In this document: piece by piece, positions 1-64,000 of the stretch
Layout of the letters: each line of letters begins with the position of its first letter
Numbering within the stretch: the first letter of the stretch is position 1
Assembly: GCA_021413945.1 (NCBI GenBank)
Contig: JAIOPK010000006.1
Location: 248,001 to 312,000 of the forward strand
Length of the DNA stretch: 64,000 nucleotides
Direction of reading: 5' to 3'
Source of the DNA: Candidatus Uhrbacteria bacterium
GTDB taxonomy: Bacteria > Patescibacteriota > Patescibacteriia > 2-12-FULL-60-25
Notes under the pieces: model-generated
The model's input: the letters and a program-made list of their open reading frames with translations, nothing else
Databases searched by the model: none
Told to the model about the DNA's origin: nothing
Made by a program: the position numbers and the translations under genes

Positions 1-228
1 TTGGTCTTGCTGGGGGGCGATATCAACGGCGACGGAACGACGCCGGATACGTATGGCGACGATGTCGCTAATGCCGTCGATATCTCGCTCCTCACGAGCG
101 CGCTCGACGAGCCGGATCCAAACGGAATATCGGTTCGGGCGAATTTGAATCACGATCAGGAGGTCAACTCCGTAGACTTATCGATTTTGCTCAAGAATTT
201 GGATCTTGAGGGAGATTTGAGACACTAA
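1..228 (+). CDS. C-terminal end of a dockerin type I domain protein (partial)
   Basis: The reading frame is open from the first base of the window, so the true start lies upstream; the TTG at position 1 need not be the start. The visible 75 residues hold two dockerin-like calcium-binding repeats. The first begins GGDINGDG and continues to VDISLLTSAL; the second reads ANLNHDQEVNSVDLSILLKN. Dockerins are about 60-70 residue modules that bind cohesin domains. Here the dockerin is the extreme C terminus, the usual place. The stop is followed one base later by the next start (TAATATG), so the two are probably cotranscribed. Genes downstream carry cohesin-like domains, so a dockerin-cohesin pairing within this locus is plausible. 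The dockerin call is secure; the full protein is not visible. Confidence 0.8.
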   Translation: MVLLGGDINGDGTTPDTYGDDVANAVDISLLTSALDEPDPNGISVRANLNHDQEVNSVDLSILLKNLDLEGDLRH

Positions 229-229
229 T

Positions 230-1870
230 ATGAGACGACTTCTTGAACGCCTATCGCATAACGCCTATCGCATAACGTCGATCGTGGCGTGTTTGGCGGT
301 CGTGCTTGGCGCGACGATGGTGCAGGCGGCGGCTCCTTCCGGGAATGACTGGTTTCAACTGCTCGCGAATCCGTATACGGGCGGGGACAATACCGGCGAC
401 GGCGGGACAGGGGCGGCGGCGGATTTAAACTATTATTATGTCGGCCAGCAGTTTACGGCGACGATGCAGATCAATGTCGCCAGCCCGTCGGGATCGAATG
501 CCGCCAATATCTGGATCGATTACGCGACGACGACGGCGGGTGCGACCAATCTGACGACCGGCGCCTTTTTTCCAAATTGGAGCGGACAAGTCGTGAGCTC
601 GACGATCGGCAGGATTTATAGCACGGGTTTCCAGACTTCCGGATCCACGGTAGGGCAAGGGACGTTCGGCACGGTGGCAGTTACGGCGCTTCGCCCGACG
701 GCATTTGGCTACGGATCGGGTTCTCCCACGACGCTCGATATCAATATCGGTTCGGTCGGCGCGACCACGGAGTCGAATATTTCTTTTATCGGTGCCGATC
801 TCCTCGACGATGCGGAAGATTTTCAGATGCATGTCTGGGCCGACACCAAAAAGCCGTATGCGTTGAATCCGAATCCCGCCAACGCCGCCGCGGCCGTCGC
901 GATCGATAGTACGTACGCGTTTGATCTTCGCGATAGCAAGAATGGAGAAGGGGATAATTCGGGAGTCGGAACGGGCGTGAATACGACGGAACCTCCGGGA
1001 TCGATTACGACGAATGACGGGGGAGGTGCCGTGAATGTGACGGCGTATGACTCGTTTAGCTGTTCCGGTGTTTGGGGGACAAATCTTTGCGGTGTCACCA
1101 TGAATCCGCCGCCGCCATCCGGTATTTCCGGGGATACGCGTAATTGGGGATATGCGACGACCTACAGTGTTGTGATCAGTGGATTCAAGGATCTTGCCTC
1201 CGCTTCACAAGATCAGCTTGGAGACGCGAATGGTCCAAATACCATGGATACCAAGACCTATACGTTTACGACCGAAGCCGACACGGTGGCGCCACGGGTC
1301 ACCGCAGAAACTCCCGCGCGCGGCAGCGGCGGCAATGGGGCATCGGTCAATATTGTGATTGATTTGCAGGATCGCAAGACGTATCCGAGCGGACCATCGG
1401 GCGTCGGGATTACGCCGTCGACATGTCGATTTAATATTTCCTCGCCTTCATCGCCTCTCATTACCTATTTACAGGGCTCGCCGACGGTGACGGTGACGAC
1501 GATCGATTATGGATATCGTTTTACCATTAATCCTTCCGTCGATTTTGCGGAGAATGAAACCGTTTCGGTCAGTGCATACAATTGTGAGGATGCCGTCGCG
1601 AATATCATGACGACCGACAACTGGACGTTCCAGACGGCCGACTCTGCACCGCCGTATGTACAAAACGAGTCTCCTTCCAACGATCAAACATCGTCTTTGG
1701 ATCAAAATATTACCTTTCATTTGAAGGACGATGGTGCGGGCGTCGATTTGGCTAATACGATCGTGTTTGTGAACGGCACGTATTACACAAATGCGGGAGG
1801 TGCCGGGCAGGTGACGGTGAGCGGGACCATCCGCAGGCCGCGTTGGCGGCCGGGGAGGCGGTGCCGGTGA
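230..1870 (+). CDS. Secreted cohesin-like/Ig-like (Big_5) surface protein, 5' part, frame lost at about 1828
   Basis: The N terminus is basic, followed by a hydrophobic stretch ending near MVQAAAP, which looks like a signal peptide. Residues about 50-200 resemble a cohesin-type beta sandwich (GQQFTATMQINV ... GTFGTVAVTAL). After this come repeated SbsA/Big_5 Ig-like domains with the typical opening 'DT.AP.V....P..G' (near DTVAPRVTAETPARG and SAPPYVQNESPSND). The last 10 or so residues (TIRRPRWRPGRRCR) are unlike the rest. Reading the next frame from about 1828 restores a sensible continuation of the same Ig-like domain (HPQAALAAGEAVPVIIYSRD), which is the gene called at 1843. So this is most likely the first part of one protein of about 1,000 residues, broken by an indel or a sequencing or assembly error. 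No Shine-Dalgarno site is seen. Confidence 0.75.
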   Translation: MRRLLERLSHNAYRITSIVACLAVVLGATMVQAAAPSGNDWFQLLANPYTGGDNTGDGGTGAAADLNYYYVGQQFTATMQINVASPSGSNAANIWIDYATTTAGATNLTTGAFFPNWSGQVVSSTIGRIYSTGFQTSGSTVGQGTFGTVAVTALRPTAFGYGSGSPTTLDINIGSVGATTESNISFIGADLLDDAEDFQMHVWADTKKPYALNPNPANAAAAVAIDSTYAFDLRDSKNGEGDNSGVGTGVNTTEPPGSITTNDGGGAVNVTAYDSFSCSGVWGTNLCGVTMNPPPPSGISGDTRNWGYATTYSVVISGFKDLASASQDQLGDANGPNTMDTKTYTFTTEADTVAPRVTAETPARGSGGNGASVNIVIDLQDRKTYPSGPSGVGITPSTCRFNISSPSSPLITYLQGSPTVTVTTIDYGYRFTINPSVDFAENETVSVSAYNCEDAVANIMTTDNWTFQTADSAPPYVQNESPSNDQTSSLDQNITFHLKDDGAGVDLANTIVFVNGTYYTNAGGAGQVTVSGTIRRPRWRPGRRCR

Positions 1871-2388
1871 TTATTTATAGCCGTGACACGTCCGGAAATT
1901 TGATGGAGCGCGTTGTCTTTGCCTTTGTCGCAACGGGATCGATCAGTTCTTGTCCGGCCGGTTCTTCTTTTTGCGGGGGCGGTACAAGCTGGAACGGTTC
2001 AGCATGCGAGGCGGCGGCATGTTCGAGCGGGGGTGGGGGCGGAGGCGGGAGCGGCGGCATCATCGTTGAAGTCGTGACGAGTACGGTAGAACGACCCGTG
2101 TATATCGTTGTAACCGAAACCGAGATCCGGAATATTCCGGGCGCGACGGCAAGCAGTACGCTGATTTGTCCGAGTCCCGTCGCTGTGACGCCGCGACCGA
2201 CGACACCGTCGCGTCCGCCTGTTGTTCCGCAGGTTTCTTCCGGATCGATCGCGACCACTTCTCCGGAAGGAACGCCGATTTTAACCAAGATTTTTCCCCG
2301 ACTCAATCGCGTTGAACGCGATGGCAGAGTGTTGAAATTGTACGGAATTTCCGAGCCGAACGCCTTTTTAACCGTCACCGTCTACTAA
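1843..2388 (+). CDS. Middle part of the frameshifted Ig-like surface protein
   Basis: This frame completes the Ig-like domain started in the upstream gene (AAGEAVPVIIYSRDTSGNLMERVVFAFVATG). It then holds a glycine-rich linker (SSGGGGGGGSGG) and a Pro/Thr-rich stretch. It ends with a short beta domain (LYGISEPNAFLTVTVY) of the kind usually followed by '..S ... T.ADAQG.W'. That continuation is exactly what the gene at 2390 encodes in the original frame. The ATG at 1843 is therefore probably not a real start. Two opposite frame changes, near 1828 and between 2372 and 2388, would rejoin all three pieces. The stop overlaps a TAATATG junction that also occurs at real gene borders here, so separate translation cannot be ruled out. 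Confidence 0.65.
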   Translation: MAAGEAVPVIIYSRDTSGNLMERVVFAFVATGSISSCPAGSSFCGGGTSWNGSACEAAACSSGGGGGGGSGGIIVEVVTSTVERPVYIVVTETEIRNIPGATASSTLICPSPVAVTPRPTTPSRPPVVPQVSSGSIATTSPEGTPILTKIFPRLNRVERDGRVLKLYGISEPNAFLTVTVY

Positions 2389-2389
2389 T

Positions 2390-3346
2390 ATGGATTTCTT
2401 TAGCGACTTTTCCACAACGACAAACGCCGATGCCCAAGGGCAATGGGTCGTGACGGCCGGCGAAGCGATTCCTCCAGGATTCCATCAGGTGGTCGTGACC
2501 GATGCGGACGGGAATCAGACGATTACTCCGGTGTTTCTCGAGGGCGCGTCGGAAGAAATTATTATTGTGCGAGACCAGCCGGTTTGGTTTGAACGCGTGC
2601 AGAATATTCTTCCGCCCGCGTATGCGTATGCGATTCTCGGGCTTTTGCTCCTGCTCATCGTGAGTACGCGCATGATTTTCTGGATCGGAGATCGTGCGGA
2701 GCGGCGTAATCCGGGGAGGAAACGCGTGTTTCAATGGCTTGCCGTCGGTCTCGTTGTTTTGATCATCGGATCGGCGTCTCTTGGGGCTTTGATCTTGAAT
2801 CGTCAACTTCCCGAGAGTCCTGCGGCATTTCCGGGCGTGCCTACGTCAATTCAAGCCACGACTTCTCCTGTCGACGCGCGCGGTTCCGTTGTGGCCCCGT
2901 TCGGGATGGCGCCAATTTCCGGCGTCGACCTCACGCTTGGCGAGACATCGATTAGAACTTCCGGCAGCGGACAATTTGCCTTTTCCAATGCCCGTGTCGG
3001 CGATACGATCCGGATTAGCCATCCGCTCTTGAAACGCGCCTTTGTCTGGCGGCTCGGGGAGGCTAAGCCGCTTGTCATTCCGTTTGATGTAGCTTTGTAC
3101 AATGCGATGAATACGTCGATGGAAGCGCAAGCGCGCGGAGCCCAAACAGCATCGACGCTCTACGGACCAAGCGATCTTGCCGATCAATACATTATGATTT
3201 CCAGTATCCACTTTGAGGATCGATGGGAATCGCCGCAAACCCACGCGACGCTGCGTTTAGTTGCTTTTATCGACGCGGTCAACGGCGATCGTGAGCAGAC
3301 CTTCATGTTTACGTTTCAAAACGGCATATGGGAACCGGCATATTGA
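2390..3346 (+). CDS. 3' part of the frameshifted Ig-like surface protein, with two membrane segments
   Basis: The first 30 residues (FSTTTNADAQGQWVVTAGEA) complete the small beta domain left unfinished at 2388, which supports a single ancestral gene. Hydrophobic segments follow at about residues 76-97 (AYAILGLLLLLIVSTRMIFW) and 112-132 (WLAVGLVVLIIGSASLGALI), separated by a basic stretch (RAERRNPGRKR). The remaining 180 residues look like a carboxypeptidase-regulatory-like beta domain (GVDLTLGETSIRTSGSGQFAFSNARVGD) and then an unknown domain. The protein would be anchored near its C terminus, with the Ig-like and cohesin-like parts outside. There is no Shine-Dalgarno site. The 3' end overlaps the next gene by a few bases. 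Confidence 0.7.
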   Translation: MDFFSDFSTTTNADAQGQWVVTAGEAIPPGFHQVVVTDADGNQTITPVFLEGASEEIIIVRDQPVWFERVQNILPPAYAYAILGLLLLLIVSTRMIFWIGDRAERRNPGRKRVFQWLAVGLVVLIIGSASLGALILNRQLPESPAAFPGVPTSIQATTSPVDARGSVVAPFGMAPISGVDLTLGETSIRTSGSGQFAFSNARVGDTIRISHPLLKRAFVWRLGEAKPLVIPFDVALYNAMNTSMEAQARGAQTASTLYGPSDLADQYIMISSIHFEDRWESPQTHATLRLVAFIDAVNGDREQTFMFTFQNGIWEPAY

Positions 3347-4401
3347 GGCATTCGCGCCTATTTGCTTTGATCGCATTTTTTGTGGCGGTCGTTCTGATCG
3401 TCTCCCTCGCTACCGCGTGTTACTTTTATCGATCTCAAACAAAACCGCCGCTCGGAACTCAAACCGCCGGTTTCTCGACGATGATCGATCCGGATAAAGT
3501 TTTGCCTTGCGATGGAAACAAAGATCACCGTATCGATGATCAGGACTTGGCTATTTTGAAGATGTATTGGAAGGGTTTTCCCGAACCGAGTGTGGACTGC
3601 AATGACGACGGCGTCGTTCATGCGCGCGATTTGTCTATTTTGCTGTCTAATTGGTCGGGAGACGTGCCAGACGTGATGATCGCTCCCGAATCCGCTCCCG
3701 CCGGTCAATCCGTGAACGAACTTCAACCGGGAGACCGTTTTACCGCATCGGTATTGCTTTCAACCGGCGCTATTCCGATCGGCGCGGGAGAAGCGGTTGT
3801 CTCGTTTAATTCCAGACGTCTTGCCGTACGAAACGTGCGGACATCGTCGGGAAATTGGTCGACGTGGATCGAGCGTCCGAGGCCCCCGTATGGGTCAGAG
3901 CTTATCTTTGCCGGAGGCAGAGTCGGCGGTTTTACAGGTAGTAATGTTCTCATCGCCGAAATTGAATTTGAGATCCTTCAGGCCGGTGATATGGGGCTCG
4001 CTATTAAGAGCGATGCTTCCCAAGCGTATCAACTGGATTCCAACGGAATTGCTTCACGACTCGCCAAGTATCAGGTTGCCTTCAGACCCGGGACGATTTT
4101 GGAGCAGAAAGAGCCGAGCAAGTTCTTTTCTTCAACGGTGACCAAGCGGCTCGACGCCGTTGCCGCGCCCACGCGCCAAGGTCCCCGCTGGATTGTGGAT
4201 CTTTCGCTTCTCGCACCGGATGAGCAGATTGTCCGGTATTACGTCACGTATGAAGTCGCCGAAGGATATTCGCGCAGTGTACAGAATGAAGATGTGTATG
4301 CTCTGCGCAATGTAACGCGCGGAGAGCATGCGATGTATGTGGTCCTGCATGATGTCGCGGGGAATGAGAAACAGGTGAAAGCTTCGGTGGTCGTTCCGTG
4401 A
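3328..4401 (+). CDS. Membrane-anchored dockerin plus cohesin-like domain protein
   Basis: An N-terminal hydrophobic segment (residues about 9-32, LFALIAFFVAVVLIVSLATA) anchors or exports the protein. Residues about 54-115 form a dockerin-like pair: CDGNKDHRIDDQDLAIL and CDDD-type loops ending RDLSILLSNWSGD, each with the D-x-N/D-x-D calcium pattern. Residues about 120-260 resemble a cohesin fold (GDRFTASVLLSTG ... AVVSFNSRRLAVRNV ... GSNVLIAEIEFEIL). The C-terminal 80 residues look like another small Ig-like domain. An alternative TTG start at 3343 would overlap the upstream TGA stop (TTGA) and remove the 19-base overlap. Having dockerin and cohesin-like modules in one protein fits self-association with neighbours. 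Confidence 0.75.
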   Translation: MGTGILRHSRLFALIAFFVAVVLIVSLATACYFYRSQTKPPLGTQTAGFSTMIDPDKVLPCDGNKDHRIDDQDLAILKMYWKGFPEPSVDCNDDGVVHARDLSILLSNWSGDVPDVMIAPESAPAGQSVNELQPGDRFTASVLLSTGAIPIGAGEAVVSFNSRRLAVRNVRTSSGNWSTWIERPRPPYGSELIFAGGRVGGFTGSNVLIAEIEFEILQAGDMGLAIKSDASQAYQLDSNGIASRLAKYQVAFRPGTILEQKEPSKFFSSTVTKRLDAVAAPTRQGPRWIVDLSLLAPDEQIVRYYVTYEVAEGYSRSVQNEDVYALRNVTRGEHAMYVVLHDVAGNEKQVKASVVVP

Positions 4402-4407
4402 TATCAT
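4402..4407 (+). promoter_or_regulatory. Extended -10 box (TGA TATCAT)
   Basis: TATCAT preceded by TGA, which is also the stop codon of the upstream gene, lies 6 nt before the GTG at 4414. The spacing implies a transcript starting at or next to the start codon. Similar TGnTATAnT boxes precede several other genes in the window. Confidence 0.45.
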
Positions 4408-4413
4408 TAGAGC

Positions 4414-5451
4414 GTGACAATTTCTCGTAGACGTCACATTCGTCACGCGATGAGACGGCGTGCGGCCGTCCTTACGACGACGACCCTGGTCGGGATCGTC
4501 GGTTTCACGTTGCTTCAGCCCCATGTTCCGGGATCGGTTCTTCAAAAAAATCATGTCTCCGTCGAGGTGCTCGGAGCGGGTGATGATCGACAAGTCGTTG
4601 TCGAAACGCAGTATCTGCGCCATGAAACGCGTAATCTTAAAGCGGATATCGCGCCGGATTCAGCCGGATGGCTGGCCGTTTGGCAGGGTCTTACGGACAA
4701 AGGCTGGCAGATCTTTTTGTTCGATGGAAAAACGAGCAAGGAAATCGCGCTCACCGATGCGCTCGGCGATCATATTGATGTCCATACCGATGGACGCTAT
4801 GTGGTTTGGCAGGGGAAGGATGAAGGTGCATGGAATGTCTACCGCTACGACACGGAACGACCCGAGGAAGGCGCTGTGAAAATCAGCACCGCTACTCCCG
4901 CGACGCATCCGCGTATTTCTAAAGGCGTCACGGTTTGGCAACAGTGGGTCGGGGGTAATTGGGAAGTTTTTAAACAGGAAGCCGGGGAGGCATCGGAACA
5001 GCTTACGTTTAACGATTTGCCGGATATACAGCCAAATATTTTTCATTCGCTCGTTGCTTGGACGGAAGTGAATCCGGGTCCGCATACGCGCGTCCATCTG
5101 CAGAATCTGCGCACGGGGAATAAAGACGAGCTCATCGACAACACGGACGGACAAATTCGGCCGGAGTTTCGCGCGGATGGAACTCTCGAGTGGTTTAACT
5201 ACGGGGAAGATGGATACTCGAAACAGGGATATAATTTTCTTACAGACAATCTGGAGCAGCGGATGATCAAAGCGATTCCCGTTCCGGAAGTCCCGGCTCC
5301 CGTCGAGCTTGTTCCTAAATCGCCCGCTCCGGAAGTTCCAGCCGAAACCTCGGTTCCCGCAGAGCCGACTCCGGAGGCGCCGCCGGCTCCCGAAGCTCCT
5401 GTTCCCGAAACGCCTCCGCCCTCGGATGAGCCGCCGCCCTTGATCCCATGA
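4414..5451 (+). CDS. TolB-like beta-propeller protein with Pro-rich C-terminal tail
   Basis: The start is GTG, with no Shine-Dalgarno site. The first 40 residues are strongly basic and then hydrophobic (RRRAAVLTTTTLVGIVGFTLL), an export or anchor signal. Residues about 65-285 hold propeller-type repeats with the pattern '..G..VVWQ......W.VY.YD' (WLAVWQGLTDKGWQIFLFDG, YVVWQGKDEGAWNVYRYDT, GVTVWQQWVGGNWEVFKQE), typical of TolB/WD40-like surface propellers. The last 60 residues are a Pro-Ala-Glu-rich, probably wall-spanning or extended tail. The 3' end overlaps the next start by 4 bases (ATGA). It probably belongs to the same surface-protein operon; the ligand is unknown. Confidence 0.65.
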   Translation: MTISRRRHIRHAMRRRAAVLTTTTLVGIVGFTLLQPHVPGSVLQKNHVSVEVLGAGDDRQVVVETQYLRHETRNLKADIAPDSAGWLAVWQGLTDKGWQIFLFDGKTSKEIALTDALGDHIDVHTDGRYVVWQGKDEGAWNVYRYDTERPEEGAVKISTATPATHPRISKGVTVWQQWVGGNWEVFKQEAGEASEQLTFNDLPDIQPNIFHSLVAWTEVNPGPHTRVHLQNLRTGNKDELIDNTDGQIRPEFRADGTLEWFNYGEDGYSKQGYNFLTDNLEQRMIKAIPVPEVPAPVELVPKSPAPEVPAETSVPAEPTPEAPPAPEAPVPETPPPSDEPPPLIP

Positions 5452-7136
5452 ACAAGATTCTTTTTCGGTTATTGATCCTCATCGCCCTTCCGGCGACGTA
5501 TGTATTGTTTCCTGTTCATCACGTTTCGGCTTTTACCGCCACACAAGAAGATTTTCGTTGGTATGTAAACGAGGATGCGCAGGAAGAAACCGACCCATGG
5601 CCGCCCGGAGGAACGGACCTTGCGGAGGACACGGCTATAACCGCTTCCGATAGTCCGCCGACTGACGGTGATGCAATACGCGTACGCGTCAACGTTAATC
5701 TTTCGGGCTCTAGCCTTAGCCCCGGGCAGGCGACTATTCATTTGCAGTTCGCCACCGGAACGGTGTGTTCGTCTATCAATACATGGACACCGGTGGGAGC
5801 TGTCGGTAGCGGTTCGATTTGGCGATATTATGACAATGCGAATGTTACCGACGGTTCGACGCTGGGCAGCACCTTGCTCTCGAGTTCTAATGTTAAACAA
5901 TCGTATCAGGAGTCTAATCCGTCTTCCGCTCCCAACGGTATTAACGATGGAGAAACTGCGGAATGGGATTTTTCATTGCAAGATAATGGCGCGGCCGCAG
6001 GCACGTCTTATTGTTTTCGAATCGTTTCACCCAACCAAGGGCCGCTCGATGTTTATAGCAATTATCCTCAACTCGTCACACAACCGTTTTCCGTGAAGTC
6101 GCAGGATTGGATGTGGTTTGGCGATGAAGAGCATGAAACGCCGACGTCGACATTGGCCGCGACCAACACGAGGCCGATCGGGATTCGACAGCAGGATGTG
6201 ATCAAGTTGCGTCTTACCCTCGACGAGCAGTTTGGAACGGATGGCGCGAATCAAAAATTCAGGATCGAGTTTGGGACGTCCACGGATTTTGAAGCTCCAC
6301 TATTCGCGGAAGAGTCTGGGTCATGTACAACGGCTTCAATCTGGTGCTACGGGGATGGTGCGGATGCGGACGATGATGCGATAACCACTCGTTTGCTTAC
6401 CGATTCGGGTACCTCGGGACGTCACAATGAATCCGGAACGAGCGCGAGTACGTTTACGCATTCTGCCAGTGCCGCGGTCGAATATGAATTCACCCTGATG
6501 TCCAACGGAGCGGATCCGAATACACTTTATTATTTCCGGGCTTACGACGTGAATAACGCCACTTCGGTTCAGGCGAATACGGGCGAGACGTATCCTTATC
6601 TTCAAACACGTGCTCCCTTGCTCTCCTTTGCCGTTGAAGGCGTTGATGCTAACACGCAAATCCATAGTTATACGACGAATGTGGCTTCAACGGCTTCCGG
6701 GTTTGATTTTGGCAATATTGATCTTGATCAGACCTATTTGACCGCACAGCGTATGCGCGTGACGGAGGATGGCTTGGGTTATCAAGTTAGCGTGTATTCT
6801 AATGGACCTTTGATCTCGGCGCATGGCGATACCGTCGTCGATTTTGACGGAACAAATGCTACGCCCTTGCCTTGGTCGACGTATACGCCCGGTCCGACGT
6901 ATCCCAGTGCCTTCGGATACCATGCCGGCGATGATTTACTGTCAGAAGGCTCGACGCGGTTTCTCGATGCCGATACCTGGGCTGGTTTGTCCGCTACGCC
7001 CGGTGAAATCGTCTATACATCTGGGACGGTGGAAGACGATGTGCACGATATCCTGTATCGTTTGGAGGTAAGCACGTATCAGGCGGCGCAGAGATATTCA
7101 ACGGAAATTGTTTATGTTGTTGTTGCTACGTACTAA
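5448..7136 (+). CDS. Secreted protein with the shared C-terminal DFG...GY module
   Basis: A signal peptide is visible (residues 1-28, ending near HHVSAFT). The body holds two similar beta-rich domains, each beginning with an 'FRWY/DWMWFGDE.....T' motif and a cysteine pair (residues about 30-210 and 220-385). The C-terminal 170 residues contain FDFGNIDLDQTYLTAQRM followed by EDGLGYQVSVYSNG, and end in a hydrophobic strand (TEIVYVVVATY). The same layout closes the proteins at 7840 and 10228 (DFG, about 20 residues, then NAENGYSVYVV, final Y.VVGNF). The arrangement recalls the WxL cell-surface domain of Firmicutes, though no WxL motif is obvious. It starts at the ATGA overlap with the propeller gene. 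Confidence 0.65.
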   Translation: MNKILFRLLILIALPATYVLFPVHHVSAFTATQEDFRWYVNEDAQEETDPWPPGGTDLAEDTAITASDSPPTDGDAIRVRVNVNLSGSSLSPGQATIHLQFATGTVCSSINTWTPVGAVGSGSIWRYYDNANVTDGSTLGSTLLSSSNVKQSYQESNPSSAPNGINDGETAEWDFSLQDNGAAAGTSYCFRIVSPNQGPLDVYSNYPQLVTQPFSVKSQDWMWFGDEEHETPTSTLAATNTRPIGIRQQDVIKLRLTLDEQFGTDGANQKFRIEFGTSTDFEAPLFAEESGSCTTASIWCYGDGADADDDAITTRLLTDSGTSGRHNESGTSASTFTHSASAAVEYEFTLMSNGADPNTLYYFRAYDVNNATSVQANTGETYPYLQTRAPLLSFAVEGVDANTQIHSYTTNVASTASGFDFGNIDLDQTYLTAQRMRVTEDGLGYQVSVYSNGPLISAHGDTVVDFDGTNATPLPWSTYTPGPTYPSAFGYHAGDDLLSEGSTRFLDADTWAGLSATPGEIVYTSGTVEDDVHDILYRLEVSTYQAAQRYSTEIVYVVVATY

Positions 7137-7719
7137 CGTGGTTCGTTTGCATCTATTCGTCCTCGCTTTTCTTTGTATTGCGTTTTTTTCACCCGTTCTT
7201 GTACGGGCGGAGTCTTCCGAACCCGTTGTTTCCGTTGGAGCCGGTTCCGTAAATACGGATCTTCGGACGTCATCGATTACGTTCGAGGCCGGTGAGAATG
7301 GCAATTATATTTTGGCGTTCAAGATCGAGAACAGCGGTCATTTGTCAGCGGATGATGCGCGGGTTTCCTTGATCTTGTCCGATGGTTGGAAATACGATGG
7401 TACAAAAGGCGAATATCGGCTCGTGCAGACCCAAGAACGTTTGTACGGCCAGGCGGTTGAATGGCAGCTCGTTCCTATTGCGGGAGGAGGCTCTACGGAG
7501 TTTCAGTCTACGATTATTCCCCCCGAGGGGAGCGAGCCGACGCCGCTGTTTGCGGCTTTGACGAGTAAATATTCCGTACCCGTGTATGCGGAAATTGCTG
7601 TAGGGGAGCCGGATCCAGCTTCCTTCTGGTCATCACGGATCCGATCGTTTTGGCTGTACCTGTCGTATACGGCTCATGAGTTCTTTTTTAGGCTGTCTGC
7701 TTGGTTGAGCCTTAACTGA
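7114..7719 (+). CDS. Small secreted beta-sandwich protein of the surface locus
   Basis: The first 30 residues after the GTG at 7138 (VRLHLFVLAFLCIAFFSPVLVRAE) form a clear signal peptide. Starts at ATG 7114 or GTG 7138 are both possible; the latter removes the overlap with the upstream gene. The mature part (about 120 residues) resembles a CARDB/DUF11-type sandwich (NYILAFKIENSGHLSADDARVSLILSDGW ... GGSTEFQSTIIPPEG). The last 35 residues are aromatic and amphipathic (FWSSRIRSFWLYLSYTAHEFFFRLSAWLSLN), probably a membrane-interacting tail. It resembles in kind the DUF916-like protein at 9142 and may help hold neighbours at the membrane. No named family is certain. Confidence 0.55.
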   Translation: MLLLLRTNVVRLHLFVLAFLCIAFFSPVLVRAESSEPVVSVGAGSVNTDLRTSSITFEAGENGNYILAFKIENSGHLSADDARVSLILSDGWKYDGTKGEYRLVQTQERLYGQAVEWQLVPIAGGGSTEFQSTIIPPEGSEPTPLFAALTSKYSVPVYAEIAVGEPDPASFWSSRIRSFWLYLSYTAHEFFFRLSAWLSLN

Positions 7720-7778
7720 TATGCACAATGTTTATCCACAGGATACAGACCGCGGAGGGTAGTTTGTATCAAATATGC

Positions 7779-7784
7779 TATACT
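7779..7784 (+). promoter_or_regulatory. Extended -10 box (TGC TATACT) upstream of the secreted protein gene
   Basis: TATACT preceded by TGC stands 55 nt before the ATG at 7840, in the only sizeable gap inside the surface locus. No good -35 is visible at 17 nt. This promoter would give a short untranslated leader, unlike the near-leaderless promoters elsewhere. Confidence 0.5.
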
Positions 7785-7839
7785 ACGCTCGTCGTACTTA
7801 ATTCTTTCTTTTATTCTTTCCTTAAGACCCTGCCGGTTT

Positions 7840-9111
7840 ATGACTAAACGTCTGAGCGCGTCCTTGAGACGCCGTTTCGCAAAGGCTACAAACATTGCGG
7901 CCTTGCTTTCCATGTTCGTCAGCATGTTCACATTTGTTGGTAGTGCATCTCCGGTCCTTGCAGCCCCGTCGATTGACCCGTTAGCCTACACGTACGTCAC
8001 GTTGGCACAGCCGATTCTTAACGCCGCGAGTGAAACCACTCAGCGTACAAACGTCTCTGTTTCGTTCAAGCCAAGCGCCGACATCGTTATTGGTGCTAAC
8101 GATCCTTGTATCGCGGCCAACGATTGTGTCGCTCTTACGCTCATCGTCGACGACACCCAGTCTCCTACCTATGGCTATGAAGAATGGGCCGATACGTTCA
8201 ATGAGAGCGATATTACTTGGAATGGACCGGCAAACTCCGTCCTTTTTTCCGCCGCCACATCAAGCCAAACCCCGGATCAAATGATGGCGAAAGAACAGCT
8301 TGTTCTTACCATTGCGTGTACAGCCGCCTGTACGTTTAGCTCGGCTACAACCTACTCGGTGGATATTGTGAACTCGCCGCTGATCGCTCCGGCACCGAGC
8401 TCGTCTCCTGCACAGGGCGTCTATTATACTTATACACACACGGTTAAATTGCAGAGCGCAGGTGTTACGCCTGCAAACCAGCCTATTCAAGCCTTGCAAA
8501 CCCAGGTTGCCTACGGAGAGGCGCTGACGGTTACGGCTAGCGTGAATGCTGCGCTTAGCTTCGCGATTACGGGAGTACCGGTTGAAAACCCATTCTATAC
8601 CGACTTATCCAACGTCGGATCCGGCGACAACTCATGTGATTTTGGTACGCTGGTTCCTGGAGCGGCCAAAATCTGTCTGTTCAACCTCGCTGTTACAACA
8701 AATGCGGAAAACGGATACTCTGTGTATGTTGTACAGACTCAGAACATGACGTTTAACGGGATTGGGATCAAGCAGTTCACAGATGGTACTCGTACGGATG
8801 ACGCCAGTGCCACTGTCTGGGCGTCTCCTTCTGCTGCGGCCTTTGGTCACTTGGGTTACTCGAGTAACGACACGAGTGTCTTTGCTCCGAGTGGCGGCAC
8901 GGTTGCTGTTTGGGCAGGTATCCCAACGATTGCCGCGGCCGGCGCTAACCCGGTTATCACCGGTCTGGTTGCGGACAGCGCAAGCCCGGGTGTTGATTCC
9001 TATGTCTATGCCCTCAAGGTTGAATCTGCCGCCACGCTTCCTCAAGCGGCTGACAGCTTGGGACAGGTATATACACACGATGAATATTTCCTCGTTGTAG
9101 GAAACTTCTAA
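7840..9111 (+). CDS. Secreted surface protein with WxL-like C-terminal module
   Basis: A basic N terminus (KRLSASLRRRFAK) and a hydrophobic core ending SPVLAAP form a signal peptide (residues 1-44). The whole mature chain is homologous to the last third of the protein at 10228: shared landmarks are DPCIAANDC/DPCLTTNDC, SVDIVNSPL/SIDIVNSPL, CDFGTLVPG/CDFGLLTPG, TNAENGYSVYVVQ, LGYSSND and the end EYFLVVGNF. Paired cysteines suggest disulphides outside the cell. The DFG plus GY-type strand resembles WxL-type surface domains. It has its own promoter and no Shine-Dalgarno site, and is followed 30 bp later by a DUF916-like anchor gene, the usual partner class in WxL systems. Function as an adhesin or coat component is inferred. 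Confidence 0.65.
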   Translation: MTKRLSASLRRRFAKATNIAALLSMFVSMFTFVGSASPVLAAPSIDPLAYTYVTLAQPILNAASETTQRTNVSVSFKPSADIVIGANDPCIAANDCVALTLIVDDTQSPTYGYEEWADTFNESDITWNGPANSVLFSAATSSQTPDQMMAKEQLVLTIACTAACTFSSATTYSVDIVNSPLIAPAPSSSPAQGVYYTYTHTVKLQSAGVTPANQPIQALQTQVAYGEALTVTASVNAALSFAITGVPVENPFYTDLSNVGSGDNSCDFGTLVPGAAKICLFNLAVTTNAENGYSVYVVQTQNMTFNGIGIKQFTDGTRTDDASATVWASPSAAAFGHLGYSSNDTSVFAPSGGTVAVWAGIPTIAAAGANPVITGLVADSASPGVDSYVYALKVESAATLPQAADSLGQVYTHDEYFLVVGNF

Positions 9112-9141
9112 ATCATCTATCGAACCAATATCAAAGGAAAT

Positions 9142-10086
9142 ATGAAGTTCTTTCACGTAAAACGTACATTTGCCGCAGCTGTCATGAGTCTCACGGTGTT
9201 CGGAGGCAGTGCAGGCGCCGTCTTGGCGCAAGGAGGTCCTTCCTCGCTCGGAACGACTGTTTCTCCGCCGGTTTATGACCTGACAGCCAAGGCAGGCGAG
9301 ACCGTCACCAAAACGATGACCGTCCGCAATGACTCCTCGATGACGCAGGTCTATACGCCCGTCGTTAACACGATCGCTCCCGCGAATGAAGAAGGCGGTT
9401 TGGCCTTTGGCCCCTCTTCCGCTTCCGATCTTTCCGGTTGGATCACGGTTTCCCCGTCTTCATTGAGCTTGGCTCCCAACAAGACCGGTGATTTCACCTT
9501 CGTTATCAAAGTTCCGGCCGGTGCAGCTCCGGGTGGTCACTACGCAACGGTGTTTGCCATGAGTAAGCCGACCAGCAGTGCAGGCAGTGCAAGCATCACG
9601 ACCTTGGTTGGTACATCCGTTCTTCTCAAGGTTGCCGGTAACATCACGGAAAGTGCAAGCGTCGTCGAGTTTTCGACCCGCCGCGCCCGCGTAATCCCCG
9701 GTGAGCCGATCGATTTCACGGTACGCGTCCGCAACACGGGTAACGTACACATCCGCCCGCAAGGAACGATTGAAATCTTCCGCGGCGATGTCAAAGTCGA
9801 TGAAATTCCGTTGAATGCCGACGGACTGAACGTCCTTCCGGGCAATGTCCGCAAGTTCACAGCCGCCTCCAACAAGTCGTTGCCGGCAGGCACCTACACC
9901 TCCCAGCTCACGCTGGTCTACGGTGCCGGTCAGACTGTCTCGGTTCCGTCCATTTCCTTCGCCGTTATCGGTGAAATGTCATTGGCGGTGATCGTTGCAA
10001 CGATTCTCGGAATCTTCGTCCTCATTCTCCTTGCCGCGTTGATGGTCAACCGCCGCAAGCCGATGATGGGCAAGGGTCGTTCATAA
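9142..10086 (+). CDS. DUF916-like (WxL-interacting-type) membrane-anchored surface protein
   Basis: A signal peptide (residues 1-29, ending GAVLAQG) is followed by a domain opening TTVSPPVYDLTAKAGETVTK. That opening is the usual start of DUF916-like peptidoglycan/WxL-interacting proteins ('..VsP...dl...pG......v.N'). A second sandwich starts near residue 175 (FSTRRARVIPGEPIDFTVRVRNTGNVHIRPQG), comparable to DUF3324. One membrane helix near residues 280-302 (LAVIVATILGIFVLILLAALM) and a basic tail (NRRKPMMGKGRS) complete the layout seen in Firmicute WxLIP proteins. It is one of the few genes here with a partial Shine-Dalgarno site (AAAGGAAATATG). A terminator follows. The WxLIP comparison is based on architecture, not a database match. 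Confidence 0.65.
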   Translation: MKFFHVKRTFAAAVMSLTVFGGSAGAVLAQGGPSSLGTTVSPPVYDLTAKAGETVTKTMTVRNDSSMTQVYTPVVNTIAPANEEGGLAFGPSSASDLSGWITVSPSSLSLAPNKTGDFTFVIKVPAGAAPGGHYATVFAMSKPTSSAGSASITTLVGTSVLLKVAGNITESASVVEFSTRRARVIPGEPIDFTVRVRNTGNVHIRPQGTIEIFRGDVKVDEIPLNADGLNVLPGNVRKFTAASNKSLPAGTYTSQLTLVYGAGQTVSVPSISFAVIGEMSLAVIVATILGIFVLILLAALMVNRRKPMMGKGRS

Positions 10087-10110
10087 GAACAGCCAGCTTA
10101 TCTGTGACAA

Positions 10111-10136
10111 AAATCCCGCATATTGCGGGATTTTTG
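10111..10136 (+). terminator. Rho-independent terminator after the DUF916-like gene
   Basis: The stem AATCCCGCA / TGCGGGATT with a 2-3 nt loop is followed by TTTTTG. It closes the surface operon that starts upstream. Confidence 0.85.
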
Positions 10137-10227
10137 TTATGGATGACTTGTCTCGTCTTAGGTTCATGGCAGGCTTGTCAATTGCGTGATAGTATTGAAC
10201 GGAATTAATTTCAGGATATTTTTCATT

Positions 10228-13218
10228 ATGAATAAGACTCGATCGCACCTTTTTTTTACAGCAGCTTCGTCGATGCTGATCTCGGCACTACTGCTCTCCC
10301 CGGTCGTTCAAGCAAATACAACTTCGTTTATTCACGATCAAACAGGTACGAGCGGTAAGTCAAAGCTGATTCAGTTCACTTCTGCCGGACATGTACTCGG
10401 CTTCCGTGAAGATGGCGTTATTATCGCTTCTGGACGCCACATGCTGAATGTTGTGTTTCTTGGTTCCGAGGGCGTCTCACCTGCAACGGACAACGCGACC
10501 AATGGAACCGGCAAGGTCAGCCCGCTCAGCCGAGTGACATACAAAAACGTATGGGATGGAGTAAATGCGGTGTATGAGGCCGGAAAATCATCCGTCGTCA
10601 AAAGCACATATTACCTCGATGACGGACTTCACGTTGACCGAATCCGTTTAGGCTACAACCGCAATGTACAAATTGATTCACATGGCAATCTTGTTATCAA
10701 TTATGAAGACGGCGCGCTTACAGAGTCTGCGCCTATCGCTTGGCAGGTGATTGCGGGAATCAAGCGGCCTGTTACCGCGACTTATGTCGTTCATGGAGAT
10801 AAGGAGATCGGTTTTTCTATCGGGGATTATGTTCGCGGAGTTCCCGTCGTCATCGACCCGGATCTGAATTGGAACACGTTTCTTGGGGACGTTGGTAACG
10901 AGGACACGCGTTCACTTGCGATAGACACGGATGGGAACGTGCTTGTTGCGGGAACAAGCGCAGCCACGTGGGGTCAGCCTGTACGAGCGTATACCGCGGC
11001 TACCGATGGTTTTGCCGCCAAACTCAACAATAGTGGTAACCTAGTCTGGAATACGTTTCTTGGGGGCACCGGCAATGACAGTGCTTATGGTATTACGGTA
11101 GGCAGCAACGCGTATGTGTATGTTTCGGGACTTAGCCCGGCTACTTGGGGTTCGCCTGTTCGGGCCTACACAGCCTCATCTGATGCTTTCGCGGTAAAAC
11201 TTGATGGCAGCGGTAACATTGTTTGGAATACGTTTCTTGGAGGCAGTAGCGGTGATAGCGGTAATGCCGTTACGGTAGACGGCAGTGGGAATGTGTATAT
11301 TAGCGGAAATAGCGTCGCTACCTGGGGCTCGCCTGTACGAGCCTATTCATCGGGGACAGATGGTCTTGTGGTTAAACTCGATAGCAGTGGTAACCTAACT
11401 TGGAATACTTTTCTCGGGGGCAGCGGTACGGACAACATGTTTTCTATCGCGGTTGATGAAAGTGGAAATGTGTATGCAGGAGGATTCACCGACACGGGAT
11501 GGGGCTCGCCTGTACGAGCTTATACCTCGGCAAATGATGGTTCCGTTTCAAAGCTCGATGGTAGCGGTAACCTCACTTGGAATACCTTTCTCGGTGGCAG
11601 TGGGAATGATAGTGTTTTTGCCGTAGCTGTTGATGGAAACGGGAATGTTTATGCCGGTGGAAATAGCGTCGCTACCTGGGGCTCGCCTGTACGAGCCTAT
11701 TCATCGGGGACAGATGGCCTTGTGGCTAAACTCGATAGCAGCGGTAACCTCACTTGGAATACCTTCACCGGAGGTAGCGGTACCGATGGTGTTCGCGGAA
11801 TGAATGTAGATAGCCTTGGGAATATCTATGTTGGCGGATCCGCCGATGCTACATGGGGTTCACCGCTTCAGGCTTACGTTGCCGGCACCGATGCAACGGC
11901 GGTATTGATCGACAGTACCGGTGTTCTCACTTGGAATACCTTCCTTGGCGGTAGCGGCACTGACAGCGGCTTCGGTATTGCGGTAGATGTTGATGGGAGC
12001 GTATATGTCAGCGGTTTAAGCGGCGCTACATGGGGGACGCCGGTACGGTCATATACTTCGGGAAATGATTTGTTTGTTGTAAAGCTTTCAAATTTCCCCG
12101 TGACTGAACCGATTGCATCGCTTACCACGATCCTCGCACAGCCAAAATTTAGCGCGGATTGGAATGCGACCCCTTCTTACACGAATGTCACGTATTTCTG
12201 GTCGCTTTCTCAGACCTATACGGCCGGCGGGGCCGATCCTTGTTTGACGACCAATGATTGTTTCAAGATTCTCCTTACGTTAGAGGATACCGGAACAACA
12301 ACAACGTATCAGGGTCAAGAATGGATGAGCTCGGTTAGCATCGGAGATATTACTTGGGGCGGTCCTTTGGACATGGAAGTTTCCAGCGTGCAACGGCATG
12401 ATACGGATAATAATGGCCGCTATGAACAGCTGGAAATTCTCGTTGATTGTTTGTCGCCATGCGCCATGGTCGCGGGAGTCGAGTATTCGATCGATATTGT
12501 GAATAGCCCGCTCAAGAATCCCGAGACGAACAATCTTCCGGGACAGTACACGTCCTTGACGCAGACGTTTCGCATGAACGATCAAAGCACGAACAATCTA
12601 AGCGATGAGCTTCTTAACTCGGTCGTGGCTATCGGTGATGCGCTGACGGTGGATGCGAGCGTAGACGCGTCTCTTTCCTTTAGCATTCAGGGGTATGAAA
12701 CGCCTTCAAGTTACTTTTTTGACAACGTCGATATTGATAACTCGCTCGCATCCAATACTTGTGATTTTGGGCTTTTGACGCCGGGGACGCCTAAAGTCTG
12801 TGCATGGTATCTGAATGTGGCAACGAATGCGGAGAATGGCTATTCGGTATACGTGGTACAGGATCAGGACATGACGTTTAACGGGAATACCATCAAACAG
12901 TTCTACGACGGCTCGCGTTCCAATTACACGGAAGCCTCTTCTTGGTCACCACCTTCACCCGCAACCTTGGCTCATCTTGGTTATTCTAGTAATGACGCGA
13001 GCGTCTTACCGCCGTCCTTTGGTGAGGCCAGATGGGCGGGTATTCCGACCATTGCGGCCGCGGGCCAGACTCCGGTGATTACGGGGCTTGTCGTCGACAG
13101 TGCGAGCCCTGGGGTCGACCAGTATACGTACGCTTTGAAGGTCGAGTCTGCCGCAACTCTTCCACAGGGTACCGGATATACGCATAACGAATATTTTATC
13201 GTGGTAGGCAACTTCTAA
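10228..13218 (+). CDS. Large secreted SBBP-repeat beta-propeller protein with WxL-like C-terminal module
   Basis: The ATG at 10228 gives a good signal peptide (MNKTRSHLFFTAASSMLISALLL, ending near VQANT); the GTG at 10186 is less likely. Residues about 40-210 resemble the domain that precedes SBBP propellers. Residues about 210-630 hold at least seven SBBP-type repeats of about 58 residues with the motif W.TFLGG.G.D......D..GNVY..G.....WG.PVRAY....D....KL..SGN. Two repeats, starting at 11305 and 11659, are nearly identical in DNA. The last 350 residues match the secreted protein at 7840 along its whole mature length. A terminator follows. Likely a surface adhesin or recognition protein; this is inference. 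Confidence 0.7.
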   Translation: MNKTRSHLFFTAASSMLISALLLSPVVQANTTSFIHDQTGTSGKSKLIQFTSAGHVLGFREDGVIIASGRHMLNVVFLGSEGVSPATDNATNGTGKVSPLSRVTYKNVWDGVNAVYEAGKSSVVKSTYYLDDGLHVDRIRLGYNRNVQIDSHGNLVINYEDGALTESAPIAWQVIAGIKRPVTATYVVHGDKEIGFSIGDYVRGVPVVIDPDLNWNTFLGDVGNEDTRSLAIDTDGNVLVAGTSAATWGQPVRAYTAATDGFAAKLNNSGNLVWNTFLGGTGNDSAYGITVGSNAYVYVSGLSPATWGSPVRAYTASSDAFAVKLDGSGNIVWNTFLGGSSGDSGNAVTVDGSGNVYISGNSVATWGSPVRAYSSGTDGLVVKLDSSGNLTWNTFLGGSGTDNMFSIAVDESGNVYAGGFTDTGWGSPVRAYTSANDGSVSKLDGSGNLTWNTFLGGSGNDSVFAVAVDGNGNVYAGGNSVATWGSPVRAYSSGTDGLVAKLDSSGNLTWNTFTGGSGTDGVRGMNVDSLGNIYVGGSADATWGSPLQAYVAGTDATAVLIDSTGVLTWNTFLGGSGTDSGFGIAVDVDGSVYVSGLSGATWGTPVRSYTSGNDLFVVKLSNFPVTEPIASLTTILAQPKFSADWNATPSYTNVTYFWSLSQTYTAGGADPCLTTNDCFKILLTLEDTGTTTTYQGQEWMSSVSIGDITWGGPLDMEVSSVQRHDTDNNGRYEQLEILVDCLSPCAMVAGVEYSIDIVNSPLKNPETNNLPGQYTSLTQTFRMNDQSTNNLSDELLNSVVAIGDALTVDASVDASLSFSIQGYETPSSYFFDNVDIDNSLASNTCDFGLLTPGTPKVCAWYLNVATNAENGYSVYVVQDQDMTFNGNTIKQFYDGSRSNYTEASSWSPPSPATLAHLGYSSNDASVLPPSFGEARWAGIPTIAAAGQTPVITGLVVDSASPGVDQYTYALKVESAATLPQGTGYTHNEYFIVVGNF
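11305..11762 (+). repeat. Near-identical internal DNA repeat within the SBBP propeller gene
   Basis: A stretch of about 105 bp beginning at 11305 recurs at 11659 (354 bp apart) with only a few silent changes (e.g. GGTCTTGTGGTT against GGCCTTGTGGCT). Other SBBP repeats in the gene are much more diverged, so this pair points to recent duplication or gene conversion of propeller units. Confidence 0.75.
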
Positions 13219-13235
13219 GAGAAAAAACAAAGCGA

Positions 13236-13273
13236 AACATCCCCGGCCCGACTCTCGTTGGGCCGGGGATGTT
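13236..13273 (+). terminator. GC-rich hairpin terminator after the SBBP protein gene
   Basis: A perfect 14-bp stem (AACATCCCCGGCCC / GGGCCGGGGATGTT) with a 10-nt loop, without a long U tract. Its right arm runs directly into the -10 box of the next gene. Confidence 0.7.
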
Positions 13274-13278
13274 ATACT
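13273..13278 (+). promoter_or_regulatory. Extended -10 box (TGT TATACT) fused to the terminator arm
   Basis: TATACT preceded by TGT lies 9 nt before the GTG at 13288. Its first base is the last base of the upstream terminator stem. The transcript would be leaderless or nearly so. Confidence 0.55.
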
Positions 13279-13287
13279 TCCTGGTAC

Positions 13288-14748
13288 GTGCTTTCACCCT
13301 TTAGACGAAGAAGGATCATCAGAAAGATTTACCGCGAGCAGAAACGTATGCTCGAGGAGTCTTTGCAGTTTCAGGCCGACCATGACGTCACGGAAGACGA
13401 GAGTACGCATCTCAACCAGCACGCGAAACGAATCAAATACCTTTTGACGCTCCTTGTTCCGCGCGAACCGCTTGATTTGGTTTCTTTATTCGTGCGCATG
13501 GGTATCGCTATTCTTTTGTTCTTTTTGCTCATTGCGCCGCCGTACACCTATGTAAGAACTCATTATCTAGCGGGTGGTTCCGTCATAGAGACGTCCGGGG
13601 TCGGTACCACGAGCACGAGAGCTTACGTGCCGGAAGTTGTGGTCGATATCGCCGCCAAGCTTTGGACTCGAGGCGAGGTTGATGGACCTGTTGCGTTTAC
13701 CCATTCACAAGATTTTCGTGGAATGACGGCCGGTATTGTCCCTGCCGATGTCAACGGTCATTCGGGTGTTGCGGTGTATTGGACGGAGTCAAATGGCGAA
13801 AAGCTCGTGTTGCGCAGGCTCGTCACGGATGAATTTTTTCGTACGGTATCGACCGTATCTTCCACCGTTTGGAATGATCAGGATTTTACGAGTGCCGTTG
13901 CCGTTTCAAGCGGTACAACGGCTTTTGTTGTTGCGGCATACTCGGAAGCTTCCGGGCCCAAAGCCGCTATCCAGACATTCGACGCATTTGGTCAACCATT
14001 GGTACCGAGGCGGGATTTTCCTTTTGACGAGTCAGGAGAGTCTATTGAAGACGTTCAGGCAGTGCCGTGGGAGGGGGGATGGGCAATGACGAATCGCATA
14101 CCACGGAAGCCGGGGGATTCGCTCTTTGATCCGACTCGGGTGGTCGTCCGCCTTTTTGATTGGAATCTCAATCCGACGCGTAAGATGATTTTGGAGATTG
14201 CCGGCTATGAAATCGGCAAGTTTCCGCAGCTTGTACCGAATCTCAATCCTTCGGCAAAAGGTTTTACGATTATCGCAAATGCCCATCCGGCCATTCGCGA
14301 CCGGCGAGAGCCGACCGGAGATAATTTGTACGCGTTTCAATTTGGTACAGGTGGGGATCTGACGCGTTTGTTAAAACTTACCAATAACGGGCGTCAACAC
14401 GATTTCTGGCCAACCGGTTTTGCCGTCACCGAGTCAAAGGATTACGTGATCGGCGTGATGAATATTCCCGGTTATTCATTTGACGATCCTACGGAGGTTT
14501 ATCCGCGTGATTCGGGTCGAGCGTATCTGCGTTTCTACGACCAGACATTCCAGATCGCCGGAACGCTCATCGTGCATGACGAGCCGGCGATTAAGGATGC
14601 TCCGGACACGGGCGGAGTGTCGCATTTGCGCCAGGTGATTATCGGTGGCCGTGTTTACGTTGCTTATGATTTTTTTATCCCCGATAGCAGTATTACGGAC
14701 AAGCCGGATCGTTCCGTTCAAGGGATGTGGATGCGGTTGAAGCATTAG
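13288..14748 (+). CDS. Membrane protein with large extracellular propeller-like domain, unknown function
   Basis: GTG at 13288 is chosen because the earlier in-frame codons lie in the terminator and because of the -10 box 9 nt upstream. The N-terminal 60 residues are highly charged and probably cytoplasmic (RRRRIIRKIYREQKRMLEE). One membrane segment follows at about residues 72-92 (IAILLFFLLIAPPYTYV). The outer 390 residues show repeated short strands with aromatic-Asp patterns (AVYWTESNGEKLVLRRL, VVAAYSEASGPKAAIQTFD, VVVRLFDWNLNP, YLRFYDQTFQIAG) compatible with a beta-propeller. No named family is recognised. It ends just before the tRNA promoter. Confidence 0.55.
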   Translation: MLSPFRRRRIIRKIYREQKRMLEESLQFQADHDVTEDESTHLNQHAKRIKYLLTLLVPREPLDLVSLFVRMGIAILLFFLLIAPPYTYVRTHYLAGGSVIETSGVGTTSTRAYVPEVVVDIAAKLWTRGEVDGPVAFTHSQDFRGMTAGIVPADVNGHSGVAVYWTESNGEKLVLRRLVTDEFFRTVSTVSSTVWNDQDFTSAVAVSSGTTAFVVAAYSEASGPKAAIQTFDAFGQPLVPRRDFPFDESGESIEDVQAVPWEGGWAMTNRIPRKPGDSLFDPTRVVVRLFDWNLNPTRKMILEIAGYEIGKFPQLVPNLNPSAKGFTIIANAHPAIRDRREPTGDNLYAFQFGTGGDLTRLLKLTNNGRQHDFWPTGFAVTESKDYVIGVMNIPGYSFDDPTEVYPRDSGRAYLRFYDQTFQIAGTLIVHDEPAIKDAPDTGGVSHLRQVIIGGRVYVAYDFFIPDSSITDKPDRSVQGMWMRLKH

Positions 14749-14755
14749 TCCAGTC

Positions 14756-14784
14756 TTGCCATCGATTACGGGTCTTGGTAAGAT
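14756..14784 (+). promoter_or_regulatory. Promoter of the tRNA-Gly/tRNA-Thr pair
   Basis: TTGCCA and TAAGAT are separated by exactly 17 bp, about 24 nt before the tRNA-Gly. A classical -35/-10 pair, in contrast to the -10-only promoters of the protein genes. Confidence 0.7.
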
Positions 14785-14807
14785 CGGCCGCGCTTGGATC
14801 CCGCTCG

Positions 14808-14882
14808 GCGGGTATCGTATAGTGGTTATTATGAGTGCTTCCCAAGCACTAGAGACGGGTTCGATTCCCGTTACCCGCTCCA
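14808..14882 (+). tRNA. tRNA-Gly (anticodon CCC)
   Basis: The acceptor arms GCGGGTA and TACCCGC pair fully. The anticodon loop TTCCCAA sits on the stem AGTGC/GCACT, giving anticodon CCC (codon GGG). The T arm is ACGGG-TTCGATT-CCCGT. Discriminator T and an encoded CCA at 14880-14882 complete it. It is followed 2 nt later by tRNA-Thr. Confidence 0.95.
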
Positions 14883-14884
14883 AC

Positions 14885-14960
14885 GCCGATGTAGCTCAGC
14901 TGGTAGAGCAGTGCTTTCGTAAAGCAAAGGTCGCCGGTTCAAATCCGGCCATCGGCTCCA
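14885..14960 (+). tRNA. tRNA-Thr (anticodon CGT)
   Basis: The acceptor arms GCCGATG and CATCGGC pair fully. The anticodon loop TTCGTAA gives CGT (codon ACG). The T arm is GCCGG-TTCAAAT-CCGGC and CCA is encoded at 14958-14960. It is closely like the E. coli threonine CGU isoacceptor. Cotranscribed with tRNA-Gly. Confidence 0.95.
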
Positions 14961-14964
14961 TTTT

Positions 14965-14991
14965 AAAAACCGCCCTCAACGGGCGGTTTTT
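14965..14991. terminator. Bidirectional terminator between the tRNA pair and rodA
   Basis: An 11-bp stem AAAAACCGCCC / GGGCGGTTTTT with loop TCAAC. It can end the tRNA transcript on the plus strand and rodA on the minus strand. Confidence 0.85.
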
Positions 14992-14993
14992 AA

Positions 14994-16127
14994 TTATTCG
15001 AACAACATTTTTCCAGCTGCTTGGTCTACAAGTCCTCGGCGTCTAACGGCGACGGACTCGGCGAGGCCGACGCAAACAAAGACGACTAACATGTAAGAGG
15101 CGGCGGCCGAGAGGAAGGGCATCGGGATACCGGTGATGGGCATGAGGCCGAGGTTCATGCCGGCGTTGACCATGACGTGGACGAGGAAGACGGCACCGAC
15201 GCCCATGAGCATGAGGGCGGCAAAGTCGTCTTCGGAGTCGTAGCCGAGGCGGATGAAACGAATCAAAATCAAACCAAAGAGGAAAAAGACAAAGATGATG
15301 CCGGCGAGGCCGAGCTCTTCACCGACAACGGCAAAAATAAAGTCGGTGGCGGCGGCCGGAAGGAAGCGCAGGCGGGCTTGGGAGCCTTCGCCGATGCCTT
15401 TGCCGAACCAACCGCCGGAACCGATGGCGATGCGCGCTTGGATGGCGTTATAGCCGGCTCCGCGAGGGTCGCGTTCCGGATCGAGGAACGACTCGATGCG
15501 TTCTCGTTGATAATCGCGAAGAGTGAAATTCCAGACAATGCCCGCTGTCGTCAATAGAACGAGCGGGAGAATGATCCAGGCATGTCGCGGAAGCCCCGCA
15601 AAGAGCGCCATAATGCCCCAGATGAGGAAGAGGACCATCGCCGAGCCAAAGTCCGGCTGGAGGAGGACGAGGCCCGCATACGCGGATGTAGCGACAAAGC
15701 TGATACCAAAGGTCGTCCAAGAAAGTCGGCCTCGGCCACGACGGACAAAGAATGCCGCCAAATAAATCGCGAGCGTCACTTTGGCGATTTCCACCGGTTG
15801 AAACGAGAGAGTACCGATGCGGAACCATCCCTGTGTCGCATTAATGCGGACGCCAAAGATCAGAACGCCTGCCAAGAGTAGTGCGCCGACGAGGTACAGC
15901 ATCAAGCCGTAGGAACGGAGATGGCGATAGTCGAGGAAGATGAGGATCGCGATGATCGTGACGCCGATTCCAAACGTGACGAATTGTTTATGAAAGAGGA
16001 AGAGGTCGGCCGGTTCCTGGGAAACACCGATGCCGTAAATGGCTACCAGCCCGACGGCGGCCAACGTAAATGCGGCCGCAAGAAGCGTCCAGTCGAGCCG
16101 TTCTAGGTATTCCCACAGGCGAGCCAT
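14994..16127 (-). CDS. rodA: Rod-shape SEDS peptidoglycan glycosyltransferase RodA
   Basis: This 377-residue polytopic protein has about ten membrane helices and the SEDS family layout. Its N terminus (LDWTLLAAAFTLAAVGLVAIYGIG) and the stretch LSFQPVEIAKVTLAIYLAAFF match the conserved RodA/FtsW 'QPSE..K' region, here QPVEIAK. Later landmarks include LLQPDFGSAMVLFLIWGIMALFAG, the loop ARIAIGSGGWFGKGIGEGSQ, LPAAATDFIFAVVGEELGLAG and the terminal PITGIPMPFLSAAASYML (usually GIPLPF.S.GGS). The SEDS enzymes polymerise lipid II during elongation. RodA rather than FtsW is chosen from the N terminus and the WFGKGIGEGSQ motif. It is transcribed against the tRNAs and shares their terminator. Confidence 0.9.
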   Translation of the reverse strand: MARLWEYLERLDWTLLAAAFTLAAVGLVAIYGIGVSQEPADLFLFHKQFVTFGIGVTIIAILIFLDYRHLRSYGLMLYLVGALLLAGVLIFGVRINATQGWFRIGTLSFQPVEIAKVTLAIYLAAFFVRRGRGRLSWTTFGISFVATSAYAGLVLLQPDFGSAMVLFLIWGIMALFAGLPRHAWIILPLVLLTTAGIVWNFTLRDYQRERIESFLDPERDPRGAGYNAIQARIAIGSGGWFGKGIGEGSQARLRFLPAAATDFIFAVVGEELGLAGIIFVFFLFGLILIRFIRLGYDSEDDFAALMLMGVGAVFLVHVMVNAGMNLGLMPITGIPMPFLSAAASYMLVVFVCVGLAESVAVRRRGLVDQAAGKMLFE

Positions 16128-16170
16128 GGGGGAACACTAGAATGCAGAATGTAGAATGTAAAATGAAGAA
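16128..16170. repeat. Short degenerate AGAATG-type repeats between rodA and its upstream gene
   Basis: The gap holds CTAGAATG, CAGAATG, TAGAATG and TAAAATG in a row, then CTAGAAT again. It may be slippage-prone spacer DNA. A comparable low-complexity GTAAAG-rich spacer lies at 45487-45525. Confidence 0.4.
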
Positions 16171-16171
16171 A

Positions 16172-17050
16172 CTAGAATCCGCTGGTTGGCTGGTAGGCTT
16201 TAGGGTCGAGGATGTTTACGTCGGCGGTGATTTGGGTTTTGGTGATACCGCTCAAGTTGTCAAACCAGTTGATCGCGATCGGTTCTTTTGATCCGGGACT
16301 TACCTGTTCCTTGCCGATCTTGGTGACGCCGGCCGGTGTCGTGCCGCGATAGAGGATGACGGTGATATCGACATTCCAATATCCATACGGACTTGCGTTG
16401 CTAAACGTGGTCGAGGTTTGTCCGACGGTTTGTGCGCCGATCTTGAGATCGCGCCGATAGGTAGTGTCGGTGAATTCAAATTGCAGGTGATTGGCGGCAA
16501 AAGCGGTATAGTCGCGTTCGACGGCCCAAGGATCGACGCGATGCCATTGGATATTCTCGATAACGAGCTGAGCGTTTTTGGAGGGTGTAGCGATGTCGGA
16601 ACCGAGTTCGGTCAGGTAGCGCTGGCTCTTTGGGAGGATGAAGCTTTTTCGCGCATCGGTTAGGAGATCGCCGACGCGGAATCGATAGTCAAACTCGGCC
16701 CACCAGGTTTCATTGGAGTTGGAAAGCTGTACGAGGAAGTCTTTTCGCCCTCCGGAGATGTCAAAGACGTTTACGTCGCTCGGAAGCAGGGGTTTTGGCG
16801 CGGTGGCTTGGAGACCCGAGACGGCTAGCTTGTTTTCCGCGATCAGGCGGGGGATACGCGCTTCGCGAGGATAAGAAATAATGTAGGCGTCGAGCAAGGA
16901 CCAAAGAACAAAGCTCCAGAAGACGATATTCAAGATGATCAGGGTCCAGCGGATGATCGAGAAAATGCGCTCGCGGTTGCGAACCCACCAGCCGGCTAGC
17001 TGAAGCTCCTGTTCGGTCATTCCGGAACCGATGATGTGTTCGTCGGGCAT
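16172..17050 (-). CDS. Single-pass membrane protein of unknown function upstream of rodA
   Basis: From the ATG at 17050 the protein has 292 residues. A charged N-terminal part (TEQELQLAGWWVRNRERIF) is followed by one membrane helix at about residues 32-55 (WTLIILNIVFWSFVLWSLL). The outer part is beta-rich with many aromatic residues (FLVQLSNSNETWWAEFDYRFRVGD, YGYWNVDITVILYRG). It ends near DVNILDPKAYQ. An in-frame ATG at 17083 would add 11 residues encoded inside a structured repeat arm; 17050 is preferred. It lies 45 bp before rodA on the same strand, so a role linked to the envelope is possible but unproven. Confidence 0.55.
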   Translation of the reverse strand: MPDEHIIGSGMTEQELQLAGWWVRNRERIFSIIRWTLIILNIVFWSFVLWSLLDAYIISYPREARIPRLIAENKLAVSGLQATAPKPLLPSDVNVFDISGGRKDFLVQLSNSNETWWAEFDYRFRVGDLLTDARKSFILPKSQRYLTELGSDIATPSKNAQLVIENIQWHRVDPWAVERDYTAFAANHLQFEFTDTTYRRDLKIGAQTVGQTSTTFSNASPYGYWNVDITVILYRGTTPAGVTKIGKEQVSPGSKEPIAINWFDNLSGITKTQITADVNILDPKAYQPTSGF

Positions 17051-17068
17051 AAAGGAATTGTACCATGA

Positions 17069-17179
17069 GGGGGCGTTTCCCATAGGAAAAAATGCCCTGC
17101 GGAACTCGCCGGTGTCTTGGTATTAATCAAGGTCGGCTCAGACAGTCCTCGGACATTTTTTCCTATGGGAAACGCCCCT
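17069..17179 (+). repeat. Structured repeat family, copy A
   Basis: A 25-bp perfect outer stem (17070-17094 with 17154-17178; it contains GGGGCGTTTCCCATAGG and an A6/T6 tract) encloses the conserved core. The core has CCTGCGGAACTCG at about 17096 and CTCAGACAGTCCTCGG at about 17137. Between them an inner hairpin is closed by CCG/CGG, with CTTG/CAAG inside. The copy sits between two divergent genes, upstream of gyrB. The outer stem sequence is unlike the other three copies but is self-complementary. Confidence 0.9.
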
Positions 17180-17223
17180 ATTTGAGGCTTGACATGGGGC
17201 TGGATAGAGCCAAGATTTCATGC

Positions 17224-17229
17224 TATTAT
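17224..17229 (+). promoter_or_regulatory. Extended -10 box (TGC TATTAT) of gyrB
   Basis: TGCTATTAT ends 13 nt before the gyrB ATG. No Shine-Dalgarno site lies between, so the leader would be about 6 nt. A TTGACA at 17190 is about 29 bp away, too far to act as the -35 of this box. Confidence 0.55.
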
Positions 17230-17242
17230 CTTGTTGACTTTT

Positions 17243-19282
17243 ATGGCTAAAAAAGAAGTAAAGGGGAAGATTACGAACGCCTACGGCGCAGAACAAATCT
17301 CCGTTCTGGAAGGGTTGGAACCGGTACGCAAGCGTCCCGGCATGTACATCGGATCAACGGGTCCGGATGGATTATTTCATTTGCTTCGTGAAATTGCCGA
17401 TAACTCATTCGATGAGGCGATGGCCGGACATGCGGATGAAATCATCGTTACGCTTTTGCCGGATGATTACGTGTCCGTATTTGACAATGGTCGCGGTATT
17501 CCGGTTGATAAGCATCCAAAAACAAAAGTTTCCGCGTTGGAAACAGTCATGACCGTGCTTCATGCCGGAGGTAAATTTGGAGGCGAGGATTCCGGTTATA
17601 AAATTTCCGGCGGTTTGCACGGCGTCGGAGCATCCGTCGTGAATGCTCTTTCAGAGCAGTTGGAAGTGATTGTCGAGCGTGATGGCGGGATGTATAAGCA
17701 GGAGTATTCTCGCGGAAAGCCTAAGGGTGATGTGAAAAAAGTCGGGACAAGTAAACGTCATGGCACGACGATTATTTTTAAACCGGACACCACGATTTTT
17801 ACGGAAGGTACGCGATTTGATTATCAGCGCGTGGTCGACCACTATCGTCAGCAATGTTATTTGACCAAGGGGATCAAGCTCATTGCTATCGATGAGCGAG
17901 AGAAAGGCCAGCACGATGCGTACGCGTTTTATTTTGAAGGCGGTGTCGCTTCCTACGTGCGCCATCTCAACCACAAGAAACAGCCAAAGCACGAGAATAT
18001 TTTCTTTGTCGAGAAACAAGTCGATAAAGCGGAAGTCTCCATCGGTTTGCAGTACACGGACGATTATACGGAAACGTTGTACGCATTCACCAACAACATC
18101 ATCAACCCGGAAGGCGGTACGCATGTGCAGGGATTCCGTGCCGCGTTGACGCGCGTATTGAATACGTATGCTCGAACCAAGGGCTATTTGAAAGAGAAGG
18201 ATGACAATTTGTCGGGCGATGATGTTCGTGAAGGCATGACGGCCGTTATCTCGATTCGCTATCCGGAACCGCAATTTGAAGGGCAGACCAAAGGAAAACT
18301 GGGAACGCCGGAAGTGCGCGGAGCGACGGAAACCGTGATGGGCGAGGCGCTCGCGATGTTTTTGGAGGAACATCCAAAAGATGCGGAAGCGATTCTTAGT
18401 AAATGTGTTCTGGCACAGCGTGCTCGTGCAGCCGCCCGTGCCGCCCGCGACACGGTACTACGCAAAGGCGCGTTTGAAGGCTTGACGCTTCCGGGCAAGC
18501 TTGCGGACTGCTCCAATCGCGATCCGCAAATGTGTGAGCTCTTCATCGTTGAGGGAGACTCTGCCGGAGGATCCGCAAAAATGGGACGCAATCGCGATAT
18601 CCAGGCGATTCTGCCTTTGCGCGGAAAGATTTTGAACGTGGAACGCGCGCGGCTCGACAAAATGCTGTCGAGCGAGCAGATCAAGAACTTGGTGATCGCG
18701 CTTGGAACGAATGTTGGCGAAATGTTCGACATGAGCAAGCTGCGCTATCACAAAGTCGTGATCATGACGGACGCCGACGTTGACGGAGCGCACATCCGAA
18801 CCTTGCTGCTTACGCTGTTCTATCGCTATTTCCCGGAATTGATCTTAAAGGGTCATATTTTCATCGCGCAACCGCCATTGTTCCGCGTTGCAAAAGGCAA
18901 GAATGTGAAGTACGCGTTTAGCGACGCAGAGCGCGACAAGCTCGTCGATGATCTTGCGAAGGTTCAGGAAGAAAAAGCAAAGGCAAAAAAGGGAAAGACC
19001 GAGGAGGTCGAGGAAGAGGCGGAAGTGATCGATGGGGAAGACGAGGTGGTGAAAACCGTCGGAGGTGTGGCGATCCAGCGCTACAAGGGTCTTGGTGAAA
19101 TGAATCCGGAACAGCTTTGGGAAACGACCATGGATCCGGCCGTGCGCATGATGAAGCTGGTTACGGTCGACGATGCGGAGAAGGCGAATGAGATTCTTGA
19201 TATTTTGATGGGGGCGGAAGTGGCGCCGAGAAAGAAGTTTATTCAGACGAATGCGAAGCACGTGAAAAACCTGGATGTTTAA
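17243..19282 (+). CDS. gyrB: DNA gyrase subunit B
   Basis: The 679-residue type IIA topoisomerase ATPase subunit supplies ATP-driven strand passage with GyrA. The ATG at 17243 gives the usual start (ITNAYGAEQISVLEGLEPVRKRPGMYIGS spans residues 9-37). The GHKL ATP site is visible as EIADNSFDEA, DNGRGIPVD and GGKF..... GGLHGVGASVVNALS. The TOPRIM domain has EGDSAGGSAKMGRNR, LPLRGKILNVE and MTDADVDGAHIRTLLLTLF. The C-terminal QRYKGLGEMNPEQLWETTMDP is diagnostic. A charged insertion of about 35 residues (KAKAKKGKTEEVEEEAEV) lies just before that motif. It sits between structured repeat copies A and B. Confidence 0.97.
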   Translation: MAKKEVKGKITNAYGAEQISVLEGLEPVRKRPGMYIGSTGPDGLFHLLREIADNSFDEAMAGHADEIIVTLLPDDYVSVFDNGRGIPVDKHPKTKVSALETVMTVLHAGGKFGGEDSGYKISGGLHGVGASVVNALSEQLEVIVERDGGMYKQEYSRGKPKGDVKKVGTSKRHGTTIIFKPDTTIFTEGTRFDYQRVVDHYRQQCYLTKGIKLIAIDEREKGQHDAYAFYFEGGVASYVRHLNHKKQPKHENIFFVEKQVDKAEVSIGLQYTDDYTETLYAFTNNIINPEGGTHVQGFRAALTRVLNTYARTKGYLKEKDDNLSGDDVREGMTAVISIRYPEPQFEGQTKGKLGTPEVRGATETVMGEALAMFLEEHPKDAEAILSKCVLAQRARAAARAARDTVLRKGAFEGLTLPGKLADCSNRDPQMCELFIVEGDSAGGSAKMGRNRDIQAILPLRGKILNVERARLDKMLSSEQIKNLVIALGTNVGEMFDMSKLRYHKVVIMTDADVDGAHIRTLLLTLFYRYFPELILKGHIFIAQPPLFRVAKGKNVKYAFSDAERDKLVDDLAKVQEEKAKAKKGKTEEVEEEAEVIDGEDEVVKTVGGVAIQRYKGLGEMNPEQLWETTMDPAVRMMKLVTVDDAEKANEILDILMGAEVAPRKKFIQTNAKHVKNLDV

Positions 19283-19288
19283 GCGGGT

Positions 19289-19392
19289 GATGTCGGTAAC
19301 ACAAAAAGTCTCCTGCGGAACTCGACGTCATTAAAATAATTTTTTAAGGTCGTCTCAGACAGTCCTCGGAGACTTTTTGTGCTACCGACATC
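19289..19392 (+). repeat. Structured repeat family, copy B
   Basis: The outer stem of about 22 bp with one mismatch (GATGTCGGTA..CACAAAAAGTCT with its complement) encloses CCTGCGGAACTCG (about 19312) and CTCAGACAGTCCTCGG (about 19354). The inner hairpin is closed by ACG/CGT and continued by TTAAA/TTTAA. The copy begins 6 nt after the gyrB stop. A T5 tract lies in the right arm, so it could also terminate gyrB transcription. Confidence 0.9.
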
Positions 19393-19471
19393 CTCCTTTA
19401 GGGGAGATGAGTTAGGGAGGGCTGTCCACAGAGCGTTTGTCGGACATTGGGTTTCAGGATATAAAGGATGT

Positions 19472-19801
19472 ATGAGTTTAAGACAGTCACGATTGATCGT
19501 TGAGTGCCCGCATTGTCATGCGACGTATACGGAGGCGACGGTTACGTTGGTGCGTGATGAGGGTGAGAGACGGTTATTTCATTGCGCATGTCCGACCTGC
19601 AAACGGTCGATGATTGCGCTTATTCGCGACCATGAAGGTTGGATCAGTACGATGGGGCTTGTGACCGATTTGGATGCGTCTGATGCGGTGCGTCTGGCCG
19701 GAGAGAGTCCGGTTGGGGCGGATGAATGTATTCGGGCTTATCAATATATCAGTCAACAGAGCCAAAATCTTTGTCAGGATCTGATAAAGAGCGCCACTTG
19801 A
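19472..19801 (+). CDS. Small zinc-ribbon-like protein, unknown function
   Basis: The ATG at 19472 gives 109 residues. Two CxxC pairs, CPHCHATY (residues about 12-15) and CACPTCKRS (about 43-48), form a likely zinc ribbon of about 50 residues. The rest is helical and acidic (DLDASDAVRLAGESPVGADECIRAYQYISQ). A weak AAGGA lies close to the start. It is 40 bp upstream of the L25 gene. No family name is certain; the ribbon might bind nucleic acid or serve in a protein contact. Confidence 0.6.
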   Translation: MSLRQSRLIVECPHCHATYTEATVTLVRDEGERRLFHCACPTCKRSMIALIRDHEGWISTMGLVTDLDASDAVRLAGESPVGADECIRAYQYISQQSQNLCQDLIKSAT

Positions 19802-19844
19802 CGGAATCGAGCGTTTTTCGTAAGATTCAGGCACTTTTTTTCCT

Positions 19845-20531
19845 ATGATTTACGCATTATCCGCCAAGGCCCGAACCAGCATGGGCAAGCGCGCCAAGGA
19901 TGAACTCGCCGATATGCGCGTTCCGGCCGTCATGTACGGCTCCGGCGTCACCAACCAGAATGTCTCCGTGCCTCGCTCGGAGTTCCTTAAAGTTTTCAAG
20001 CAGGCTGGTTACTCGAGCCTTGTGGATATCGCTATCGGCGATGCTTCACCGATAAAGGCTGTTATTAAAGAGGTTCAGGTTCACCCGCTTTCCATGGAGC
20101 CGATACACATCGATTTCCACCAGGTTCGCATGGACCAGGAAATGGAAGCCGTGATTCCGTTGAAGTTTATCGGCGAGTCCAATGCTGTGAAGGCCGATGC
20201 TGGTACGCTGATCAAGTCGCTCGACGAGGTCGAGGTTCGCTGTTTGCCGGCCGACTTGCCGCATGCACTTGAAATCGATTTGTCCAAGCTCGCGACATTT
20301 GAGGACTCGATTACGACTGCAGATATTAAACTGCCAAAGGGTGTTGAACTCGTAACGGTTGAGGAACTTACCATCGCTACGGTGCAGCGTCCGATGACGG
20401 AAGAAGAGTTGAAGAAACTTGAAGAGAGCCAGGTCGGAGACGTTACCGCGGTCAAGTCGGAAGCCGATCTCAAGAAGGCCGCCGATGAAGCCAAGGCCGC
20501 AGAGGAAGCCGCCGCGAAGGAAGCCAAGTAA
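19845..20531 (+). CDS. rplY: 50S ribosomal protein L25/general stress protein Ctc
   Basis: This 228-residue long-form L25 (CTC type) binds 5S rRNA in the large ribosomal subunit. The N-terminal L25 domain is clear: RTSMGKRAKDELADMRVPAVMYGSG, then EVQVHPLSMEPIHIDFHQVRMDQEMEAVIPLKFIGES. The C-terminal TL5-like domain continues to PMTEEELKKLEES. The tail is a Lys/Ala/Glu-rich extension (AADEAKAAEEAAAKEAK). Only 8 bp separate it from the next gene. No Shine-Dalgarno site precedes the ATG. Confidence 0.93.
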   Translation: MIYALSAKARTSMGKRAKDELADMRVPAVMYGSGVTNQNVSVPRSEFLKVFKQAGYSSLVDIAIGDASPIKAVIKEVQVHPLSMEPIHIDFHQVRMDQEMEAVIPLKFIGESNAVKADAGTLIKSLDEVEVRCLPADLPHALEIDLSKLATFEDSITTADIKLPKGVELVTVEELTIATVQRPMTEEELKKLEESQVGDVTAVKSEADLKKAADEAKAAEEAAAKEAK

Positions 20532-20539
20532 CTTCTCAC

Positions 20540-21622
20540 ATGAAATTGAATCCCGAACAAGTTCTGGGATACGCAAAACGGTTTCGCTGGCAGATTGCCA
20601 TCGGAACCGTTTTTGTTGTCCTGTTGTGTACGATTGTATTGTGGCTCGTGCTCTCCGGAGCAACGCGTTCTCATAACGACAAAAACAACACGGGACAGGT
20701 TTTTCAGATTCCGACATCGACGGAAGCGCTGACCGAGCGCCGTTTGGATGGTGTTTTAGTTTCTCCTTCCATCGCCACACTTGCTCCGCGCGCCGTCATG
20801 ATCGAGAATCATCCGGATGCGCGTCCGGTTTCCGGATTATCAAAAGCGTCGATCGTGATCGAGGCGCCGGTCGAAGGCGGTATCACGCGCTACATGGCGC
20901 TCTTTGCCGCTTCAACAACGTTACCCCAAGTCGGACCGGTTAGAAGCGCTCGGCCGTACTATGTCGATTGGGCCGATGCTTGGAATGCGCCGTATTTCCA
21001 TGTCGGCGGAAGCCCGGAAGCGTTGACAAAAATTTCTTCAATGGCCGGTTTTACGGATGTGAACGAGTTTGCGCAGGGGAATAGTTTTTGGCGCGACACC
21101 ACGCGATACGCTCCGCATAATGTATATACAAAGGATGAGTTGATGGATGCGGTTGTCGCCAAAAAAGGCGCGGCAAGCTCGACAGCTCCGCTTGCATGGC
21201 ATTTTCAGGATGCGGCGAGCTCGACGGATCGCGGCGAACTCGATGGACCGCGCGTTCCGTACGGCGGTTCTTTCAATGTTCGCTGGGCGTTTGAAAAGGA
21301 GCGCGGCGTGTACGTACGCAGTCTGTCGGGTGTCGAGCAGAAGGATCGCGACGGCTCGTCGATTGAATCGGAGAACGTGATCGTCATCAAAACGGAGCAG
21401 ACGATTCTCGATTCATACGGACGATTGCAAGTACGGACGACGGGCAGCGGTCAAGCGATGGCGTATCGTGACGGCAAGAAATTTAATTTAAGATGGCGCC
21501 GCTCGGCCGGCGAGCCGATTCGATTTGAGTCAACGGACGGAACGGAATTCTTGTTTACACGCGGTCGGACGTGGATCGAAGTGACGACGAGCGATGTGAT
21601 CTTTGGCGGAGTCGGCGGTTAG
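20540..21622 (+). CDS. DUF3048 (YerB-like) membrane-anchored protein
   Basis: One membrane segment at residues about 16-36 (IAIGTVFVVLLCTIVLWLVL) anchors a 310-residue outer part. That part has the DUF3048 signature: RAVMIENHPDARPVSGLSKASIVIEAPVEGGITRYMALF, then VGPVRSARPYYVDWADAWNAPYFHVGGSP. The C-terminal half has the second DUF3048 subdomain (AMAYRDGKKFNLRWRRSAGEPIRF ... RTWIEV). Function is unknown in all bacteria; a cell-wall role is suspected. It follows rplY closely and its stop overlaps the end of prmC (convergent) by 4 bp. Confidence 0.85.
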   Translation: MKLNPEQVLGYAKRFRWQIAIGTVFVVLLCTIVLWLVLSGATRSHNDKNNTGQVFQIPTSTEALTERRLDGVLVSPSIATLAPRAVMIENHPDARPVSGLSKASIVIEAPVEGGITRYMALFAASTTLPQVGPVRSARPYYVDWADAWNAPYFHVGGSPEALTKISSMAGFTDVNEFAQGNSFWRDTTRYAPHNVYTKDELMDAVVAKKGAASSTAPLAWHFQDAASSTDRGELDGPRVPYGGSFNVRWAFEKERGVYVRSLSGVEQKDRDGSSIESENVIVIKTEQTILDSYGRLQVRTTGSGQAMAYRDGKKFNLRWRRSAGEPIRFESTDGTEFLFTRGRTWIEVTTSDVIFGGVGG

Positions 21623-22488
21623 TCGTTGTTTGCGACTTCGAGAATTCTGTCGCGGCCACATCGATCTTGATGGATGCGGATGGTCGCGTCGGGGAAAAAG
21701 CTTCGGGCATAGTCCCGGAGTTTTTTTGCTTGCGGAGGATCGAGTTCGAGTAAAATGAGTCTGGGTTCGTACAGGCTCGCTTGAATGAGGAGCTCTTCAT
21801 TCAGCGATCGACCGTCATTGGGTGCAAACAGTGCCCGCTTTGGTTCATAAGCTGTCACACTTTTTGGCATGCGGAGCTTGTCTGCGATCGGGAGGTAGGG
21901 GAGATTCGCGAGCACGACGAGTGGGTTTTTGTTGGCGATGTGGTCGATAACCGTCGGATGCACGAGGTTGCCTCTAGCAAACTGTATGTTTGCCCCCAGT
22001 ATTTTGGCATTTTTTTTGGCGACAGAAAGGGCGCGAAGCGATACGTCGCTTGCGATCACGTTGGCGTTTGGATGTTCAAGCGCGATGGTTACGGCAATAG
22101 CTCCGGAACCGGTTCCGATATCAACAATGGTCGGTTGACGCATATGCTCGAGCCGGCGGAGGGCGAGCTCGACCAAGTCTTCCGTCTCCGGACGGGGGAT
22201 GAGGACGCGTTTATCGACGTAAAAGTCTCTCCCAAAGAAGGGAGCGGAGCCGAGGAGATAGGCGAGAGGCTCATCGCGGAGACGGCGGCGAAGCAATCGA
22301 TTGAGTTTCCAGGTTTGGATCGTTGTCAGGGCAGAATCGCCGTGAGCAATGAGCCATGAGCGATCTTGGTTAAGAGCTTTTGCTGCAATCCAGCACATGT
22401 CCTGATGGGCGATTTCTTTATCTTTAATGACCTTCGCCAAACGCTTTTCAGCTTTGGTGAGCCATTGGTCCAAGGTCAGGGTCGTCAT
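21619..22488 (-). CDS. prmC: Peptide chain release factor N5-glutamine methyltransferase
   Basis: PrmC/HemK methylates the GGQ glutamine of release factors using S-adenosylmethionine. The 289-residue protein has the N-terminal helical domain (residues 1-75, ending RRRLRDEPLAYLLGSAPFFGRDFYVDKRVLIPRPETEDLVE, which is the family hallmark). The SAM site is IVDIGTGSGAIAVTIALEHPNANVIASDVS. The catalytic motif is NLPYLP rather than the common NPPY; Asn and Tyr are kept. It is convergent with the DUF3048 gene. The start gives a good N terminus; no ribosome site is visible. Confidence 0.93.
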   Translation of the reverse strand: MTTLTLDQWLTKAEKRLAKVIKDKEIAHQDMCWIAAKALNQDRSWLIAHGDSALTTIQTWKLNRLLRRRLRDEPLAYLLGSAPFFGRDFYVDKRVLIPRPETEDLVELALRRLEHMRQPTIVDIGTGSGAIAVTIALEHPNANVIASDVSLRALSVAKKNAKILGANIQFARGNLVHPTVIDHIANKNPLVVLANLPYLPIADKLRMPKSVTAYEPKRALFAPNDGRSLNEELLIQASLYEPRLILLELDPPQAKKLRDYARSFFPDATIRIHQDRCGRDRILEVANND

Positions 22489-22489
22489 C

Positions 22490-22518
22490 TTGCCAAATTC
22501 TACTCGATTCCGTATTAT
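22490..22518 (+). promoter_or_regulatory. Promoter of tRNA-Val
   Basis: TTGCCA and TATTAT are separated by exactly 17 bp, with the -10 box ending 14 nt before the tRNA. The -35 is identical to that of the tRNA-Gly promoter. Confidence 0.7.
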
Positions 22519-22532
22519 TCCGCTACATTCGC

Positions 22533-22609
22533 GGACGTTTAGCTCAGTTGGTTAGAGCGTTCGATTCACATTCGAAAGGTCGCAGGTTCGAATCCTGCAA
22601 CGTCCACCA
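22533..22609 (+). tRNA. tRNA-Val (anticodon CAC)
   Basis: Acceptor arms GGACGTT and AACGTCC; anticodon stem TTCGA/TCGAA with loop TTCACAT, giving CAC (codon GTG); T arm GCAGG-TTCGAAT-CCTGC; discriminator A and encoded CCA at 22607-22609. Confidence 0.95.
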
Positions 22610-22614
22610 TCGAG

Positions 22615-22638
22615 GAACCCCGCTCAACGGCGGGGTTC
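22615..22638 (+). terminator. Hairpin after tRNA-Val
   Basis: The stem GAACCCCGC / GCGGGGTTC has loop TCAACG, the same TCAAC-type loop as the terminator at 14965. The T tract is weak (GTTGT), so some read-through into the downstream peptidase gene is likely. Confidence 0.6.
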
Positions 22639-22654
22639 GTTGTACCATTACGTT

Positions 22655-23671
22655 ATGTCCAATCTCGTTTCCATCGCCGCAGGTCACATCCGTGACATTT
22701 TGGCCGGTGCAATCAAGCGTGCTCCGAGCGAGCGCGTGGTTGTGATTTATGATCGCGAGAGCGGACTCTCGAACCTCATGGCCGAGGCGTATCGCGAGGC
22801 GATTCCGGACGGACAGTTTATCGATTTTGCAGAGACGGACGCGGCGGCGATTTTGAAATTGATCGACGAGCTTTCGCCGGGCGATGTGTTTGTGTTGGTC
22901 CAATCGAATAGCTTCCGATTGAACGAGTTTCGTATTCGTATCGAATTATTCAAGCGCAAGCTCAAATGCATCGAGCATGTGCACTTGAATCGCATGTCGG
23001 AAGAGCAGTATGCGACTTGGGTTGATGCGCTCGCCTTTGATCGGGAATTTTTGCAAAAAGCGGGACATGGAATAAAGGGAATTCTCGATCAAGCGTCGAC
23101 GGTGAGGATTGTGGGTAAAGATACCGAACTCGTTTGGGCGGGCGGGATGGAAGAGTGCAAGCTGAACATTGGCGATTATACGGGGATGGAAAATATCGGC
23201 GGGACGTTTCCGATCGGGGAAGTGTTTACGGAAGCTCGGGATTTTTCCAAGGTGAATGGCACACTGCGGATTTATGCTTTTGCCGGTGACGATTTCAACG
23301 TCCGGTTCTACGAGCCGTTTTTGGCTATCGTAAAGGAGGGGATTCTCGAGCCCGGTCCGGATGCGCCGGAGGAGTTCAAGAAGCTGATTGATTTGATCCG
23401 TGCCGAGGAGCGCGTGCTTGTGCGCGAGCTCGGCGTCGGCTTGAACCGCGCGATTTCACGACAGACGCCGGTGAATGATATTACCGCGTTTGAGCGTGTT
23501 CTCGGACTGCATTTGTCATTAGGGGAGAAACACGGCGTCTACAAGAAGCCCGGCTTGATACCGACGAAGACGCGTTATCATATTGATGTTTTTCCGGCGT
23601 TTGAGCGGCTCGAGATCGACGGGAAGGTTGCGTTCGATAACACCCTTGCTACGAATCAGATTCTGGTGTAG
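22655..23671 (+). CDS. Probable M29-like (aminopeptidase T/S family) metallopeptidase
   Basis: The ATG at 22655 gives 338 residues. The second half resembles family M29: GGTFPIGEVFTEARDFSKVNGT (first metal-binding Glu), ELGVGLNRAIS (second Glu), LGLHLSLGEKHGVY and YHIDVF near the end (the HxD metal pair). The N-terminal 150 residues are a Rossmann-like domain (ERVVVIYDRESGLSNLMAEA). M29 enzymes are two-metal aminopeptidases. Overall identity appears low and the ordering is inferred by eye, so the family call is tentative. It follows tRNA-Val and is followed 11 bp later by a small membrane protein gene. Confidence 0.6.
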   Translation: MSNLVSIAAGHIRDILAGAIKRAPSERVVVIYDRESGLSNLMAEAYREAIPDGQFIDFAETDAAAILKLIDELSPGDVFVLVQSNSFRLNEFRIRIELFKRKLKCIEHVHLNRMSEEQYATWVDALAFDREFLQKAGHGIKGILDQASTVRIVGKDTELVWAGGMEECKLNIGDYTGMENIGGTFPIGEVFTEARDFSKVNGTLRIYAFAGDDFNVRFYEPFLAIVKEGILEPGPDAPEEFKKLIDLIRAEERVLVRELGVGLNRAISRQTPVNDITAFERVLGLHLSLGEKHGVYKKPGLIPTKTRYHIDVFPAFERLEIDGKVAFDNTLATNQILV

Positions 23672-23682
23672 GTTCGGAATAT

Positions 23683-23916
23683 ATGGTTTGGGCACTCGTG
23701 ATCGCCATTCTTGTTCTCGCTATCGCTTACTTTATCTACAAAGTGGGAAGCGAGGTCTTGGAAGTGGAGGGCTCGTTTTTCTATGTTTGCGGAGCGTTCT
23801 TGATTCTCTTTGTCGCAGCCGCCATCGGTTTGAAGTTTTTGATCCCTGTTCCGGGAGCTGCGGATATCTCAACGATTCCAAAAGCTTGGATGGCTCCGGC
23901 GTACGCGGCTCAATAG
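23683..23916 (+). CDS. Small two-helix membrane protein
   Basis: The 77-residue protein has two hydrophobic segments, residues 2-20 (VWALVIAILVLAIAYFIYKV) and 33-53 (FFYVCGAFLILFVAAAIGLKF), and a short Pro/Ala-rich tail. It lies 11 bp after the peptidase gene and abuts the convergent gene with no gap. No family is recognised. Confidence 0.55.
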   Translation: MVWALVIAILVLAIAYFIYKVGSEVLEVEGSFFYVCGAFLILFVAAAIGLKFLIPVPGAADISTIPKAWMAPAYAAQ

Positions 23917-25251
23917 TTATACGATCAGAGGAAGCTCCGCGAGATCCATCTTTTCTCCCGTGACTACGTTGTCGATACGGTAGGCGCCATGCGTCGGTGC
24001 TTCGATGTAGCCGTTCCAGGCAAAGCGAGCGAGACCGCCGGAGTTGATCCAATCGAATAACCATTCGTTGACGTATTTTGGATCGAGCTGGGTTGTGCCG
24101 GCATTGACCGTTTCCAGCCATTTTTTATTGAAGTCCTCCTGCGAGCCGATGGGAGGCGCCATGATGATCGGCAAGCCGAGGCCGCAGTAAAAGGAGAGTT
24201 CGCTTGGCTTGGTCCAGAGAATATCCGTTGTGCGGAGGGTTTTGGCGAAACTTCGGAAATAGGTCGGTCGATCCGCGTACCAATGGATATGAAGAGTTTT
24301 TTCGAGTGTCTTTTTTAATCCAAGGTCGATGGCGGCTTTTTTAAATTCGTCGGCAAGATTTTTTCTGGTACCGGCTTCCAAGTTCAGGCGGAACTCGCCA
24401 CGGAGGATGCGTGTCTTGAGGCTTTTCATCAGCTCGATTCCAAGTTTGTGCTGTGCGCCCGCGCCGCCGACGGTAAAGGTGAGGGTGAGCGGATGCTTCT
24501 TTTCGAAATTGCAGAGCTGGGGGCCGAGTTCTTTTTGCAGGATGTCCGCGTATTTCTTGATGAAAATTCCGTTGGGATCGAGGTTGCAGATACGTGCGGC
24601 TAAATCGGTTTTGGCGATGGTCGCATTCGGACCGCCAATATTGCCTTTGGGTAGCGGAAAGCCGGTGAGGAAAATGTTTTCCTCACGAACTCCGTACAGT
24701 TTTAACCGTTCGACAACACGTCCATTGGAGGCAAAGTATTTGATGCGGGATTTTTTTGGATCAATCGGAACCCAAGCGCGAGAAATATCGGTATCGCAGG
24801 TGACGATGTAAATGTCATCCGGATAGCCGTAGACTTCCGCCGCAAATGCCGGAAGGAAGAATGTGGAAACAAAAGGGAGTTTGCGTTTGGAAAGTTTTTC
24901 GACGAGGTGTTTGCCGAGACCGTTATGGATCGAGCGGTAAATTTGTCCCAACTGGAGCGTTGTGCGGCTCAAATCCCGGCGCGGGTAAAAGTCGGGAATA
25001 CGCTGGAAACGGTCCATGAGGCCAAAGGCCATCGGGCCGATGAAGGGGAGCGGTTGTAGTCGGGAGACTTGCTCGTAGAGCTTGCGCGATGCCTGCCATT
25101 GTTTCTTTTCCGATTCCGGAATACCCGGGTAGTCGTTTGCGGTGATGATGTCGCCGTAAGCGAGGTCCTCCAAACCAAAAGCCGCGCGTTCATGGCCATA
25201 ACCCATGTTAACGGAAACAACCCACGCCTTTTTCTGCTGGTGCAGAGACAT
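23917..25251 (-). CDS. GT-B fold glycosyltransferase-like protein (MGDG-synthase-like N terminus)
   Basis: The 444-residue protein opens AWVVSVNMGYGHERAAFGLEDL, close to the 'GxGH..AA..L' donor-domain start of MGDG synthase and UgtP-type enzymes. The middle contains DIYIVTCDTDISRAWVPIDPKKSRIKYFASNGRVVERLKLYGV, matching the 'HPVT.....D.....S....L...G' segment of that group. The nucleotide-sugar half has LTFTVGGAGAQ and LWTKPSELSFYCGLGLPIIMAPPIGSQE, the usual 'K.S.L.....GLP.I' acceptor/donor motif. Sugar and acceptor are unknown; a membrane glycolipid role is plausible. A more canonical paralogue lies at 48704. Confidence 0.65.
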   Translation of the reverse strand: MSLHQQKKAWVVSVNMGYGHERAAFGLEDLAYGDIITANDYPGIPESEKKQWQASRKLYEQVSRLQPLPFIGPMAFGLMDRFQRIPDFYPRRDLSRTTLQLGQIYRSIHNGLGKHLVEKLSKRKLPFVSTFFLPAFAAEVYGYPDDIYIVTCDTDISRAWVPIDPKKSRIKYFASNGRVVERLKLYGVREENIFLTGFPLPKGNIGGPNATIAKTDLAARICNLDPNGIFIKKYADILQKELGPQLCNFEKKHPLTLTFTVGGAGAQHKLGIELMKSLKTRILRGEFRLNLEAGTRKNLADEFKKAAIDLGLKKTLEKTLHIHWYADRPTYFRSFAKTLRTTDILWTKPSELSFYCGLGLPIIMAPPIGSQEDFNKKWLETVNAGTTQLDPKYVNEWLFDWINSGGLARFAWNGYIEAPTHGAYRIDNVVTGEKMDLAELPLIV

Positions 25252-25268
25252 GGGTTGTATTCTATCAC

Positions 25269-25286
25269 ATGGTATGCGCCATGTTT
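25269..25286. other. Small inverted repeat between the glycosyltransferase and its upstream gene
   Basis: ACATGG/CCATGT with a 6-nt loop. On the plus strand it is followed by a T-rich run, on the minus strand it is not, so its use as a terminator for the minus-strand gene is doubtful. Confidence 0.35.
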
Positions 25287-25287
25287 A

Positions 25288-25734
25288 TTATTTCTTTTTG
25301 GATTCTCGGGATTTTCGCGGTTCGGATTCTTCCGACTCTTCCTTCATGTCGATTTCCTTGATGTAGGATTCGAAATTTTTTTCGTAGCGTTCTTCCACCT
25401 GGCGGTCCAATGCTTCTCGCTTCAAGCTGGTCGACTTGGTCCCGAGTTCTTTGAGTGTTTCCTCCTTGGCACGATGCCAAGCCCATTCATCGGTGTAGAC
25501 ATACCACGCATAATTCCAAAGTTCATCCTCCATTTCATGGAGCATGGCATGGGCGCGTTCATCCGAGATGCCGAGTACTTCTTCCAGTTTGGAAAGCGAT
25601 TCCGGATATTCGGACTCCTCCAATCCCTGCTCGCGCCGAATCAAGCCTTCCGCGATAAAACGGAGAAGCATTCCGCGATGGAAATCTTCCAGTTCACGCT
25701 TGGGAAGTGTGAGGGAAACGTACTCCTGATGCAT
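25288..25734 (-). CDS. Highly charged hypothetical protein
   Basis: This 148-residue helical, acidic protein contains LEEVLGISDERAHAMLHEMEDELWNYAWYVYTDEWAWHRAKEETL and a Lys/Glu-rich tail (EESEPRKSRESKKK). It has no signal peptide or membrane segment. It sits 4 bp after the DUF5671 gene on the same strand, so the two are likely cotranscribed. No family is recognised. Confidence 0.5.
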   Translation of the reverse strand: MHQEYVSLTLPKRELEDFHRGMLLRFIAEGLIRREQGLEESEYPESLSKLEEVLGISDERAHAMLHEMEDELWNYAWYVYTDEWAWHRAKEETLKELGTKSTSLKREALDRQVEERYEKNFESYIKEIDMKEESEESEPRKSRESKKK

Positions 25735-25738
25735 ACGG

Positions 25739-26851
25739 TTATTTGATCATGATCGGCGCCGCGTCGGGAGATGTCGGCTTTCGTACGTCGATTTGGTAGC
25801 AGGTACGGCCGATGCTGTGCTGCCAGAATTTGGAAGTCGAAGGGTTGTAATTGACGGGCTCGGTCGTAACGCTCTCGGTCGTGAACGATGCGCAGAGCGA
25901 GTAGGTGTCTGAGTCGGTCAATGCGTATTCATAGGCTGCATTGCTTTCCGGATCGACAATGGAGCCGATGTAAATATCGCGAGTCGACTGAAGCGTTTCC
26001 AAGTTTCGGGGAAGCGACTTGTTGATAGCCCAGTAATTGTCGATCGCGTAGGAAATCGCCTGCAATTCCGATGTGCGGCGTTCATCAAAGCGGCGGGCGC
26101 GCTCGGCGGCAGGGGAGCCGGCGATCCAGAGTCCGGAAATCGCCACGATGGAAACGGCCGCAAGGACAATCGAAACGAAAGCCTTGAAGCCGGCTGGATA
26201 GGCTTTCCAGTTGCGCGGAGTTTCCTTTTCTTCACCGCGGAGATCCCAGAGATAATAGCCAAAGATGGAGCCGGCGATCGCGAGGACAATCACGACTTTG
26301 AGCATGAAACGCGTGGTGATTTCACCGCTCAGGAAGTAGGTGACGAGCGTGATCAAATCGCCGATGATGACGCCGGCGGCGACAAACAACGTCAAATAGG
26401 TGAGCCACTTGCGAACCTTGGAGGAACGCTTTTCCGGATCGCGGGCAATGGCTTGTCGGAGAACGCGCGACATCCAGTAGAACACCGGGAAGGTGATGAT
26501 GAGCGCGGCGGTTGCCGAGCGGATGATCGACGTCGTCGATTCAATAATATAAGGATATTCAACGGCATCCGGAAGCCAGCGATTCACGAATTGGAATAAA
26601 TCCGTTCCAAAACTGATCGAGCTGATGTACAAGGTGAGGAACATCACGAGGTACATAAAGGCCTCGCGAGCCGAGAGATAGGGCTTGCGTTTGGGAACGG
26701 CAATCGGAAAATCGACGTCCGCATAAGACTCGAGCGCCGTCTTGACTTCATCCTCCGGCCAACCTGCTTCGTGAAGCGCTTTTGCAAGCTTCTCTCGAGA
26801 AAGTCCTTTTTCTAAGCCTTGTTTCACGAACAATTGCAGGTCGTTAGTCAT
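25739..26851 (-). CDS. DUF5671 multi-pass membrane protein with pilin-like C-terminal domain
   Basis: Residues 1-45 resemble a small helical domain (FVKQGLEKGLSREKLAKALHEAGWPEDEVKTAL) common in CPR membrane proteins. Residues about 60-215 hold five membrane helices with the DUF5671 opening SAREAFMYLVMFLTLYISSISFG. A sixth helix (AFVSIVLAAVSIVAISGLWIA) precedes an outer domain with ERRTSELQAISYAIDNYWAINKSLPRNLETL, which resembles the periplasmic part of type II/IV prepilins. The function is unknown. No ribosome site is seen. Confidence 0.65.
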   Translation of the reverse strand: MTNDLQLFVKQGLEKGLSREKLAKALHEAGWPEDEVKTALESYADVDFPIAVPKRKPYLSAREAFMYLVMFLTLYISSISFGTDLFQFVNRWLPDAVEYPYIIESTTSIIRSATAALIITFPVFYWMSRVLRQAIARDPEKRSSKVRKWLTYLTLFVAAGVIIGDLITLVTYFLSGEITTRFMLKVVIVLAIAGSIFGYYLWDLRGEEKETPRNWKAYPAGFKAFVSIVLAAVSIVAISGLWIAGSPAAERARRFDERRTSELQAISYAIDNYWAINKSLPRNLETLQSTRDIYIGSIVDPESNAAYEYALTDSDTYSLCASFTTESVTTEPVNYNPSTSKFWQHSIGRTCYQIDVRKPTSPDAAPIMIK

Positions 26852-26894
26852 ATGCTCTTACTGTAGTAAAAATAGGGCTTTTTGTCCAAACACG

Positions 26895-26925
26895 AATCCC
26901 CGCCAACAGAATGTTGGCGGGGATT
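26895..26925 (-). terminator. Private terminator of the small gene at 26924
   Basis: A perfect 13-bp stem AATCCCCGCCAAC / GTTGGCGGGGATT with loop of 5. It overlaps the stop codon and is followed on the minus strand by CGTGTTTGG. Confidence 0.8.
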
Positions 26926-27217
26926 AGGCGTACCGGATGCGGCAGTTGTCGATTAAGTCTTTGGACAGATAGAACAGGCGTACGCTCGCCCATTTTCCGT
27001 CGCGGAGCTGGTCGAGGTACATCATGTATCTCTTGGGTTCCGTAACGTCCATGGCGACTTCGAACGCTTGCGAAACCCCGGGGGGTTGGTCGCTCAAAAT
27101 GGCGACGAGCCGCATTTCTTCCGGAATGAACAAAGGCCAGGTTTTATCGGCGAGTCCCAGCACTTCTTCGCCGTATTTCCGGACGAGTACCGGATACAGT
27201 TGGTTGTTTACGTGCAT
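26924..27217 (-). CDS. Short orphan protein with a strong ribosome site
   Basis: The ATG at 27217 is set by an upstream AAAGGAGA 10 nt before it; an upstream in-frame start at 27283 is less likely. The 97-residue soluble protein begins MHVNNQLYPVLVRKYGEEVL and has no recognisable motif (EEMRLVAILSDQPPGVSQAFEVAMDV). It belongs to a scattered class here with strong Shine-Dalgarno sites, C-ending codons and private GC-rich terminators. Confidence 0.6.
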   Translation of the reverse strand: MHVNNQLYPVLVRKYGEEVLGLADKTWPLFIPEEMRLVAILSDQPPGVSQAFEVAMDVTEPKRYMMYLDQLRDGKWASVRLFYLSKDLIDNCRIRYA

Positions 27218-27304
27218 GGCGTCCGGTCTCCTTTCCGAACAGGTTACGCTAGCGGAAAAGCCTCCGCTTGTCAATTCCCCCACGTAGAGCGATCATGTCC
27301 GCCT

Positions 27305-28447
27305 ATGGCTCAAGATGTCAAACAGGCCGCATTGGAATTACATGAAACATTGCGCGGGAAAATACGGATTGAACCGACTTGTAAAATCGAATCGAAAGAG
27401 GACCTGACGCTCATCTACACACCCGGTGTCGGCGCCGTATCTCAAGCGATCGCTGCGGATCCATCCGCTGTCGATCGTTATACGTGGCGCAAGAACACCG
27501 TCGCGATCGTGTCCGACGGTTCGGCCGTACTTGGTCTTGGGGATATCGGGCCTTTGGCGGTACTGCCGGTGCTGGAAGGCAAGTCAGCGATTTTTAAACG
27601 GTTCTCCGGCATCGACGCCATTCCGCTCATTATCGACACGAAAGATGTGGATGCGTTTGTCGATACCGTCGCACATGTCGCCCAATCATTTGGCGCCATT
27701 CAAATGGAAGATGTTTCGGCGCCGCGTTGTTTTGAAATCGAACGCAAATTGATGGAGCGTCTCGATATGCCGGTTATGCACGACGATCAGCATGGCACCG
27801 CGATCGTGGTGTTAGCCGGACTCATCAATGCTCTGAAAGTCACAAGTCGTAACGTCGAAGGTCTTAAAGTCGTTTTGAATGGTGCGGGGGCGGCGGGGAT
27901 CGCGATCGCGCGTCTGCTCGTCGACGCGGGAGTAAAAGATCTTGTGATGTGCGATCGAACGGGGGCAATTTATGAAGGGAGGGATTCTTTGAATGACGAG
28001 AAGAAGGAAGCGGCGGTGTTTACGAATCATGAGAAGCGTTCGGGCAGTCTCGCGGAAGTTGCTGTCGGCGCCGATGTGCTGATTGGTGTTTCCGCTGCCG
28101 GTGCGTTCACGGTCGACCTGGTGAAATCGATGGCGCCGAATCCGATTGTGTTTGCGCTGGCAAATCCGGTGCCGGAAATCGATCCGGAAACAGCAAAGGC
28201 CGCGGGTGTTGCCGTGTTGGCGACGGGGCGCAGCGATTATGCCAATCAGGTGAATAATGCGCTCTGCTATCCGGGATTGTTCCGAGGCATGCTCGATAGC
28301 GGTGTAAAAAAAGTCACAACCGAGATAAAATTGCGCGCCGCAAAAGCGATTGCGGAATCCGTGCAAGATCCGACGGCGGAAGAGATTATTCCCTCGATTT
28401 TTCAGTCGGGATTGCATGAGCTCGTTGCGGCGAGCATTGAGGGTTAA
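27305..28447 (+). CDS. NAD(P)-dependent malic enzyme
   Basis: The 380-residue short-form malic enzyme oxidatively decarboxylates malate to pyruvate and CO2. The ATG at 27305 matches the family N terminus (ALELHETLRGKIRIEPTCKIESKEDLTLIYTPGVG). Visible signatures are SDGSAVLGLGDIGPLAVLPVLEGKSAIFKRFSGIDAIPL, the metal site EDVSAPRCFEIE with MHDDQHGTAIVVLAGL, and the dinucleotide fold VVLNGAGAAGIAIARLL. FALANPVPEIDPE and GRSDYANQVNNALCYPGLFRG are also typical. Isolated in this genome type, it probably supplies pyruvate. No ribosome site is visible; ftsE follows after a -10 box. Confidence 0.93.
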   Translation: MAQDVKQAALELHETLRGKIRIEPTCKIESKEDLTLIYTPGVGAVSQAIAADPSAVDRYTWRKNTVAIVSDGSAVLGLGDIGPLAVLPVLEGKSAIFKRFSGIDAIPLIIDTKDVDAFVDTVAHVAQSFGAIQMEDVSAPRCFEIERKLMERLDMPVMHDDQHGTAIVVLAGLINALKVTSRNVEGLKVVLNGAGAAGIAIARLLVDAGVKDLVMCDRTGAIYEGRDSLNDEKKEAAVFTNHEKRSGSLAEVAVGADVLIGVSAAGAFTVDLVKSMAPNPIVFALANPVPEIDPETAKAAGVAVLATGRSDYANQVNNALCYPGLFRGMLDSGVKKVTTEIKLRAAKAIAESVQDPTAEEIIPSIFQSGLHELVAASIEG

Positions 28448-28455
28448 TTTTCTGC

Positions 28456-28461
28456 TATACT
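28456..28461 (+). promoter_or_regulatory. Extended -10 box (TGC TATACT) of ftsEX
   Basis: TGCTATACT ends 7 nt before the ftsE ATG, so transcription should start on the A of ATG or next to it. There is no -35 at the right distance (a TTGAGG is 13 bp away) and no room for a ribosome site. Confidence 0.6.
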
Positions 28462-28468
28462 GTGCCGT

Positions 28469-29155
28469 ATGATCGTGCTTGAACGCGTTTCAAAAGCTTA
28501 TAGTACGGATTCCCTCGGTTTGGATGACGTTTCTCTTCATATTCCTTCCGGGGAATTTGTGTCGATTGTAGGCCAGAGCGGTGCCGGAAAAACGACGCTC
28601 GCCAAATTACTGATGGCCGAGGAACAGCCGAGCGCCGGACGTATTACGATCGGCGGTTGGGACATTACGCGCATCAAGATGCGCGAGATTCCGGAGCTGC
28701 GTCGGCAGATCGGCGTCATTTTTCAAGACTATAAACTTTTGCCCAAGAAAACGGTTTACGAGAATGTTTCGTTTGCTCTGGAAGTCGCCGGCGTGAAAAG
28801 CAAGGTGATTCACGATGTCGTTCCGCAGGTGTTGAGTATTGTCGGCCTCGATAACAAAGGGGAACGATTTCCACGTCAACTATCGGGAGGCGAGCAGCAG
28901 CGCGTCGTGATTGCGCGGGCGCTCGTGCATCGGCCAAAGGTATTGCTTGCGGATGAGCCGACGGGGAACCTCGACACGTTGAACACGCAGGACATTATGG
29001 ACTTGCTCGTGAAGATTAATGCGTTTGGGACGACGGTCGTACTCGTGACGCATAATCGCGAAGTCGTGAATGCGCTGCGCCGGCGCGTGATCACGCTTAA
29101 GGACGGAAAAGTGGTGTCGGATCATCAGCACGGTAAATATACGTTGACCGTATGA
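28469..29155 (+). CDS. ftsE: Cell division ATP-binding protein FtsE
   Basis: The 228-residue ABC ATPase energises FtsX to activate peptidoglycan hydrolases at division. Walker A is GQSGAGKTT (residues about 33-41), the signature motif is LSGGEQQRVVIARAL, Walker B is VLLADEPTGNLD and the H-loop is VLVTHN. FtsE-type landmarks are the N terminus VSKAYSTDSLGLDDVSLHIPSGEFV and RRQIGVIFQDYKLLPKKTVYENVSFALEV. It overlaps ftsX by 4 bases (ATGA) and is preceded by a near-leaderless promoter. Confidence 0.95.
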   Translation: MIVLERVSKAYSTDSLGLDDVSLHIPSGEFVSIVGQSGAGKTTLAKLLMAEEQPSAGRITIGGWDITRIKMREIPELRRQIGVIFQDYKLLPKKTVYENVSFALEVAGVKSKVIHDVVPQVLSIVGLDNKGERFPRQLSGGEQQRVVIARALVHRPKVLLADEPTGNLDTLNTQDIMDLLVKINAFGTTVVLVTHNREVVNALRRRVITLKDGKVVSDHQHGKYTLTV

Positions 29156-30063
29156 CGATGGCTTGGAGAATTTTTGCCGCGAGCTGGAAGCACTTTGCAC
29201 GCAATCTGTGGATCGGCGTTGCAACCGTGTTCGTGTTTACGATTGCGCTTCTTTCCATCAACATTCTCCTTGGCGTCAACGCGGTCATCGAACAGGTTGT
29301 CGTACTGCTCGAGCAGAAAGTCGATGTAACCGTGACCTTTAATCCCGACACACCGGAAGCGCTGCTGTCGCAGGCCCGTTTTTATGTCGTGTCTCTCCCA
29401 CAGACAGCGGAAGCAAAACTTGTTTCGCCGGAGGAGGCGCTGACCGCATTTAAGGAGCGGAATAAAAACAATCCAAAAATTATCGATGCGCTGAATGAAC
29501 TTGCGGCAAATCCGCTGGGCGCACAGCTTGTGATCAAAGCTAAGCACACGGAGGACTATCCATTCCTGCTTGAAGCGATTCGTAATCCGCAGTACGAGCC
29601 ATTTATCCGCAGTTCCTCGTTTGACGATCATCGCGAGGCTATCTCCAGAATTCAGGAAACCGGCGCGCAAATCCGGTTATTCGCCTCCGCTCTCGTAGCT
29701 ATCTTTGCCTTCTTTGGATTGCTCGCGGCTTTCAACGCGATTCGCGTCGCGATTTATACTCAGCGCGAGGAGATTGCGATTATGCGTCTTGTTGGAGCGA
29801 GTTCATCGTATATCAAGTTGCCATTTGTCCTCGAGGGCGTTTGGATGGCGTTGCTCTCGGCTCTATTGACGGCGGCTGGCGTGTGGGTCGTGATCAGCAT
29901 ATTGGAACCGCGATTGACGACGCTTTTTGACGGACGCGACTCCGGACTATCGGCGTTCTTTTTCCAGAATGGTACCGAGCTGATCATACTTCAGCTTGGC
30001 GGTTTGCTCGTGCTCTCGGCACTTGTGTCATGGATGGCGGTAGGCCGATATATCCGCCGCTAA
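29152..30063 (+). CDS. ftsX: Cell division permease FtsX
   Basis: The 303-residue protein has one N-terminal helix (residues about 20-45, LWIGVATVFVFTIALLSINILLG), an extracellular domain (residues 50-165, DVTVTFNPDTPEALLSQARF ... LGAQLVIKAKHTEDY), and three C-terminal helices including AFFGLLAAFNAIRVAIYTQREEIAIMRLVGASSSYIKLPFVLEGVW, the MacB/FtsX permease core. It pairs with FtsE. The start could be 29152 or ATG 29158. It ends with the TAATATG junction to the next gene. Confidence 0.93.
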   Translation: MTMAWRIFAASWKHFARNLWIGVATVFVFTIALLSINILLGVNAVIEQVVVLLEQKVDVTVTFNPDTPEALLSQARFYVVSLPQTAEAKLVSPEEALTAFKERNKNNPKIIDALNELAANPLGAQLVIKAKHTEDYPFLLEAIRNPQYEPFIRSSSFDDHREAISRIQETGAQIRLFASALVAIFAFFGLLAAFNAIRVAIYTQREEIAIMRLVGASSSYIKLPFVLEGVWMALLSALLTAAGVWVVISILEPRLTTLFDGRDSGLSAFFFQNGTELIILQLGGLLVLSALVSWMAVGRYIRR

Positions 30064-30064
30064 T

Positions 30065-30604
30065 ATGGTGACATTACTTTTTGACCAGAAGGCGGCTTAT
30101 CTCGGTGAATTAGTCACGCGAGACGGAGCCCTGCGTCATTTTGTTTTAACACAAGCTGGGGAGCGGGCGGTTGGCGGACATGTGCTCCAATGGCAGACGA
30201 GAGGCGTCCCGTTTTACAAGGGGATTGCGAAGCATGGTGACGACGGTTCAAACGAGTTCGTAACATATCGCGAATATGTTTCGGCGCGCGATGTGGCGTT
30301 TTTGAAAGCGGTTCATGGCTGGCTTACGACGCAGGGTCTTCAGGCATACGATATTGATGAACCAATTTTGCCGATGTGGGAGAGGCTGCTTAGGCTTCCG
30401 CTTGAACCTGCGGAGCGTTTTAGATTTCTCATCGCCATGATGCGGACGCCGGTTTCTCGTTTGACGGCGTGGCAGGAATTGTTGGAAACGGCGGAACGTA
30501 CTTCACAAGTCGAGCGTGCCAAGACGCAGGAGACGCTCGCCAAGCTGAAGACGACCGTATCCAAGCATTTGCTGCATGCGTTTGAGCATGAGCCAAAGAT
30601 ATGA
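30065..30604 (+). CDS. Hypothetical protein downstream of ftsX
   Basis: A 179-residue soluble protein starting one base after the ftsX stop (TAATATG). The N-terminal 80 residues are mainly strand (LLFDQKAAYLGELVTRDGALRHFVLT), the rest helical and ending with a likely coiled coil (LLETAERTSQVERAKTQETLAKLKTTVSKHLL). The start of the chain slightly recalls OB-fold proteins such as RecO, but the cysteine and core motifs are lacking, so no name is given. It overlaps the next gene by 4 bases. Confidence 0.5.
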   Translation: MVTLLFDQKAAYLGELVTRDGALRHFVLTQAGERAVGGHVLQWQTRGVPFYKGIAKHGDDGSNEFVTYREYVSARDVAFLKAVHGWLTTQGLQAYDIDEPILPMWERLLRLPLEPAERFRFLIAMMRTPVSRLTAWQELLETAERTSQVERAKTQETLAKLKTTVSKHLLHAFEHEPKI

Positions 30605-31599
30605 AGGAGAAATTTGGCGGGCGCATGGAAGCGCCGATGAAGACAAGGGAAGTCCCGAAACACTCGGAAATGTTTTTGGATGAGCGTTTGTATGCGCCTG
30701 AAGTCGAGGCTGTGCGCCACGCAGGAGAGAAGCGCGAGCATAAGAGCGTGATGGCGGCGATCAACAAATATTTAAAAACGCCGGAGGGGAAAATGATTCA
30801 TGAATTGCTTCCCGCGAGCGAGCTCAATACGCGGGTTACACACAAGAATCGACAAAAGGAATTGCCGACAGACTCGATTACGGAAATTCGAGGTTTTGAG
30901 GAGCTTGGATTACCGAGAGAGCCGCTCGAAACGTATTTTACGAAAGGCTTTCCGCGTTTTATGACAGCGGAGCGTGTGATCGAATCCATCCGTTTTACAA
31001 CGGATCATCGCTCCGTGCGAGATGAGGATCATATGAAAAGCGGCACGGAAGTGGCGGCAGCGTACTTGATCGGTGCCGGAGCGAAATCTGCGAAGATCAC
31101 GATTTACGGATCGATGTTGGATCGACACGGCAGACCGGAGGTCTGTGAATTGTTCAATACCGTGATTCCGCAAGTGCTTGCTCATGGAATCGACCGGACC
31201 CCTGAATCGGATTTTGATTGGGTAGAGGCGATGGAATATCGTCAGCAAGCCATACGAGAAATGCAGTTAGAAATACAATTACGCGATCTTCATCGAGCCG
31301 CAGGGCAGATTGCTTCTCCGGAAGCGCGTGATTTGGTAGAAAGCGCAATCGAGAGACTGATTTTGTCGGGGCCTGTGATAGCGGAGGGTATGACTGAACG
31401 TGGCGCGGAAAGGCTGCGGCCCCAAGATTTGCCCGCGTATCAAGAGCTCCGTAGGATTTTAGAAGGTCTTGATGGAATGTCTGCGTTCCACACAATTGAT
31501 GCGGATATTGATGCGATCGTCTTGCAGATTGACCATTATCGGCAGATTGCCCGTCATGCGGGGCCGGAGCATGTGGAGGCGCTACGGCAGGCTGATTGA
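30601..31599 (+). CDS. Hypothetical helical protein
   Basis: The 332-residue soluble, charged protein is mostly helical (DWVEAMEYRQQAIREMQLEIQLRDLHRAAGQI). It has no signal peptide, membrane segment or catalytic motif that I can name. The start ATG overlaps the previous stop (ATGA), placing it in the ftsE-ftsX transcript. Its stop overlaps the -35 box of the tRNA-Gln promoter. Confidence 0.5.
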   Translation: MKEKFGGRMEAPMKTREVPKHSEMFLDERLYAPEVEAVRHAGEKREHKSVMAAINKYLKTPEGKMIHELLPASELNTRVTHKNRQKELPTDSITEIRGFEELGLPREPLETYFTKGFPRFMTAERVIESIRFTTDHRSVRDEDHMKSGTEVAAAYLIGAGAKSAKITIYGSMLDRHGRPEVCELFNTVIPQVLAHGIDRTPESDFDWVEAMEYRQQAIREMQLEIQLRDLHRAAGQIASPEARDLVESAIERLILSGPVIAEGMTERGAERLRPQDLPAYQELRRILEGLDGMSAFHTIDADIDAIVLQIDHYRQIARHAGPEHVEALRQAD

Positions 31600-31624
31600 C
31601 GAAGCCGGTGTTTTCGCCTACCTT
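31596..31624 (+). promoter_or_regulatory. Promoter of tRNA-Gln
   Basis: TTGACG and TACCTT are separated by 17 bp, with the -10 box ending 10 nt before the tRNA. The -35 overlaps the stop codon of the preceding gene. Confidence 0.6.
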
Positions 31625-31634
31625 AGGCGCGTAT

Positions 31635-31708
31635 TCGGGGATCGTCTAATGGTAGGACAGCGGCCTTTGAAGCCGTGAATCTTGGTTCGAGCCCAAGTCC
31701 CCGAGCCA
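31635..31708 (+). tRNA. tRNA-Gln (anticodon TTG)
   Basis: Acceptor arms TCGGGGA and TCCCCGA; anticodon stem GCGGC/GCCGT with loop CTTTGAA, giving TTG (codon CAA); T arm CTTGG-TTCGAGC-CCAAG; discriminator G and encoded CCA at 31706-31708. Confidence 0.95.
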
Positions 31709-31712
31709 CGTA

Positions 31713-31739
31713 AAAAGCCTCGCGAAAAGCGGGGCTTTT
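31713..31739 (+). terminator. Terminator after tRNA-Gln
   Basis: The stem AAAAGCCTCGC / GCGGGGCTTTT (one G-U pair) has loop GAAAA and a right arm ending in TTTT. Confidence 0.8.
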
Positions 31740-31784
31740 GCGTAGGCTTCACGTGGCACGACCTTACCGCTAGGATGAATTTCT

Positions 31785-31991
31785 GTGATCGCGACACTCG
31801 CTAAGGCGTTATACAAGATCGATGATGTGGTTCCGGAAGACGGACTCTATTTGTGCGTGCCCTGCAGTTTTGTGCAGGAATTTAGGGCAGGGGAATTGTT
31901 TACGACGTGTATCGCTTGTTATGCGGGGACCTCGATGGGGCCGGAGGATTACACCGAAGAGCACGTCGACTTCTGGGAAAAGTTTGCCTGA
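31785..31991 (+). CDS. Small CxxC zinc-binding-like protein
   Basis: The 68-residue protein starts with GTG. It has two CxxC pairs, CVPC (residues 24-27) and CIAC (42-45), in the frame LYLCVPCSFVQEFRAGELFTTCIACYAG, and ends DYTEEHVDFWEKFA. This is a short metal-ribbon pattern reported widely in CPR genomes as hypothetical. It is convergent with, and abuts, the gene at 31992. A weak TAGGAT lies 8 nt before the start. Confidence 0.55.
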   Translation: MIATLAKALYKIDDVVPEDGLYLCVPCSFVQEFRAGELFTTCIACYAGTSMGPEDYTEEHVDFWEKFA

Positions 31992-32606
31992 TTACTCGAC
32001 TTTTTTGAGCGGTGTTGTTGATAGCCCGATGATGCGTTCGCAGCTCTGGACGGTAGGGGATCCGAGATAGAGGATATCGCCTTCACGTTTGACAATCGTT
32101 TTTCCTACGGGGCAGTTCGAGATCGGGAGAGCCATGGGCATACAGCCGGTGCCGCCGACTTCCGTCGCGACATTTTGTTCCCATTTGGCGTTACCGCATC
32201 GGCTTTGTTCAAATACTTGCGCCGTCTCCGCCGTACGCGGCGTCAACGTTATTGTTTTGAAGACAAATTCGCCGCGTGTTGCGCCCTCGACTTCATCGGA
32301 AGCGTCGCCGAGCTCATAGGAACCATGCGTCTCGCGCGACATGGTTGTGATCGTGCAGTCCGCATCGCTGTAATAGTCGATGCGTTCGGTCCATTCTCCT
32401 CCGGTGAACGTCCATTGTTGTTTTTGGTAGGACGATGGACGGTTTTGACCATAGAGAAGCCCTTCACATTTCTGACTCGTCCACGTTCCTCGGATGTCGG
32501 GGCGATGAAGAGTTTTTTGCCAGACCGTCAAAAGAACGATGAGCATGATGACGAGCGTCGACACGGCAAAAAGAGTTTGAGGTTTAGGCGCGGAGTGAGA
32601 TTCCAT
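31992..32606 (-). CDS. Membrane-anchored protein, possibly APCDD1-like
   Basis: One N-terminal membrane helix (residues about 12-31, LFAVSTLVIMLIVLLTVW) precedes a 170-residue outer domain with five cysteines. The segment IRGTWTSQKCEGLLYGQNRP ... FTGGEWTERIDYYSDADCTI ... GSYELGD resembles the APCDD1 beta domain ('G.W.S..CE ... Y.D..C.....G.Y'), known from eukaryotic Wnt inhibitors and some bacteria. The comparison is by eye only. It is convergent with the small ribbon gene. Confidence 0.5.
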   Translation of the reverse strand: MESHSAPKPQTLFAVSTLVIMLIVLLTVWQKTLHRPDIRGTWTSQKCEGLLYGQNRPSSYQKQQWTFTGGEWTERIDYYSDADCTITTMSRETHGSYELGDASDEVEGATRGEFVFKTITLTPRTAETAQVFEQSRCGNAKWEQNVATEVGGTGCMPMALPISNCPVGKTIVKREGDILYLGSPTVQSCERIIGLSTTPLKKVE

Positions 32607-32648
32607 AGAATTGCCCCAAGTATACAGAAGATGTAGGCTCTTGGAACT

Positions 32649-33551
32649 ATGATTCCGGCCTTATCCGTCAAGCATGCAGGGAAGACGTTTAAACGACAGA
32701 ATGCCGAGCCGCTTGAAGCCTTGAAAGACGTGAACCTCGAGATTAAAGCGGGGAGCATCCACGGACTGCTTGGACCAAATGGCGCCGGTAAATCGACGTT
32801 GATTAGTTTGATTTCCGGAATTTCCGTGGCGGACCAAGGTTCGATTGAAGTATTTGGGCTCGACGTCGCCAAGCAGACACAGGCCGCAAAACAGATCCAG
32901 GGAATTGTTCCGCAGGAAGTCGTGGTTGAGCCGGCGTTTACGGTGCGTGAAGTGCTGTATTATTTTAGCGGAATGTATGGCGTTCCGGCGGGGGAGCGCG
33001 ATGCTCGTATCGATGCGGTTCTGAAGGATTTGGCATTGTCGGACAAGGCCGAGGAGCGCGCCCGTAGTCTGTCCGGCGGAATGAAGCGACGGCTGATGAT
33101 TGCTAAATCGATTATTCACAAGCCAAAACTTTTGATCCTGGATGAGCCGACGGCCGGTGTTGACGTTGCTTTGCGCCAAAAGATTTGGGAGCTGGTCCGT
33201 CGTCTACGCGATGAAGGGACGACCATTTTGTTTACCACACATTATCTTGAGGAAGCCGAGCAGTTATGCGATCGCATTACGCTCATCAATCATGGTCGCA
33301 TCATTAAGGATGGATCGCTGAAAGATCTACAACAGGAGTTCTCCAAGAATGTCATCACATTCGAGCTGTATGACCGCGAGGCAACGGCCTTGTCCGGAGT
33401 TGTCGCCGATGGGAATGCGTATCATTTTCCGATGACGGACTTGGCTAAAGATATGCGGACGCTTACCGAGCACTATCAATCCAATATCAAATCGATCAGG
33501 AGCGAGGCAGTTTCCCTTGAAAAGATTTTTCTGGAATTGACGAAAGACTAA
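32649..33551 (+). CDS. ABC transporter ATP-binding protein (DrrA/CcmA type)
   Basis: A 300-residue export-type ATPase. Walker A is GPNGAGKST (residues about 42-50), the Q-loop region is GIVPQEVVVEPAFTVREVLYYFSGMYG, the signature is SLSGGMKRRLMIAKS, and Walker B is LLILDEPTAGVD. The H-loop is TTHYLEEAEQLCDRITLINHGRII. The C-terminal 70 residues form the usual accessory domain. It pairs with the ABC-2 permease that starts one base after its stop (TAATATG). The substrate cannot be inferred; drug, polysaccharide or lipid export are family options. Confidence 0.92.
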   Translation: MIPALSVKHAGKTFKRQNAEPLEALKDVNLEIKAGSIHGLLGPNGAGKSTLISLISGISVADQGSIEVFGLDVAKQTQAAKQIQGIVPQEVVVEPAFTVREVLYYFSGMYGVPAGERDARIDAVLKDLALSDKAEERARSLSGGMKRRLMIAKSIIHKPKLLILDEPTAGVDVALRQKIWELVRRLRDEGTTILFTTHYLEEAEQLCDRITLINHGRIIKDGSLKDLQQEFSKNVITFELYDREATALSGVVADGNAYHFPMTDLAKDMRTLTEHYQSNIKSIRSEAVSLEKIFLELTKD

Positions 33552-33552
33552 T

Positions 33553-34302
33553 ATGTTGACGAATGTTTTTGCGCTCTACGCGCGCGAGGTCAAGCGATTC
33601 CAAAAGATTTGGCTCGATACCGTTGTGAGTCCGCTCATGTCGATGGTACTGTTTTTGGCCGTGTTCGGTATCGTGTCCGGGGACCGCATGGTTGGCGGAT
33701 TGCCGTATCTTGCCTTTGTGTATACGGGTCTTCTTACGATGACGATGGTGAATGCGAGTTTCTCGAATCCGGCCTTTGCGCTGGTGATTTCCAAGAATTT
33801 GGGTTCGATTATCGACATTCAGTTGGCTCCGCTACCGAATTGGGGGATTGGAATTGCGTATGCGCTGGCGGCGTGTACGCGCGCTTTGTTGACGCTCGCG
33901 GTCGCGTTGTTGATCACGATCTGGTTTATTCCGATTCATGGAATTTCGCATCCGATTTTACTTTTGCTTGGCTTGGTTTTGACCGGCCTCGAGTTTGGAA
34001 TGCTTGGCGTGTGCTTTGGAATGTATGCCAAGAATTTTGAGGCACTGACGTTTGTCACGACGTTCATTGTTCAGCCCATGATTTTTTTGGCTGGTGTGTT
34101 CTATCCCGTTGCGAGTCTTCCGGGGATTTGGCCGATGGTATCGCAATTCAATCCCATGCATCACTCGGTGAACCTGTTGCGTTATGCGACCACGGGTTAT
34201 GCTGATACGGCTCCGATGTTGTCGCTTGGCGTTATCGTAAGTATTACCGTCGCTGTGTTCGTTTTGATGCAGTGGCTAACAAAAAAGAAATTAAATAGCT
34301 AA
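33553..34302 (+). CDS. ABC-2 type transporter permease
   Basis: The 249-residue membrane protein has six helices. The N terminus (LYAREVKRFQKIWLDTVVSPLMSMVLFLAVFGIVSG) is typical of ABC-2 permeases of the YadH/NodJ kind. The loop ISKNLGSIIDIQLAPLPNWGIGIAYALAACTRALLTL and PMIFLAGVFYPVASLPGIWPMVSQFNPMHHSVNLLRYA carry the conserved 'F.SG.FYP...LP.....PL....' region. It forms an exporter with the preceding ATPase. Confidence 0.9.
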   Translation: MLTNVFALYAREVKRFQKIWLDTVVSPLMSMVLFLAVFGIVSGDRMVGGLPYLAFVYTGLLTMTMVNASFSNPAFALVISKNLGSIIDIQLAPLPNWGIGIAYALAACTRALLTLAVALLITIWFIPIHGISHPILLLLGLVLTGLEFGMLGVCFGMYAKNFEALTFVTTFIVQPMIFLAGVFYPVASLPGIWPMVSQFNPMHHSVNLLRYATTGYADTAPMLSLGVIVSITVAVFVLMQWLTKKKLNS

Positions 34303-34312
34303 CAATATATTT

Positions 34313-34906
34313 ATGATGAAAATATACGGAACGAAACAGAGTAGTGCATCGCGTTGTTATTGGGCTGCGGCGGAAGCGGGCGTTGAATTGGAAAACGTGC
34401 CTCTCGATTTCCAAAAACAGGAGCACAAGTCCGAGGCATTTCTCAAGCTCAATCCGAATGGAAAAGTGCCGACGCTCGTCGACGGCGATGTCGTGATTTG
34501 GGAATCGATGGCGATCAATAATTACATTCTTGAGAAGCATAAGCCGGAATTGTTTGGAGAGATGGACGCGGGATCGCATGCGCTTCTGCTGCAGTGGAGC
34601 TATTGGTCGCTCGCGCATCTTCAAAAGGCGATCGAGCCGTTGTATATGCAAAAGTGGATAGGACCGATGTCTGCAGAAGGTGTCGAGGCGGCAAAAGCGG
34701 ATTCGACCAAATGGCTCACGATTCTCGATAAACATCTTGAAGGCCGCGAGTATATTGTCGGAAAAACGTTTACCATCGCCGATATCAATGTCGGATCTGT
34801 CGCGTTTTCCGGTAAAGATCATATCGACTACAACGCGTTCCCAAACGTTTCCCGATGGCTCGCCGCGCTCGCTCAGCGTCCGGCATATCAACAGGTTTAC
34901 GGCTAA
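34313..34906 (+). CDS. Glutathione S-transferase family protein
   Basis: The 197-residue protein has a thioredoxin-like N domain (MKIYGTKQSSASRCYWAAAEAGVELENVPLDF, LKLNPNGKVPTLVDGDVVIWESMAINNYI with the ES motif for the glutathione gamma-Glu) and the all-helical C domain (EYIVGKTFTIADINVGSVAF, matching the 'G...SiADi' N-cap). The catalytic Ser/Tyr would be in the SSASRC segment. GST genes are unusual in reduced CPR genomes, which generally lack glutathione synthesis. ATG 34316 is an equally possible start. It shares TAATG with the next gene. Confidence 0.85.
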   Translation: MMKIYGTKQSSASRCYWAAAEAGVELENVPLDFQKQEHKSEAFLKLNPNGKVPTLVDGDVVIWESMAINNYILEKHKPELFGEMDAGSHALLLQWSYWSLAHLQKAIEPLYMQKWIGPMSAEGVEAAKADSTKWLTILDKHLEGREYIVGKTFTIADINVGSVAFSGKDHIDYNAFPNVSRWLAALAQRPAYQQVYG

Positions 34907-35445
34907 TGATCATCGAGATTCGTCGACGTGCGTATCAGCGTACCATTCGAATCTCGGTAAAACCGGGCGGGCATGTGCTTGTTACCGCTGGCAAGCATGT
35001 GCCCGCTTTTATGATTGACGGGTATATCAAGCATCATCAAGCGTGGATTGATAAGACGGTCGACAAGCTCAAAATGGTTCCGGTTTCTATTTTGCGGCAG
35101 CAGGATCCGGAGGAATTCAAACGGTTGAAAAAAACCGCGTTGAAATTTGCGGAAGAGCGGCTCGAGCACTTTAATCGGATCTATCAATTCCGATGGACAC
35201 GTGTTTCGATTCGTCGGACCAAGACGCAGTGGGGGAGCTGTTCCAAATCCGGGACGCTGGCATTTAATTATAAGCTCCTTCTCGTACCGCCGGAGTTGGC
35301 CGACTATGTGATCGTGCATGAGCTGTGCCACTTGGCCGTTTTTAACCATTCGGCGAAGTTTTGGAAGGAAGTCGAACGAGCAATTCCGGATTGGCGTCGA
35401 CGTCGAGTTGCACTTAGAAAGGTTGGGAATGGGAGCTTGGGGTAG
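34906..35445 (+). CDS. YgjP-like metallopeptidase (DUF45, M48 superfamily)
   Basis: The ATG at 34906 overlaps the GST stop (TAATG), giving 179 residues. The zinc-binding HELCHLAVFNHSAKFW (HExxH with a third His) follows the family motif RRTKTQWGSCSKSGTLAFNYKLLLVPPELADYVIVHELCH. The N-terminal 60 residues are beta-rich as in YgjP/SprT-like proteins. Zinc hydrolase activity is expected; the substrate is not known. The stop codon lies in the left arm of structured repeat copy C. Confidence 0.88.
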   Translation: MIIEIRRRAYQRTIRISVKPGGHVLVTAGKHVPAFMIDGYIKHHQAWIDKTVDKLKMVPVSILRQQDPEEFKRLKKTALKFAEERLEHFNRIYQFRWTRVSIRRTKTQWGSCSKSGTLAFNYKLLLVPPELADYVIVHELCHLAVFNHSAKFWKEVERAIPDWRRRRVALRKVGNGSLG

Positions 35446-35548
35446 GATTCCGCAATACAAAAACACGCCTGCGGAACTCGTCGTCGATTTCTTGTTCTTC
35501 AAGGTCGACTCAGACAGTCCTCGGCGTGTTTTTGTATTGCGGAATCCT
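35444..35548 (+). repeat. Structured repeat family, copy C
   Basis: The outer stem is a perfect 26-bp inverted repeat (AGGATTCCGCAATACAAAAA plus CACGCC and its complement). The core carries CCTGCGGAACTCG (about 35468) and CTCAGACAGTCCTCGG (about 35509). The inner hairpin is closed by TCG/CGA with CTTG/CAAG inside. It overlaps the stop codon of the metallopeptidase gene, and separates it from the convergent helicase remnant. A T5 run lies in the right arm. Confidence 0.9.
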
Positions 35549-35552
35549 GCGT

Positions 35553-35885
35553 TTAGGTATGAATTCTCGGTTGGCGCTTTCCGGCAGGGGCTTGGAAGTC
35601 AAAGCTACGTGCAGGCTGCGAGCTCGATGCGGAGCTGACTCCGCGCTTAATGAAGCGGTCGTCGCGGCGGGCGTTGGAGTAGCCGCTCGAACGTTCCGGG
35701 CGGGCACCGTAGCCGCCACCGGAACCGTAGCTGCGCTTTTGGCCGTAGGCCGGGCGTTGCGGCTCGTATTCGCGAGTTGCAGCCGGCATGGCGCGTGCCG
35801 GAGGAAGTTCCGGGAGGCGTCCGACGGGCAGACTCTTGCGGAGAATGCGCTCGATCGCCTTCACGTCTCCTCGCTGGTCAAACAT
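35553..35885 (-). pseudogene. Detached C-terminal tail of the DEAD-box helicase
   Basis: This frame reads AMFDQRGDVKAIERILRKSLPVGRLPELPP, the usual end of a RhlE-type helicase core ('..D...l..IEk.l...i'). A Gly/Arg/Ser-rich tail follows (RSYGSGGGYGARPERSSGYSNARRDDRF), as in RNA-binding C-terminal extensions. It has no start of its own. It continues the helicase gene at 35861 in another frame, after loss of the segment that should carry motifs V and VI. Confidence 0.7.
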
Positions 35886-36784
35886 GGCAAAGGAGATGGC
35901 CTTCCGGTTTTGAAACCGTCGAGCGCGCGGCGACGTTGAGCGAGGGAACGGTCGGAGTGGATTTCAGCGGAGTTGTGACCCATCGAGCGGATCAAGCGGG
36001 CGATTTTGCTGGCGCCGTGCTTGGTGCGCGAGAAGACGAGAACCGAACCGCGATATTCCTGAAGTAATTTCTCAAGCAAGCGTCCCTTCTCGTCACGGGA
36101 GACAAAGAAAATTTCCTGCTCGACATTGGCCGCGGCCGTTCCGGCGAGAGCGATCTCGACGCGGACCGGTGTCTTCATGTAGCTGTTGGCCATTCCGATG
36201 ATCTCGCTTGGCATCGTGGCCGAGAACAACATCGTCTGGCGATCTTTTGGCACGGAAGCAAGGATGCGGCGGATCTGGGGTTCAAAGCCCATATCGAGCA
36301 TACGGTCGGCTTCGTCGAGCACAAGGGTGCGGACATCGTCGAGCTTAAGCGTGCGCTGTTCGATGTGATCGTTCAAACGACCCGGAGTACCGATAATGAT
36401 ATGGGGACGGTTGCGCAGCATGTTGAGCTGCATTTTCATGGAAGCGCCGCCGATCAACACGGCAGTGCGGAGGTTGAGATGGCGTCCGATTTTGGCAAAC
36501 GATTCCTCGACCTGAAGGGCGAGTTCGCGCGTCGGCAAAATGACGAGACCGCGTCCCTTGGTGATGGCGAGGCGCTGGATCATCGGGATACCAAAGGCGA
36601 GGGTTTTACCGGTGCCGGTTTGGGCAATACCAATAACGTCCTTTCCTTCGATCGCGATCGGGATGGCTTTGGACTGAATGGGGGTTGGCTCGCTGTAGTT
36701 GTTGCGCTCGAGCGATTCGAGCAGCTTGGGTGCGATACCGAGGCCGTTAAAACCGGTCCCAGTCGCTTGGGTTTGGGGTGACAT
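35861..36784 (-). CDS. DEAD-box RNA helicase (RhlE type), 3' part damaged by deletion and frameshift
   Basis: The first 290 residues are a normal DEAD-box helicase: Q motif FNGLGIAPKLLESLERNNYSEPTPIQSKAIP, motif I AQTGTGKT, Ia PTRELALQ, Ib TPGRL, II LDEADRMLDMGFEPQI, III FSATM, IV VLVFSRTKHGA. After HSDRSLAQRRRALDGFKTGR the frame runs into 11 unrelated residues and stops. The other frame resumes at KAISFAMFDQRGD. So about 55-60 residues with motifs V (ARGLD) and VI (HRIGRTGR) are missing, plus a frame change. As sequenced it cannot be an active helicase; real loss or assembly collapse are both possible. The 5' leader is long and structured. Confidence 0.85.
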   Translation of the reverse strand: MSPQTQATGTGFNGLGIAPKLLESLERNNYSEPTPIQSKAIPIAIEGKDVIGIAQTGTGKTLAFGIPMIQRLAITKGRGLVILPTRELALQVEESFAKIGRHLNLRTAVLIGGASMKMQLNMLRNRPHIIIGTPGRLNDHIEQRTLKLDDVRTLVLDEADRMLDMGFEPQIRRILASVPKDRQTMLFSATMPSEIIGMANSYMKTPVRVEIALAGTAAANVEQEIFFVSRDEKGRLLEKLLQEYRGSVLVFSRTKHGASKIARLIRSMGHNSAEIHSDRSLAQRRRALDGFKTGRPSPLPCLTSEET

Positions 36785-36797
36785 TTAATTGTGTCAA

Positions 36798-36862
36798 TCG
36801 GGACCCGATTCCGGACGGTCACTTCATGTGACGCTTGCCTGGTACGAATCTTGGGGTCCCGA
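36798..36862 (-). promoter_or_regulatory. Structured 5' leader of the helicase gene
   Basis: In the mRNA leader, TCGGGACCC (36854-36862) pairs perfectly with GGGTCCCGA (36798-36806). Between them a smaller perfect hairpin GTCAC-loop-GTGAC spans 36818-36832. The start codon lies 14 nt after the outer stem. Cold-shock-type helicase mRNAs often have regulatory leaders; any control here is inference. Confidence 0.5.
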
Positions 36863-36898
36863 GCATAGTACGGAACATCCTTTTCGATTGAAGACGCA

Positions 36899-36927
36899 AG
36901 AATACCTTATTTTGGCTAGGTTGTCAA
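36899..36927 (-). promoter_or_regulatory. Promoter of the DEAD-box helicase gene
   Basis: On the minus strand, TTGACA and TATTCT are separated by exactly 17 bp. The predicted transcript start near 36892 leaves a leader of about 108 nt, much longer than for other genes here. Confidence 0.65.
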
Positions 36928-36959
36928 ACCCCGATGCATAACTTCGCTATGATACGGGG
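36927..36959 (+). other. Imperfect inverted repeat upstream of the AI-2E transporter gene
   Basis: CCCCG...CATA pairs with TATG...CGGGG around ACTTCGC, with a 3-nt internal loop. It lies just upstream of the -10 box at 36969 and could be an operator, or a terminator without a U tract. Confidence 0.35.
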
Positions 36960-36968
36960 CAGGTATGC

Positions 36969-36974
36969 TATTCT
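36969..36974 (+). promoter_or_regulatory. Extended -10 box (TGC TATTCT) of the AI-2E transporter gene
   Basis: TGCTATTCT ends 6 nt before the ATG at 36981. The transcript should be leaderless. Confidence 0.55.
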
Positions 36975-36980
36975 GTTGCT

Positions 36981-38030
36981 ATGCAAGCGACTCGACTTCA
37001 GCAGATCTTCTTTTTTGCCATGCTGTCGGGAATCCTCGTCCTGGCTTTTCTGGTGTTTCAGCCTTATCTCATTGTCTTAGCCGTTTCCGCTATGACGGCC
37101 GTTATTCTGCATCCATTTCACACGTGGCTGATTAAACTGCTACGCGGCAGTCCGGGTATTGCGGCGTTGCTAGCGATTCTGACCTTTGTCGTTCTACTAC
37201 TTATTCCCGTTGCACTGATGGGGACGCAGATTTTGCGGGAAGCCGGCGAACTGTATCAGGAGATTCGTCTGAACCGCGACGTGTATCTGCATACCATTCA
37301 AGACGCGATTCTTGCTCCGGCACGTATCTGGTTTCCGTCGCTTGATTTATCCTTTGACGCAGGCGTCGAGCATGTCCTTGTTTGGATGACTCAAAATCTC
37401 GGAGCGATTTTTTCCGGAACCGCCAATGTTTTACTTGACTTGCTGCTCGGCTTGATCGCGTTGTTTTATTTCTTGCGCGATGGGAAACGGTTTGCGGAAT
37501 CGTTCATGCGTCTCTCGCCGCTGCAGGACCGGCATGATCGCGTGATCATGGAGCGTTTAACGGTGGCGGTAAACTCCGTGGTTAAAGGACAGCTTTTTGT
37601 CGCGATGATTCAAGGTACGCTTACCGGTTTCGGTTTTTGGATATTTGGGGTACCAAATCCCGCGCTTTGGGGAAGCGTTGCCGCGGTTTGTGCGCTTGTT
37701 CCGGGAGTCGGTACCAGTCTTGTTCTCTTGCCCGGTATTATTATGCTGTTTGTTACCGGTCACCTTTGGCCGGCGTTCGGGCTCGCGCTTTGGGGCGGTT
37801 TGGCCGTCGGGTTGATCGATAATATGCTCGGTCCGTACTTGGTCGGACGCGGCGCCAAGATCCATCCGCTTTGGGTATTGTTTGGAGTGCTTGGCGGTAT
37901 CTCGTTGTTTGGTCCGATGGGATTCCTGCTTGGACCGATGCTGGTGAGCCTGCTCTTTGCGCTGTTCGACATCTATCGAATGGTGATTCTTCGTAGCGAG
38001 GAAACGACGTATTCGGTTACGGGCGCTTGA
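36981..38030 (+). CDS. AI-2E family (UPF0118/PerM) transporter
   Basis: The 349-residue protein has about seven or eight membrane helices. The N-terminal pair (FFAMLSGILVLAFLVFQPYLIVLAVSAMTAVILHPFHTWL) is typical. The C-terminal half has the family motifs GQLFVAMIQGTLTGFGFWIFGVPNPALWGSVAAVCALVPGVGTSLVLLPG and DNMLGPYLVGRGAKIHPLWVLFGVLGGISLFGPMGFLLGP. Members export small molecules or act as Na+/H+ exchangers; the substrate here is unknown. The 3' end overlaps the convergent gene by 14 bp. Confidence 0.9.
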   Translation: MQATRLQQIFFFAMLSGILVLAFLVFQPYLIVLAVSAMTAVILHPFHTWLIKLLRGSPGIAALLAILTFVVLLLIPVALMGTQILREAGELYQEIRLNRDVYLHTIQDAILAPARIWFPSLDLSFDAGVEHVLVWMTQNLGAIFSGTANVLLDLLLGLIALFYFLRDGKRFAESFMRLSPLQDRHDRVIMERLTVAVNSVVKGQLFVAMIQGTLTGFGFWIFGVPNPALWGSVAAVCALVPGVGTSLVLLPGIIMLFVTGHLWPAFGLALWGGLAVGLIDNMLGPYLVGRGAKIHPLWVLFGVLGGISLFGPMGFLLGPMLVSLLFALFDIYRMVILRSEETTYSVTGA

Positions 38031-38895
38031 TCAGCAGTTTGTCTTCCAGTTTGGACCAAGGGAAGAAAACCATTTGCCGGCCTGCGACGTAGGGCGTGAT
38101 CTCGTAAACGTCCCAGAACAGCATCATGCCGTCTCCGGTGAAAAAGAAATGGTCGGCGGATCCGAATTTTTCCGATTGCTGTTCCGCCGTCATGGTCGAC
38201 GTATCGTTGACGATCGCGTTGATCTCCGTGCGTGCCTCTTCATAGAGCGCGTCCTCATAGTCTTTCAGAATATCGGCGTATGCGGATTTCATGACGGATT
38301 GAAGCTGGTCATTTTTGATGACGTCTCCAAGCGTGAGTTTTTGTCCGGTCGCCATGTCGAGCGTGAGCGCCCGCATTCCAGAATTTCCATGCGCGCCTCC
38401 GGTGTATTGATACGTTTCGACGGTCAGGCTGGCTAGGCTCGATGTCAGCAGCTGAATGGAAAACGTCGAATCGTCCGCGTAGTTCATGTTGGCAATCGCT
38501 TCCGGTCCGAGCTCGCGCGTGATGTCCTCCAAGTCCGATCTGCACATGTCAATGAATTCCGCGGCGACTTCATCCGGATTCAGCACGACGGTACCGGTTG
38601 CGGACATGAGTCCGTATGCACGCAGGATTTCTCGATTGGCTCGGTCGAGTACGGGGTCGCTCGGACGCTCGTCCATGTTCCATGCGCTTGGACGGGTGAG
38701 CTCCGGGAAGGTCAGGCTGAATTCACAGCCTCCGGAACCTCGAACATCCGCTTTGTCGGCAAAGGTGTGGACAGAGACGCTCGGCGCTCCGATCTCATCG
38801 GCATCGTCTTGTAAAGACGGAGTTTGGCTCGGTTTTGCACAGCCGGCGGCTAGAAGGAGGGGGAGGGCAAGCAGAGCGAAGCGAGCATGTTTCAT
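38017..38895 (-). CDS. Lipoprotein with DUF3298 (RsiV-like) domain
   Basis: The signal peptide has a lipobox (LLLAAGC, Cys at residue 19). The mature part carries the DUF4163/DUF3298 layout: strand-rich N part, SLTVETYQYTGGAHGNSGMRALTLDMATGQKLTLGDVIKND in the middle, and the DUF3298 end (FFFTGDGMMLFWDVYEITPYVAGRQMVFFPWSKLEDKL). In RsiV this domain binds lysozyme; here no sigma factor is adjacent, so a similar sensing role is only a guess. It is divergent from the thermonuclease gene. Confidence 0.8.
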   Translation of the reverse strand: MKHARFALLALPLLLAAGCAKPSQTPSLQDDADEIGAPSVSVHTFADKADVRGSGGCEFSLTFPELTRPSAWNMDERPSDPVLDRANREILRAYGLMSATGTVVLNPDEVAAEFIDMCRSDLEDITRELGPEAIANMNYADDSTFSIQLLTSSLASLTVETYQYTGGAHGNSGMRALTLDMATGQKLTLGDVIKNDQLQSVMKSAYADILKDYEDALYEEARTEINAIVNDTSTMTAEQQSEKFGSADHFFFTGDGMMLFWDVYEITPYVAGRQMVFFPWSKLEDKLLIKRP

Positions 38896-38914
38896 ATGTG
38901 GCGCATCTTAATAT

Positions 38915-39505
38915 ATGATGGGCCGGATGTCTCGTAAGAAGTGGTTGAAGTTTCTGATGACCTTTGTTTTGGGTTTGGTGGCTTTGGCGTGGCTTCGAGT
39001 CGATGGAAGTGAGCCCGTATCGACGCCGATCGAACAGCAGCTTCCGACTTCTGTCGAAGTAGCGACAACATCGACGAATGCGCTGGCGATTCGGGCGGTT
39101 GATGGGGATACGATTGAAGTTCTCCTCGACGGATCAGCGGTGAATGTGAAAGTGCGTTTGCTTGGTATTGATACGCCGGAATCTGTCGACCCAAGGAAAC
39201 CGGTGCAATGTTTTGGAAAGGAAGCTTCGAAGCATACGGCGGAACTCGTCGAGGGAAAACGTGTGCGGTTGGATGCCGATCCCAAGGCCGATGAAGTGGA
39301 CAAGTACGGACGATTGCTGAGGAATGTTATTTTGTCCGACGGGATCGATTTGAATGCGGAACTTGTCGCTGATGGATATGCGCATGCGTACTTGTCGTAT
39401 CCGCTCGATGCACGGCGCAAGGCCGAGCTGACGCGGTTGCAGGAGGAGGCGAAGGCCGCGCAACGAGGGCTTTGGAATCCGGAGACATGCGCCGTGAGCG
39501 GTTGA
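38915..39505 (+). CDS. Thermonuclease (SNase family) exported or membrane-tethered
   Basis: An N-terminal hydrophobic segment (residues about 11-25, LMTFVLGLVALAWL) exports or tethers the 196-residue protein. The SNase OB fold has AIRAVDGDTIEVLLDGSAVNVKVRLLGIDTPES, with catalytic Arg in VRLLGIDTPE, and ELVEGKRVRLDADPKADEVDKYGRLLRNVIL with the second Arg (YGRLL). The end matches AEAKAAQRGLWNPETC. It likely degrades external DNA or RNA for nucleotides. ATG 38927 is an alternative start. Confidence 0.9.
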   Translation: MMGRMSRKKWLKFLMTFVLGLVALAWLRVDGSEPVSTPIEQQLPTSVEVATTSTNALAIRAVDGDTIEVLLDGSAVNVKVRLLGIDTPESVDPRKPVQCFGKEASKHTAELVEGKRVRLDADPKADEVDKYGRLLRNVILSDGIDLNAELVADGYAHAYLSYPLDARRKAELTRLQEEAKAAQRGLWNPETCAVSG

Positions 39506-39568
39506 CGTTCATCGATAATTGAGGCAAGTTTTGGTCGGTCCTTTGACTGACCGGAAAGCGAGAGAGCC

Positions 39569-40396
39569 GTGAAGGTGAGACTGGGCGTATTCGACATGGA
39601 CGGTACCTGCTATCGAGATTCCCTCACGATCGATCTGTTCGACCGTCTGCGTGCGAAGGGCGTCCTCAAGGACGAGCGCTTCCGCGACGTCGATCGGCTG
39701 AAGAGGCTCTGGAAAGATCGCCAGACGTCCGATGCATACGAGACGTATGTGCGCGCACTGGTCGAGATCATCGAGAACGGGGCGTTTTCCGCGCCGGTGT
39801 CGATCGTCTCTTCCGTCTGCAACGAGTTGGTGGAAGAGAAGGGACGCCAGGTGTACGAGTTCACGCGCGAGCTCGTCACAACGCTACGCGACCTCGGCTA
39901 CACGCTCGCCGCCATCAGCGGAAGCCCGCGCCCGGCGGTCGAGGCGTTCGTCAGACCGTTCGATTTCAAGATCATCCGCGCGACGGAGTATGAAGTCGTC
40001 GACGGGTTCTACACCGGACGCATCGCGGCCAGACCCGTCGATGACAAGGCCACGGCGCTTCAGGAGATCATCGATTCCTGCGGCGCGAAAGCCGAAGATG
40101 TTATCGCGGTAGGCGATACGGGTTCCGACTACGGCATGCTGCGTGCCGTCGGCTATCCTATTGCTTTCAATCCTTCGCTCGCACTCAAGCGGTGCATCCG
40201 AAGCGAAGGCGTTCCCGTTTGGGGTCGCCCGATCGGGATCGTCACCCAGCGGAAGGACGACGTCACGATCGCTTCCTTTCAGCCGGATCAGGCCTATCGG
40301 CCGAGACTGGTCGAGTGCAGACTCTCGCACATCTTGCCGAAGGATGCTGCCGAGAAGCTCGGCGCGAGGCTCGGATCCATGTACCAGTACCCCTGA
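39569..40396 (+). CDS. HAD-superfamily phosphatase (SerB/IB-like), orphan-class gene
   Basis: The 275-residue protein has motif I FDMDGTCYRDS (residues 8-18), motif II in AAISGSPRPAVEAF, a lysine in RPVDDKATAL and motif III VIAVGDTGSDYGML, matching HAD IB phosphatases of the SerB kind. The start is GTG, with a purine-rich AAGCGAGAGAG upstream. Codon use is strongly C-ending and GC-rich compared with the flanking nuc and pepA genes, and a private GC-rich terminator follows. This suggests recent transfer or a different expression class. The substrate is unknown. Confidence 0.8.
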   Translation: MKVRLGVFDMDGTCYRDSLTIDLFDRLRAKGVLKDERFRDVDRLKRLWKDRQTSDAYETYVRALVEIIENGAFSAPVSIVSSVCNELVEEKGRQVYEFTRELVTTLRDLGYTLAAISGSPRPAVEAFVRPFDFKIIRATEYEVVDGFYTGRIAARPVDDKATALQEIIDSCGAKAEDVIAVGDTGSDYGMLRAVGYPIAFNPSLALKRCIRSEGVPVWGRPIGIVTQRKDDVTIASFQPDQAYRPRLVECRLSHILPKDAAEKLGARLGSMYQYP

Positions 40397-40402
40397 TCTG
40401 CC

Positions 40403-40434
40403 CAAGGCCCCCGAAACTCGGGGGCCTTGTTCGT
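40403..40434 (+). terminator. Terminator of the HAD phosphatase gene
   Basis: The stem AAGGCCCCCGA / TCGGGGGCCTT with loop AAC is followed by GTTCGTTTTC. Confidence 0.85.
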
Positions 40435-40463
40435 TTTCTTACCTAGCCCTAGGCTCCCTTCAT

Positions 40464-41951
40464 ATGCAGATTTCTATTGAAAAAGGGATGGCTCCGGCTA
40501 AGGGATTCGATCTCTTGGTTTATCCGATTATTCGTAAGTTTCCGCTCGCAAAGATTGCCGATCGGTCTATTGCCGCGTTTGCGGAGCATGAAGGGTTTGA
40601 GGGGGCTTCCGGCGAGTGGCTCTGTGTGCCGATTTTGAACGGAGACAAATCTACCAAGGTGGCGTTTCTTGGAATGGGGGAGAAGCGGGGGATTGAGGAG
40701 GATTCTTACCGCAGGCTCGGCGGCCAGTTAGCCAAGCGTATTCGAGAATCCAAAGCCAAGAACGCGGCGGTGTCTTGGGAAGTTATCGCATCGCTTGGAG
40801 TTTCGGGACGTGAAGCGATGCGTGCGTTTGTCGAGGGACTGCGCCTCGGGGGATATGTGTTTCACTCGTATCATCCGGATCATCAGGAGAAGCATCGCAA
40901 GAATGCCGCCAAGTCCGTCCGCATCTTTGTCGATAATACGATATTAGCTACGGCGATGCAGCGCGGTTTGGAAGAAGCGGAAGCGCTTGTGAGCGGCGTT
41001 CATTTGACGCGCGATCTCGTGAACACGCCGTCGATGGATATGGCGCCGCAGCACATGGCCGATGCGGCGGATGAAGTCGCGCGCATGTCAAAACGTATTA
41101 AAATAAAACATCTCGACAAAGCCCGGATGGAAAAGCTTGGGATGGGCGCCGTGTTGTCGGTTGCGCAGGGTTCATTGCATGAACCAAGGGGCGTGCATTT
41201 GATTTATACGCCGACGAAAAAAGCCAAACGATCGATTGCGATCGTTGGTAAAGCTGTGACGTTCGACTCGGGCGGACTTTCGATTAAGCCGGCGGATGGG
41301 ATGATGACGATGAAGATGGATATGGCGGGGGGTGCGGCTGTGCTTGGATTGTTTCGAGCGTTGGCGAACATCGACGTCGATGTCGAGGTTCATGGAATTT
41401 TCTTGGCGGTCGAGAATATGCCTTCCGGGAGTGCCTATCGACCCGGAGACGTCGTGAAGGCGATGGATGGGACGACGATCGAGATTTTGAATACGGATGC
41501 GGAGGGACGCGTGACGCTTGCGGATGCGCTTGCATATGCCAAGACATTCGAGCCGGATGCGATTATCGACCTTGCGACGCTGACAGGCGCTTGTATTGCC
41601 GCGCTTGGAGAAGAGATTGCCGGAGCGATGGGAAATGATCGCAAGCTTGTGGATAAGCTTATCGGCTATGGGAAACAGACAGGTGAACCGCTTTGGGAAT
41701 TACCGATGTTTCCGTCGTATGAAGATCATGTGAAGTCCAAGATCGCTCATTTGAAGAACACGGGCGCGCGCGGACAGGCCGGCGCGATTGCCGGAGCGAT
41801 GTTTTTAAAGCGATTCGTTGGGGATATTCCGTGGGTGCACTTGGATATTGCGGGTCCGGCGTATGCGGAACGGGAAGTTCGACCCGATACACCGCAAGGC
41901 GGAACGGGGTTTGGCGTCAGATTATTGATGAGATATCTACAGGGGCTGTAA
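40464..41951 (+). CDS. pepA: Leucyl aminopeptidase (M17 family)
   Basis: The ATG at 40464 gives 495 residues. The N domain (residues 1-160) is followed by the catalytic domain opening LTRDLVNTPSMDMAPQHMADAA. Metal and active-site motifs are VGKAVTFDSGGLSIKP (Lys and Asp ligands), MKMDMAGGAAVLG (Asp) and the family signature NTDAEGRVTLADAL (Asp, Glu and catalytic Arg). Later VHLDIAGPAY and TGFGVRLL match the C terminus. It releases N-terminal residues from peptides in the cytoplasm. No ribosome site is visible. Confidence 0.95.
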   Translation: MQISIEKGMAPAKGFDLLVYPIIRKFPLAKIADRSIAAFAEHEGFEGASGEWLCVPILNGDKSTKVAFLGMGEKRGIEEDSYRRLGGQLAKRIRESKAKNAAVSWEVIASLGVSGREAMRAFVEGLRLGGYVFHSYHPDHQEKHRKNAAKSVRIFVDNTILATAMQRGLEEAEALVSGVHLTRDLVNTPSMDMAPQHMADAADEVARMSKRIKIKHLDKARMEKLGMGAVLSVAQGSLHEPRGVHLIYTPTKKAKRSIAIVGKAVTFDSGGLSIKPADGMMTMKMDMAGGAAVLGLFRALANIDVDVEVHGIFLAVENMPSGSAYRPGDVVKAMDGTTIEILNTDAEGRVTLADALAYAKTFEPDAIIDLATLTGACIAALGEEIAGAMGNDRKLVDKLIGYGKQTGEPLWELPMFPSYEDHVKSKIAHLKNTGARGQAGAIAGAMFLKRFVGDIPWVHLDIAGPAYAEREVRPDTPQGGTGFGVRLLMRYLQGL

Positions 41952-41959
41952 GAGCGTGG

Positions 41960-41965
41960 TATACT
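41960..41965 (+). promoter_or_regulatory. Extended -10 box (TGG TATACT) of the glutaredoxin gene
   Basis: TGGTATACT ends 20 nt before the ATG at 41986, giving a leader of about 13 nt without a ribosome site. Confidence 0.5.
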
Positions 41966-41985
41966 GGAATCCAATACAAATATAT

Positions 41986-42237
41986 ATGACTGTTAAAGTG
42001 TATTCGACTCCGACCTGCCCTTACTGCAAATTGGCAAAGGATTATTTAAAAGAAAAGAACATCGCCTTTGAGGATATTGATGTTGCCGCAAATTCGGACG
42101 CCGCCCAAGAGATGGTGAAGAAGTCCGGGCAGATGGGCGTGCCGGTGTTGGAGATTAACGGACAGATTATTGTGGGTTGGAATAAGAGTGCGATTGAGGA
42201 GGCGTTAGCCGCTAAGACGGCAAAAGTCGCCGCATAA
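41986..42237 (+). CDS. Glutaredoxin-like thiol-disulphide protein
   Basis: The 83-residue protein has the redox motif STPTCPYCKLAKDYLKEKNI (CPYC at residues about 11-14), the cis-Pro MGVPVLEI and the C-terminal GWNKSAIEEALA. This is the short Grx/NrdH-like form often found in CPR (UXX-star type). It can reduce disulphides in partners such as the neighbouring peroxiredoxin or ribonucleotide reductase; the partner is inferred. A terminator follows. Confidence 0.88.
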   Translation: MTVKVYSTPTCPYCKLAKDYLKEKNIAFEDIDVAANSDAAQEMVKKSGQMGVPVLEINGQIIVGWNKSAIEEALAAKTAKVAA

Positions 42238-42271
42238 AAAAATACCCCCGACATACGTCGGGGGTATTTTT
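42238..42271. terminator. Bidirectional terminator between glutaredoxin and peroxiredoxin genes
   Basis: The stem AAAAATACCCCCGAC / GTCGGGGGTATTTTT has a 4-5 nt loop, with A and T runs on both sides. Confidence 0.9.
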
Positions 42272-42719
42272 AATTTTTAAACGCTTTCAATATTTCATTC
42301 GTGCGCGGCAAGCCTTGGCGATAATAGAGGATTTTTCCATCTTGTCCGATGCCGACGACGGTGCGTCGTACGACTTTGGCGATAAGCAGATCCTGTTCTG
42401 CTCCGTAGGCCCGTGCGACTTTGCGGCCTTCATCGACGAGGAGGGGAAAGGGGAAGTCGTGTTTCTTGGCGAAGGCGGAGTGTGATTCGGCGTCGGAGGG
42501 ATTGATTCCAAAGACGCGGATGCCGGCTTTTTCAAAGTCGCTCCAGTCATCGCGGATGGCGCAAAGCTGGATCGTGCAGCCCGGCGTTTGATCGCCCGGG
42601 TAAAAGATGAGGACCGCGGGACCTGTGGACAAAATTAAATTCAAAGTCACGGCTTCGCCGTTTTGATCTTTTAACGAGAAGGCCGGAGCCTTACTTCCGA
42701 TTCCGAGATTTTTGCCCAT
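42270..42719 (-). CDS. Peroxiredoxin (AhpC/TSA, Bcp/PrxQ type)
   Basis: Start ATG 42719 (149 residues) is chosen because MGKNLGIGSKAPAFSLKDQNGEAVTL is the normal start; a longer form to 42758 is possible. The active site is FYPGDQTPGCTIQLCAIRDDW, with peroxidatic Cys in PGCT and a second Cys five residues on (CTIQLC), the PrxQ arrangement. It reduces peroxides using thiol donors. It is convergent with the glutaredoxin gene, a plausible electron donor. Confidence 0.9.
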   Translation of the reverse strand: MGKNLGIGSKAPAFSLKDQNGEAVTLNLILSTGPAVLIFYPGDQTPGCTIQLCAIRDDWSDFEKAGIRVFGINPSDAESHSAFAKKHDFPFPLLVDEGRKVARAYGAEQDLLIAKVVRRTVVGIGQDGKILYYRQGLPRTNEILKAFKN

Positions 42720-42803
42720 CGTAGGCAATAGTATGCAGGAACGGGAGAAATCTGTCATGGAGTTTGACGCGAAGGCGTTTTCAAGAAAAGATAGTGCCCA
42801 ACT

Positions 42804-43778
42804 ATGCGTTCCTATCGATTGATTGCAGGTTTTGCTCTGATCGCCCTACTGGGCGCCGGTTGCGATTGGAGTTCCCTACCGCTCGTCGGGCGTTTTGCGT
42901 CGCCGGTATCGACATCGACAATTTCTTTTGGAAGCACGCCGATAGATGCGGCCAAGGCGATTCAATTCCTTCCCGGCGATACATTCGAGGTACGTCAGAC
43001 GGTTTTTGGGTTCGGCGCATTCTTGCCCGATCTGCTTGGAAGCAAGGACGGCGTACGAATGGTGACGGTGACGCGTTTTGCGCCGTCGAATTTTGCCAAC
43101 GTTTCTTGGACCGTGACGTCGGAAAAAGAAACCGACGCATCGATCAAGGCACGACAAGCTTATGAAAAGGATGTTGAGCAGAATCCGCGTGCGATCGGCG
43201 AGAAGGTTGCGGTTCCTCCTGTGCCGCAAATGGAGCGCGTGACGGCGAGCGGAACGGTGATGGATGCGTCGCTGAAAACTCCCCATAGCGCGTATTTGCC
43301 CGCCTACTGGAGCCCGGGAGTAAATAATTTAATGAATGAGAAGAGCGCGATCTGGCTTTCAGAGGATGCGTTCATGGAATTAGTACGCACGCGCCACACG
43401 ATATTGAATCTTGGTATCTTTGATTCCGAGGCCAATCAAGCCGCGCGCAATATTACGGATTTGAAGGGCGCGCTCGATCGTCTGCGTAAGCAGGCAAATG
43501 AAGACGGTAAGTTCAAGGATTTGACCTTGCTCGAGGCGGAACCGGATTTCATCGAGTATCCACTGGAGGTAAATGGCCGAACCGTGACCGTATCGGCGAT
43601 CAAGGCAAAGAATTGGTTCGGGGAAGTCATCGTGCTCAACAGCGCGCAAAATCCGATGATTCTCAAAGTGACAATGAATCCGCTGGCATCAAGCGCAAGC
43701 GATGCACTTGGAGGGAATATTGCATTGCTCGACAAGCTGTACGGATACGAAATCAGCAACATCCAACTACGCAGATAA
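42804..43778 (+). CDS. Lipoprotein of unknown function
   Basis: A signal peptide with lipobox LLGAGC puts the lipid-modified Cys at residue 20. The mature 300 residues are of mixed structure (GDTFEVRQTVFGFGAFLPDL, RLRKQANEDGKFKDLTLLEAEPDFIEYPLEVNGRTVTVSAIKAKNWFGEVIVLNSAQNPMI). No family is recognised. A GATAGT lies 8 nt before the ATG, again leaving no leader. A good terminator follows. Confidence 0.65.
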   Translation: MRSYRLIAGFALIALLGAGCDWSSLPLVGRFASPVSTSTISFGSTPIDAAKAIQFLPGDTFEVRQTVFGFGAFLPDLLGSKDGVRMVTVTRFAPSNFANVSWTVTSEKETDASIKARQAYEKDVEQNPRAIGEKVAVPPVPQMERVTASGTVMDASLKTPHSAYLPAYWSPGVNNLMNEKSAIWLSEDAFMELVRTRHTILNLGIFDSEANQAARNITDLKGALDRLRKQANEDGKFKDLTLLEAEPDFIEYPLEVNGRTVTVSAIKAKNWFGEVIVLNSAQNPMILKVTMNPLASSASDALGGNIALLDKLYGYEISNIQLRR

Positions 43779-43780
43779 GC

Positions 43781-43813
43781 AAAACTTCTCCGCCGTGGCG
43801 GAGAAGTTTTTTT
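43781..43813. terminator. Bidirectional terminator after the lipoprotein gene
   Basis: The stem AAAACTTCTCCGCC / GGCGGAGAAGTTTT has a very short loop and is followed by TTTTT. It also ends the convergent gene at 43812. Confidence 0.9.
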
Positions 43814-44630
43814 ATTCGGCGGCTTCGGAATGTAGTTTTCCGATTTTGCTCAAGTTCACTTCATAGCGCTGAAAGTAGAGCTGATCTCTGATCATACGCC
43901 AGGCTTTGATGCGTTCCGAGAGATCGGCGGTTTTCCCTTCCAGTTTCACGCCGGGGTTTTCCGGCCAGGGCTGCTGTTCTTCTTTGAGAGCATTGAGGAA
44001 TTCTTCCCAATCGTGCTCGAGGGCGCCTTCGACATATCGTATCGCCGGTTCCGCGTCTTTTCCGATGGCATGGAATCCGTCGATGGCCTCGAGGACTTCC
44101 TTGATCCCATTCAGGTCCGGATCGATCTTTTCCGCTTCTTTCTCGAGCCCTGATTCTGTCAGCATCGCATGCCGCATCGAGTGGTCTTGATGGAAGAGCT
44201 CGGCTTTTTCCTTTGTTTTTTCCAAGGCGACTTTACTGTCAGTGCGTTCATGTTTCATCCAGCTTGAGGCGCGGATGATTTGGCGGATTTCATCGATGCG
44301 TTTTTCATCGTGGGATTCTCGTGCGGCCATGAGTTCATCGAGCAAAACGGGTTCCACATCCCAGCTATTGCATCGAAAGAAGTCTTTGCAGAGCTGTTCG
44401 CGGTTTTTTGGTTGAGGGACGCGTGTCTCGTAGTACGGCTCGACATCCTCCGGACGAGGCTTGGAAAGGTGGGCGATGACATTTTGTAAATCCATCATGC
44501 GCTCCGCCTGGGCGCCAAGATTTTTTTCGTATTCGATAACACGGCGCTTATTTTCCTCTAATGCGCTTTTGTCGCGTGCTTGTTGTACGCGATGATAGGG
44601 TTTTTCAAAAGGATTGCTACGGGGTTTCAT
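43812..44630 (-). CDS. Charged helical hypothetical protein downstream of era
   Basis: The ATG at 44630 overlaps the era stop (ATGA), giving 272 residues. The protein is highly charged and helical (DKSALEENKRRVIEYEKNLGAQAERMMDL) and contains no membrane segment. It has similarities in style to the proteins at 30601 and 25288 but no recognisable domain. Translational coupling to era suggests a linked expression level. Confidence 0.5.
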   Translation of the reverse strand: MKPRSNPFEKPYHRVQQARDKSALEENKRRVIEYEKNLGAQAERMMDLQNVIAHLSKPRPEDVEPYYETRVPQPKNREQLCKDFFRCNSWDVEPVLLDELMAARESHDEKRIDEIRQIIRASSWMKHERTDSKVALEKTKEKAELFHQDHSMRHAMLTESGLEKEAEKIDPDLNGIKEVLEAIDGFHAIGKDAEPAIRYVEGALEHDWEEFLNALKEEQQPWPENPGVKLEGKTADLSERIKAWRMIRDQLYFQRYEVNLSKIGKLHSEAAE

Positions 44631-45484
44631 ACGATAAAGCGTTGCGGCCATTTGGGATCGACGTTGACGGTGAGTTCAAGGTAGACGCGCATGCCGGTGA
44701 CGGCTTCCAGTTCGCGACGTACATCGATACCGATTTGCTTGAGCATCGAGGCTTTGGCTCCGATAATCATACCCTTATATCGATCTTCCGTTGTCCACAC
44801 GGTGGCGGCGACGAATTTACTGCCATTATCGCGGTCGCCGATTTCCGTCACTTCGATGTGTACGGAGTAGGGAAGTTCTTGTTCGAGACGCAGGAAGACT
44901 TTTTCACGAATCAATTCCTCGAGCCATTCCTTGTGAGCCATGTCGGTGATTTGGAGGTCCGGGTAGAAGGGCTCGCCTTCCGGGAGCATCTCAAAAATAG
45001 AATCGACGAGACGATTTAAATCGGAACGGCGTTTTGCGGAGACTTCAATGTTTTCTTTTTGTGCGACGTCGATCTTGCGCATCGCGTCGGTATGCGGACG
45101 TTTTTCCGGAGGGAGATCCATCTTGTTGATGGCGAGGATGATCGGCGTCGGGAGTTTGCGGAGGATACGTTGAATGTTGTCTTCTTCCGCGCCCGGTTCA
45201 CGCGTCGGGTCGGTGACGTAGACGACGACGTCGATTCCTTCAAGCTGTTCTTTTACGGCGGCGTTTAGCTTTTGCGAAAGCTCGTCTTTTTTGCCGAGGA
45301 ACACGCCCGGTGTATCGACAAAGACGATTTGACCGCGGGCGTCATGCAAAATACCGCGCACCGGACGGCGCGTGGTTTGAGGCTTAGGTGTGACAATGGC
45401 GACCTTGGAGCCGACGAGGGCGTTCAGAAGCGAGGATTTGCCTACGTTTGAGCGGCCGGCAAGAACGACGAAACCGGATTTCAT
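44627..45484 (-). CDS. era: GTPase Era
   Basis: Era is a 30S assembly and 16S rRNA processing GTPase. The ATG at 45484 starts KSGFVVLAGRSNVGKSSLLNALVG (G1 GRSNVGKS), followed by G3 DTPGVF, G4 NKMD and G5 SAKRR. The C-terminal KH domain has IREKVFLRLEQELPYSVHIEVTEI and IIGAKASMLKQIGIDVRRELEAVTGMRVYLELTVNV (GxxG variant IGAKAS). At 285 residues it has the usual length. The upstream 40 bp are a GTAAAG-rich spacer. Confidence 0.95.
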   Translation of the reverse strand: MKSGFVVLAGRSNVGKSSLLNALVGSKVAIVTPKPQTTRRPVRGILHDARGQIVFVDTPGVFLGKKDELSQKLNAAVKEQLEGIDVVVYVTDPTREPGAEEDNIQRILRKLPTPIILAINKMDLPPEKRPHTDAMRKIDVAQKENIEVSAKRRSDLNRLVDSIFEMLPEGEPFYPDLQITDMAHKEWLEELIREKVFLRLEQELPYSVHIEVTEIGDRDNGSKFVAATVWTTEDRYKGMIIGAKASMLKQIGIDVRRELEAVTGMRVYLELTVNVDPKWPQRFIV

Positions 45485-45543
45485 GTGATTATAGTAAAGC
45501 GTAAAGTGGAAATCGTAAAGCAAAAATAGGCTAGAAATGCGAA

Positions 45544-45577
45544 GCCCCGCGCGCCGACAGCTGTCGACGGGCGGGGC
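45544..45577 (-). terminator. GC-rich terminator of the orphan gene at 45602
   Basis: GCCCCGC pairs with GCGGGGC around an inner palindrome CGACAGCTGTCG. It follows the stop codon on the minus strand. Confidence 0.7.
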
Positions 45578-45601
45578 GCGGGTCAGTCGAGCTGAGCTCG
45601 A

Positions 45602-46024
45602 TCAGGGCAGGGAGAGGAAGATGCGGGCGCCTTCGGTGACCTCGAGGATCTCGGCGACCTCGTTGGCGTAGTTCTTGTTACATTCGTCGGTCAGAGCGTT
45701 GACGTCCAGGTAGAAGCTCGCGAGCGCGCGATCATGAGAGGCGCTCTCGGGAGTCATCTTCACCACGATGGGTCCCGGATAGACGTGCGTGGGCAGCAGA
45801 TCGATGATGTTGTTCTGGCCCTTGACTTTGAGCCAAGCGTGCATGTAGGCACTCTCGAACCCGCGCCTTTGACCGTCGACGGCGGTGAGGCCCGGGACGA
45901 GGCGCGCTACGACGCGGACGAGTACCCCGATGGGCGCCTGATGGCGGAAGCGCACGGGGATCGACTCGTAGGCTTTGCGGCATGAGTCGAGAAGACCGAT
46001 GAGAGCAGGATCGATGTCACGCAT
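45602..46024 (-). CDS. Orphan-class hypothetical protein with strong ribosome site
   Basis: The 140-residue soluble protein (ALIGLLDSCRKAYESIPVRF ... AWLKVKGQNNIIDLLPTHVYPGPIVVKMTP) has no recognised family. A CGGAGG site stands 8-9 nt before the ATG. The codons are mostly C/G-ending, and a private GC-rich terminator follows. It separates era from the methyltransferase gene and looks compositionally unlike both. Confidence 0.6.
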   Translation of the reverse strand: MRDIDPALIGLLDSCRKAYESIPVRFRHQAPIGVLVRVVARLVPGLTAVDGQRRGFESAYMHAWLKVKGQNNIIDLLPTHVYPGPIVVKMTPESASHDRALASFYLDVNALTDECNKNYANEVAEILEVTEGARIFLSLP

Positions 46025-46061
46025 GTAACGAACCTCCGACCGTCAGCCAATCATCTTTTAA

Positions 46062-47381
46062 TCAATTCGTCAATCGTACCAACTTCACGACAACTTCGAC
46101 GTGCGGGGTATGCGGAAAGAGGTCGAGAGCTTGGAGAGACTCGACTTTGTATTTTGTTTTGAGTTGTTTTAACTCGTCGACGAGGCGATGGAAGCTGCAT
46201 GAGACATACACGATGATTGGCGGCTCATTTTCGATCAATGCTTTGAGGGCTTTTGGATGAAGCCCGGCGCGCGGAGGATCGATGATGACGGCGTCGGGTT
46301 TTTCTTTGGACCAGTCGAGGGATTCGACGGTGCCGGCGGCCCAGCGGGTTTTGTCGGCGACGCCATTCGAATCCGAATTTTTTTGCGCGAGTTCGATGGC
46401 GGGCGCATCCAGTTCATGGCCGTAAACTTCGAGACCGCGTTTGGCGGCGGCGATACCGAAGAAGCCGAGGCCGCAGTAGAGGTCGAGGAGTTTTCCTTTT
46501 GAAGGAATCAAATCGAGCACCGTCGACTGCAGTTTAGCTGCCATCGCGGTGTTGGTTTGGAAAAAAGAGTTTGGGTGAATGGAGTAGCGAATGCCGTTCG
46601 TTTCTTCCGTGAGATATTCGTTGCCGTGGAGCAAGATGAAAGACTTGGCGTAAGAGACGTCTGTGATCTCCGGATTCTCGCCGAGGTAAATCGTGGTACA
46701 GAGCGGGGAGAGGCGCTTCACGATTTCGGTGCGCATTTCCTCGCTCACGCGATTAAAGTCGTGCACCAAAAAAATCAGCATGCGTTCATTGGTGTTTTTG
46801 CCGAGACGGATGACGGTGTAGCGGGCGTCGCCGGTGTATTTTTTGGAATCCCAAGGATCGAGTTTGAATTCTGCGACGAGATCGCGGATGATTTGCAAGA
46901 TGGTCGGAGTTTCTTTGTCGAGGAGCATGCAGGTCGACAAATCGAGATAGCGATTCCATTGGCCGTATTCTTTCAAGCCGAGCTCGCCTTTCCAGCCAAA
47001 AACGTAGTCCATTCGGTTCCTGTAATAAAATGTGTCCGGTGCCGGTTCGATCTTTTCGACGCGTTCTTCGTGACCGGCCGCTTCGAAGGCGCGGTTGATC
47101 ATCATGAGTTTGAGCTTAAGTTGCGCACCGTATTCCATGTGCTGCCACAAGCAGCCGCCGCAGGTTCCTGCATGGGGGCACGGGGCTTCGACACGGTCGG
47201 GCGATGGGGTAGTTACTTTCGAAAGGCGGGCGATTTTGAGGCCTTTGTCGCGTTTTTGAAACATTGCATCGACTTCATCGCCGGGAGAAGTAAAAGGGAT
47301 GGCGATTTTGTCATCGATAAGACCTCGACCTTTATCGTCGACGTTGGAAACGGTTCCGTGGATGATGTCGCCAAATTTCAT
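46062..47381 (-). CDS. 23S rRNA/tRNA (uracil-5)-methyltransferase (RlmD/TrmA family)
   Basis: The 439-residue protein has an N-terminal TRAM domain (GDIIHGTVSNVDDKGRGLIDDKIAIPFTSPGDEV), the 4Fe-4S cysteine cluster (CPHAGTCGGCLWQH), the SAM site LLDLYCGLGFFGIAAAKRG and catalytic motifs DPPRAGLHPKAL and YVSCSFHR (the nucleophile Cys is in VSCS). It makes 5-methyluridine in rRNA or tRNA; which position is methylated cannot be told from the sequence. It stands alone between two orphan-class genes. Confidence 0.9.
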   Translation of the reverse strand: MKFGDIIHGTVSNVDDKGRGLIDDKIAIPFTSPGDEVDAMFQKRDKGLKIARLSKVTTPSPDRVEAPCPHAGTCGGCLWQHMEYGAQLKLKLMMINRAFEAAGHEERVEKIEPAPDTFYYRNRMDYVFGWKGELGLKEYGQWNRYLDLSTCMLLDKETPTILQIIRDLVAEFKLDPWDSKKYTGDARYTVIRLGKNTNERMLIFLVHDFNRVSEEMRTEIVKRLSPLCTTIYLGENPEITDVSYAKSFILLHGNEYLTEETNGIRYSIHPNSFFQTNTAMAAKLQSTVLDLIPSKGKLLDLYCGLGFFGIAAAKRGLEVYGHELDAPAIELAQKNSDSNGVADKTRWAAGTVESLDWSKEKPDAVIIDPPRAGLHPKALKALIENEPPIIVYVSCSFHRLVDELKQLKTKYKVESLQALDLFPHTPHVEVVVKLVRLTN

Positions 47382-47397
47382 GGATGCATGAAAACAC

Positions 47398-47431
47398 GAA
47401 ACGGCTGGCTCGAGAAGAGACAGCCGTTCGA
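47398..47431 (-). terminator. Probable terminator of the orphan gene at 47457
   Basis: AACGGCTG pairs with CAGCCGTT across a 13-nt loop, ending close to the start of the methyltransferase gene. The T tract is weak. Confidence 0.5.
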
Positions 47432-47456
47432 AAGAGATAGGGTAAGACGGGATGCG

Positions 47457-47780
47457 TCAGGGGTCGGCGCGCGCGGGTGCGGGCGCGGGCATGGGAACGG
47501 CGGCAAGGCGCGGCTCGCTCTTGACCGGGACCCGGATCGAGCGTCGGCGCGGCTTGGGCGTCTGCCCCCTGACCTCGAGCTCGTGGTAGTCACGGCCGAG
47601 CTCGTAGGCGCCGTTCGCCTTGTCCGCGGGCTTGGCGATGAGGCCCTTGCCGGCCTCGTCCTTGCCCCGCTGCCAGTCCTCCGTCGCCTTGGTTTTGGCC
47701 TTGATGTCCTTGATGATGCTCGGACAGGGGCCTTTGTGACCGTAGGCGACACCACAGAATCCACACGGATCGTTGATCAT
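47457..47780 (-). CDS. Orphan-class small Cys-containing protein with strong ribosome site
   Basis: The 107-residue protein opens MINDPCGFCGVAYGHKGPCP, a short Cys cluster that may bind a metal. A basic/Pro-rich region then runs to the end (PKPRRRSIRVPVKSEPRLAAVPMPAPAPARADP). The AAGAGGGA site 5-6 nt before the ATG, C-ending codons and a nearby hairpin put it in the orphan class. No family is recognised. Confidence 0.6.
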   Translation of the reverse strand: MINDPCGFCGVAYGHKGPCPSIIKDIKAKTKATEDWQRGKDEAGKGLIAKPADKANGAYELGRDYHELEVRGQTPKPRRRSIRVPVKSEPRLAAVPMPAPAPARADP

Positions 47781-47889
47781 CGCGTTCCCTCTTTTCCTTA
47801 GACCGAAAACACAAGAGCGTGCTGTCGGGGCTCCAATTTAAGAAATGAAACGTCCTTTGTCAATGGAGCGACATTTCTGAAACGCAGAA

Positions 47890-47917
47890 CCCCGGCTCGA
47901 TGTTATTCGAACCGGGG
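47890..47917 (-). terminator. Terminator of the orphan gene at 47928
   Basis: On the minus strand CCCCGGTTCGA pairs with TCGAGCCGGGG (one G-U pair) around a 6-nt loop, just after the stop codon. Confidence 0.75.
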
Positions 47918-47927
47918 GTGCAGTGAG

Positions 47928-48161
47928 TCAGGCGTGGAGGAGAACCTGGCTCGTGAGCGGCGGGGCATCGGGGAAGTCGATGATCGGGTAGCCGTTGCGG
48001 GCCGAGCGGCCACGCATGTAGGCGAGGTTGGTTCCCTCGGTCCAGATCCCGAGGAACTTGAGGTTCTTGAGGCCGCAGTTGTAGGCCGCGACCACGTCTT
48101 TCATGTCCGTTTCCTCGAAGACGGGATCGTCCTCGAATGTTTGACGTTGTGCTAGCGACAT
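47928..48161 (-). CDS. Orphan-class small protein with strong ribosome site
   Basis: ATG 48161, preceded by AAGGAGA at the right spacing, gives 77 residues (MSLAQRQTFEDDPVFEETDMK ...). It contains AAYNCGLKNLKFLGIWTEGTNLAYMRGRSARNGYP and no named domain. Like 47457, it is a solitary gene with its own terminator and C-ending codons. Confidence 0.6.
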   Translation of the reverse strand: MSLAQRQTFEDDPVFEETDMKDVVAAYNCGLKNLKFLGIWTEGTNLAYMRGRSARNGYPIIDFPDAPPLTSQVLLHA

Positions 48162-48239
48162 ACGCTCTCCTTGTCCGAACCGACGGAGTGTCGGCAAAAG
48201 GACTTGAATTTATACTCCTTTTAGGCCATTTTGTCAAGC

Positions 48240-48701
48240 ATGAGACGGGAGTTACATCTCATTGCCCATGATATCAGGTCCCTTGAGAACGTGGGGGCTT
48301 TGTTTCGTGCTTGCGATTCGCTCGGTGTAGCTAAGCTCTGGTTGGCCGGTTTTACGGCCTCGCCACCGGATTCGCGTATATCTAAGGTCGCTTTGGGGGC
48401 TGAATTGTCCGTTCCGTTTGAGTCGGTCGCCGACATTTCCGAAGTGTTTCGAAAGCTTAAACATGAGGGGGTACCAGTATATGCGCTTGAATTAACCGAT
48501 AAAGCGGTCGACTTGGCCAAGTTTGCTCCGCCGGATCGGATGGCTCTTTTGCTCGGAACCGAAACGACGGGAATCCCGCCATCGCTCATCGAAAAATGCG
48601 AGGGGACGATCAAGATCGGTCAGCACGGAATTAAGGAGTCGCTCAATGTCGCGGTGGCGGCAGGGATTGCCGCTTGGGCGATATTGAACGTTCGAGTTTA
48701 G
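48240..48701 (+). CDS. SpoU/TrmH-type RNA 2'-O-methyltransferase
   Basis: The ATG at 48240 gives 153 residues. SPOUT motifs are visible: motif 1 HDIRSLENVGALFRACDSLGV (the Asn and Arg that contact RNA and SAM), motif 2 LLLGTETTGIPPSLIEKCEGTIKIGQHGIKESLNVAVAAGIAAW with IPQ..KESLNV-type SAM trefoil knot. It lacks an N-terminal substrate-binding domain, so the RNA target is unknown. The next gene begins 2 bp after its stop. Confidence 0.88.
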   Translation: MRRELHLIAHDIRSLENVGALFRACDSLGVAKLWLAGFTASPPDSRISKVALGAELSVPFESVADISEVFRKLKHEGVPVYALELTDKAVDLAKFAPPDRMALLLGTETTGIPPSLIEKCEGTIKIGQHGIKESLNVAVAAGIAAWAILNVRV

Positions 48702-48703
48702 GT

Positions 48704-49813
48704 ATGCGTGTACTTATCCTTATTTCGGATACGGGCGGCGGTCATCGGAGCGCGGCAGTGGCGATCGAGGAGGCGCTTCGTCGGCTTGATCCGACGATCG
48801 AAATTATCATTCGCGATGCGCTCGTCGAAGCATCGACTTGGCCTTTGTCGCAGATGCCTTGGGTGTATCCCGTAATGATGCGGCATTTCCGCTGGTTGTA
48901 TGCGTTGATGTTTTATACGACGAACGGTACGCGGCGATCGCGTTTTGCGGCCGATTTTTCTTGGATATTTATGGCCGGCAAGATGCGCGAACTTGTGACA
49001 AAGGATCGGCCGGATCTTATCGTGAGCATTCATCCGTTCATGACGAGGCTGGTTTCGCGCGCCATTCAGTCGACGGGCAAGCGGGTGCCGTTCGCGATTG
49101 TCGTGACGGATCTCGTGACGGCGCATGCACTTTGGTATGACAGGGACGTGAATTGGATTTCCGTTCCGACGGAGGTGGTCCGTGCGCGTGCGATTGCGAG
49201 CGGCGTCGAGGGGTCGCGTATTTCCGTCATGGGACAGCCTCTGCATCCTCGCGCGATGGATTTGCGGCATGATCGTGATGCGTTGCGTGCGAGTTTTGGC
49301 TGGTCGGAGCCCGTCGTGCTTTGCGTAGGCGGGGGAGACGGGTTGGGAGGACTCGGAGCGCATGTGCGCGCGATGGCAAAGGCGCGGATTGCGGCGCGGC
49401 TCGTCGTCGTCTGCGGGAGGAATATCAAATTACAACGCGAGCTCGAGGCGGAATCGTTTCCGATTCCCGTTGAGGTTCACGGTTTTGTATCCAATTTACC
49501 GGAGATGATGTCGGCGGCGGATGTGCTCGTAACCAAGGGAGGTCCCGGCTCCATCATCGAAGGCTGTTTGGCCGGATTACCGATGGTGATTTACGACTAT
49601 ATTCCGGGACAAGAATACGGAAACATGCGGATGGTTTGCGATTCGGGATTCGGGAGCTACGTTCCCGATCCCAAGGCAACGCCTGCCGCCGTCTCTTATT
49701 GGTTGGAGCACCACGAGGCGCGTCGGGAAGTCGGCGAGCGTGCCAAGCGGTCCGTGGCCGCGGATTCCGCGATGCGCATTGCCCGCGGTTTGATTGACTT
49801 GGTCAAGGCTTGA
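48704..49813 (+). CDS. MGDG-synthase/UgtP-like glycosyltransferase (GT28)
   Basis: The ATG at 48704 gives 369 residues. The N-terminal acceptor domain opens LILISDTGGGHRSAAVAIEEAL (the GGGH..AA motif) and includes LIVSIHPFMTRL and FAIVVTDLVTAHALWYDRDVNWISVPTEVVRARAIASGV, typical of MGDG synthase and processive diacylglycerol glucosyltransferases. The donor domain has VLCVGGGDGLGG, VHGFVSNLPEMMSAADVLVTKGGPGSIIEGCLAGLPMVIYDYIPGQEYGN. It likely adds a sugar to a membrane lipid. It begins a run of envelope genes. Confidence 0.85.
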   Translation: MRVLILISDTGGGHRSAAVAIEEALRRLDPTIEIIIRDALVEASTWPLSQMPWVYPVMMRHFRWLYALMFYTTNGTRRSRFAADFSWIFMAGKMRELVTKDRPDLIVSIHPFMTRLVSRAIQSTGKRVPFAIVVTDLVTAHALWYDRDVNWISVPTEVVRARAIASGVEGSRISVMGQPLHPRAMDLRHDRDALRASFGWSEPVVLCVGGGDGLGGLGAHVRAMAKARIAARLVVVCGRNIKLQRELEAESFPIPVEVHGFVSNLPEMMSAADVLVTKGGPGSIIEGCLAGLPMVIYDYIPGQEYGNMRMVCDSGFGSYVPDPKATPAAVSYWLEHHEARREVGERAKRSVAADSAMRIARGLIDLVKA

Positions 49814-49856
49814 GGCTCGACAAGATCGGGTTTTTTTGGTAGATTTACCCTTAGAT

Positions 49857-50573
49857 ATGAAGGTCTCCATCGTGATTCCGACCAAGAATGAAGAAGGGCT
49901 TTTGCCGCGTCTGCTCGGCGCTTTGGCGACCCAGACGTTTCGCGATTTTGAGATCATCGTCGCCGATGCATTTTCTACGGATCGGACGCGTGAGATTGCG
50001 GCGTCGATGGGTGCGCGCGTTATTGACGGAGGAATGCCGGGACCGGGTCGTAATTTTGGAGCCAAGGTCGCAAAAGGTGATTTGGTATTTTTTATGGACG
50101 CGGACGTATTGCCGCCTAATGATCGTTTCCTTGAGGAGATCGTCGCGGAATTTGTGATGCGTGGTGCCGATGTTGCAACATGCAAGCTTAAGCCATTGTC
50201 CGATCGTGCCGACGACCAGTTTGGTCATGACGTTTATAATAATTTTGTTCGAGCGACGGCTCAGGTGCGTCCACATGCGCCGGGAGCGTTTATTATCGCC
50301 AAGCGTGTCGTGCATGAAGCGATCGGAGGATTTGACGAGGCGGTCGTGTTCATCGAGGACTGCGAATATGTACAGCGCGCGCACAAGAACGGATTCCGCT
50401 TTCGCCAGATGAAATCACAGCCTCTGCTTGTTTCCGTGCGTCGGTTGGAGAAGGACGGTCGATGGCGCATTGCCGCAAAATATTTATACGGAGAAATTTA
50501 TATGATTGCCAAGGGACCGTTTCGCCACATGCCTTACGAATATGTGATGGGCGGTGAGGACAAGAAACGCTAG
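49857..50573 (+). CDS. Family 2 glycosyltransferase
   Basis: The ATG at 49857 gives 238 residues. The GT2 core is VSIVIPTKNEEGLLPRLLGALATQTFRDFEIIVADAFSTDRTREIA, the metal-binding DxD region LVFFMDADVLPPN, and VFIEDCEYVQRAHKNGFRF as the catalytic ED. The C terminus has a short hydrophobic segment. It transfers a sugar from a nucleotide-sugar donor; the acceptor is unknown. Adjacent to the MGDG-type enzyme and Rieske gene. Confidence 0.85.
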   Translation: MKVSIVIPTKNEEGLLPRLLGALATQTFRDFEIIVADAFSTDRTREIAASMGARVIDGGMPGPGRNFGAKVAKGDLVFFMDADVLPPNDRFLEEIVAEFVMRGADVATCKLKPLSDRADDQFGHDVYNNFVRATAQVRPHAPGAFIIAKRVVHEAIGGFDEAVVFIEDCEYVQRAHKNGFRFRQMKSQPLLVSVRRLEKDGRWRIAAKYLYGEIYMIAKGPFRHMPYEYVMGGEDKKR

Positions 50574-50574
50574 C

Positions 50575-50916
50575 ATGGCGATTGTTCGACGCATGGCGAT
50601 TTGCGCAGTCGGGGAGATGGCTCCCGGATCGACGCGAGCTTTCTCCTATGGTCCCGCGACCAAAGGCATCGCTTATAATCGCGACGGCGTGATTAAGGCA
50701 TATGTGAATCGATGTACGCACATGGGCGGACCTGTCGCACTACACGGCGGAGACAAGTTCCGATGCGGATGGCATGGGGCGGATTTTGATCCGTGTACGG
50801 GCGCCGCCCTTGCCGGTCAGGCGCCATCGGGAACGTTTTTGAAACCGATTGAAGTTATTGAAGAGAACGGCCAACTGTTTGCCGTGTTAGAATTGCCCGA
50901 GGATCCTTTTGCATGA
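50575..50916 (+). CDS. Rieske [2Fe-2S] domain protein
   Basis: The ATG at 50575 gives 113 residues. The Rieske cluster ligands are CTHMGG (Cys, His) and CGWHGADFD (Cys, His) about 17 residues apart. The order of the strands fits a ferredoxin-type soluble Rieske protein (FAVLELPEDPFA at the end). A stand-alone ferredoxin of this kind needs a partner oxygenase or reductase, none of which is visible here. It overlaps murJ by 4 bases. Confidence 0.85.
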   Translation: MAIVRRMAICAVGEMAPGSTRAFSYGPATKGIAYNRDGVIKAYVNRCTHMGGPVALHGGDKFRCGWHGADFDPCTGAALAGQAPSGTFLKPIEVIEENGQLFAVLELPEDPFA

Positions 50917-52550
50917 TCACTTGGTTTAAAAAGATGTGGAACGGGGAAACGGACGGGCTTACGGCCGCGGCGCTTATTGTTGGCGCGTCCTCGCTTGCTT
51001 CGCGCCTGCTCGGCTTGGTACGCGACCGTGTTTTGGCCGGGACCTTTGGCGCAGGTTCATCGCTTGATGCGTATTACGCCGCGTTCCGTCTGCCGGACAC
51101 GGTGTACAACCTGCTGATTCTTGGCGCGATTTCCGCCGGATTTATTCCGGTGTTTACGGAATATCTTGAAACAAAGGGGAAGGAATCGGCGGCTAAACTT
51201 GCCGCGCAGGTTCTGACGACCGTCGGCGCCTGTGTCGCGGTGGCGAGCGCGCTTGTCGCCGTGTTTGCTCCTGTGATCATGCCGCTCATCGTCCCCGGAT
51301 TTGATGCGGAGACGCTTCAGAAGACGATCGAGCTTACGCGTGTCATGTCGGTTTCGCCGCTATTGCTCGGACTCTCGGCCGTGATCGGCGGGGTCATGCA
51401 GTCGATGAAGCGCTATGTCGGTTTTGCGCTGGCTCCCGTATTTTATAATTTTGGGATTATCGTCGGTACGATCGTGCTCTCGCCGACGATGGGTATTATG
51501 GGCGCGGCCATCGGGGTTGTGGCCGGCGCGTTCATGCACTTTTTGGTGCAGGCATCGACCTTGCCGGCGTTTCCACTCGGGAAATTGCCGTGGCCGTCTT
51601 TTTCCTCGGCTGGTGTACGTCGCATTCTCGCGTTGATGGGTCCGCGCACGGCGGCGCTGGGGATTTCCCAGGTTAACTTAGTGTTCTTGCTTGCGCTTGC
51701 GACGACGATCGAGCCGGGTGCGGTTTCTGTTTTCAATTTGGCCAATAACTTGCAGATGTTTCCGGTCGGCTTGATCGGCATCTCGTTTGCGATTGCCGCG
51801 TTTCCCTCGCTCGCCAAAGCGCATGCGATCGAGGATGATGAAGGGTATCGCCATGCGCTCTCGGCTGCGGCGCGTAAAATTATCTTTTTAATTATTCCGG
51901 CGATGGCTGTTTTTATTTTATTGCGCGCGCAAATCGTCCGCCTCGCGCTTGGTGCCGGTGAATTCAACTGGAATGACACGATTCGTACGGCGGATGCGCT
52001 GGCGTGGTTTGCCGTTTCGCTGGTGGCGCAATCCCTTGTTCCGCTCCTTGCCCGCGCGTTTTATGCGTTGCAGGACACATGGACACCGTTTTGGATCAGC
52101 ATCATTTCCGAGGCGGTGATTATTGGTTTGGCGATTGTGCTCCGCGAGCCGTTTGGCGTGATGGGTTTGGCGATGGCGTTTTCCGCCGCGGCCATCGTTC
52201 AATGTTTGTTGCTCGGTTTGTTCTTGCGGAGAATGTTCGGACAGCTTGGAAAAGGAGAGACACTCATCTCCACCTATAAGACGTCGATCGCGACGGTCGC
52301 CTTGTGTACAGCTGCGTTTCCCGTCCGCCAGTGGCTCGGTACGATTTATAACCTTGAGGCGACATGGCAGGTGGTGCTTCAAGCGAGCGGAACCCTGGTT
52401 GCCGGCGGCCTCGCGTTTTTTGTCACGGCTTGGCTCGTCCGTTCTCCGGAGCTGGTCGAGTTCCGCATGGCTGCGGAAAAGCGCTTATTCAAAAAGGCTC
52501 GACTGGTTGAGGGCGCGGAAGAGGCGAGCGGGATGGCCAAGACCCATTGA
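50913..52550 (+). CDS. murJ: Lipid II flippase MurJ
   Basis: The 545-residue membrane protein has about 14 helices and the MviN/MurJ signatures: ALIVGASSLASRLLGLVRDRVLAGTFGAGSSLDAYYAAFRLPDTVYNLLILGAISAGFIPVF at the N terminus, then PLLLGLSAVIGGVMQSMKRYVGFALAPVFYN. It flips lipid II for peptidoglycan synthesis, matching RodA elsewhere in the window. The ATGA overlap with the Rieske gene is noted. A private orphan gene follows. Confidence 0.94.
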   Translation: MITWFKKMWNGETDGLTAAALIVGASSLASRLLGLVRDRVLAGTFGAGSSLDAYYAAFRLPDTVYNLLILGAISAGFIPVFTEYLETKGKESAAKLAAQVLTTVGACVAVASALVAVFAPVIMPLIVPGFDAETLQKTIELTRVMSVSPLLLGLSAVIGGVMQSMKRYVGFALAPVFYNFGIIVGTIVLSPTMGIMGAAIGVVAGAFMHFLVQASTLPAFPLGKLPWPSFSSAGVRRILALMGPRTAALGISQVNLVFLLALATTIEPGAVSVFNLANNLQMFPVGLIGISFAIAAFPSLAKAHAIEDDEGYRHALSAAARKIIFLIIPAMAVFILLRAQIVRLALGAGEFNWNDTIRTADALAWFAVSLVAQSLVPLLARAFYALQDTWTPFWISIISEAVIIGLAIVLREPFGVMGLAMAFSAAAIVQCLLLGLFLRRMFGQLGKGETLISTYKTSIATVALCTAAFPVRQWLGTIYNLEATWQVVLQASGTLVAGGLAFFVTAWLVRSPELVEFRMAAEKRLFKKARLVEGAEEASGMAKTH

Positions 52551-52602
52551 CAGCCGAGCAATAATTTGATTCTATCTCTAGGTCCTGATGTGGAGGCTCA
52601 CC

Positions 52603-52908
52603 ATGCTCGAGCGCCAGTCAACGTCAAGATCCGCGGCCTTTCATCGCCATTACCCGAGGCGTATCAGCTATTCGACGCTTCTGCGCGAGATCTTCAAGCG
52701 CATCGAGGATCCGTGCGAAGCTCAGAAGCTCGTCGATCTCATCCGCTGTCACGGAGTTCCTGGCAAATGGGTGGTCGGTATCTATTTCAAGGGCGAGGAA
52801 CGCGTCGTCTTTCCCCGGTCCGATCGGGTCTGCCGGGATTACAATGAGGGTTTTGCCCAGCTACTGGTCTGGCTGCGGCACCGCAACTTCCAGCCCTTCG
52901 ACTCCTAG
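52603..52908 (+). CDS. Orphan-class small protein with strong ribosome site
   Basis: ATG 52603 is chosen because GTGGAGG lies 6-7 nt upstream; 52588 is also open. The 101-residue basic, soluble protein (RISYSTLLREIFKRIEDPCEAQKLVDLIRCHGVPGKWVVGIYFKGEERVVF) shows no recognised family. Codons are largely C-ending and a private terminator follows. Confidence 0.6.
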   Translation: MLERQSTSRSAAFHRHYPRRISYSTLLREIFKRIEDPCEAQKLVDLIRCHGVPGKWVVGIYFKGEERVVFPRSDRVCRDYNEGFAQLLVWLRHRNFQPFDS

Positions 52909-52916
52909 TCTCGGTT

Positions 52917-52949
52917 ACGCCCGTCCTCTCTGGACGGGCGTTCGATTTT
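52917..52949 (+). terminator. Terminator of the orphan gene at 52603
   Basis: ACGCCCGTCC pairs with GGACGGGCGT across a 5-nt loop and is followed by TCGATTTTCC. Confidence 0.85.
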
Positions 52950-52967
52950 CCGCTAGATTTACGCCCA

Positions 52968-54773
52968 ATGGAACAGTCTCGAATCAGAAATTTTTGCATC
53001 ATCGCCCATATCGACCACGGCAAGTCCACGCTTGCCGATCGTTTGCTTGAAATTACCGGCACCATCGAGAAGCGCAAGATGAAGGAGCAATTGCTCGACA
53101 CAATGGATTTGGAGCGCGAGCGCGGGATTACGATCAAGCTTCAGCCGGCGCGCATGTCGTACAAGGCAAAAGATGGGACGGAGTACGAGCTGAATCTTAT
53201 CGACACGCCGGGACATGTCGACTTTACGTACGAAGTATCTCGATCACTCGCCGCCGTGGAAGGTGCGGTCTTGCTGGTCGATTCGACGCAAGGCGTGCAG
53301 GCGCAGACCATCGCGAATTTGTATTTGGCGATTGAACAAAATCTGACGATTATTCCGGTGCTGAACAAGATCGACTTGCCGAACTCGGATGTGGAGCGGC
53401 GAGCGGCGGAATTAATGCAGCTCATCGGCTGTAAGCGCGAGGAGATTTTGTCGGCTTCCGGAAAGTCGGGCGAGGGCGTGCTTGAAATTCTTGAACGTGT
53501 CGTGAAGGAAGTGCCTCCGCCGCAGGGTTCTCGCGAAAAGCCGTTTCGCGCTATGATATTTGATTCCAAATATGACGACTATCAGGGCGTGGTCGCGTAT
53601 ATCCGTTGCATCGACGGTCACATCGAGAAAAATAGCGGAGTAGCGTTTAAGGCGACATCGGCCGTCGGATCGGCTTTGGATATCGGGTACATGAATCCGC
53701 AGCATTTTTCCAGCGGGCACATGGAAGCCGGGGATATTGGATATCTGGTGACAGGCTTGAAAGATATCGGCGCGGTGCGCGTCGGTGATACGGTTGTGAG
53801 TGCGGGACAGGCGGCCGAGACGGAAATGCTACCGGGTTATAAAGAGGTGCGCCCAATGGTGTATGCGGGACTTTTTCCGCAAGAAGGAAATGAGTACGAG
53901 AAACTCCGCGATGCGATTTTGAAATTGAAATTGAATGATGCGGCGCTGACATTCGAACCCGAACATTCGATCGCTCTCGGATTTGGTTTCCGCGTTGGTT
54001 TGCTCGGCATGCTGCATTTGGAAATTGTGCAGGAACGTCTCTCACGCGAATTTAATATGGATGTTGTCATCACGACGCCATCTGTGGGATATGAAGTGAC
54101 ATTGACGGACGGGACGGAAGTTTCGGTCAAATCTCCGGGCGGTTTTCCGGATCCTTCGCGTATCGATACGACCCGCGAACCATGGGCCCGCGTCGATATT
54201 TTGTCGCCCAAGGAGTATCTCGGGAATGTGATGGCATTGGTTCAGGATCGACGCGGTATTTATAAGAATACGGAGTATCTTGATACGACGCGCGCGCTAC
54301 TGCATTATGAAATGCCGTTGGCGTCCGTCATTGTCGATTTTTATGACAAGCTGAAAGGCGTGACGGCCGGATACGCTTCATTGAACTACGACTTCATGGA
54401 TTTCCGCGATTCGGACATCGTGAAACTGACGATCAACGTGGCGGATGAACCGGTCGAGGCGTTGGCGACGTTGCTCCATACGAGCGAGGCACAGCGACGA
54501 GGAAAAGAAATCGTCGAGACGCTGAAAGAGGAATTGCCTCGTCAGCAATTCGTCATCAAATTGCAGGCATCCGTCGGCGCCAAGATTATCGCTTCGGAAA
54601 AGATTTCCGCCTTCCGTAAGGATGTGACGGGGTATTTGTACGGAGGCGATGTTACGCGTAAAATGAAATTGCTGGAGAAGCAGAAGAAAGGAAAGAAGCG
54701 CATGCTTGCCCATGGAAAAGGCTCGGTAGAGATTCCGCCGGATGCGTTTATCAAAGTGTTGAGACGCGGGTAA
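52968..54773 (+). CDS. lepA: Elongation factor 4 (LepA)
   Basis: The 601-residue translational GTPase has G1 AHIDHGKST, G2 in ERERGITI, G3 DTPGH and G4 NKID. The LepA-specific C-terminal domain is present (DFMDFRDSDIVKLTINVADEPVEALATLLHTSEAQRRGKEIVETLKEELPRQQF) and the end GGDVTRKMKLLEKQKKGKKRMLAHGKGSVEIPPDAFIKVLR is characteristic. It can back-translocate ribosomes or aid 30S biogenesis. A TAGATT stands 8 nt before the ATG, with no ribosome site. Confidence 0.96.
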   Translation: MEQSRIRNFCIIAHIDHGKSTLADRLLEITGTIEKRKMKEQLLDTMDLERERGITIKLQPARMSYKAKDGTEYELNLIDTPGHVDFTYEVSRSLAAVEGAVLLVDSTQGVQAQTIANLYLAIEQNLTIIPVLNKIDLPNSDVERRAAELMQLIGCKREEILSASGKSGEGVLEILERVVKEVPPPQGSREKPFRAMIFDSKYDDYQGVVAYIRCIDGHIEKNSGVAFKATSAVGSALDIGYMNPQHFSSGHMEAGDIGYLVTGLKDIGAVRVGDTVVSAGQAAETEMLPGYKEVRPMVYAGLFPQEGNEYEKLRDAILKLKLNDAALTFEPEHSIALGFGFRVGLLGMLHLEIVQERLSREFNMDVVITTPSVGYEVTLTDGTEVSVKSPGGFPDPSRIDTTREPWARVDILSPKEYLGNVMALVQDRRGIYKNTEYLDTTRALLHYEMPLASVIVDFYDKLKGVTAGYASLNYDFMDFRDSDIVKLTINVADEPVEALATLLHTSEAQRRGKEIVETLKEELPRQQFVIKLQASVGAKIIASEKISAFRKDVTGYLYGGDVTRKMKLLEKQKKGKKRMLAHGKGSVEIPPDAFIKVLRRG

Positions 54774-54799
54774 ACCACCCTTGATGTTTATTGAAATAT

Positions 54800-54898
54800 A
54801 TGATACCTAAACGTGGCCACTCACTGATGGTGAAAGTGTTTGCGGGATTCATGGTCTTTGCAACCATTTTGTTCCTGGTGGGACCGTTTCTAAGTTAA
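54800..54898 (+). CDS. Very small membrane protein after lepA
   Basis: A 32-residue frame, ATG 54800 to TAA 54898, translates as MIPKRGHSLMVKVFAGFMVF followed by ATILFLVGPFLS. It has a basic N terminus and one membrane helix of about 18 residues. It is shorter than standard gene-calling limits. Supported by the sensible signal layout and its place in a gap of about 130 bp. No family is known to me; its function is unknown. Confidence 0.5.
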   Translation: MIPKRGHSLMVKVFAGFMVFATILFLVGPFLS

Positions 54899-54906
54899 GG
54901 AGGTGA
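54897..54906 (+). promoter_or_regulatory. Perfect Shine-Dalgarno site
   Basis: AAGGAGGTGA is a full-length complement to the 16S rRNA 3' end. It decides the GTG at 54909 as start of the following gene and overlaps the stop of the small membrane protein. Confidence 0.75.
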
Positions 54907-54908
54907 AC

Positions 54909-55088
54909 GTGAGCCCTGATCGAACGACCGAACTCTTTTGCGACGAGGAAGTAGTAGAGCCGCGGCAAGACCGCCGCTATCCCGCTTGGTGGAAGCCGAG
55001 CAGGTTCGACGGCGTTCTCTCCCGACAGGAGCTCGCCGAGATGGCGAATGCCGACGCGCGCTTCCTCGACGAGGAGGCGGCGACATGA
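54909..55088 (+). CDS. Orphan-class small acidic protein
   Basis: The GTG at 54909 gives 59 residues (MSPDRTTELFCDEEVVEPRQ ... NADARFLDEEAAT); 54903 is a second possible GTG. It is acidic, with no recognised motif. The gene overlaps the next one (ATGA), forming a two-gene orphan operon with a shared terminator. Confidence 0.6.
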   Translation: MSPDRTTELFCDEEVVEPRQDRRYPAWWKPSRFDGVLSRQELAEMANADARFLDEEAAT

Positions 55089-55357
55089 TCGATGACCCCA
55101 TCGTTCCACAGATGCGCCTCATCATGCGCGAGCGCGTGATCAAGTACGAGCAGGATCTCCGATCCGACCAGTCGTACTGCCAGCCGTCACAGATCATCGA
55201 CCGGGAGAATGTCCCGCTCAATCTCGGCGACTACACCGACGAGCAGATCGATCGGATCATCAGGCTCGAGCGCGAGGTGGCCGCCCAAGCCGTCGGGTTG
55301 GAGCTGAGCTCCGAGACGCTGCTGTCACGCGCCCTCCAGCGCTACATCCTCGGCTAG
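55085..55357 (+). CDS. Orphan-class small helical protein
   Basis: The ATG at 55085 overlaps the previous stop (ATGA). The 90-residue protein (MRLIMRERVIKYEQDLRSDQ ... IIRLEREVAAQAVGLELSSETLLSRALQRYILG) is helical and charged. No family is recognised. The GC-rich codons and terminator match the other orphan-class genes. Confidence 0.6.
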   Translation: MIDDPIVPQMRLIMRERVIKYEQDLRSDQSYCQPSQIIDRENVPLNLGDYTDEQIDRIIRLEREVAAQAVGLELSSETLLSRALQRYILG

Positions 55358-55367
55358 ACTGAATGCA

Positions 55368-55410
55368 ACCCCGTCCCGACGAACTGTCGGGACGGGGTCT
55401 TGATTTTTAT
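55368..55410 (+). terminator. Terminator of the two-gene orphan operon
   Basis: A perfect 13-bp stem ACCCCGTCCCGAC / GTCGGGACGGGGT with loop GAACT is followed by CTTGATTTTTATC. Confidence 0.9.
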
Positions 55411-55448
55411 CTTCCGTGAGGCGTGTTGGATTGCGACAATGCAGCCTC

Positions 55449-57170
55449 ATGGAAAAGCGATGGCGCGTGGCGGAATCGTGTCCGCCGGAATTTGTCCAAA
55501 TAATCGGTCAACCGATTGTGGCGCAGTTGTTGTGGAACCGTGGGATTCGCGAGCGCTCCGACGCGGACGCGTTTTTGACGCCGTCTTGGGAGGAAAATAT
55601 TCACGATGCGCTTCAGTTTCGACAAATGGAGGGCGCGGTCGTCCGCACGTTCGATGCTTTGGAAAAAGGCGAGCGCATCACCGTGCATGGCGATTATGAC
55701 GCGGATGGGGTGACGGGATCGACGTTGCTTATTACGGTTTTGAATGACATAGCGAAGAAGACAGGGAGCAAGGCGCCTATCGATTATTATATTCCGCATC
55801 GCGATAAGGAGGGATATGGATTGCGGAAAGAAACGGTACCGATTTTGAAGGAGCGCGGGACATCGTTGATCATTACCGTCGACTGTGGAATTGCGTGTGT
55901 CGATGAGATTGCGCTGGCGAAAATCGACGGGATCGATACGATTGTTGTCGACCACCATACCTTTGGCGAAACGGTTCCCGATGGGCATTTGATTCATCCG
56001 GGTTTGCCGGAGGAGACGTATCCGTTCAAGCATCTTGCAGCTGTTGGAGTCGCTTACAAGTTTGCGACCGCTTTATTGTCTCGAGCCCGTGAACGCGGAC
56101 TCGATTATCCGGAGGGTTGGGAGAAGTGGCTGCTCGACTTGGTCGCGATTGCGACGGTGACGGATATGGTTCCACTGGTCGGCGAGAATCGTGTCCTTGA
56201 GACGTTTGGGCTGACGGTTTTGAATAAGACGCGGAGGCCGGGGTTGCTGGCTTTATTTGAAATGGCGGGTGTTGAGCCGGGGTCGATTACTTCGGAGACG
56301 ATTGGGTTTGGGATTGGCCCGCGAATTAATGCGGCGGGCAGAATGGATCATGCGACGGTGGCGCTTCGGCTTCTGCTTTCCGAATCGATGGATGAAGCGC
56401 GGCTTATTGCGAGAGAGCTCGAGGATTTAAACAAAGCGCGACAGGATGCAACAAAGAAGATGATGGTTGAAGCCGAGAAGATCGTAGGCGATGACGTGAA
56501 AGACAATGTGATTGTAGTTTGGAAGGAGAATTGGTCACCGGCGCTGGTCGGTTTGGTCGCCGGGAGATTCATGGAGAAGTTTAGTCGACCGGTGATCGCT
56601 GTTGGGAAGCATGGGGATCATTGGATCGGATCGGGACGGTCGATATCGACTTATAATATTACGGATGCGGTTAAGGCGGCGGGGGAGGGGATTCTGACGC
56701 GGAGCGGAGGGCATGTGCAGGCGTGTGGGTTTGCGTTGAATGATGGGGAACGATTGCCGGAGTTTCAGTCGCGGCTTGTCGAGCATGCGTCCTCGATCAC
56801 GAGCGATGAGCTGGTACCGTTACTGTCGATCGATGCGGAAATTACCTTGGCCGGCGTAGCGATGGATGTCGCAGAAGGAGTGAAGCGACTTGAACCGTAT
56901 GGGATGGGGAATCCGTTGCCGATTTTTTTGTCGAAGCGATGCAAAATTCTTTCATCGGATACGATGGGGGCGACGGGGAATCATTTGAGGCTGCAGGTTG
57001 CGGATGGGTCAGGTCGTGCGGTGAAAGCGGTTGGATTTAAGATGGGGAGCAGGATTTTGGAGGCAATGATGGGGAAAGAGATTGATATCGTGTATAATCT
57101 TTCGATAAACGAGTGGAATGGTAGGAGAACGGCGGAATGTCGATTAATTGATTTTAGACCATGCACGTAA
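55449..57170 (+). CDS. recJ: Single-strand DNA-specific exonuclease RecJ
   Basis: The ATG at 55449 gives 573 residues. DHH-family motifs are HGDYDADGVTGST (motif I), ITVDCGIACVDEI (II), VVDHHTFGETVP (III) and TVTDMVPLVGENR (IV). The DHHA1 domain has SGGHVQACGFAL with the GGH signature. RecJ digests 5'-ended single strands in mismatch and recombination repair. It overlaps rnhA by 10 bp. Confidence 0.95.
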   Translation: MEKRWRVAESCPPEFVQIIGQPIVAQLLWNRGIRERSDADAFLTPSWEENIHDALQFRQMEGAVVRTFDALEKGERITVHGDYDADGVTGSTLLITVLNDIAKKTGSKAPIDYYIPHRDKEGYGLRKETVPILKERGTSLIITVDCGIACVDEIALAKIDGIDTIVVDHHTFGETVPDGHLIHPGLPEETYPFKHLAAVGVAYKFATALLSRARERGLDYPEGWEKWLLDLVAIATVTDMVPLVGENRVLETFGLTVLNKTRRPGLLALFEMAGVEPGSITSETIGFGIGPRINAAGRMDHATVALRLLLSESMDEARLIARELEDLNKARQDATKKMMVEAEKIVGDDVKDNVIVVWKENWSPALVGLVAGRFMEKFSRPVIAVGKHGDHWIGSGRSISTYNITDAVKAAGEGILTRSGGHVQACGFALNDGERLPEFQSRLVEHASSITSDELVPLLSIDAEITLAGVAMDVAEGVKRLEPYGMGNPLPIFLSKRCKILSSDTMGATGNHLRLQVADGSGRAVKAVGFKMGSRILEAMMGKEIDIVYNLSINEWNGRRTAECRLIDFRPCT

Positions 57171-57580
57171 TTATCCGCACCGATGGGGGCGCTCGAGGAA
57201 ATCCGGGACCGGCGGGTATTGGTGTTGTTGTTGAAAACGACAAAGGAAAGGTTCTTGAAGAACATGCAAAGTTTCTTGGAGTGAAGACCAATAATCAAGC
57301 CGAGTATGAGGCGGTGATTTTAGGTCTGCAACGTGCTAAGCACTTGAAAGCCGACTCTGTCGAAGTATTAGCGGACAGCGAGTTGGTGGTTAAGCAGGCT
57401 ACCGGCGAATATAAAGTGAAACACGTGAATATTAAGCCTCTTTTTGCGCAGTTGCAGGATTTGGTGCGTCAGATTGGATCGGTGAAGTTCAAGCATGTGA
57501 GACGGGCGGAAAATGAGCATGCGGATGCGCTATCGAACAAGGCTATGGATGAGGGGAGTGGGCGACGCGAGGCGTACTGA
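57161..57580 (+). CDS. Ribonuclease HI family protein
   Basis: The 139-residue RNase H fold protein has catalytic carboxylates in IRTDGGARGNPGPAGIGVVV (D), NNQAEYEAVILGL (E), VLADSELVVKQ (D) and RAENEHADALSNKAMD (D). It removes RNA from RNA-DNA hybrids. Its length fits the cyanobacterial/archaeal RNase HI (RnhA-like) group. The last seven codons, GSGRREAY-stop region, lie inside the left arm of structured repeat copy D. Confidence 0.92.
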   Translation: MHVIIRTDGGARGNPGPAGIGVVVENDKGKVLEEHAKFLGVKTNNQAEYEAVILGLQRAKHLKADSVEVLADSELVVKQATGEYKVKHVNIKPLFAQLQDLVRQIGSVKFKHVRRAENEHADALSNKAMDEGSGRREAY

Positions 57581-57672
57581 TTTCGGGCCTGCGGAACTCG
57601 TCGTCAATCTTTGTTTTCTGTGGACGACTCAGACAGTCCTCGGCCCTACATCAGCACGCCTCGCGTCGCCCA
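57559..57672 (+). repeat. Structured repeat family, copy D
   Basis: The outer stem has a perfect 17-bp outer part (TGGGCGACGCGAGGCGT and its complement), a bulged CTGAT/ATCAG part and GGGCC/GGCCC next to the core. The core has CCTGCGGAACTCG (about 57588) and CTCAGACAGTCCTCGG (about 57628). The inner hairpin is closed by TCGTC/GACGA. Unlike copies A-C it has no T tract. Its left arm overlaps the coding end and stop of the RNase H gene. Confidence 0.9.
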
Positions 57673-57701
57673 CATGGGTGTGGCCGAGTCTGGAAATGTG
57701 A

Positions 57702-57707
57702 TATACT
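57702..57707 (+). promoter_or_regulatory. Extended -10 box (TGA TATACT) of pilM
   Basis: TGATATACT ends 9 nt before the pilM ATG, 30 nt after repeat copy D. It implies a leader of only about 2 nt. Confidence 0.55.
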
Positions 57708-57716
57708 CAGCATAAT

Positions 57717-58790
57717 ATGGGACTGTTTTCTTCGACTCCGCCATCGGTGAGTTATTTAGGGGTGGATATCGGTTTTGCGGGGATGAAGCTCGTTGAGCTG
57801 AAAAACGAGAAGGGACGGGCGCGTCTTGTGACATATGCGTATGCCAATGTGGCTGCGGAGAGTCTGGAGAAGTCGCTTTTGAATGATATTCCAAATGCCG
57901 CGGATCTTTTGAAGAAGATGGTTGCCAAGAGCAAGGCGACGGCAAAGAAGTCGGTGGCGGCTTTGCCGATTTCTTCCGTGTTCTCCTCGATCTTGTCGGT
58001 GCCGACGACGAATGACAAAGAATTGAAGGAGGCGGTGACGTTGCAGGCAAAGAAATTGATTCCGCTGCCGCTCGAGGAAGTCGTGCTCGACACGAAGGTG
58101 ATCGACAAGACGGAGAAAGGTGCGGATGGAGGAAAGCCGGCGACTCGCGTGCTCGTGACGGCGGCGCCGAAGACGTTGGTGTCAAAGTACGTGGAGATTT
58201 TTAAGCAGGCCGGACTGGAGTTGATTTCTCTTGAAACAGAAGCGTTTGCCGTCATTCGCGCGTTAATCGGAAAAGATCGTTCGACGATTATGGTGGTCGA
58301 TGTCGGATCGCTTCGGACAAACATCATGGTCGTAGAGGGCGGGATTCCGTTTATTACACGCTCGATCGCTACGGGTGGTTCAGCTATCACGCAGACCATA
58401 GCCAAGACGCTCGGTATTCCGATGGATCAGGCGGAGAGTATGAAGCGCGATATCAAGTCGATGCAGGCGTTTGCGCCGACGGGAGATCTTTCGCCGATTT
58501 TGACCGTGCTTGTGAAACCGATTTTGGATGAGATCAAATATTCTTTTACGCTGTATCAACAACAATCCGGAGGAAATGGTAAACGCATTGAGAAGATTAT
58601 TTTGACGGGAGGGTCGTCGCTCTTGCCGCGTTTGCCGGAATTTTTGACGCAACAGATGAATGTGAATTCGTACCTCGGCAATCCGTGGGCGCGCGTCGTC
58701 TATCCGCCGGATTTGCGGCCGCTTCTCGACGAGCTTGGTCCGCGATTTGCCGTGACGATCGGCTGTGCGATGCGCGATCTTGATACCTAA
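57717..58790 (+). CDS. pilM: Type IV pilus assembly protein PilM
   Basis: The 357-residue actin-like ATPase starts SYLGVDIGFAGMKLVELKNEKGRARLVTYAY (phosphate 1). Phosphate 2 is IMVVDVGSLRTNIMVVEGGIPFITRSIATGGSAITQTIAKTLGI. The adenosine motif is KRIEKIILTGGSSLLPRLPEFLTQQMN. In pili PilM links the cytoplasmic ring to PilN. It is the first gene of the pilus cluster here, with its own near-leaderless promoter. PilN/PilO/PilQ are not visible in the window. Confidence 0.93.
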   Translation: MGLFSSTPPSVSYLGVDIGFAGMKLVELKNEKGRARLVTYAYANVAAESLEKSLLNDIPNAADLLKKMVAKSKATAKKSVAALPISSVFSSILSVPTTNDKELKEAVTLQAKKLIPLPLEEVVLDTKVIDKTEKGADGGKPATRVLVTAAPKTLVSKYVEIFKQAGLELISLETEAFAVIRALIGKDRSTIMVVDVGSLRTNIMVVEGGIPFITRSIATGGSAITQTIAKTLGIPMDQAESMKRDIKSMQAFAPTGDLSPILTVLVKPILDEIKYSFTLYQQQSGGNGKRIEKIILTGGSSLLPRLPEFLTQQMNVNSYLGNPWARVVYPPDLRPLLDELGPRFAVTIGCAMRDLDT

Positions 58791-58792
58791 CC

Positions 58793-59608
58793 ATGAAGCG
58801 GAAATTGGCTACGGCCCGGTCCCGGGGCCGCGTCTCGCGTCGCGATTCAGCCGCGGCGGAGTCTTTGCATGGGCACGGATTGCATCCGGTACAGGCGGTT
58901 GTCGGAACGGGATTAATGGGTGCCGATGAGGCACGTGAGTTAGGTTTTTCATTTCCGAATTTTGGTTCCGTAAGTCCCGGACAGAGTACGGGCCGATTAC
59001 TACACATTATTTTGCGCGACGCCGATCATGCTTGCGCTCATCAAATCCGGATCATGCCGACGGATCGCGAAGCGGATATTCTTTTTGACAATGGCGGCGA
59101 ACGGCGTATTCCGGCTTCCGTTCTGCCCGCGCTTTCCATGAGAGCACAGCGCATCGGCGGACGCCTGGGTTGGCACGTACAGGCTATTCCGGCGGGTACG
59201 GGTCCCGCGTTACAGTTGATACGGAAACGCGTTGCGAGCGAACGCCTCCACCCCGCGGATTGGTCCGGTGTTCTCGACGGATTCCGTGCCGAGCCGGACG
59301 GTCTGCTAATCGTTATTTCACCGGATGCCTACGTGTCGAGACATTTTCTCGCCAAGTATCCGCTGGTCGAGTCGATGGATGAATGGAGGGAATCCGATGG
59401 AGACAAACCGGTTTTGTATGATGCGGATCGCGACGACGGTCGCGAGCTTGCCTTGCATGCGGCATTGTCCGGTCGGACGACGGTCGCGCTTATGGCGCGT
59501 TCCGCGAACGACTGGTGGCGGCCCGCGTCGGAAGCCGGGATTCCCGTTCGTGTCGTGCGCTCGCGCTTGACGACACTTGGACCGGCATGGGAATCATTCC
59601 AAGTATGA
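58793..59608 (+). CDS. Degenerate GspE/PilT-like pseudo-ATPase of the pilus cluster
   Basis: The 271-residue protein lacks Walker A and B but follows the GspE/PilT core order. Residues about 66-120 resemble the N2-type domain (LLHIILRDADHACAHQIRIMPTDREADILFDNGGERRIPASVLPAL for 'LL..A...GASDIHIEP......R..GVL..LP'). PDGLLIVISPDAYVSRHFL stands where 'GLIL.TGPTGSGKTTTL' would be. RELALHAALSGRTTVALMARSANDWW stands for 'A..AALTGHLV..TLHTNDA'. Its place between pilM and the prepilin supports a structural rather than motor role. It starts 2 bp after pilM and overlaps the next gene by ATGA. Confidence 0.6.
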   Translation: MKRKLATARSRGRVSRRDSAAAESLHGHGLHPVQAVVGTGLMGADEARELGFSFPNFGSVSPGQSTGRLLHIILRDADHACAHQIRIMPTDREADILFDNGGERRIPASVLPALSMRAQRIGGRLGWHVQAIPAGTGPALQLIRKRVASERLHPADWSGVLDGFRAEPDGLLIVISPDAYVSRHFLAKYPLVESMDEWRESDGDKPVLYDADRDDGRELALHAALSGRTTVALMARSANDWWRPASEAGIPVRVVRSRLTTLGPAWESFQV

Positions 59609-60114
59609 AACGGACCGTGCTTAGTATCGAGGACGATGCCGTGTTTGCCGACATCATCGCCAAAAGCTTGGTTGCTGGAGGTTTTGCGGTCATCAAATCG
59701 AGTAACGGCGAGGACGGTTTGAAGAAGGCTTTGAGTGAAAAGCCGGATATCATTCTTCTGGATATCGGTTTACCCGGAAAAGACGGTTTTGAATTGCTGG
59801 AAATTCTAAAAACATCGTCGGAAACATCATCTATACCCGTATTTATGCTATCGAGGCTTTCTTCGCGCGAGGATGTCGACAAGTGTTTCACGCTCGGCTG
59901 TACGGATTATTTGATCAAGACACAGCATCATCCGGATGATGTCGTCCGCCGGCTGAATCGGCATTTTGGATTTGAGCAGGGTTTTGCACGTTGGGAGGTT
60001 TTGGTTGCGCTCGGAGTCGTGTTGATTGCCGCGAGTTTATTGTGGTGGCAGATCTCTAACCCAAAGGCTCCTGCTCCCGTTCCGTCGCAAGGCGTCGAAC
60101 TTCAGACGCCGTAG
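59605..60114 (+). CDS. Membrane-tethered response-regulator receiver protein
   Basis: ATG 59605 (ATGA overlap with the upstream stop) gives 169 residues; 59587 is also open. The receiver domain has acidic pocket IEDD (residues 7-10), phospho-acceptor DIILLDIGLPGKDGFE (Asp in LLD) and conserved FMLSRLSSREDVDKCFTLGCTDYLIK (Ser/Thr site, then Lys). Instead of an output domain there is one C-terminal helix (WEVLVALGVVLIAASLLWWQI) and a short outer tail. A receiver tethered at the membrane beside pilus genes suggests control of the pilus machine; this is inference. Confidence 0.8.
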   Translation: MKRTVLSIEDDAVFADIIAKSLVAGGFAVIKSSNGEDGLKKALSEKPDIILLDIGLPGKDGFELLEILKTSSETSSIPVFMLSRLSSREDVDKCFTLGCTDYLIKTQHHPDDVVRRLNRHFGFEQGFARWEVLVALGVVLIAASLLWWQISNPKAPAPVPSQGVELQTP

Positions 60115-60117
60115 TGG

Positions 60118-60123
60118 TATAAT
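60118..60123 (+). promoter_or_regulatory. Extended -10 box (TGG TATAAT) of the prepilin gene
   Basis: TGGTATAAT, the consensus -10, ends 7 nt before the ATG at 60131. Transcription should start at the ATG itself. Confidence 0.65.
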
Positions 60124-60130
60124 CGGATAT

Positions 60131-60589
60131 ATGACGTTTCGTCGAGGATTTACGGTACTGGAGGCGCTGATCGTATTGGCGGTGTTTGGCCTTCTGGCAA
60201 CACTCGCGGTTTTGTCGCTCAATAGTGCACGGGCAAGTCTGCGCGACGCTCAGCGTCTTTCCGACGTGAGCATCATGCGATCGGCGTTGAGCCAGTATTG
60301 GCTGGAAAAGGCGACGTATCCGCAATCTGCCGGAGTTGAAGTTGGCATGCCGGGATCGAACGCGGATAAGCTTTCCGCCGCCGGATTTGTGATTAATACC
60401 GATCCGACACAGCCGGTGTATCTCGACCGCGTACCGACGGGACCTAAGGTGAACGAATATTATCGTTATCGTGCGGGTCCAAACGGTTATTCGATCCGCT
60501 TCCAGACGGAGACGCGTACGGATCTTGGACCGGCGAACGTGTTCTACGCGCATGCGACGGGTATCGATCTTGAAGACGCGGACAAATAA
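60131..60589 (+). CDS. Type IV prepilin-like protein (GspG/PilA type)
   Basis: The 152-residue protein has the class III signal RRGFTVLEALIVLAVFGLLATLAVLSLN (cleavage after Gly, Glu at +5 as E of VLEAL). The globular part begins RDAQRLSDVSIMRSALSQYWLEKATYP, as in GspG-type pseudopilins. It ends YAHATGIDLEDADK. It is followed 6 bp later by the peptidase that would process it. Confidence 0.92.
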   Translation: MTFRRGFTVLEALIVLAVFGLLATLAVLSLNSARASLRDAQRLSDVSIMRSALSQYWLEKATYPQSAGVEVGMPGSNADKLSAAGFVINTDPTQPVYLDRVPTGPKVNEYYRYRAGPNGYSIRFQTETRTDLGPANVFYAHATGIDLEDADK

Positions 60590-60595
60590 CCGACC

Positions 60596-63072
<2,477 letters not shown>

Positions 63073-63078
63073 TCTGTC

Positions 63079-64000
63079 TTACGTGGTGGGAGCGGTGAGT
63101 GTTTCGACCATCGGATCAACGACGGGTTGCGGTGTCGGGGGCGGCATCAATATCTTCTGAATTTCTTCGATTGTCTTCCAGATTGACGGAGGAAGGACGG
63201 GCTCGCTTCCGGCCGGAGCCATGTTGACGCCGATGGAAATTTTATACATGCGAACCGATGCGACTTTGCAGATATTGCGCTTCAGACTTGTGCTGTAAGT
63301 GCATTTTTCCGTCGGCTCCTCGATGGTGCCGCCGATTTCCATGCGTTCAAGCCGGTTTTTGGTGACGTTCAGGTTCATCGCCATGAAGAGGCGGTTGAGA
63401 TTGGAGCGGAGCTCCACATAGCGTTTGTTCAACGCGGCCAAATCCTCGCGATAGTATTTGTCGCGCGGCAAGGCTTTGATTTCCGCGAGACGTACCGCGT
63501 TAATCAGTGCCGGGTTGATGCGGACGCGCAAGCGCGTCAGATCGTCGCCAGCGTCGTTTTTCATGCGCTTCTCGACGCCAATGACGCGGAACATCGGGAG
63601 TTTTCGGATGGCGGACTGGGCCGTGATGTTTTGTGGGAGATCGCGGGAGATGACCTGCGTCGGGAAGATCGGAATATTTTTCAAATCGTTTACGCCGTTG
63701 GGGGCGTCCATACCGATCCAGACGCCGATGATCGGAGCAAGGTCTACTTCCATGTTCGTTTTGAGATATTCGACAACCATGGCCGGGACCTGTGCCAAGC
63801 GGAAGTACAGCATGCTACCCGTCATCTGCCATTCAATCGCCATGGGCTGGTCGATGGCAAAGGATATTTCTTGACCGCTTTCCACGCCTTTGATGGAGAG
63901 ACGCTCGAGCGAGAGGCGGCCTTCGCCGTTTTGCTTGTCGAGTACGCGCGTGCCGAGTTTGACGGCGATTTGGCCTGTGATGCCGCTACCGGATTTACCG
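63079..64000 (-). CDS. Partial gene of unknown function at the window edge
   Basis: The frame stays open from 63885 through the window end, so the start is upstream of base 64000 on the minus strand; at least 307 residues are present. It begins in the window as GKSGSGITGQIAVKLGTRVLDKQNGEGRLSLERLSIKGVESGQE and has a helical region (LRSNLNRLFMAMNLNVTKNRLERMEIGG). It ends Pro/Thr-rich (LMPPPTPQPVVDPMVETLTAPTT). No family is recognised. It may be associated with the pilus cluster by position only. Confidence 0.5.
   Translation of the reverse strand, partial: GKSGSGITGQIAVKLGTRVLDKQNGEGRLSLERLSIKGVESGQEISFAIDQPMAIEWQMTGSMLYFRLAQVPAMVVEYLKTNMEVDLAPIIGVWIGMDAPNGVNDLKNIPIFPTQVISRDLPQNITAQSAIRKLPMFRVIGVEKRMKNDAGDDLTRLRVRINPALINAVRLAEIKALPRDKYYREDLAALNKRYVELRSNLNRLFMAMNLNVTKNRLERMEIGGTIEEPTEKCTYSTSLKRNICKVASVRMYKISIGVNMAPAGSEPVLPPSIWKTIEEIQKILMPPPTPQPVVDPMVETLTAPTT

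Follow-up and report, generated by a model that had tools for sequence, protein, structure and literature searches.

The window analysed here, a stretch of 64,000 nucleotides from a Candidatus Uhrbacteria genome of the CPR (Patescibacteria), raises the question of what kind of element keeps an invariant core while the long self-complementary arms around it change from copy to copy. Four copies, A to D, lie on the plus strand, and both boxes of the core are present without mismatch in each, as the first-pass annotation of this DNA had reported. Copy A (17069–17179) is located between a divergent ORF on the minus strand (16172–17083) and gyrB on the plus strand; its arms (17070–17097 and 17151–17178) are 96% complementary, and it carries box 1, CCTGCGGAACTCG, at 17096–17108 and box 2, CTCAGACAGTCCTCGG, at 17137–17152. 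Copy B (19289–19392) starts 6 nt past the gyrB stop codon, with arms at 19289–19313 and 19368–19392 (96% complementary) and boxes at 19312–19324 and 19354–19369. The left arm of copy C (35444–35548) starts within the stop codon of the ORF at 34855–35445; here the arms (35444–35469 and 35523–35548) are 100% complementary and the boxes occupy 35468–35480 and 35509–35524. Copy D (57558–57673) includes in its left arm the final 23 nt of an RNase H-like ORF (57161–57580), and has arms at 57558–57589 and 57642–57673 (91% complementary) with boxes at 57588–57600 and 57628–57643. The near-perfect arms of the four copies are about 25–32 bp long. The boxes are 28, 29, 28 and 27 nt apart in copies A to D, matching the 27–29 nt given initially, and the inner stem is closed by C-G, A-T, T-A and T-A, respectively, with an invariant CG/CG next to it, again as described. 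Folded as single-stranded DNA, the four copies have z-scores of −7.7 to −11.2 against shuffled sequence. The window also contains two long terminator-like hairpins with a T tract and no core, at 10084–10160 (37 nt arms, 76% complementary) and 43770–43821 (25 nt arms, 80% complementary).

A search for further copies, put forward as a check on the original four, found more of them: 8 in the genome, every one of them on the plus strand of a single contig of 563,635 bases, and 53 stretches in a species-level genome collection. The element is about 105–115 bp in size, with a stem of 24–27 bp and a loop of 50–58 nt in this genome. Counting palindromes whose arms have 14 or more perfect bases and whose spacer is 14 or longer, 8 of the 10 found over the first 452 kb of the contig are this element. 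When the 8 genomic copies were aligned, 97.5% of the cells were paired and compensatory changes were found in 22 of the 26 outer pairs, which bears out the claim that pairing is kept despite sequence change; the covariation value was 0.70, against 0.15 for shuffles and at most 0.14 for slid controls. The arms indeed change between copies, but the statement that they differ entirely was too strong, since an A5/T5 tract is common to 7 of the 8 copies. This tract lies 6–10 nt from the core in A, B, C and four other copies, and in B and C the neighbouring bases beside it are common to both as well. The proposed core helix with one bulged A (GG-A-ACT/AGT-CC) is constant in all 8 copies. Among the 91 copies counted, 86 have GG/CC, four (all Proteobacterial) have a compensated GC/GC and one has GG/CT with a G-T wobble, and the broken C form was seen in none. 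The element consists of an invariant core, whose two boxes enclose a variable inner stem-loop, and of long self-complementary arms, and it occurs in multiple dispersed copies. The initial sequence observation is confirmed, although understated in scope, and the structural reading is right.

In the Uhrbacteria-like family the arm ends at 24–27 nt in 32 of 36 intact copies, and in the CPR genus of genomes G015 and G031 the pairing persists for about 25 nt before falling to chance level or below, with left-arm sequence information near zero past 9 nt. Identical 39-nt cores carry unrelated, near-perfect arms, and the likeness of outer arms among paralogs is near chance expectation. Pairing is bimodal, with most copies at 19–21 of 21 and a tail at 7–16. 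No other source of the arms was found in the genomic DNA examined, for which reason capture of the arms from elsewhere in the genome was rejected. Where two species have a copy at the orthologous site, the arms are in some cases inherited and in decay, and in others perfect in both species yet different. This indicates that the arms are renewed somehow and later are not under strong selection, whereas the core is kept. The pairing need not reflect selection on RNA, because arms at orthologous sites may be perfect, decayed or completely renewed; the covariation on which the first-pass annotation based its argument for structural selection is real, but selection on an RNA is not implied by it. 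Renewed arms are not universal, since the Spirochaete and Myxococcota copies have arms that are common within a genome. At two loci of the Myxococcota genome Prado146 (L038 4481–4523 and L057 1050–1092) the core has no left arm and directly abuts unrelated sequence, which at L057 is the terminal part of a proline-dehydrogenase-like ORF.

The 53 stretches all carry the two-box pattern exactly, with its 29 fixed bases; they come from a one-genome-per-species collection and represent at least eight phyla, with carriers among Myxococcota, Spirochaetes, Beta- and Gammaproteobacteria, Lachnospiraceae, Coriobacteriales, Omnitrophica, Elusimicrobia and several CPR lineages. The calculated chance expectation for such a pattern is below 0.001 matches in 257 billion bases. 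Two of the exact-core carriers, HTCC5015 and Niveibacterium sp. 24ML, are isolates, and contamination of metagenome bins thus cannot account for the spread. The distribution over these phyla is patchy: an exact copy is rare among relatives (7 of 57) and genomes of the phylum (6 of 380), it was absent from both sister species in the search of relatives, and Rickettsia was not among the exact-core matches in the species-level genome collection. Carriage as plasmid or phage cargo was rejected, because plasmid and phage records gave no match over most of the core and only two IMG/VR contigs carry it; among the matches listed from a relaxed IMG/VR scan, most were chance. A known RNA family was likewise rejected, as the element has no match in Rfam, in line with the earlier remark that no named RNA with this core was known. 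In the window, only tRNAs reached the Rfam gathering score, and the weak matches at E up to 10 were chance hairpins. A literature search for the core strings returned nothing relevant.

Variants of the core occur as well. A sister core, CTGCGGGGCTCG..CTCGAACA..TCCTCG, was found in the genus to which G015 and G031 belong: G015 has 23 copies, on contig G015:C3, and the examined part of G031 has 12, on G031:C1. It is more numerous than the first core there and was absent from the examined contig of the window's genome, and some orthologous sites have the first core in one species and the second in the other. A third variant, whose inner hairpin CACCCCGC(T/C)GCTCGCGAGCGGCGGGG is larger and GC-rich, lies at G031:C1 290457 and ~575930 and at G015:C3 ~1126650. 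In Beta- and Gammaproteobacteria a second palindrome, which has related boxes CCCTGCGnnGCTCG of its own, carries the core at its tip, and the two IMG/VR contigs have the same arrangement. Loci L012, L040 and L062 contain variant cores CTGCGCAACTCG..CAGTGCTCG, compensated from G-C to C-G, inside the same outer Proteobacterial palindrome.

Copies are usually found just past stop codons, and several left arms extend 10–23 nt into the upstream gene; others lie within genes. The recJ gene of G404 contains two copies, in sense and in-frame, encoding LPAELATLRQSSATE, by which RecJ gains a net 22 and 19 residues (~66 and 57 nt) relative to its orthologs, and both inserts are missing in all 13 aligned orthologs. 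One antisense copy is present in dnaE, encoding the DNA polymerase III alpha subunit, in a loop of variable length; because this loop ranges from 11 to 26 residues across species, the length of the DnaE insert does not separate the models. A further copy is inside an uncharacterised radical-SAM-like ORF. Empty or element-free counterparts were found in relatives. Sister species G001 has no hairpin between the same promoters as at the site of copy A, and a counterpart of copy B is absent downstream of gyrB in both G001 and G002. The window's rnhA ORF ends GSGRREAY* in the left arm of copy D, while that of G002, where the element is missing, ends GMGR*. The counterpart of the occupied site G031:556367, at G015:836684, has neither arm, and the ancestral state in this comparison could be either. 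No target-site duplication was seen. About half of the alignable sites have copies common to two species (flanks ~80% identical), and their nearly unchanged cores suggest retained function or homogenisation. Relatives differ by occupied and empty sites, and in-frame gene insertions exist; together with the distribution, these point to a mobile element.

In the CPR family studied, the orientation of the copies follows the replication strand. Three of its genomes together have 59 copies, counting the two core types, and 58 of these are on the G-rich strand, which by the usual convention would be the lagging-strand template. Transcription does not set this orientation, as the upstream gene is on the opposite strand for 19 of the 59 copies and both neighbours are for 8 of them, the single exception to the G-rich-strand rule being among these 8. 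Just upstream of the arms, GGG is present in 84% of left flanks versus 17% of the background, and this G-tract preference may contribute in part to the strand bias. Outside CPR, no strand bias was observed (24 of 46). The flanks in G015 and G031 have a G-tract before the left arm and a nearly C-free purine-rich stretch after the right arm, whatever the gene orientation. Strong GC skew (~0.1–0.18) is confined to part of the chromosomes on G015:C3 and G031:C1 (loci L121–L240); most copies of these two genomes are in the skewed part, and the remainder examined (e.g. 1–560 kb of G015) is almost without skew.

We consider that the copies are probably mobile DNA elements of one family, non-autonomous and hairpin-forming, which work like REP and RPE palindromes. 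An enzyme supplied in trans would recognise the single-stranded hairpin formed by the core, chiefly on the lagging-strand template; for such lagging-strand targeting, IS608 and ISDra2 are precedents (PMC6006769). Copies would be placed where harm is small, such as just past stops and in variable protein loops. Fold-back copying with a template switch, at the time of insertion or later, may then produce the matched, locus-specific arms, the weakest step of the scheme, which would account for identical cores with unrelated perfect arms; once formed, the palindrome would be free to decay. A precedent for this second step is that, in E. coli, fold-back template switching at quasipalindromes shows a strand bias (PMC6357072). 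A more novel form of this proposal, which is possible but doubtful, holds that the core is the only conserved unit and that, at each insertion, fold-back copying at the replication fork turns arbitrary sequence into a fresh perfect palindrome of fixed length (~25 nt per arm). To our knowledge, no described transposon uses such replication-coupled movement. Left arms that reach into genes, and RecJ inserts of 66 and 57 nt where 59 nt were predicted, had led to the idea that inverted copying of the host left flank always yields the right arm; G015:836684, with neither arm, and the rnhA of G002, which ends before most of arm D, argue against it, and it is kept only within the replication-fork fold-back reading. 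A linked transposase, as in an autonomous transposon, was rejected, as no mobile gene family recurs among the 122 ORFs neighbouring copies; a parental IS, as for a MITE, may exist elsewhere in the genomes. Several observations speak against the scheme as a whole: no Y1 transposase in four carrier genomes, no recurrent mobile gene beside the copies, no target-site duplication, nearly unchanged cores in the copies common to two species, a strand bias that is not seen outside CPR and may in part reflect G-tracts, and arms that are common within a genome in Spirochaetes and Myxococcota.

Other explanations have to be weighed against the mobile palindrome. A functional structured RNA, one of the options first listed, or an intrinsic terminator at gene 3′ ends, maintained by selection on pairing, would agree with the frequent location of copies at most tens of nt away from a stop codon, with the A5 and T5 tracts that make copies A, B and C look like bidirectional terminators, and with the very strong covariation and the many sites common to two species. 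Both are nevertheless unlikely in plain form, because orientation in the CPR family tracks GC skew rather than transcription, even in copies with both neighbours opposite, the genes on either side of copy A are divergent, and other copies occur in-frame in recJ and antisense in dnaE. An intrinsic terminator would combine a GC-rich stem with a T tract downstream and share the orientation of its upstream gene; the T tract of A, B and C is lacking in D, the pairing goes far past this tract, and the element has no Rfam match and is absent from the sister species. A core that alone inserts into loops of pre-existing hairpins, in the way group IIC introns do with terminators, was also among the first proposals. 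The nested Beta- and Gammaproteobacterial and IMG/VR copies are what it predicts, and so are arms unrelated between copies, but it does not hold in general and we regard it as quite unlikely: the RecJ orthologs and the sister gyrB flanks lack a hairpin, and the relatives, in which empty sites with only the outer hairpin were expected, have none at the recJ, gyrB and G015:836684 counterparts. The net RecJ inserts of ~66 and 57 nt also exceed the roughly 34-nt core.

The recombinase substrate first suggested may still apply, as a kind of mobile or recombination hairpin. Integron attC sites fold into single-strand hairpins with variable stems, the form in which they are recognised, and carry the R″ and R′ boxes RYYYAAC and GTTRRRY. 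An attC-like recombination site, with cleavage at the 5′ edge of the core and exchange of left flanks, would explain why the left flank is swapped at or near the core edge, with the right arm retained, at L038, L057, G031:566987 and G031:440161, although assembly error is possible for the Myxococcota MAG; a strand bias is also expected of a single-strand substrate. Its probability is very low all the same, since the boxes of the element are CTGCGGAACTCG and CTCAGACAGTCCTCG rather than the attC motifs, cassettes and cassette arrays are missing, and the copies are spaced tens of kb apart and dispersed over hundreds of kb.

The mobile-palindrome reading can be set against known repeats. The element resembles the Rickettsia palindromic elements (Ogata et al. 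2000, 2002, cited in PMC10969869) in being palindromic, dispersed, ~100–150 bp long and in-frame in housekeeping genes with no encoded transposase; palindromes of this size lie within the RecJ (two copies), DnaE and radical-SAM-like ORFs. Unlike them, it has an invariant core with unrelated arms, is exact across phyla and is strand-biased in CPR, a comparison made by description for RPEs other than RPE-4 and RPE-6. Those two are CGTC repeats (PMC3733652), which have a CGTC (or TGTC/CCTC) tag, an 8–9 bp stem and a 4–5 nt loop and likewise lack a dedicated transposase. REPs and RPEs occur near gene 3′ ends and some in replication or repair genes, e.g. DnaE of R. conorii (Di Nocera et al. 2013, PMC3733652). 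The element shares with the GTAG and CGTC REP super-families the hairpin form, the occurrence in many phyla and the location at 3′ ends of genes and inside replication and repair genes, here DnaE and RecJ. However, REPs are 20–40 bp with conserved stems and an unpaired tetranucleotide at one end (PMC3733652), whereas the element exceeds 100 bp, its conserved part is central, and its locus-specific ends have no common tag of the GTAG or CGTC kind; its stem and loop are also far from the CGTC type. REP/RAYT membership was rejected, as Y1_Tnp (RAYT, PF01797) is absent from the element-positive genomes G000, G014, G015 and G034. Recognition of single-stranded hairpins with preference for the lagging-strand template, as in IS200/IS605 members IS608 and ISDra2 (PMC6006769), would yield the strand bias of the element, which differs in the missing Y1 transposase of these four carriers, in having no known cleavage motif and in that no autonomous copy was found. 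We would class it as a small palindromic mobile repeat that is not a REP, RPE, attC or Rfam member, the RPE families other than RPE-4 and RPE-6 having been compared by description.

How REP-like palindromes that lack a transposase, such as the CGTC REPs and RPEs, spread is an open problem. The exact core across phyla, the occupied and empty sites, the fixed arm length and the strand bias make this question testable on a defined core of 39–57 nt, and the copies in-frame inside RecJ and in a replicative polymerase are new cases of such insertions. If true, the core-only fold-back reading would represent a replication-coupled mode of moving. A palindrome TGTCATTGCGAGGA at G015:C3:320102 (locus L137), in the same CPR genome as the element, resembles the published CGTC REP type.
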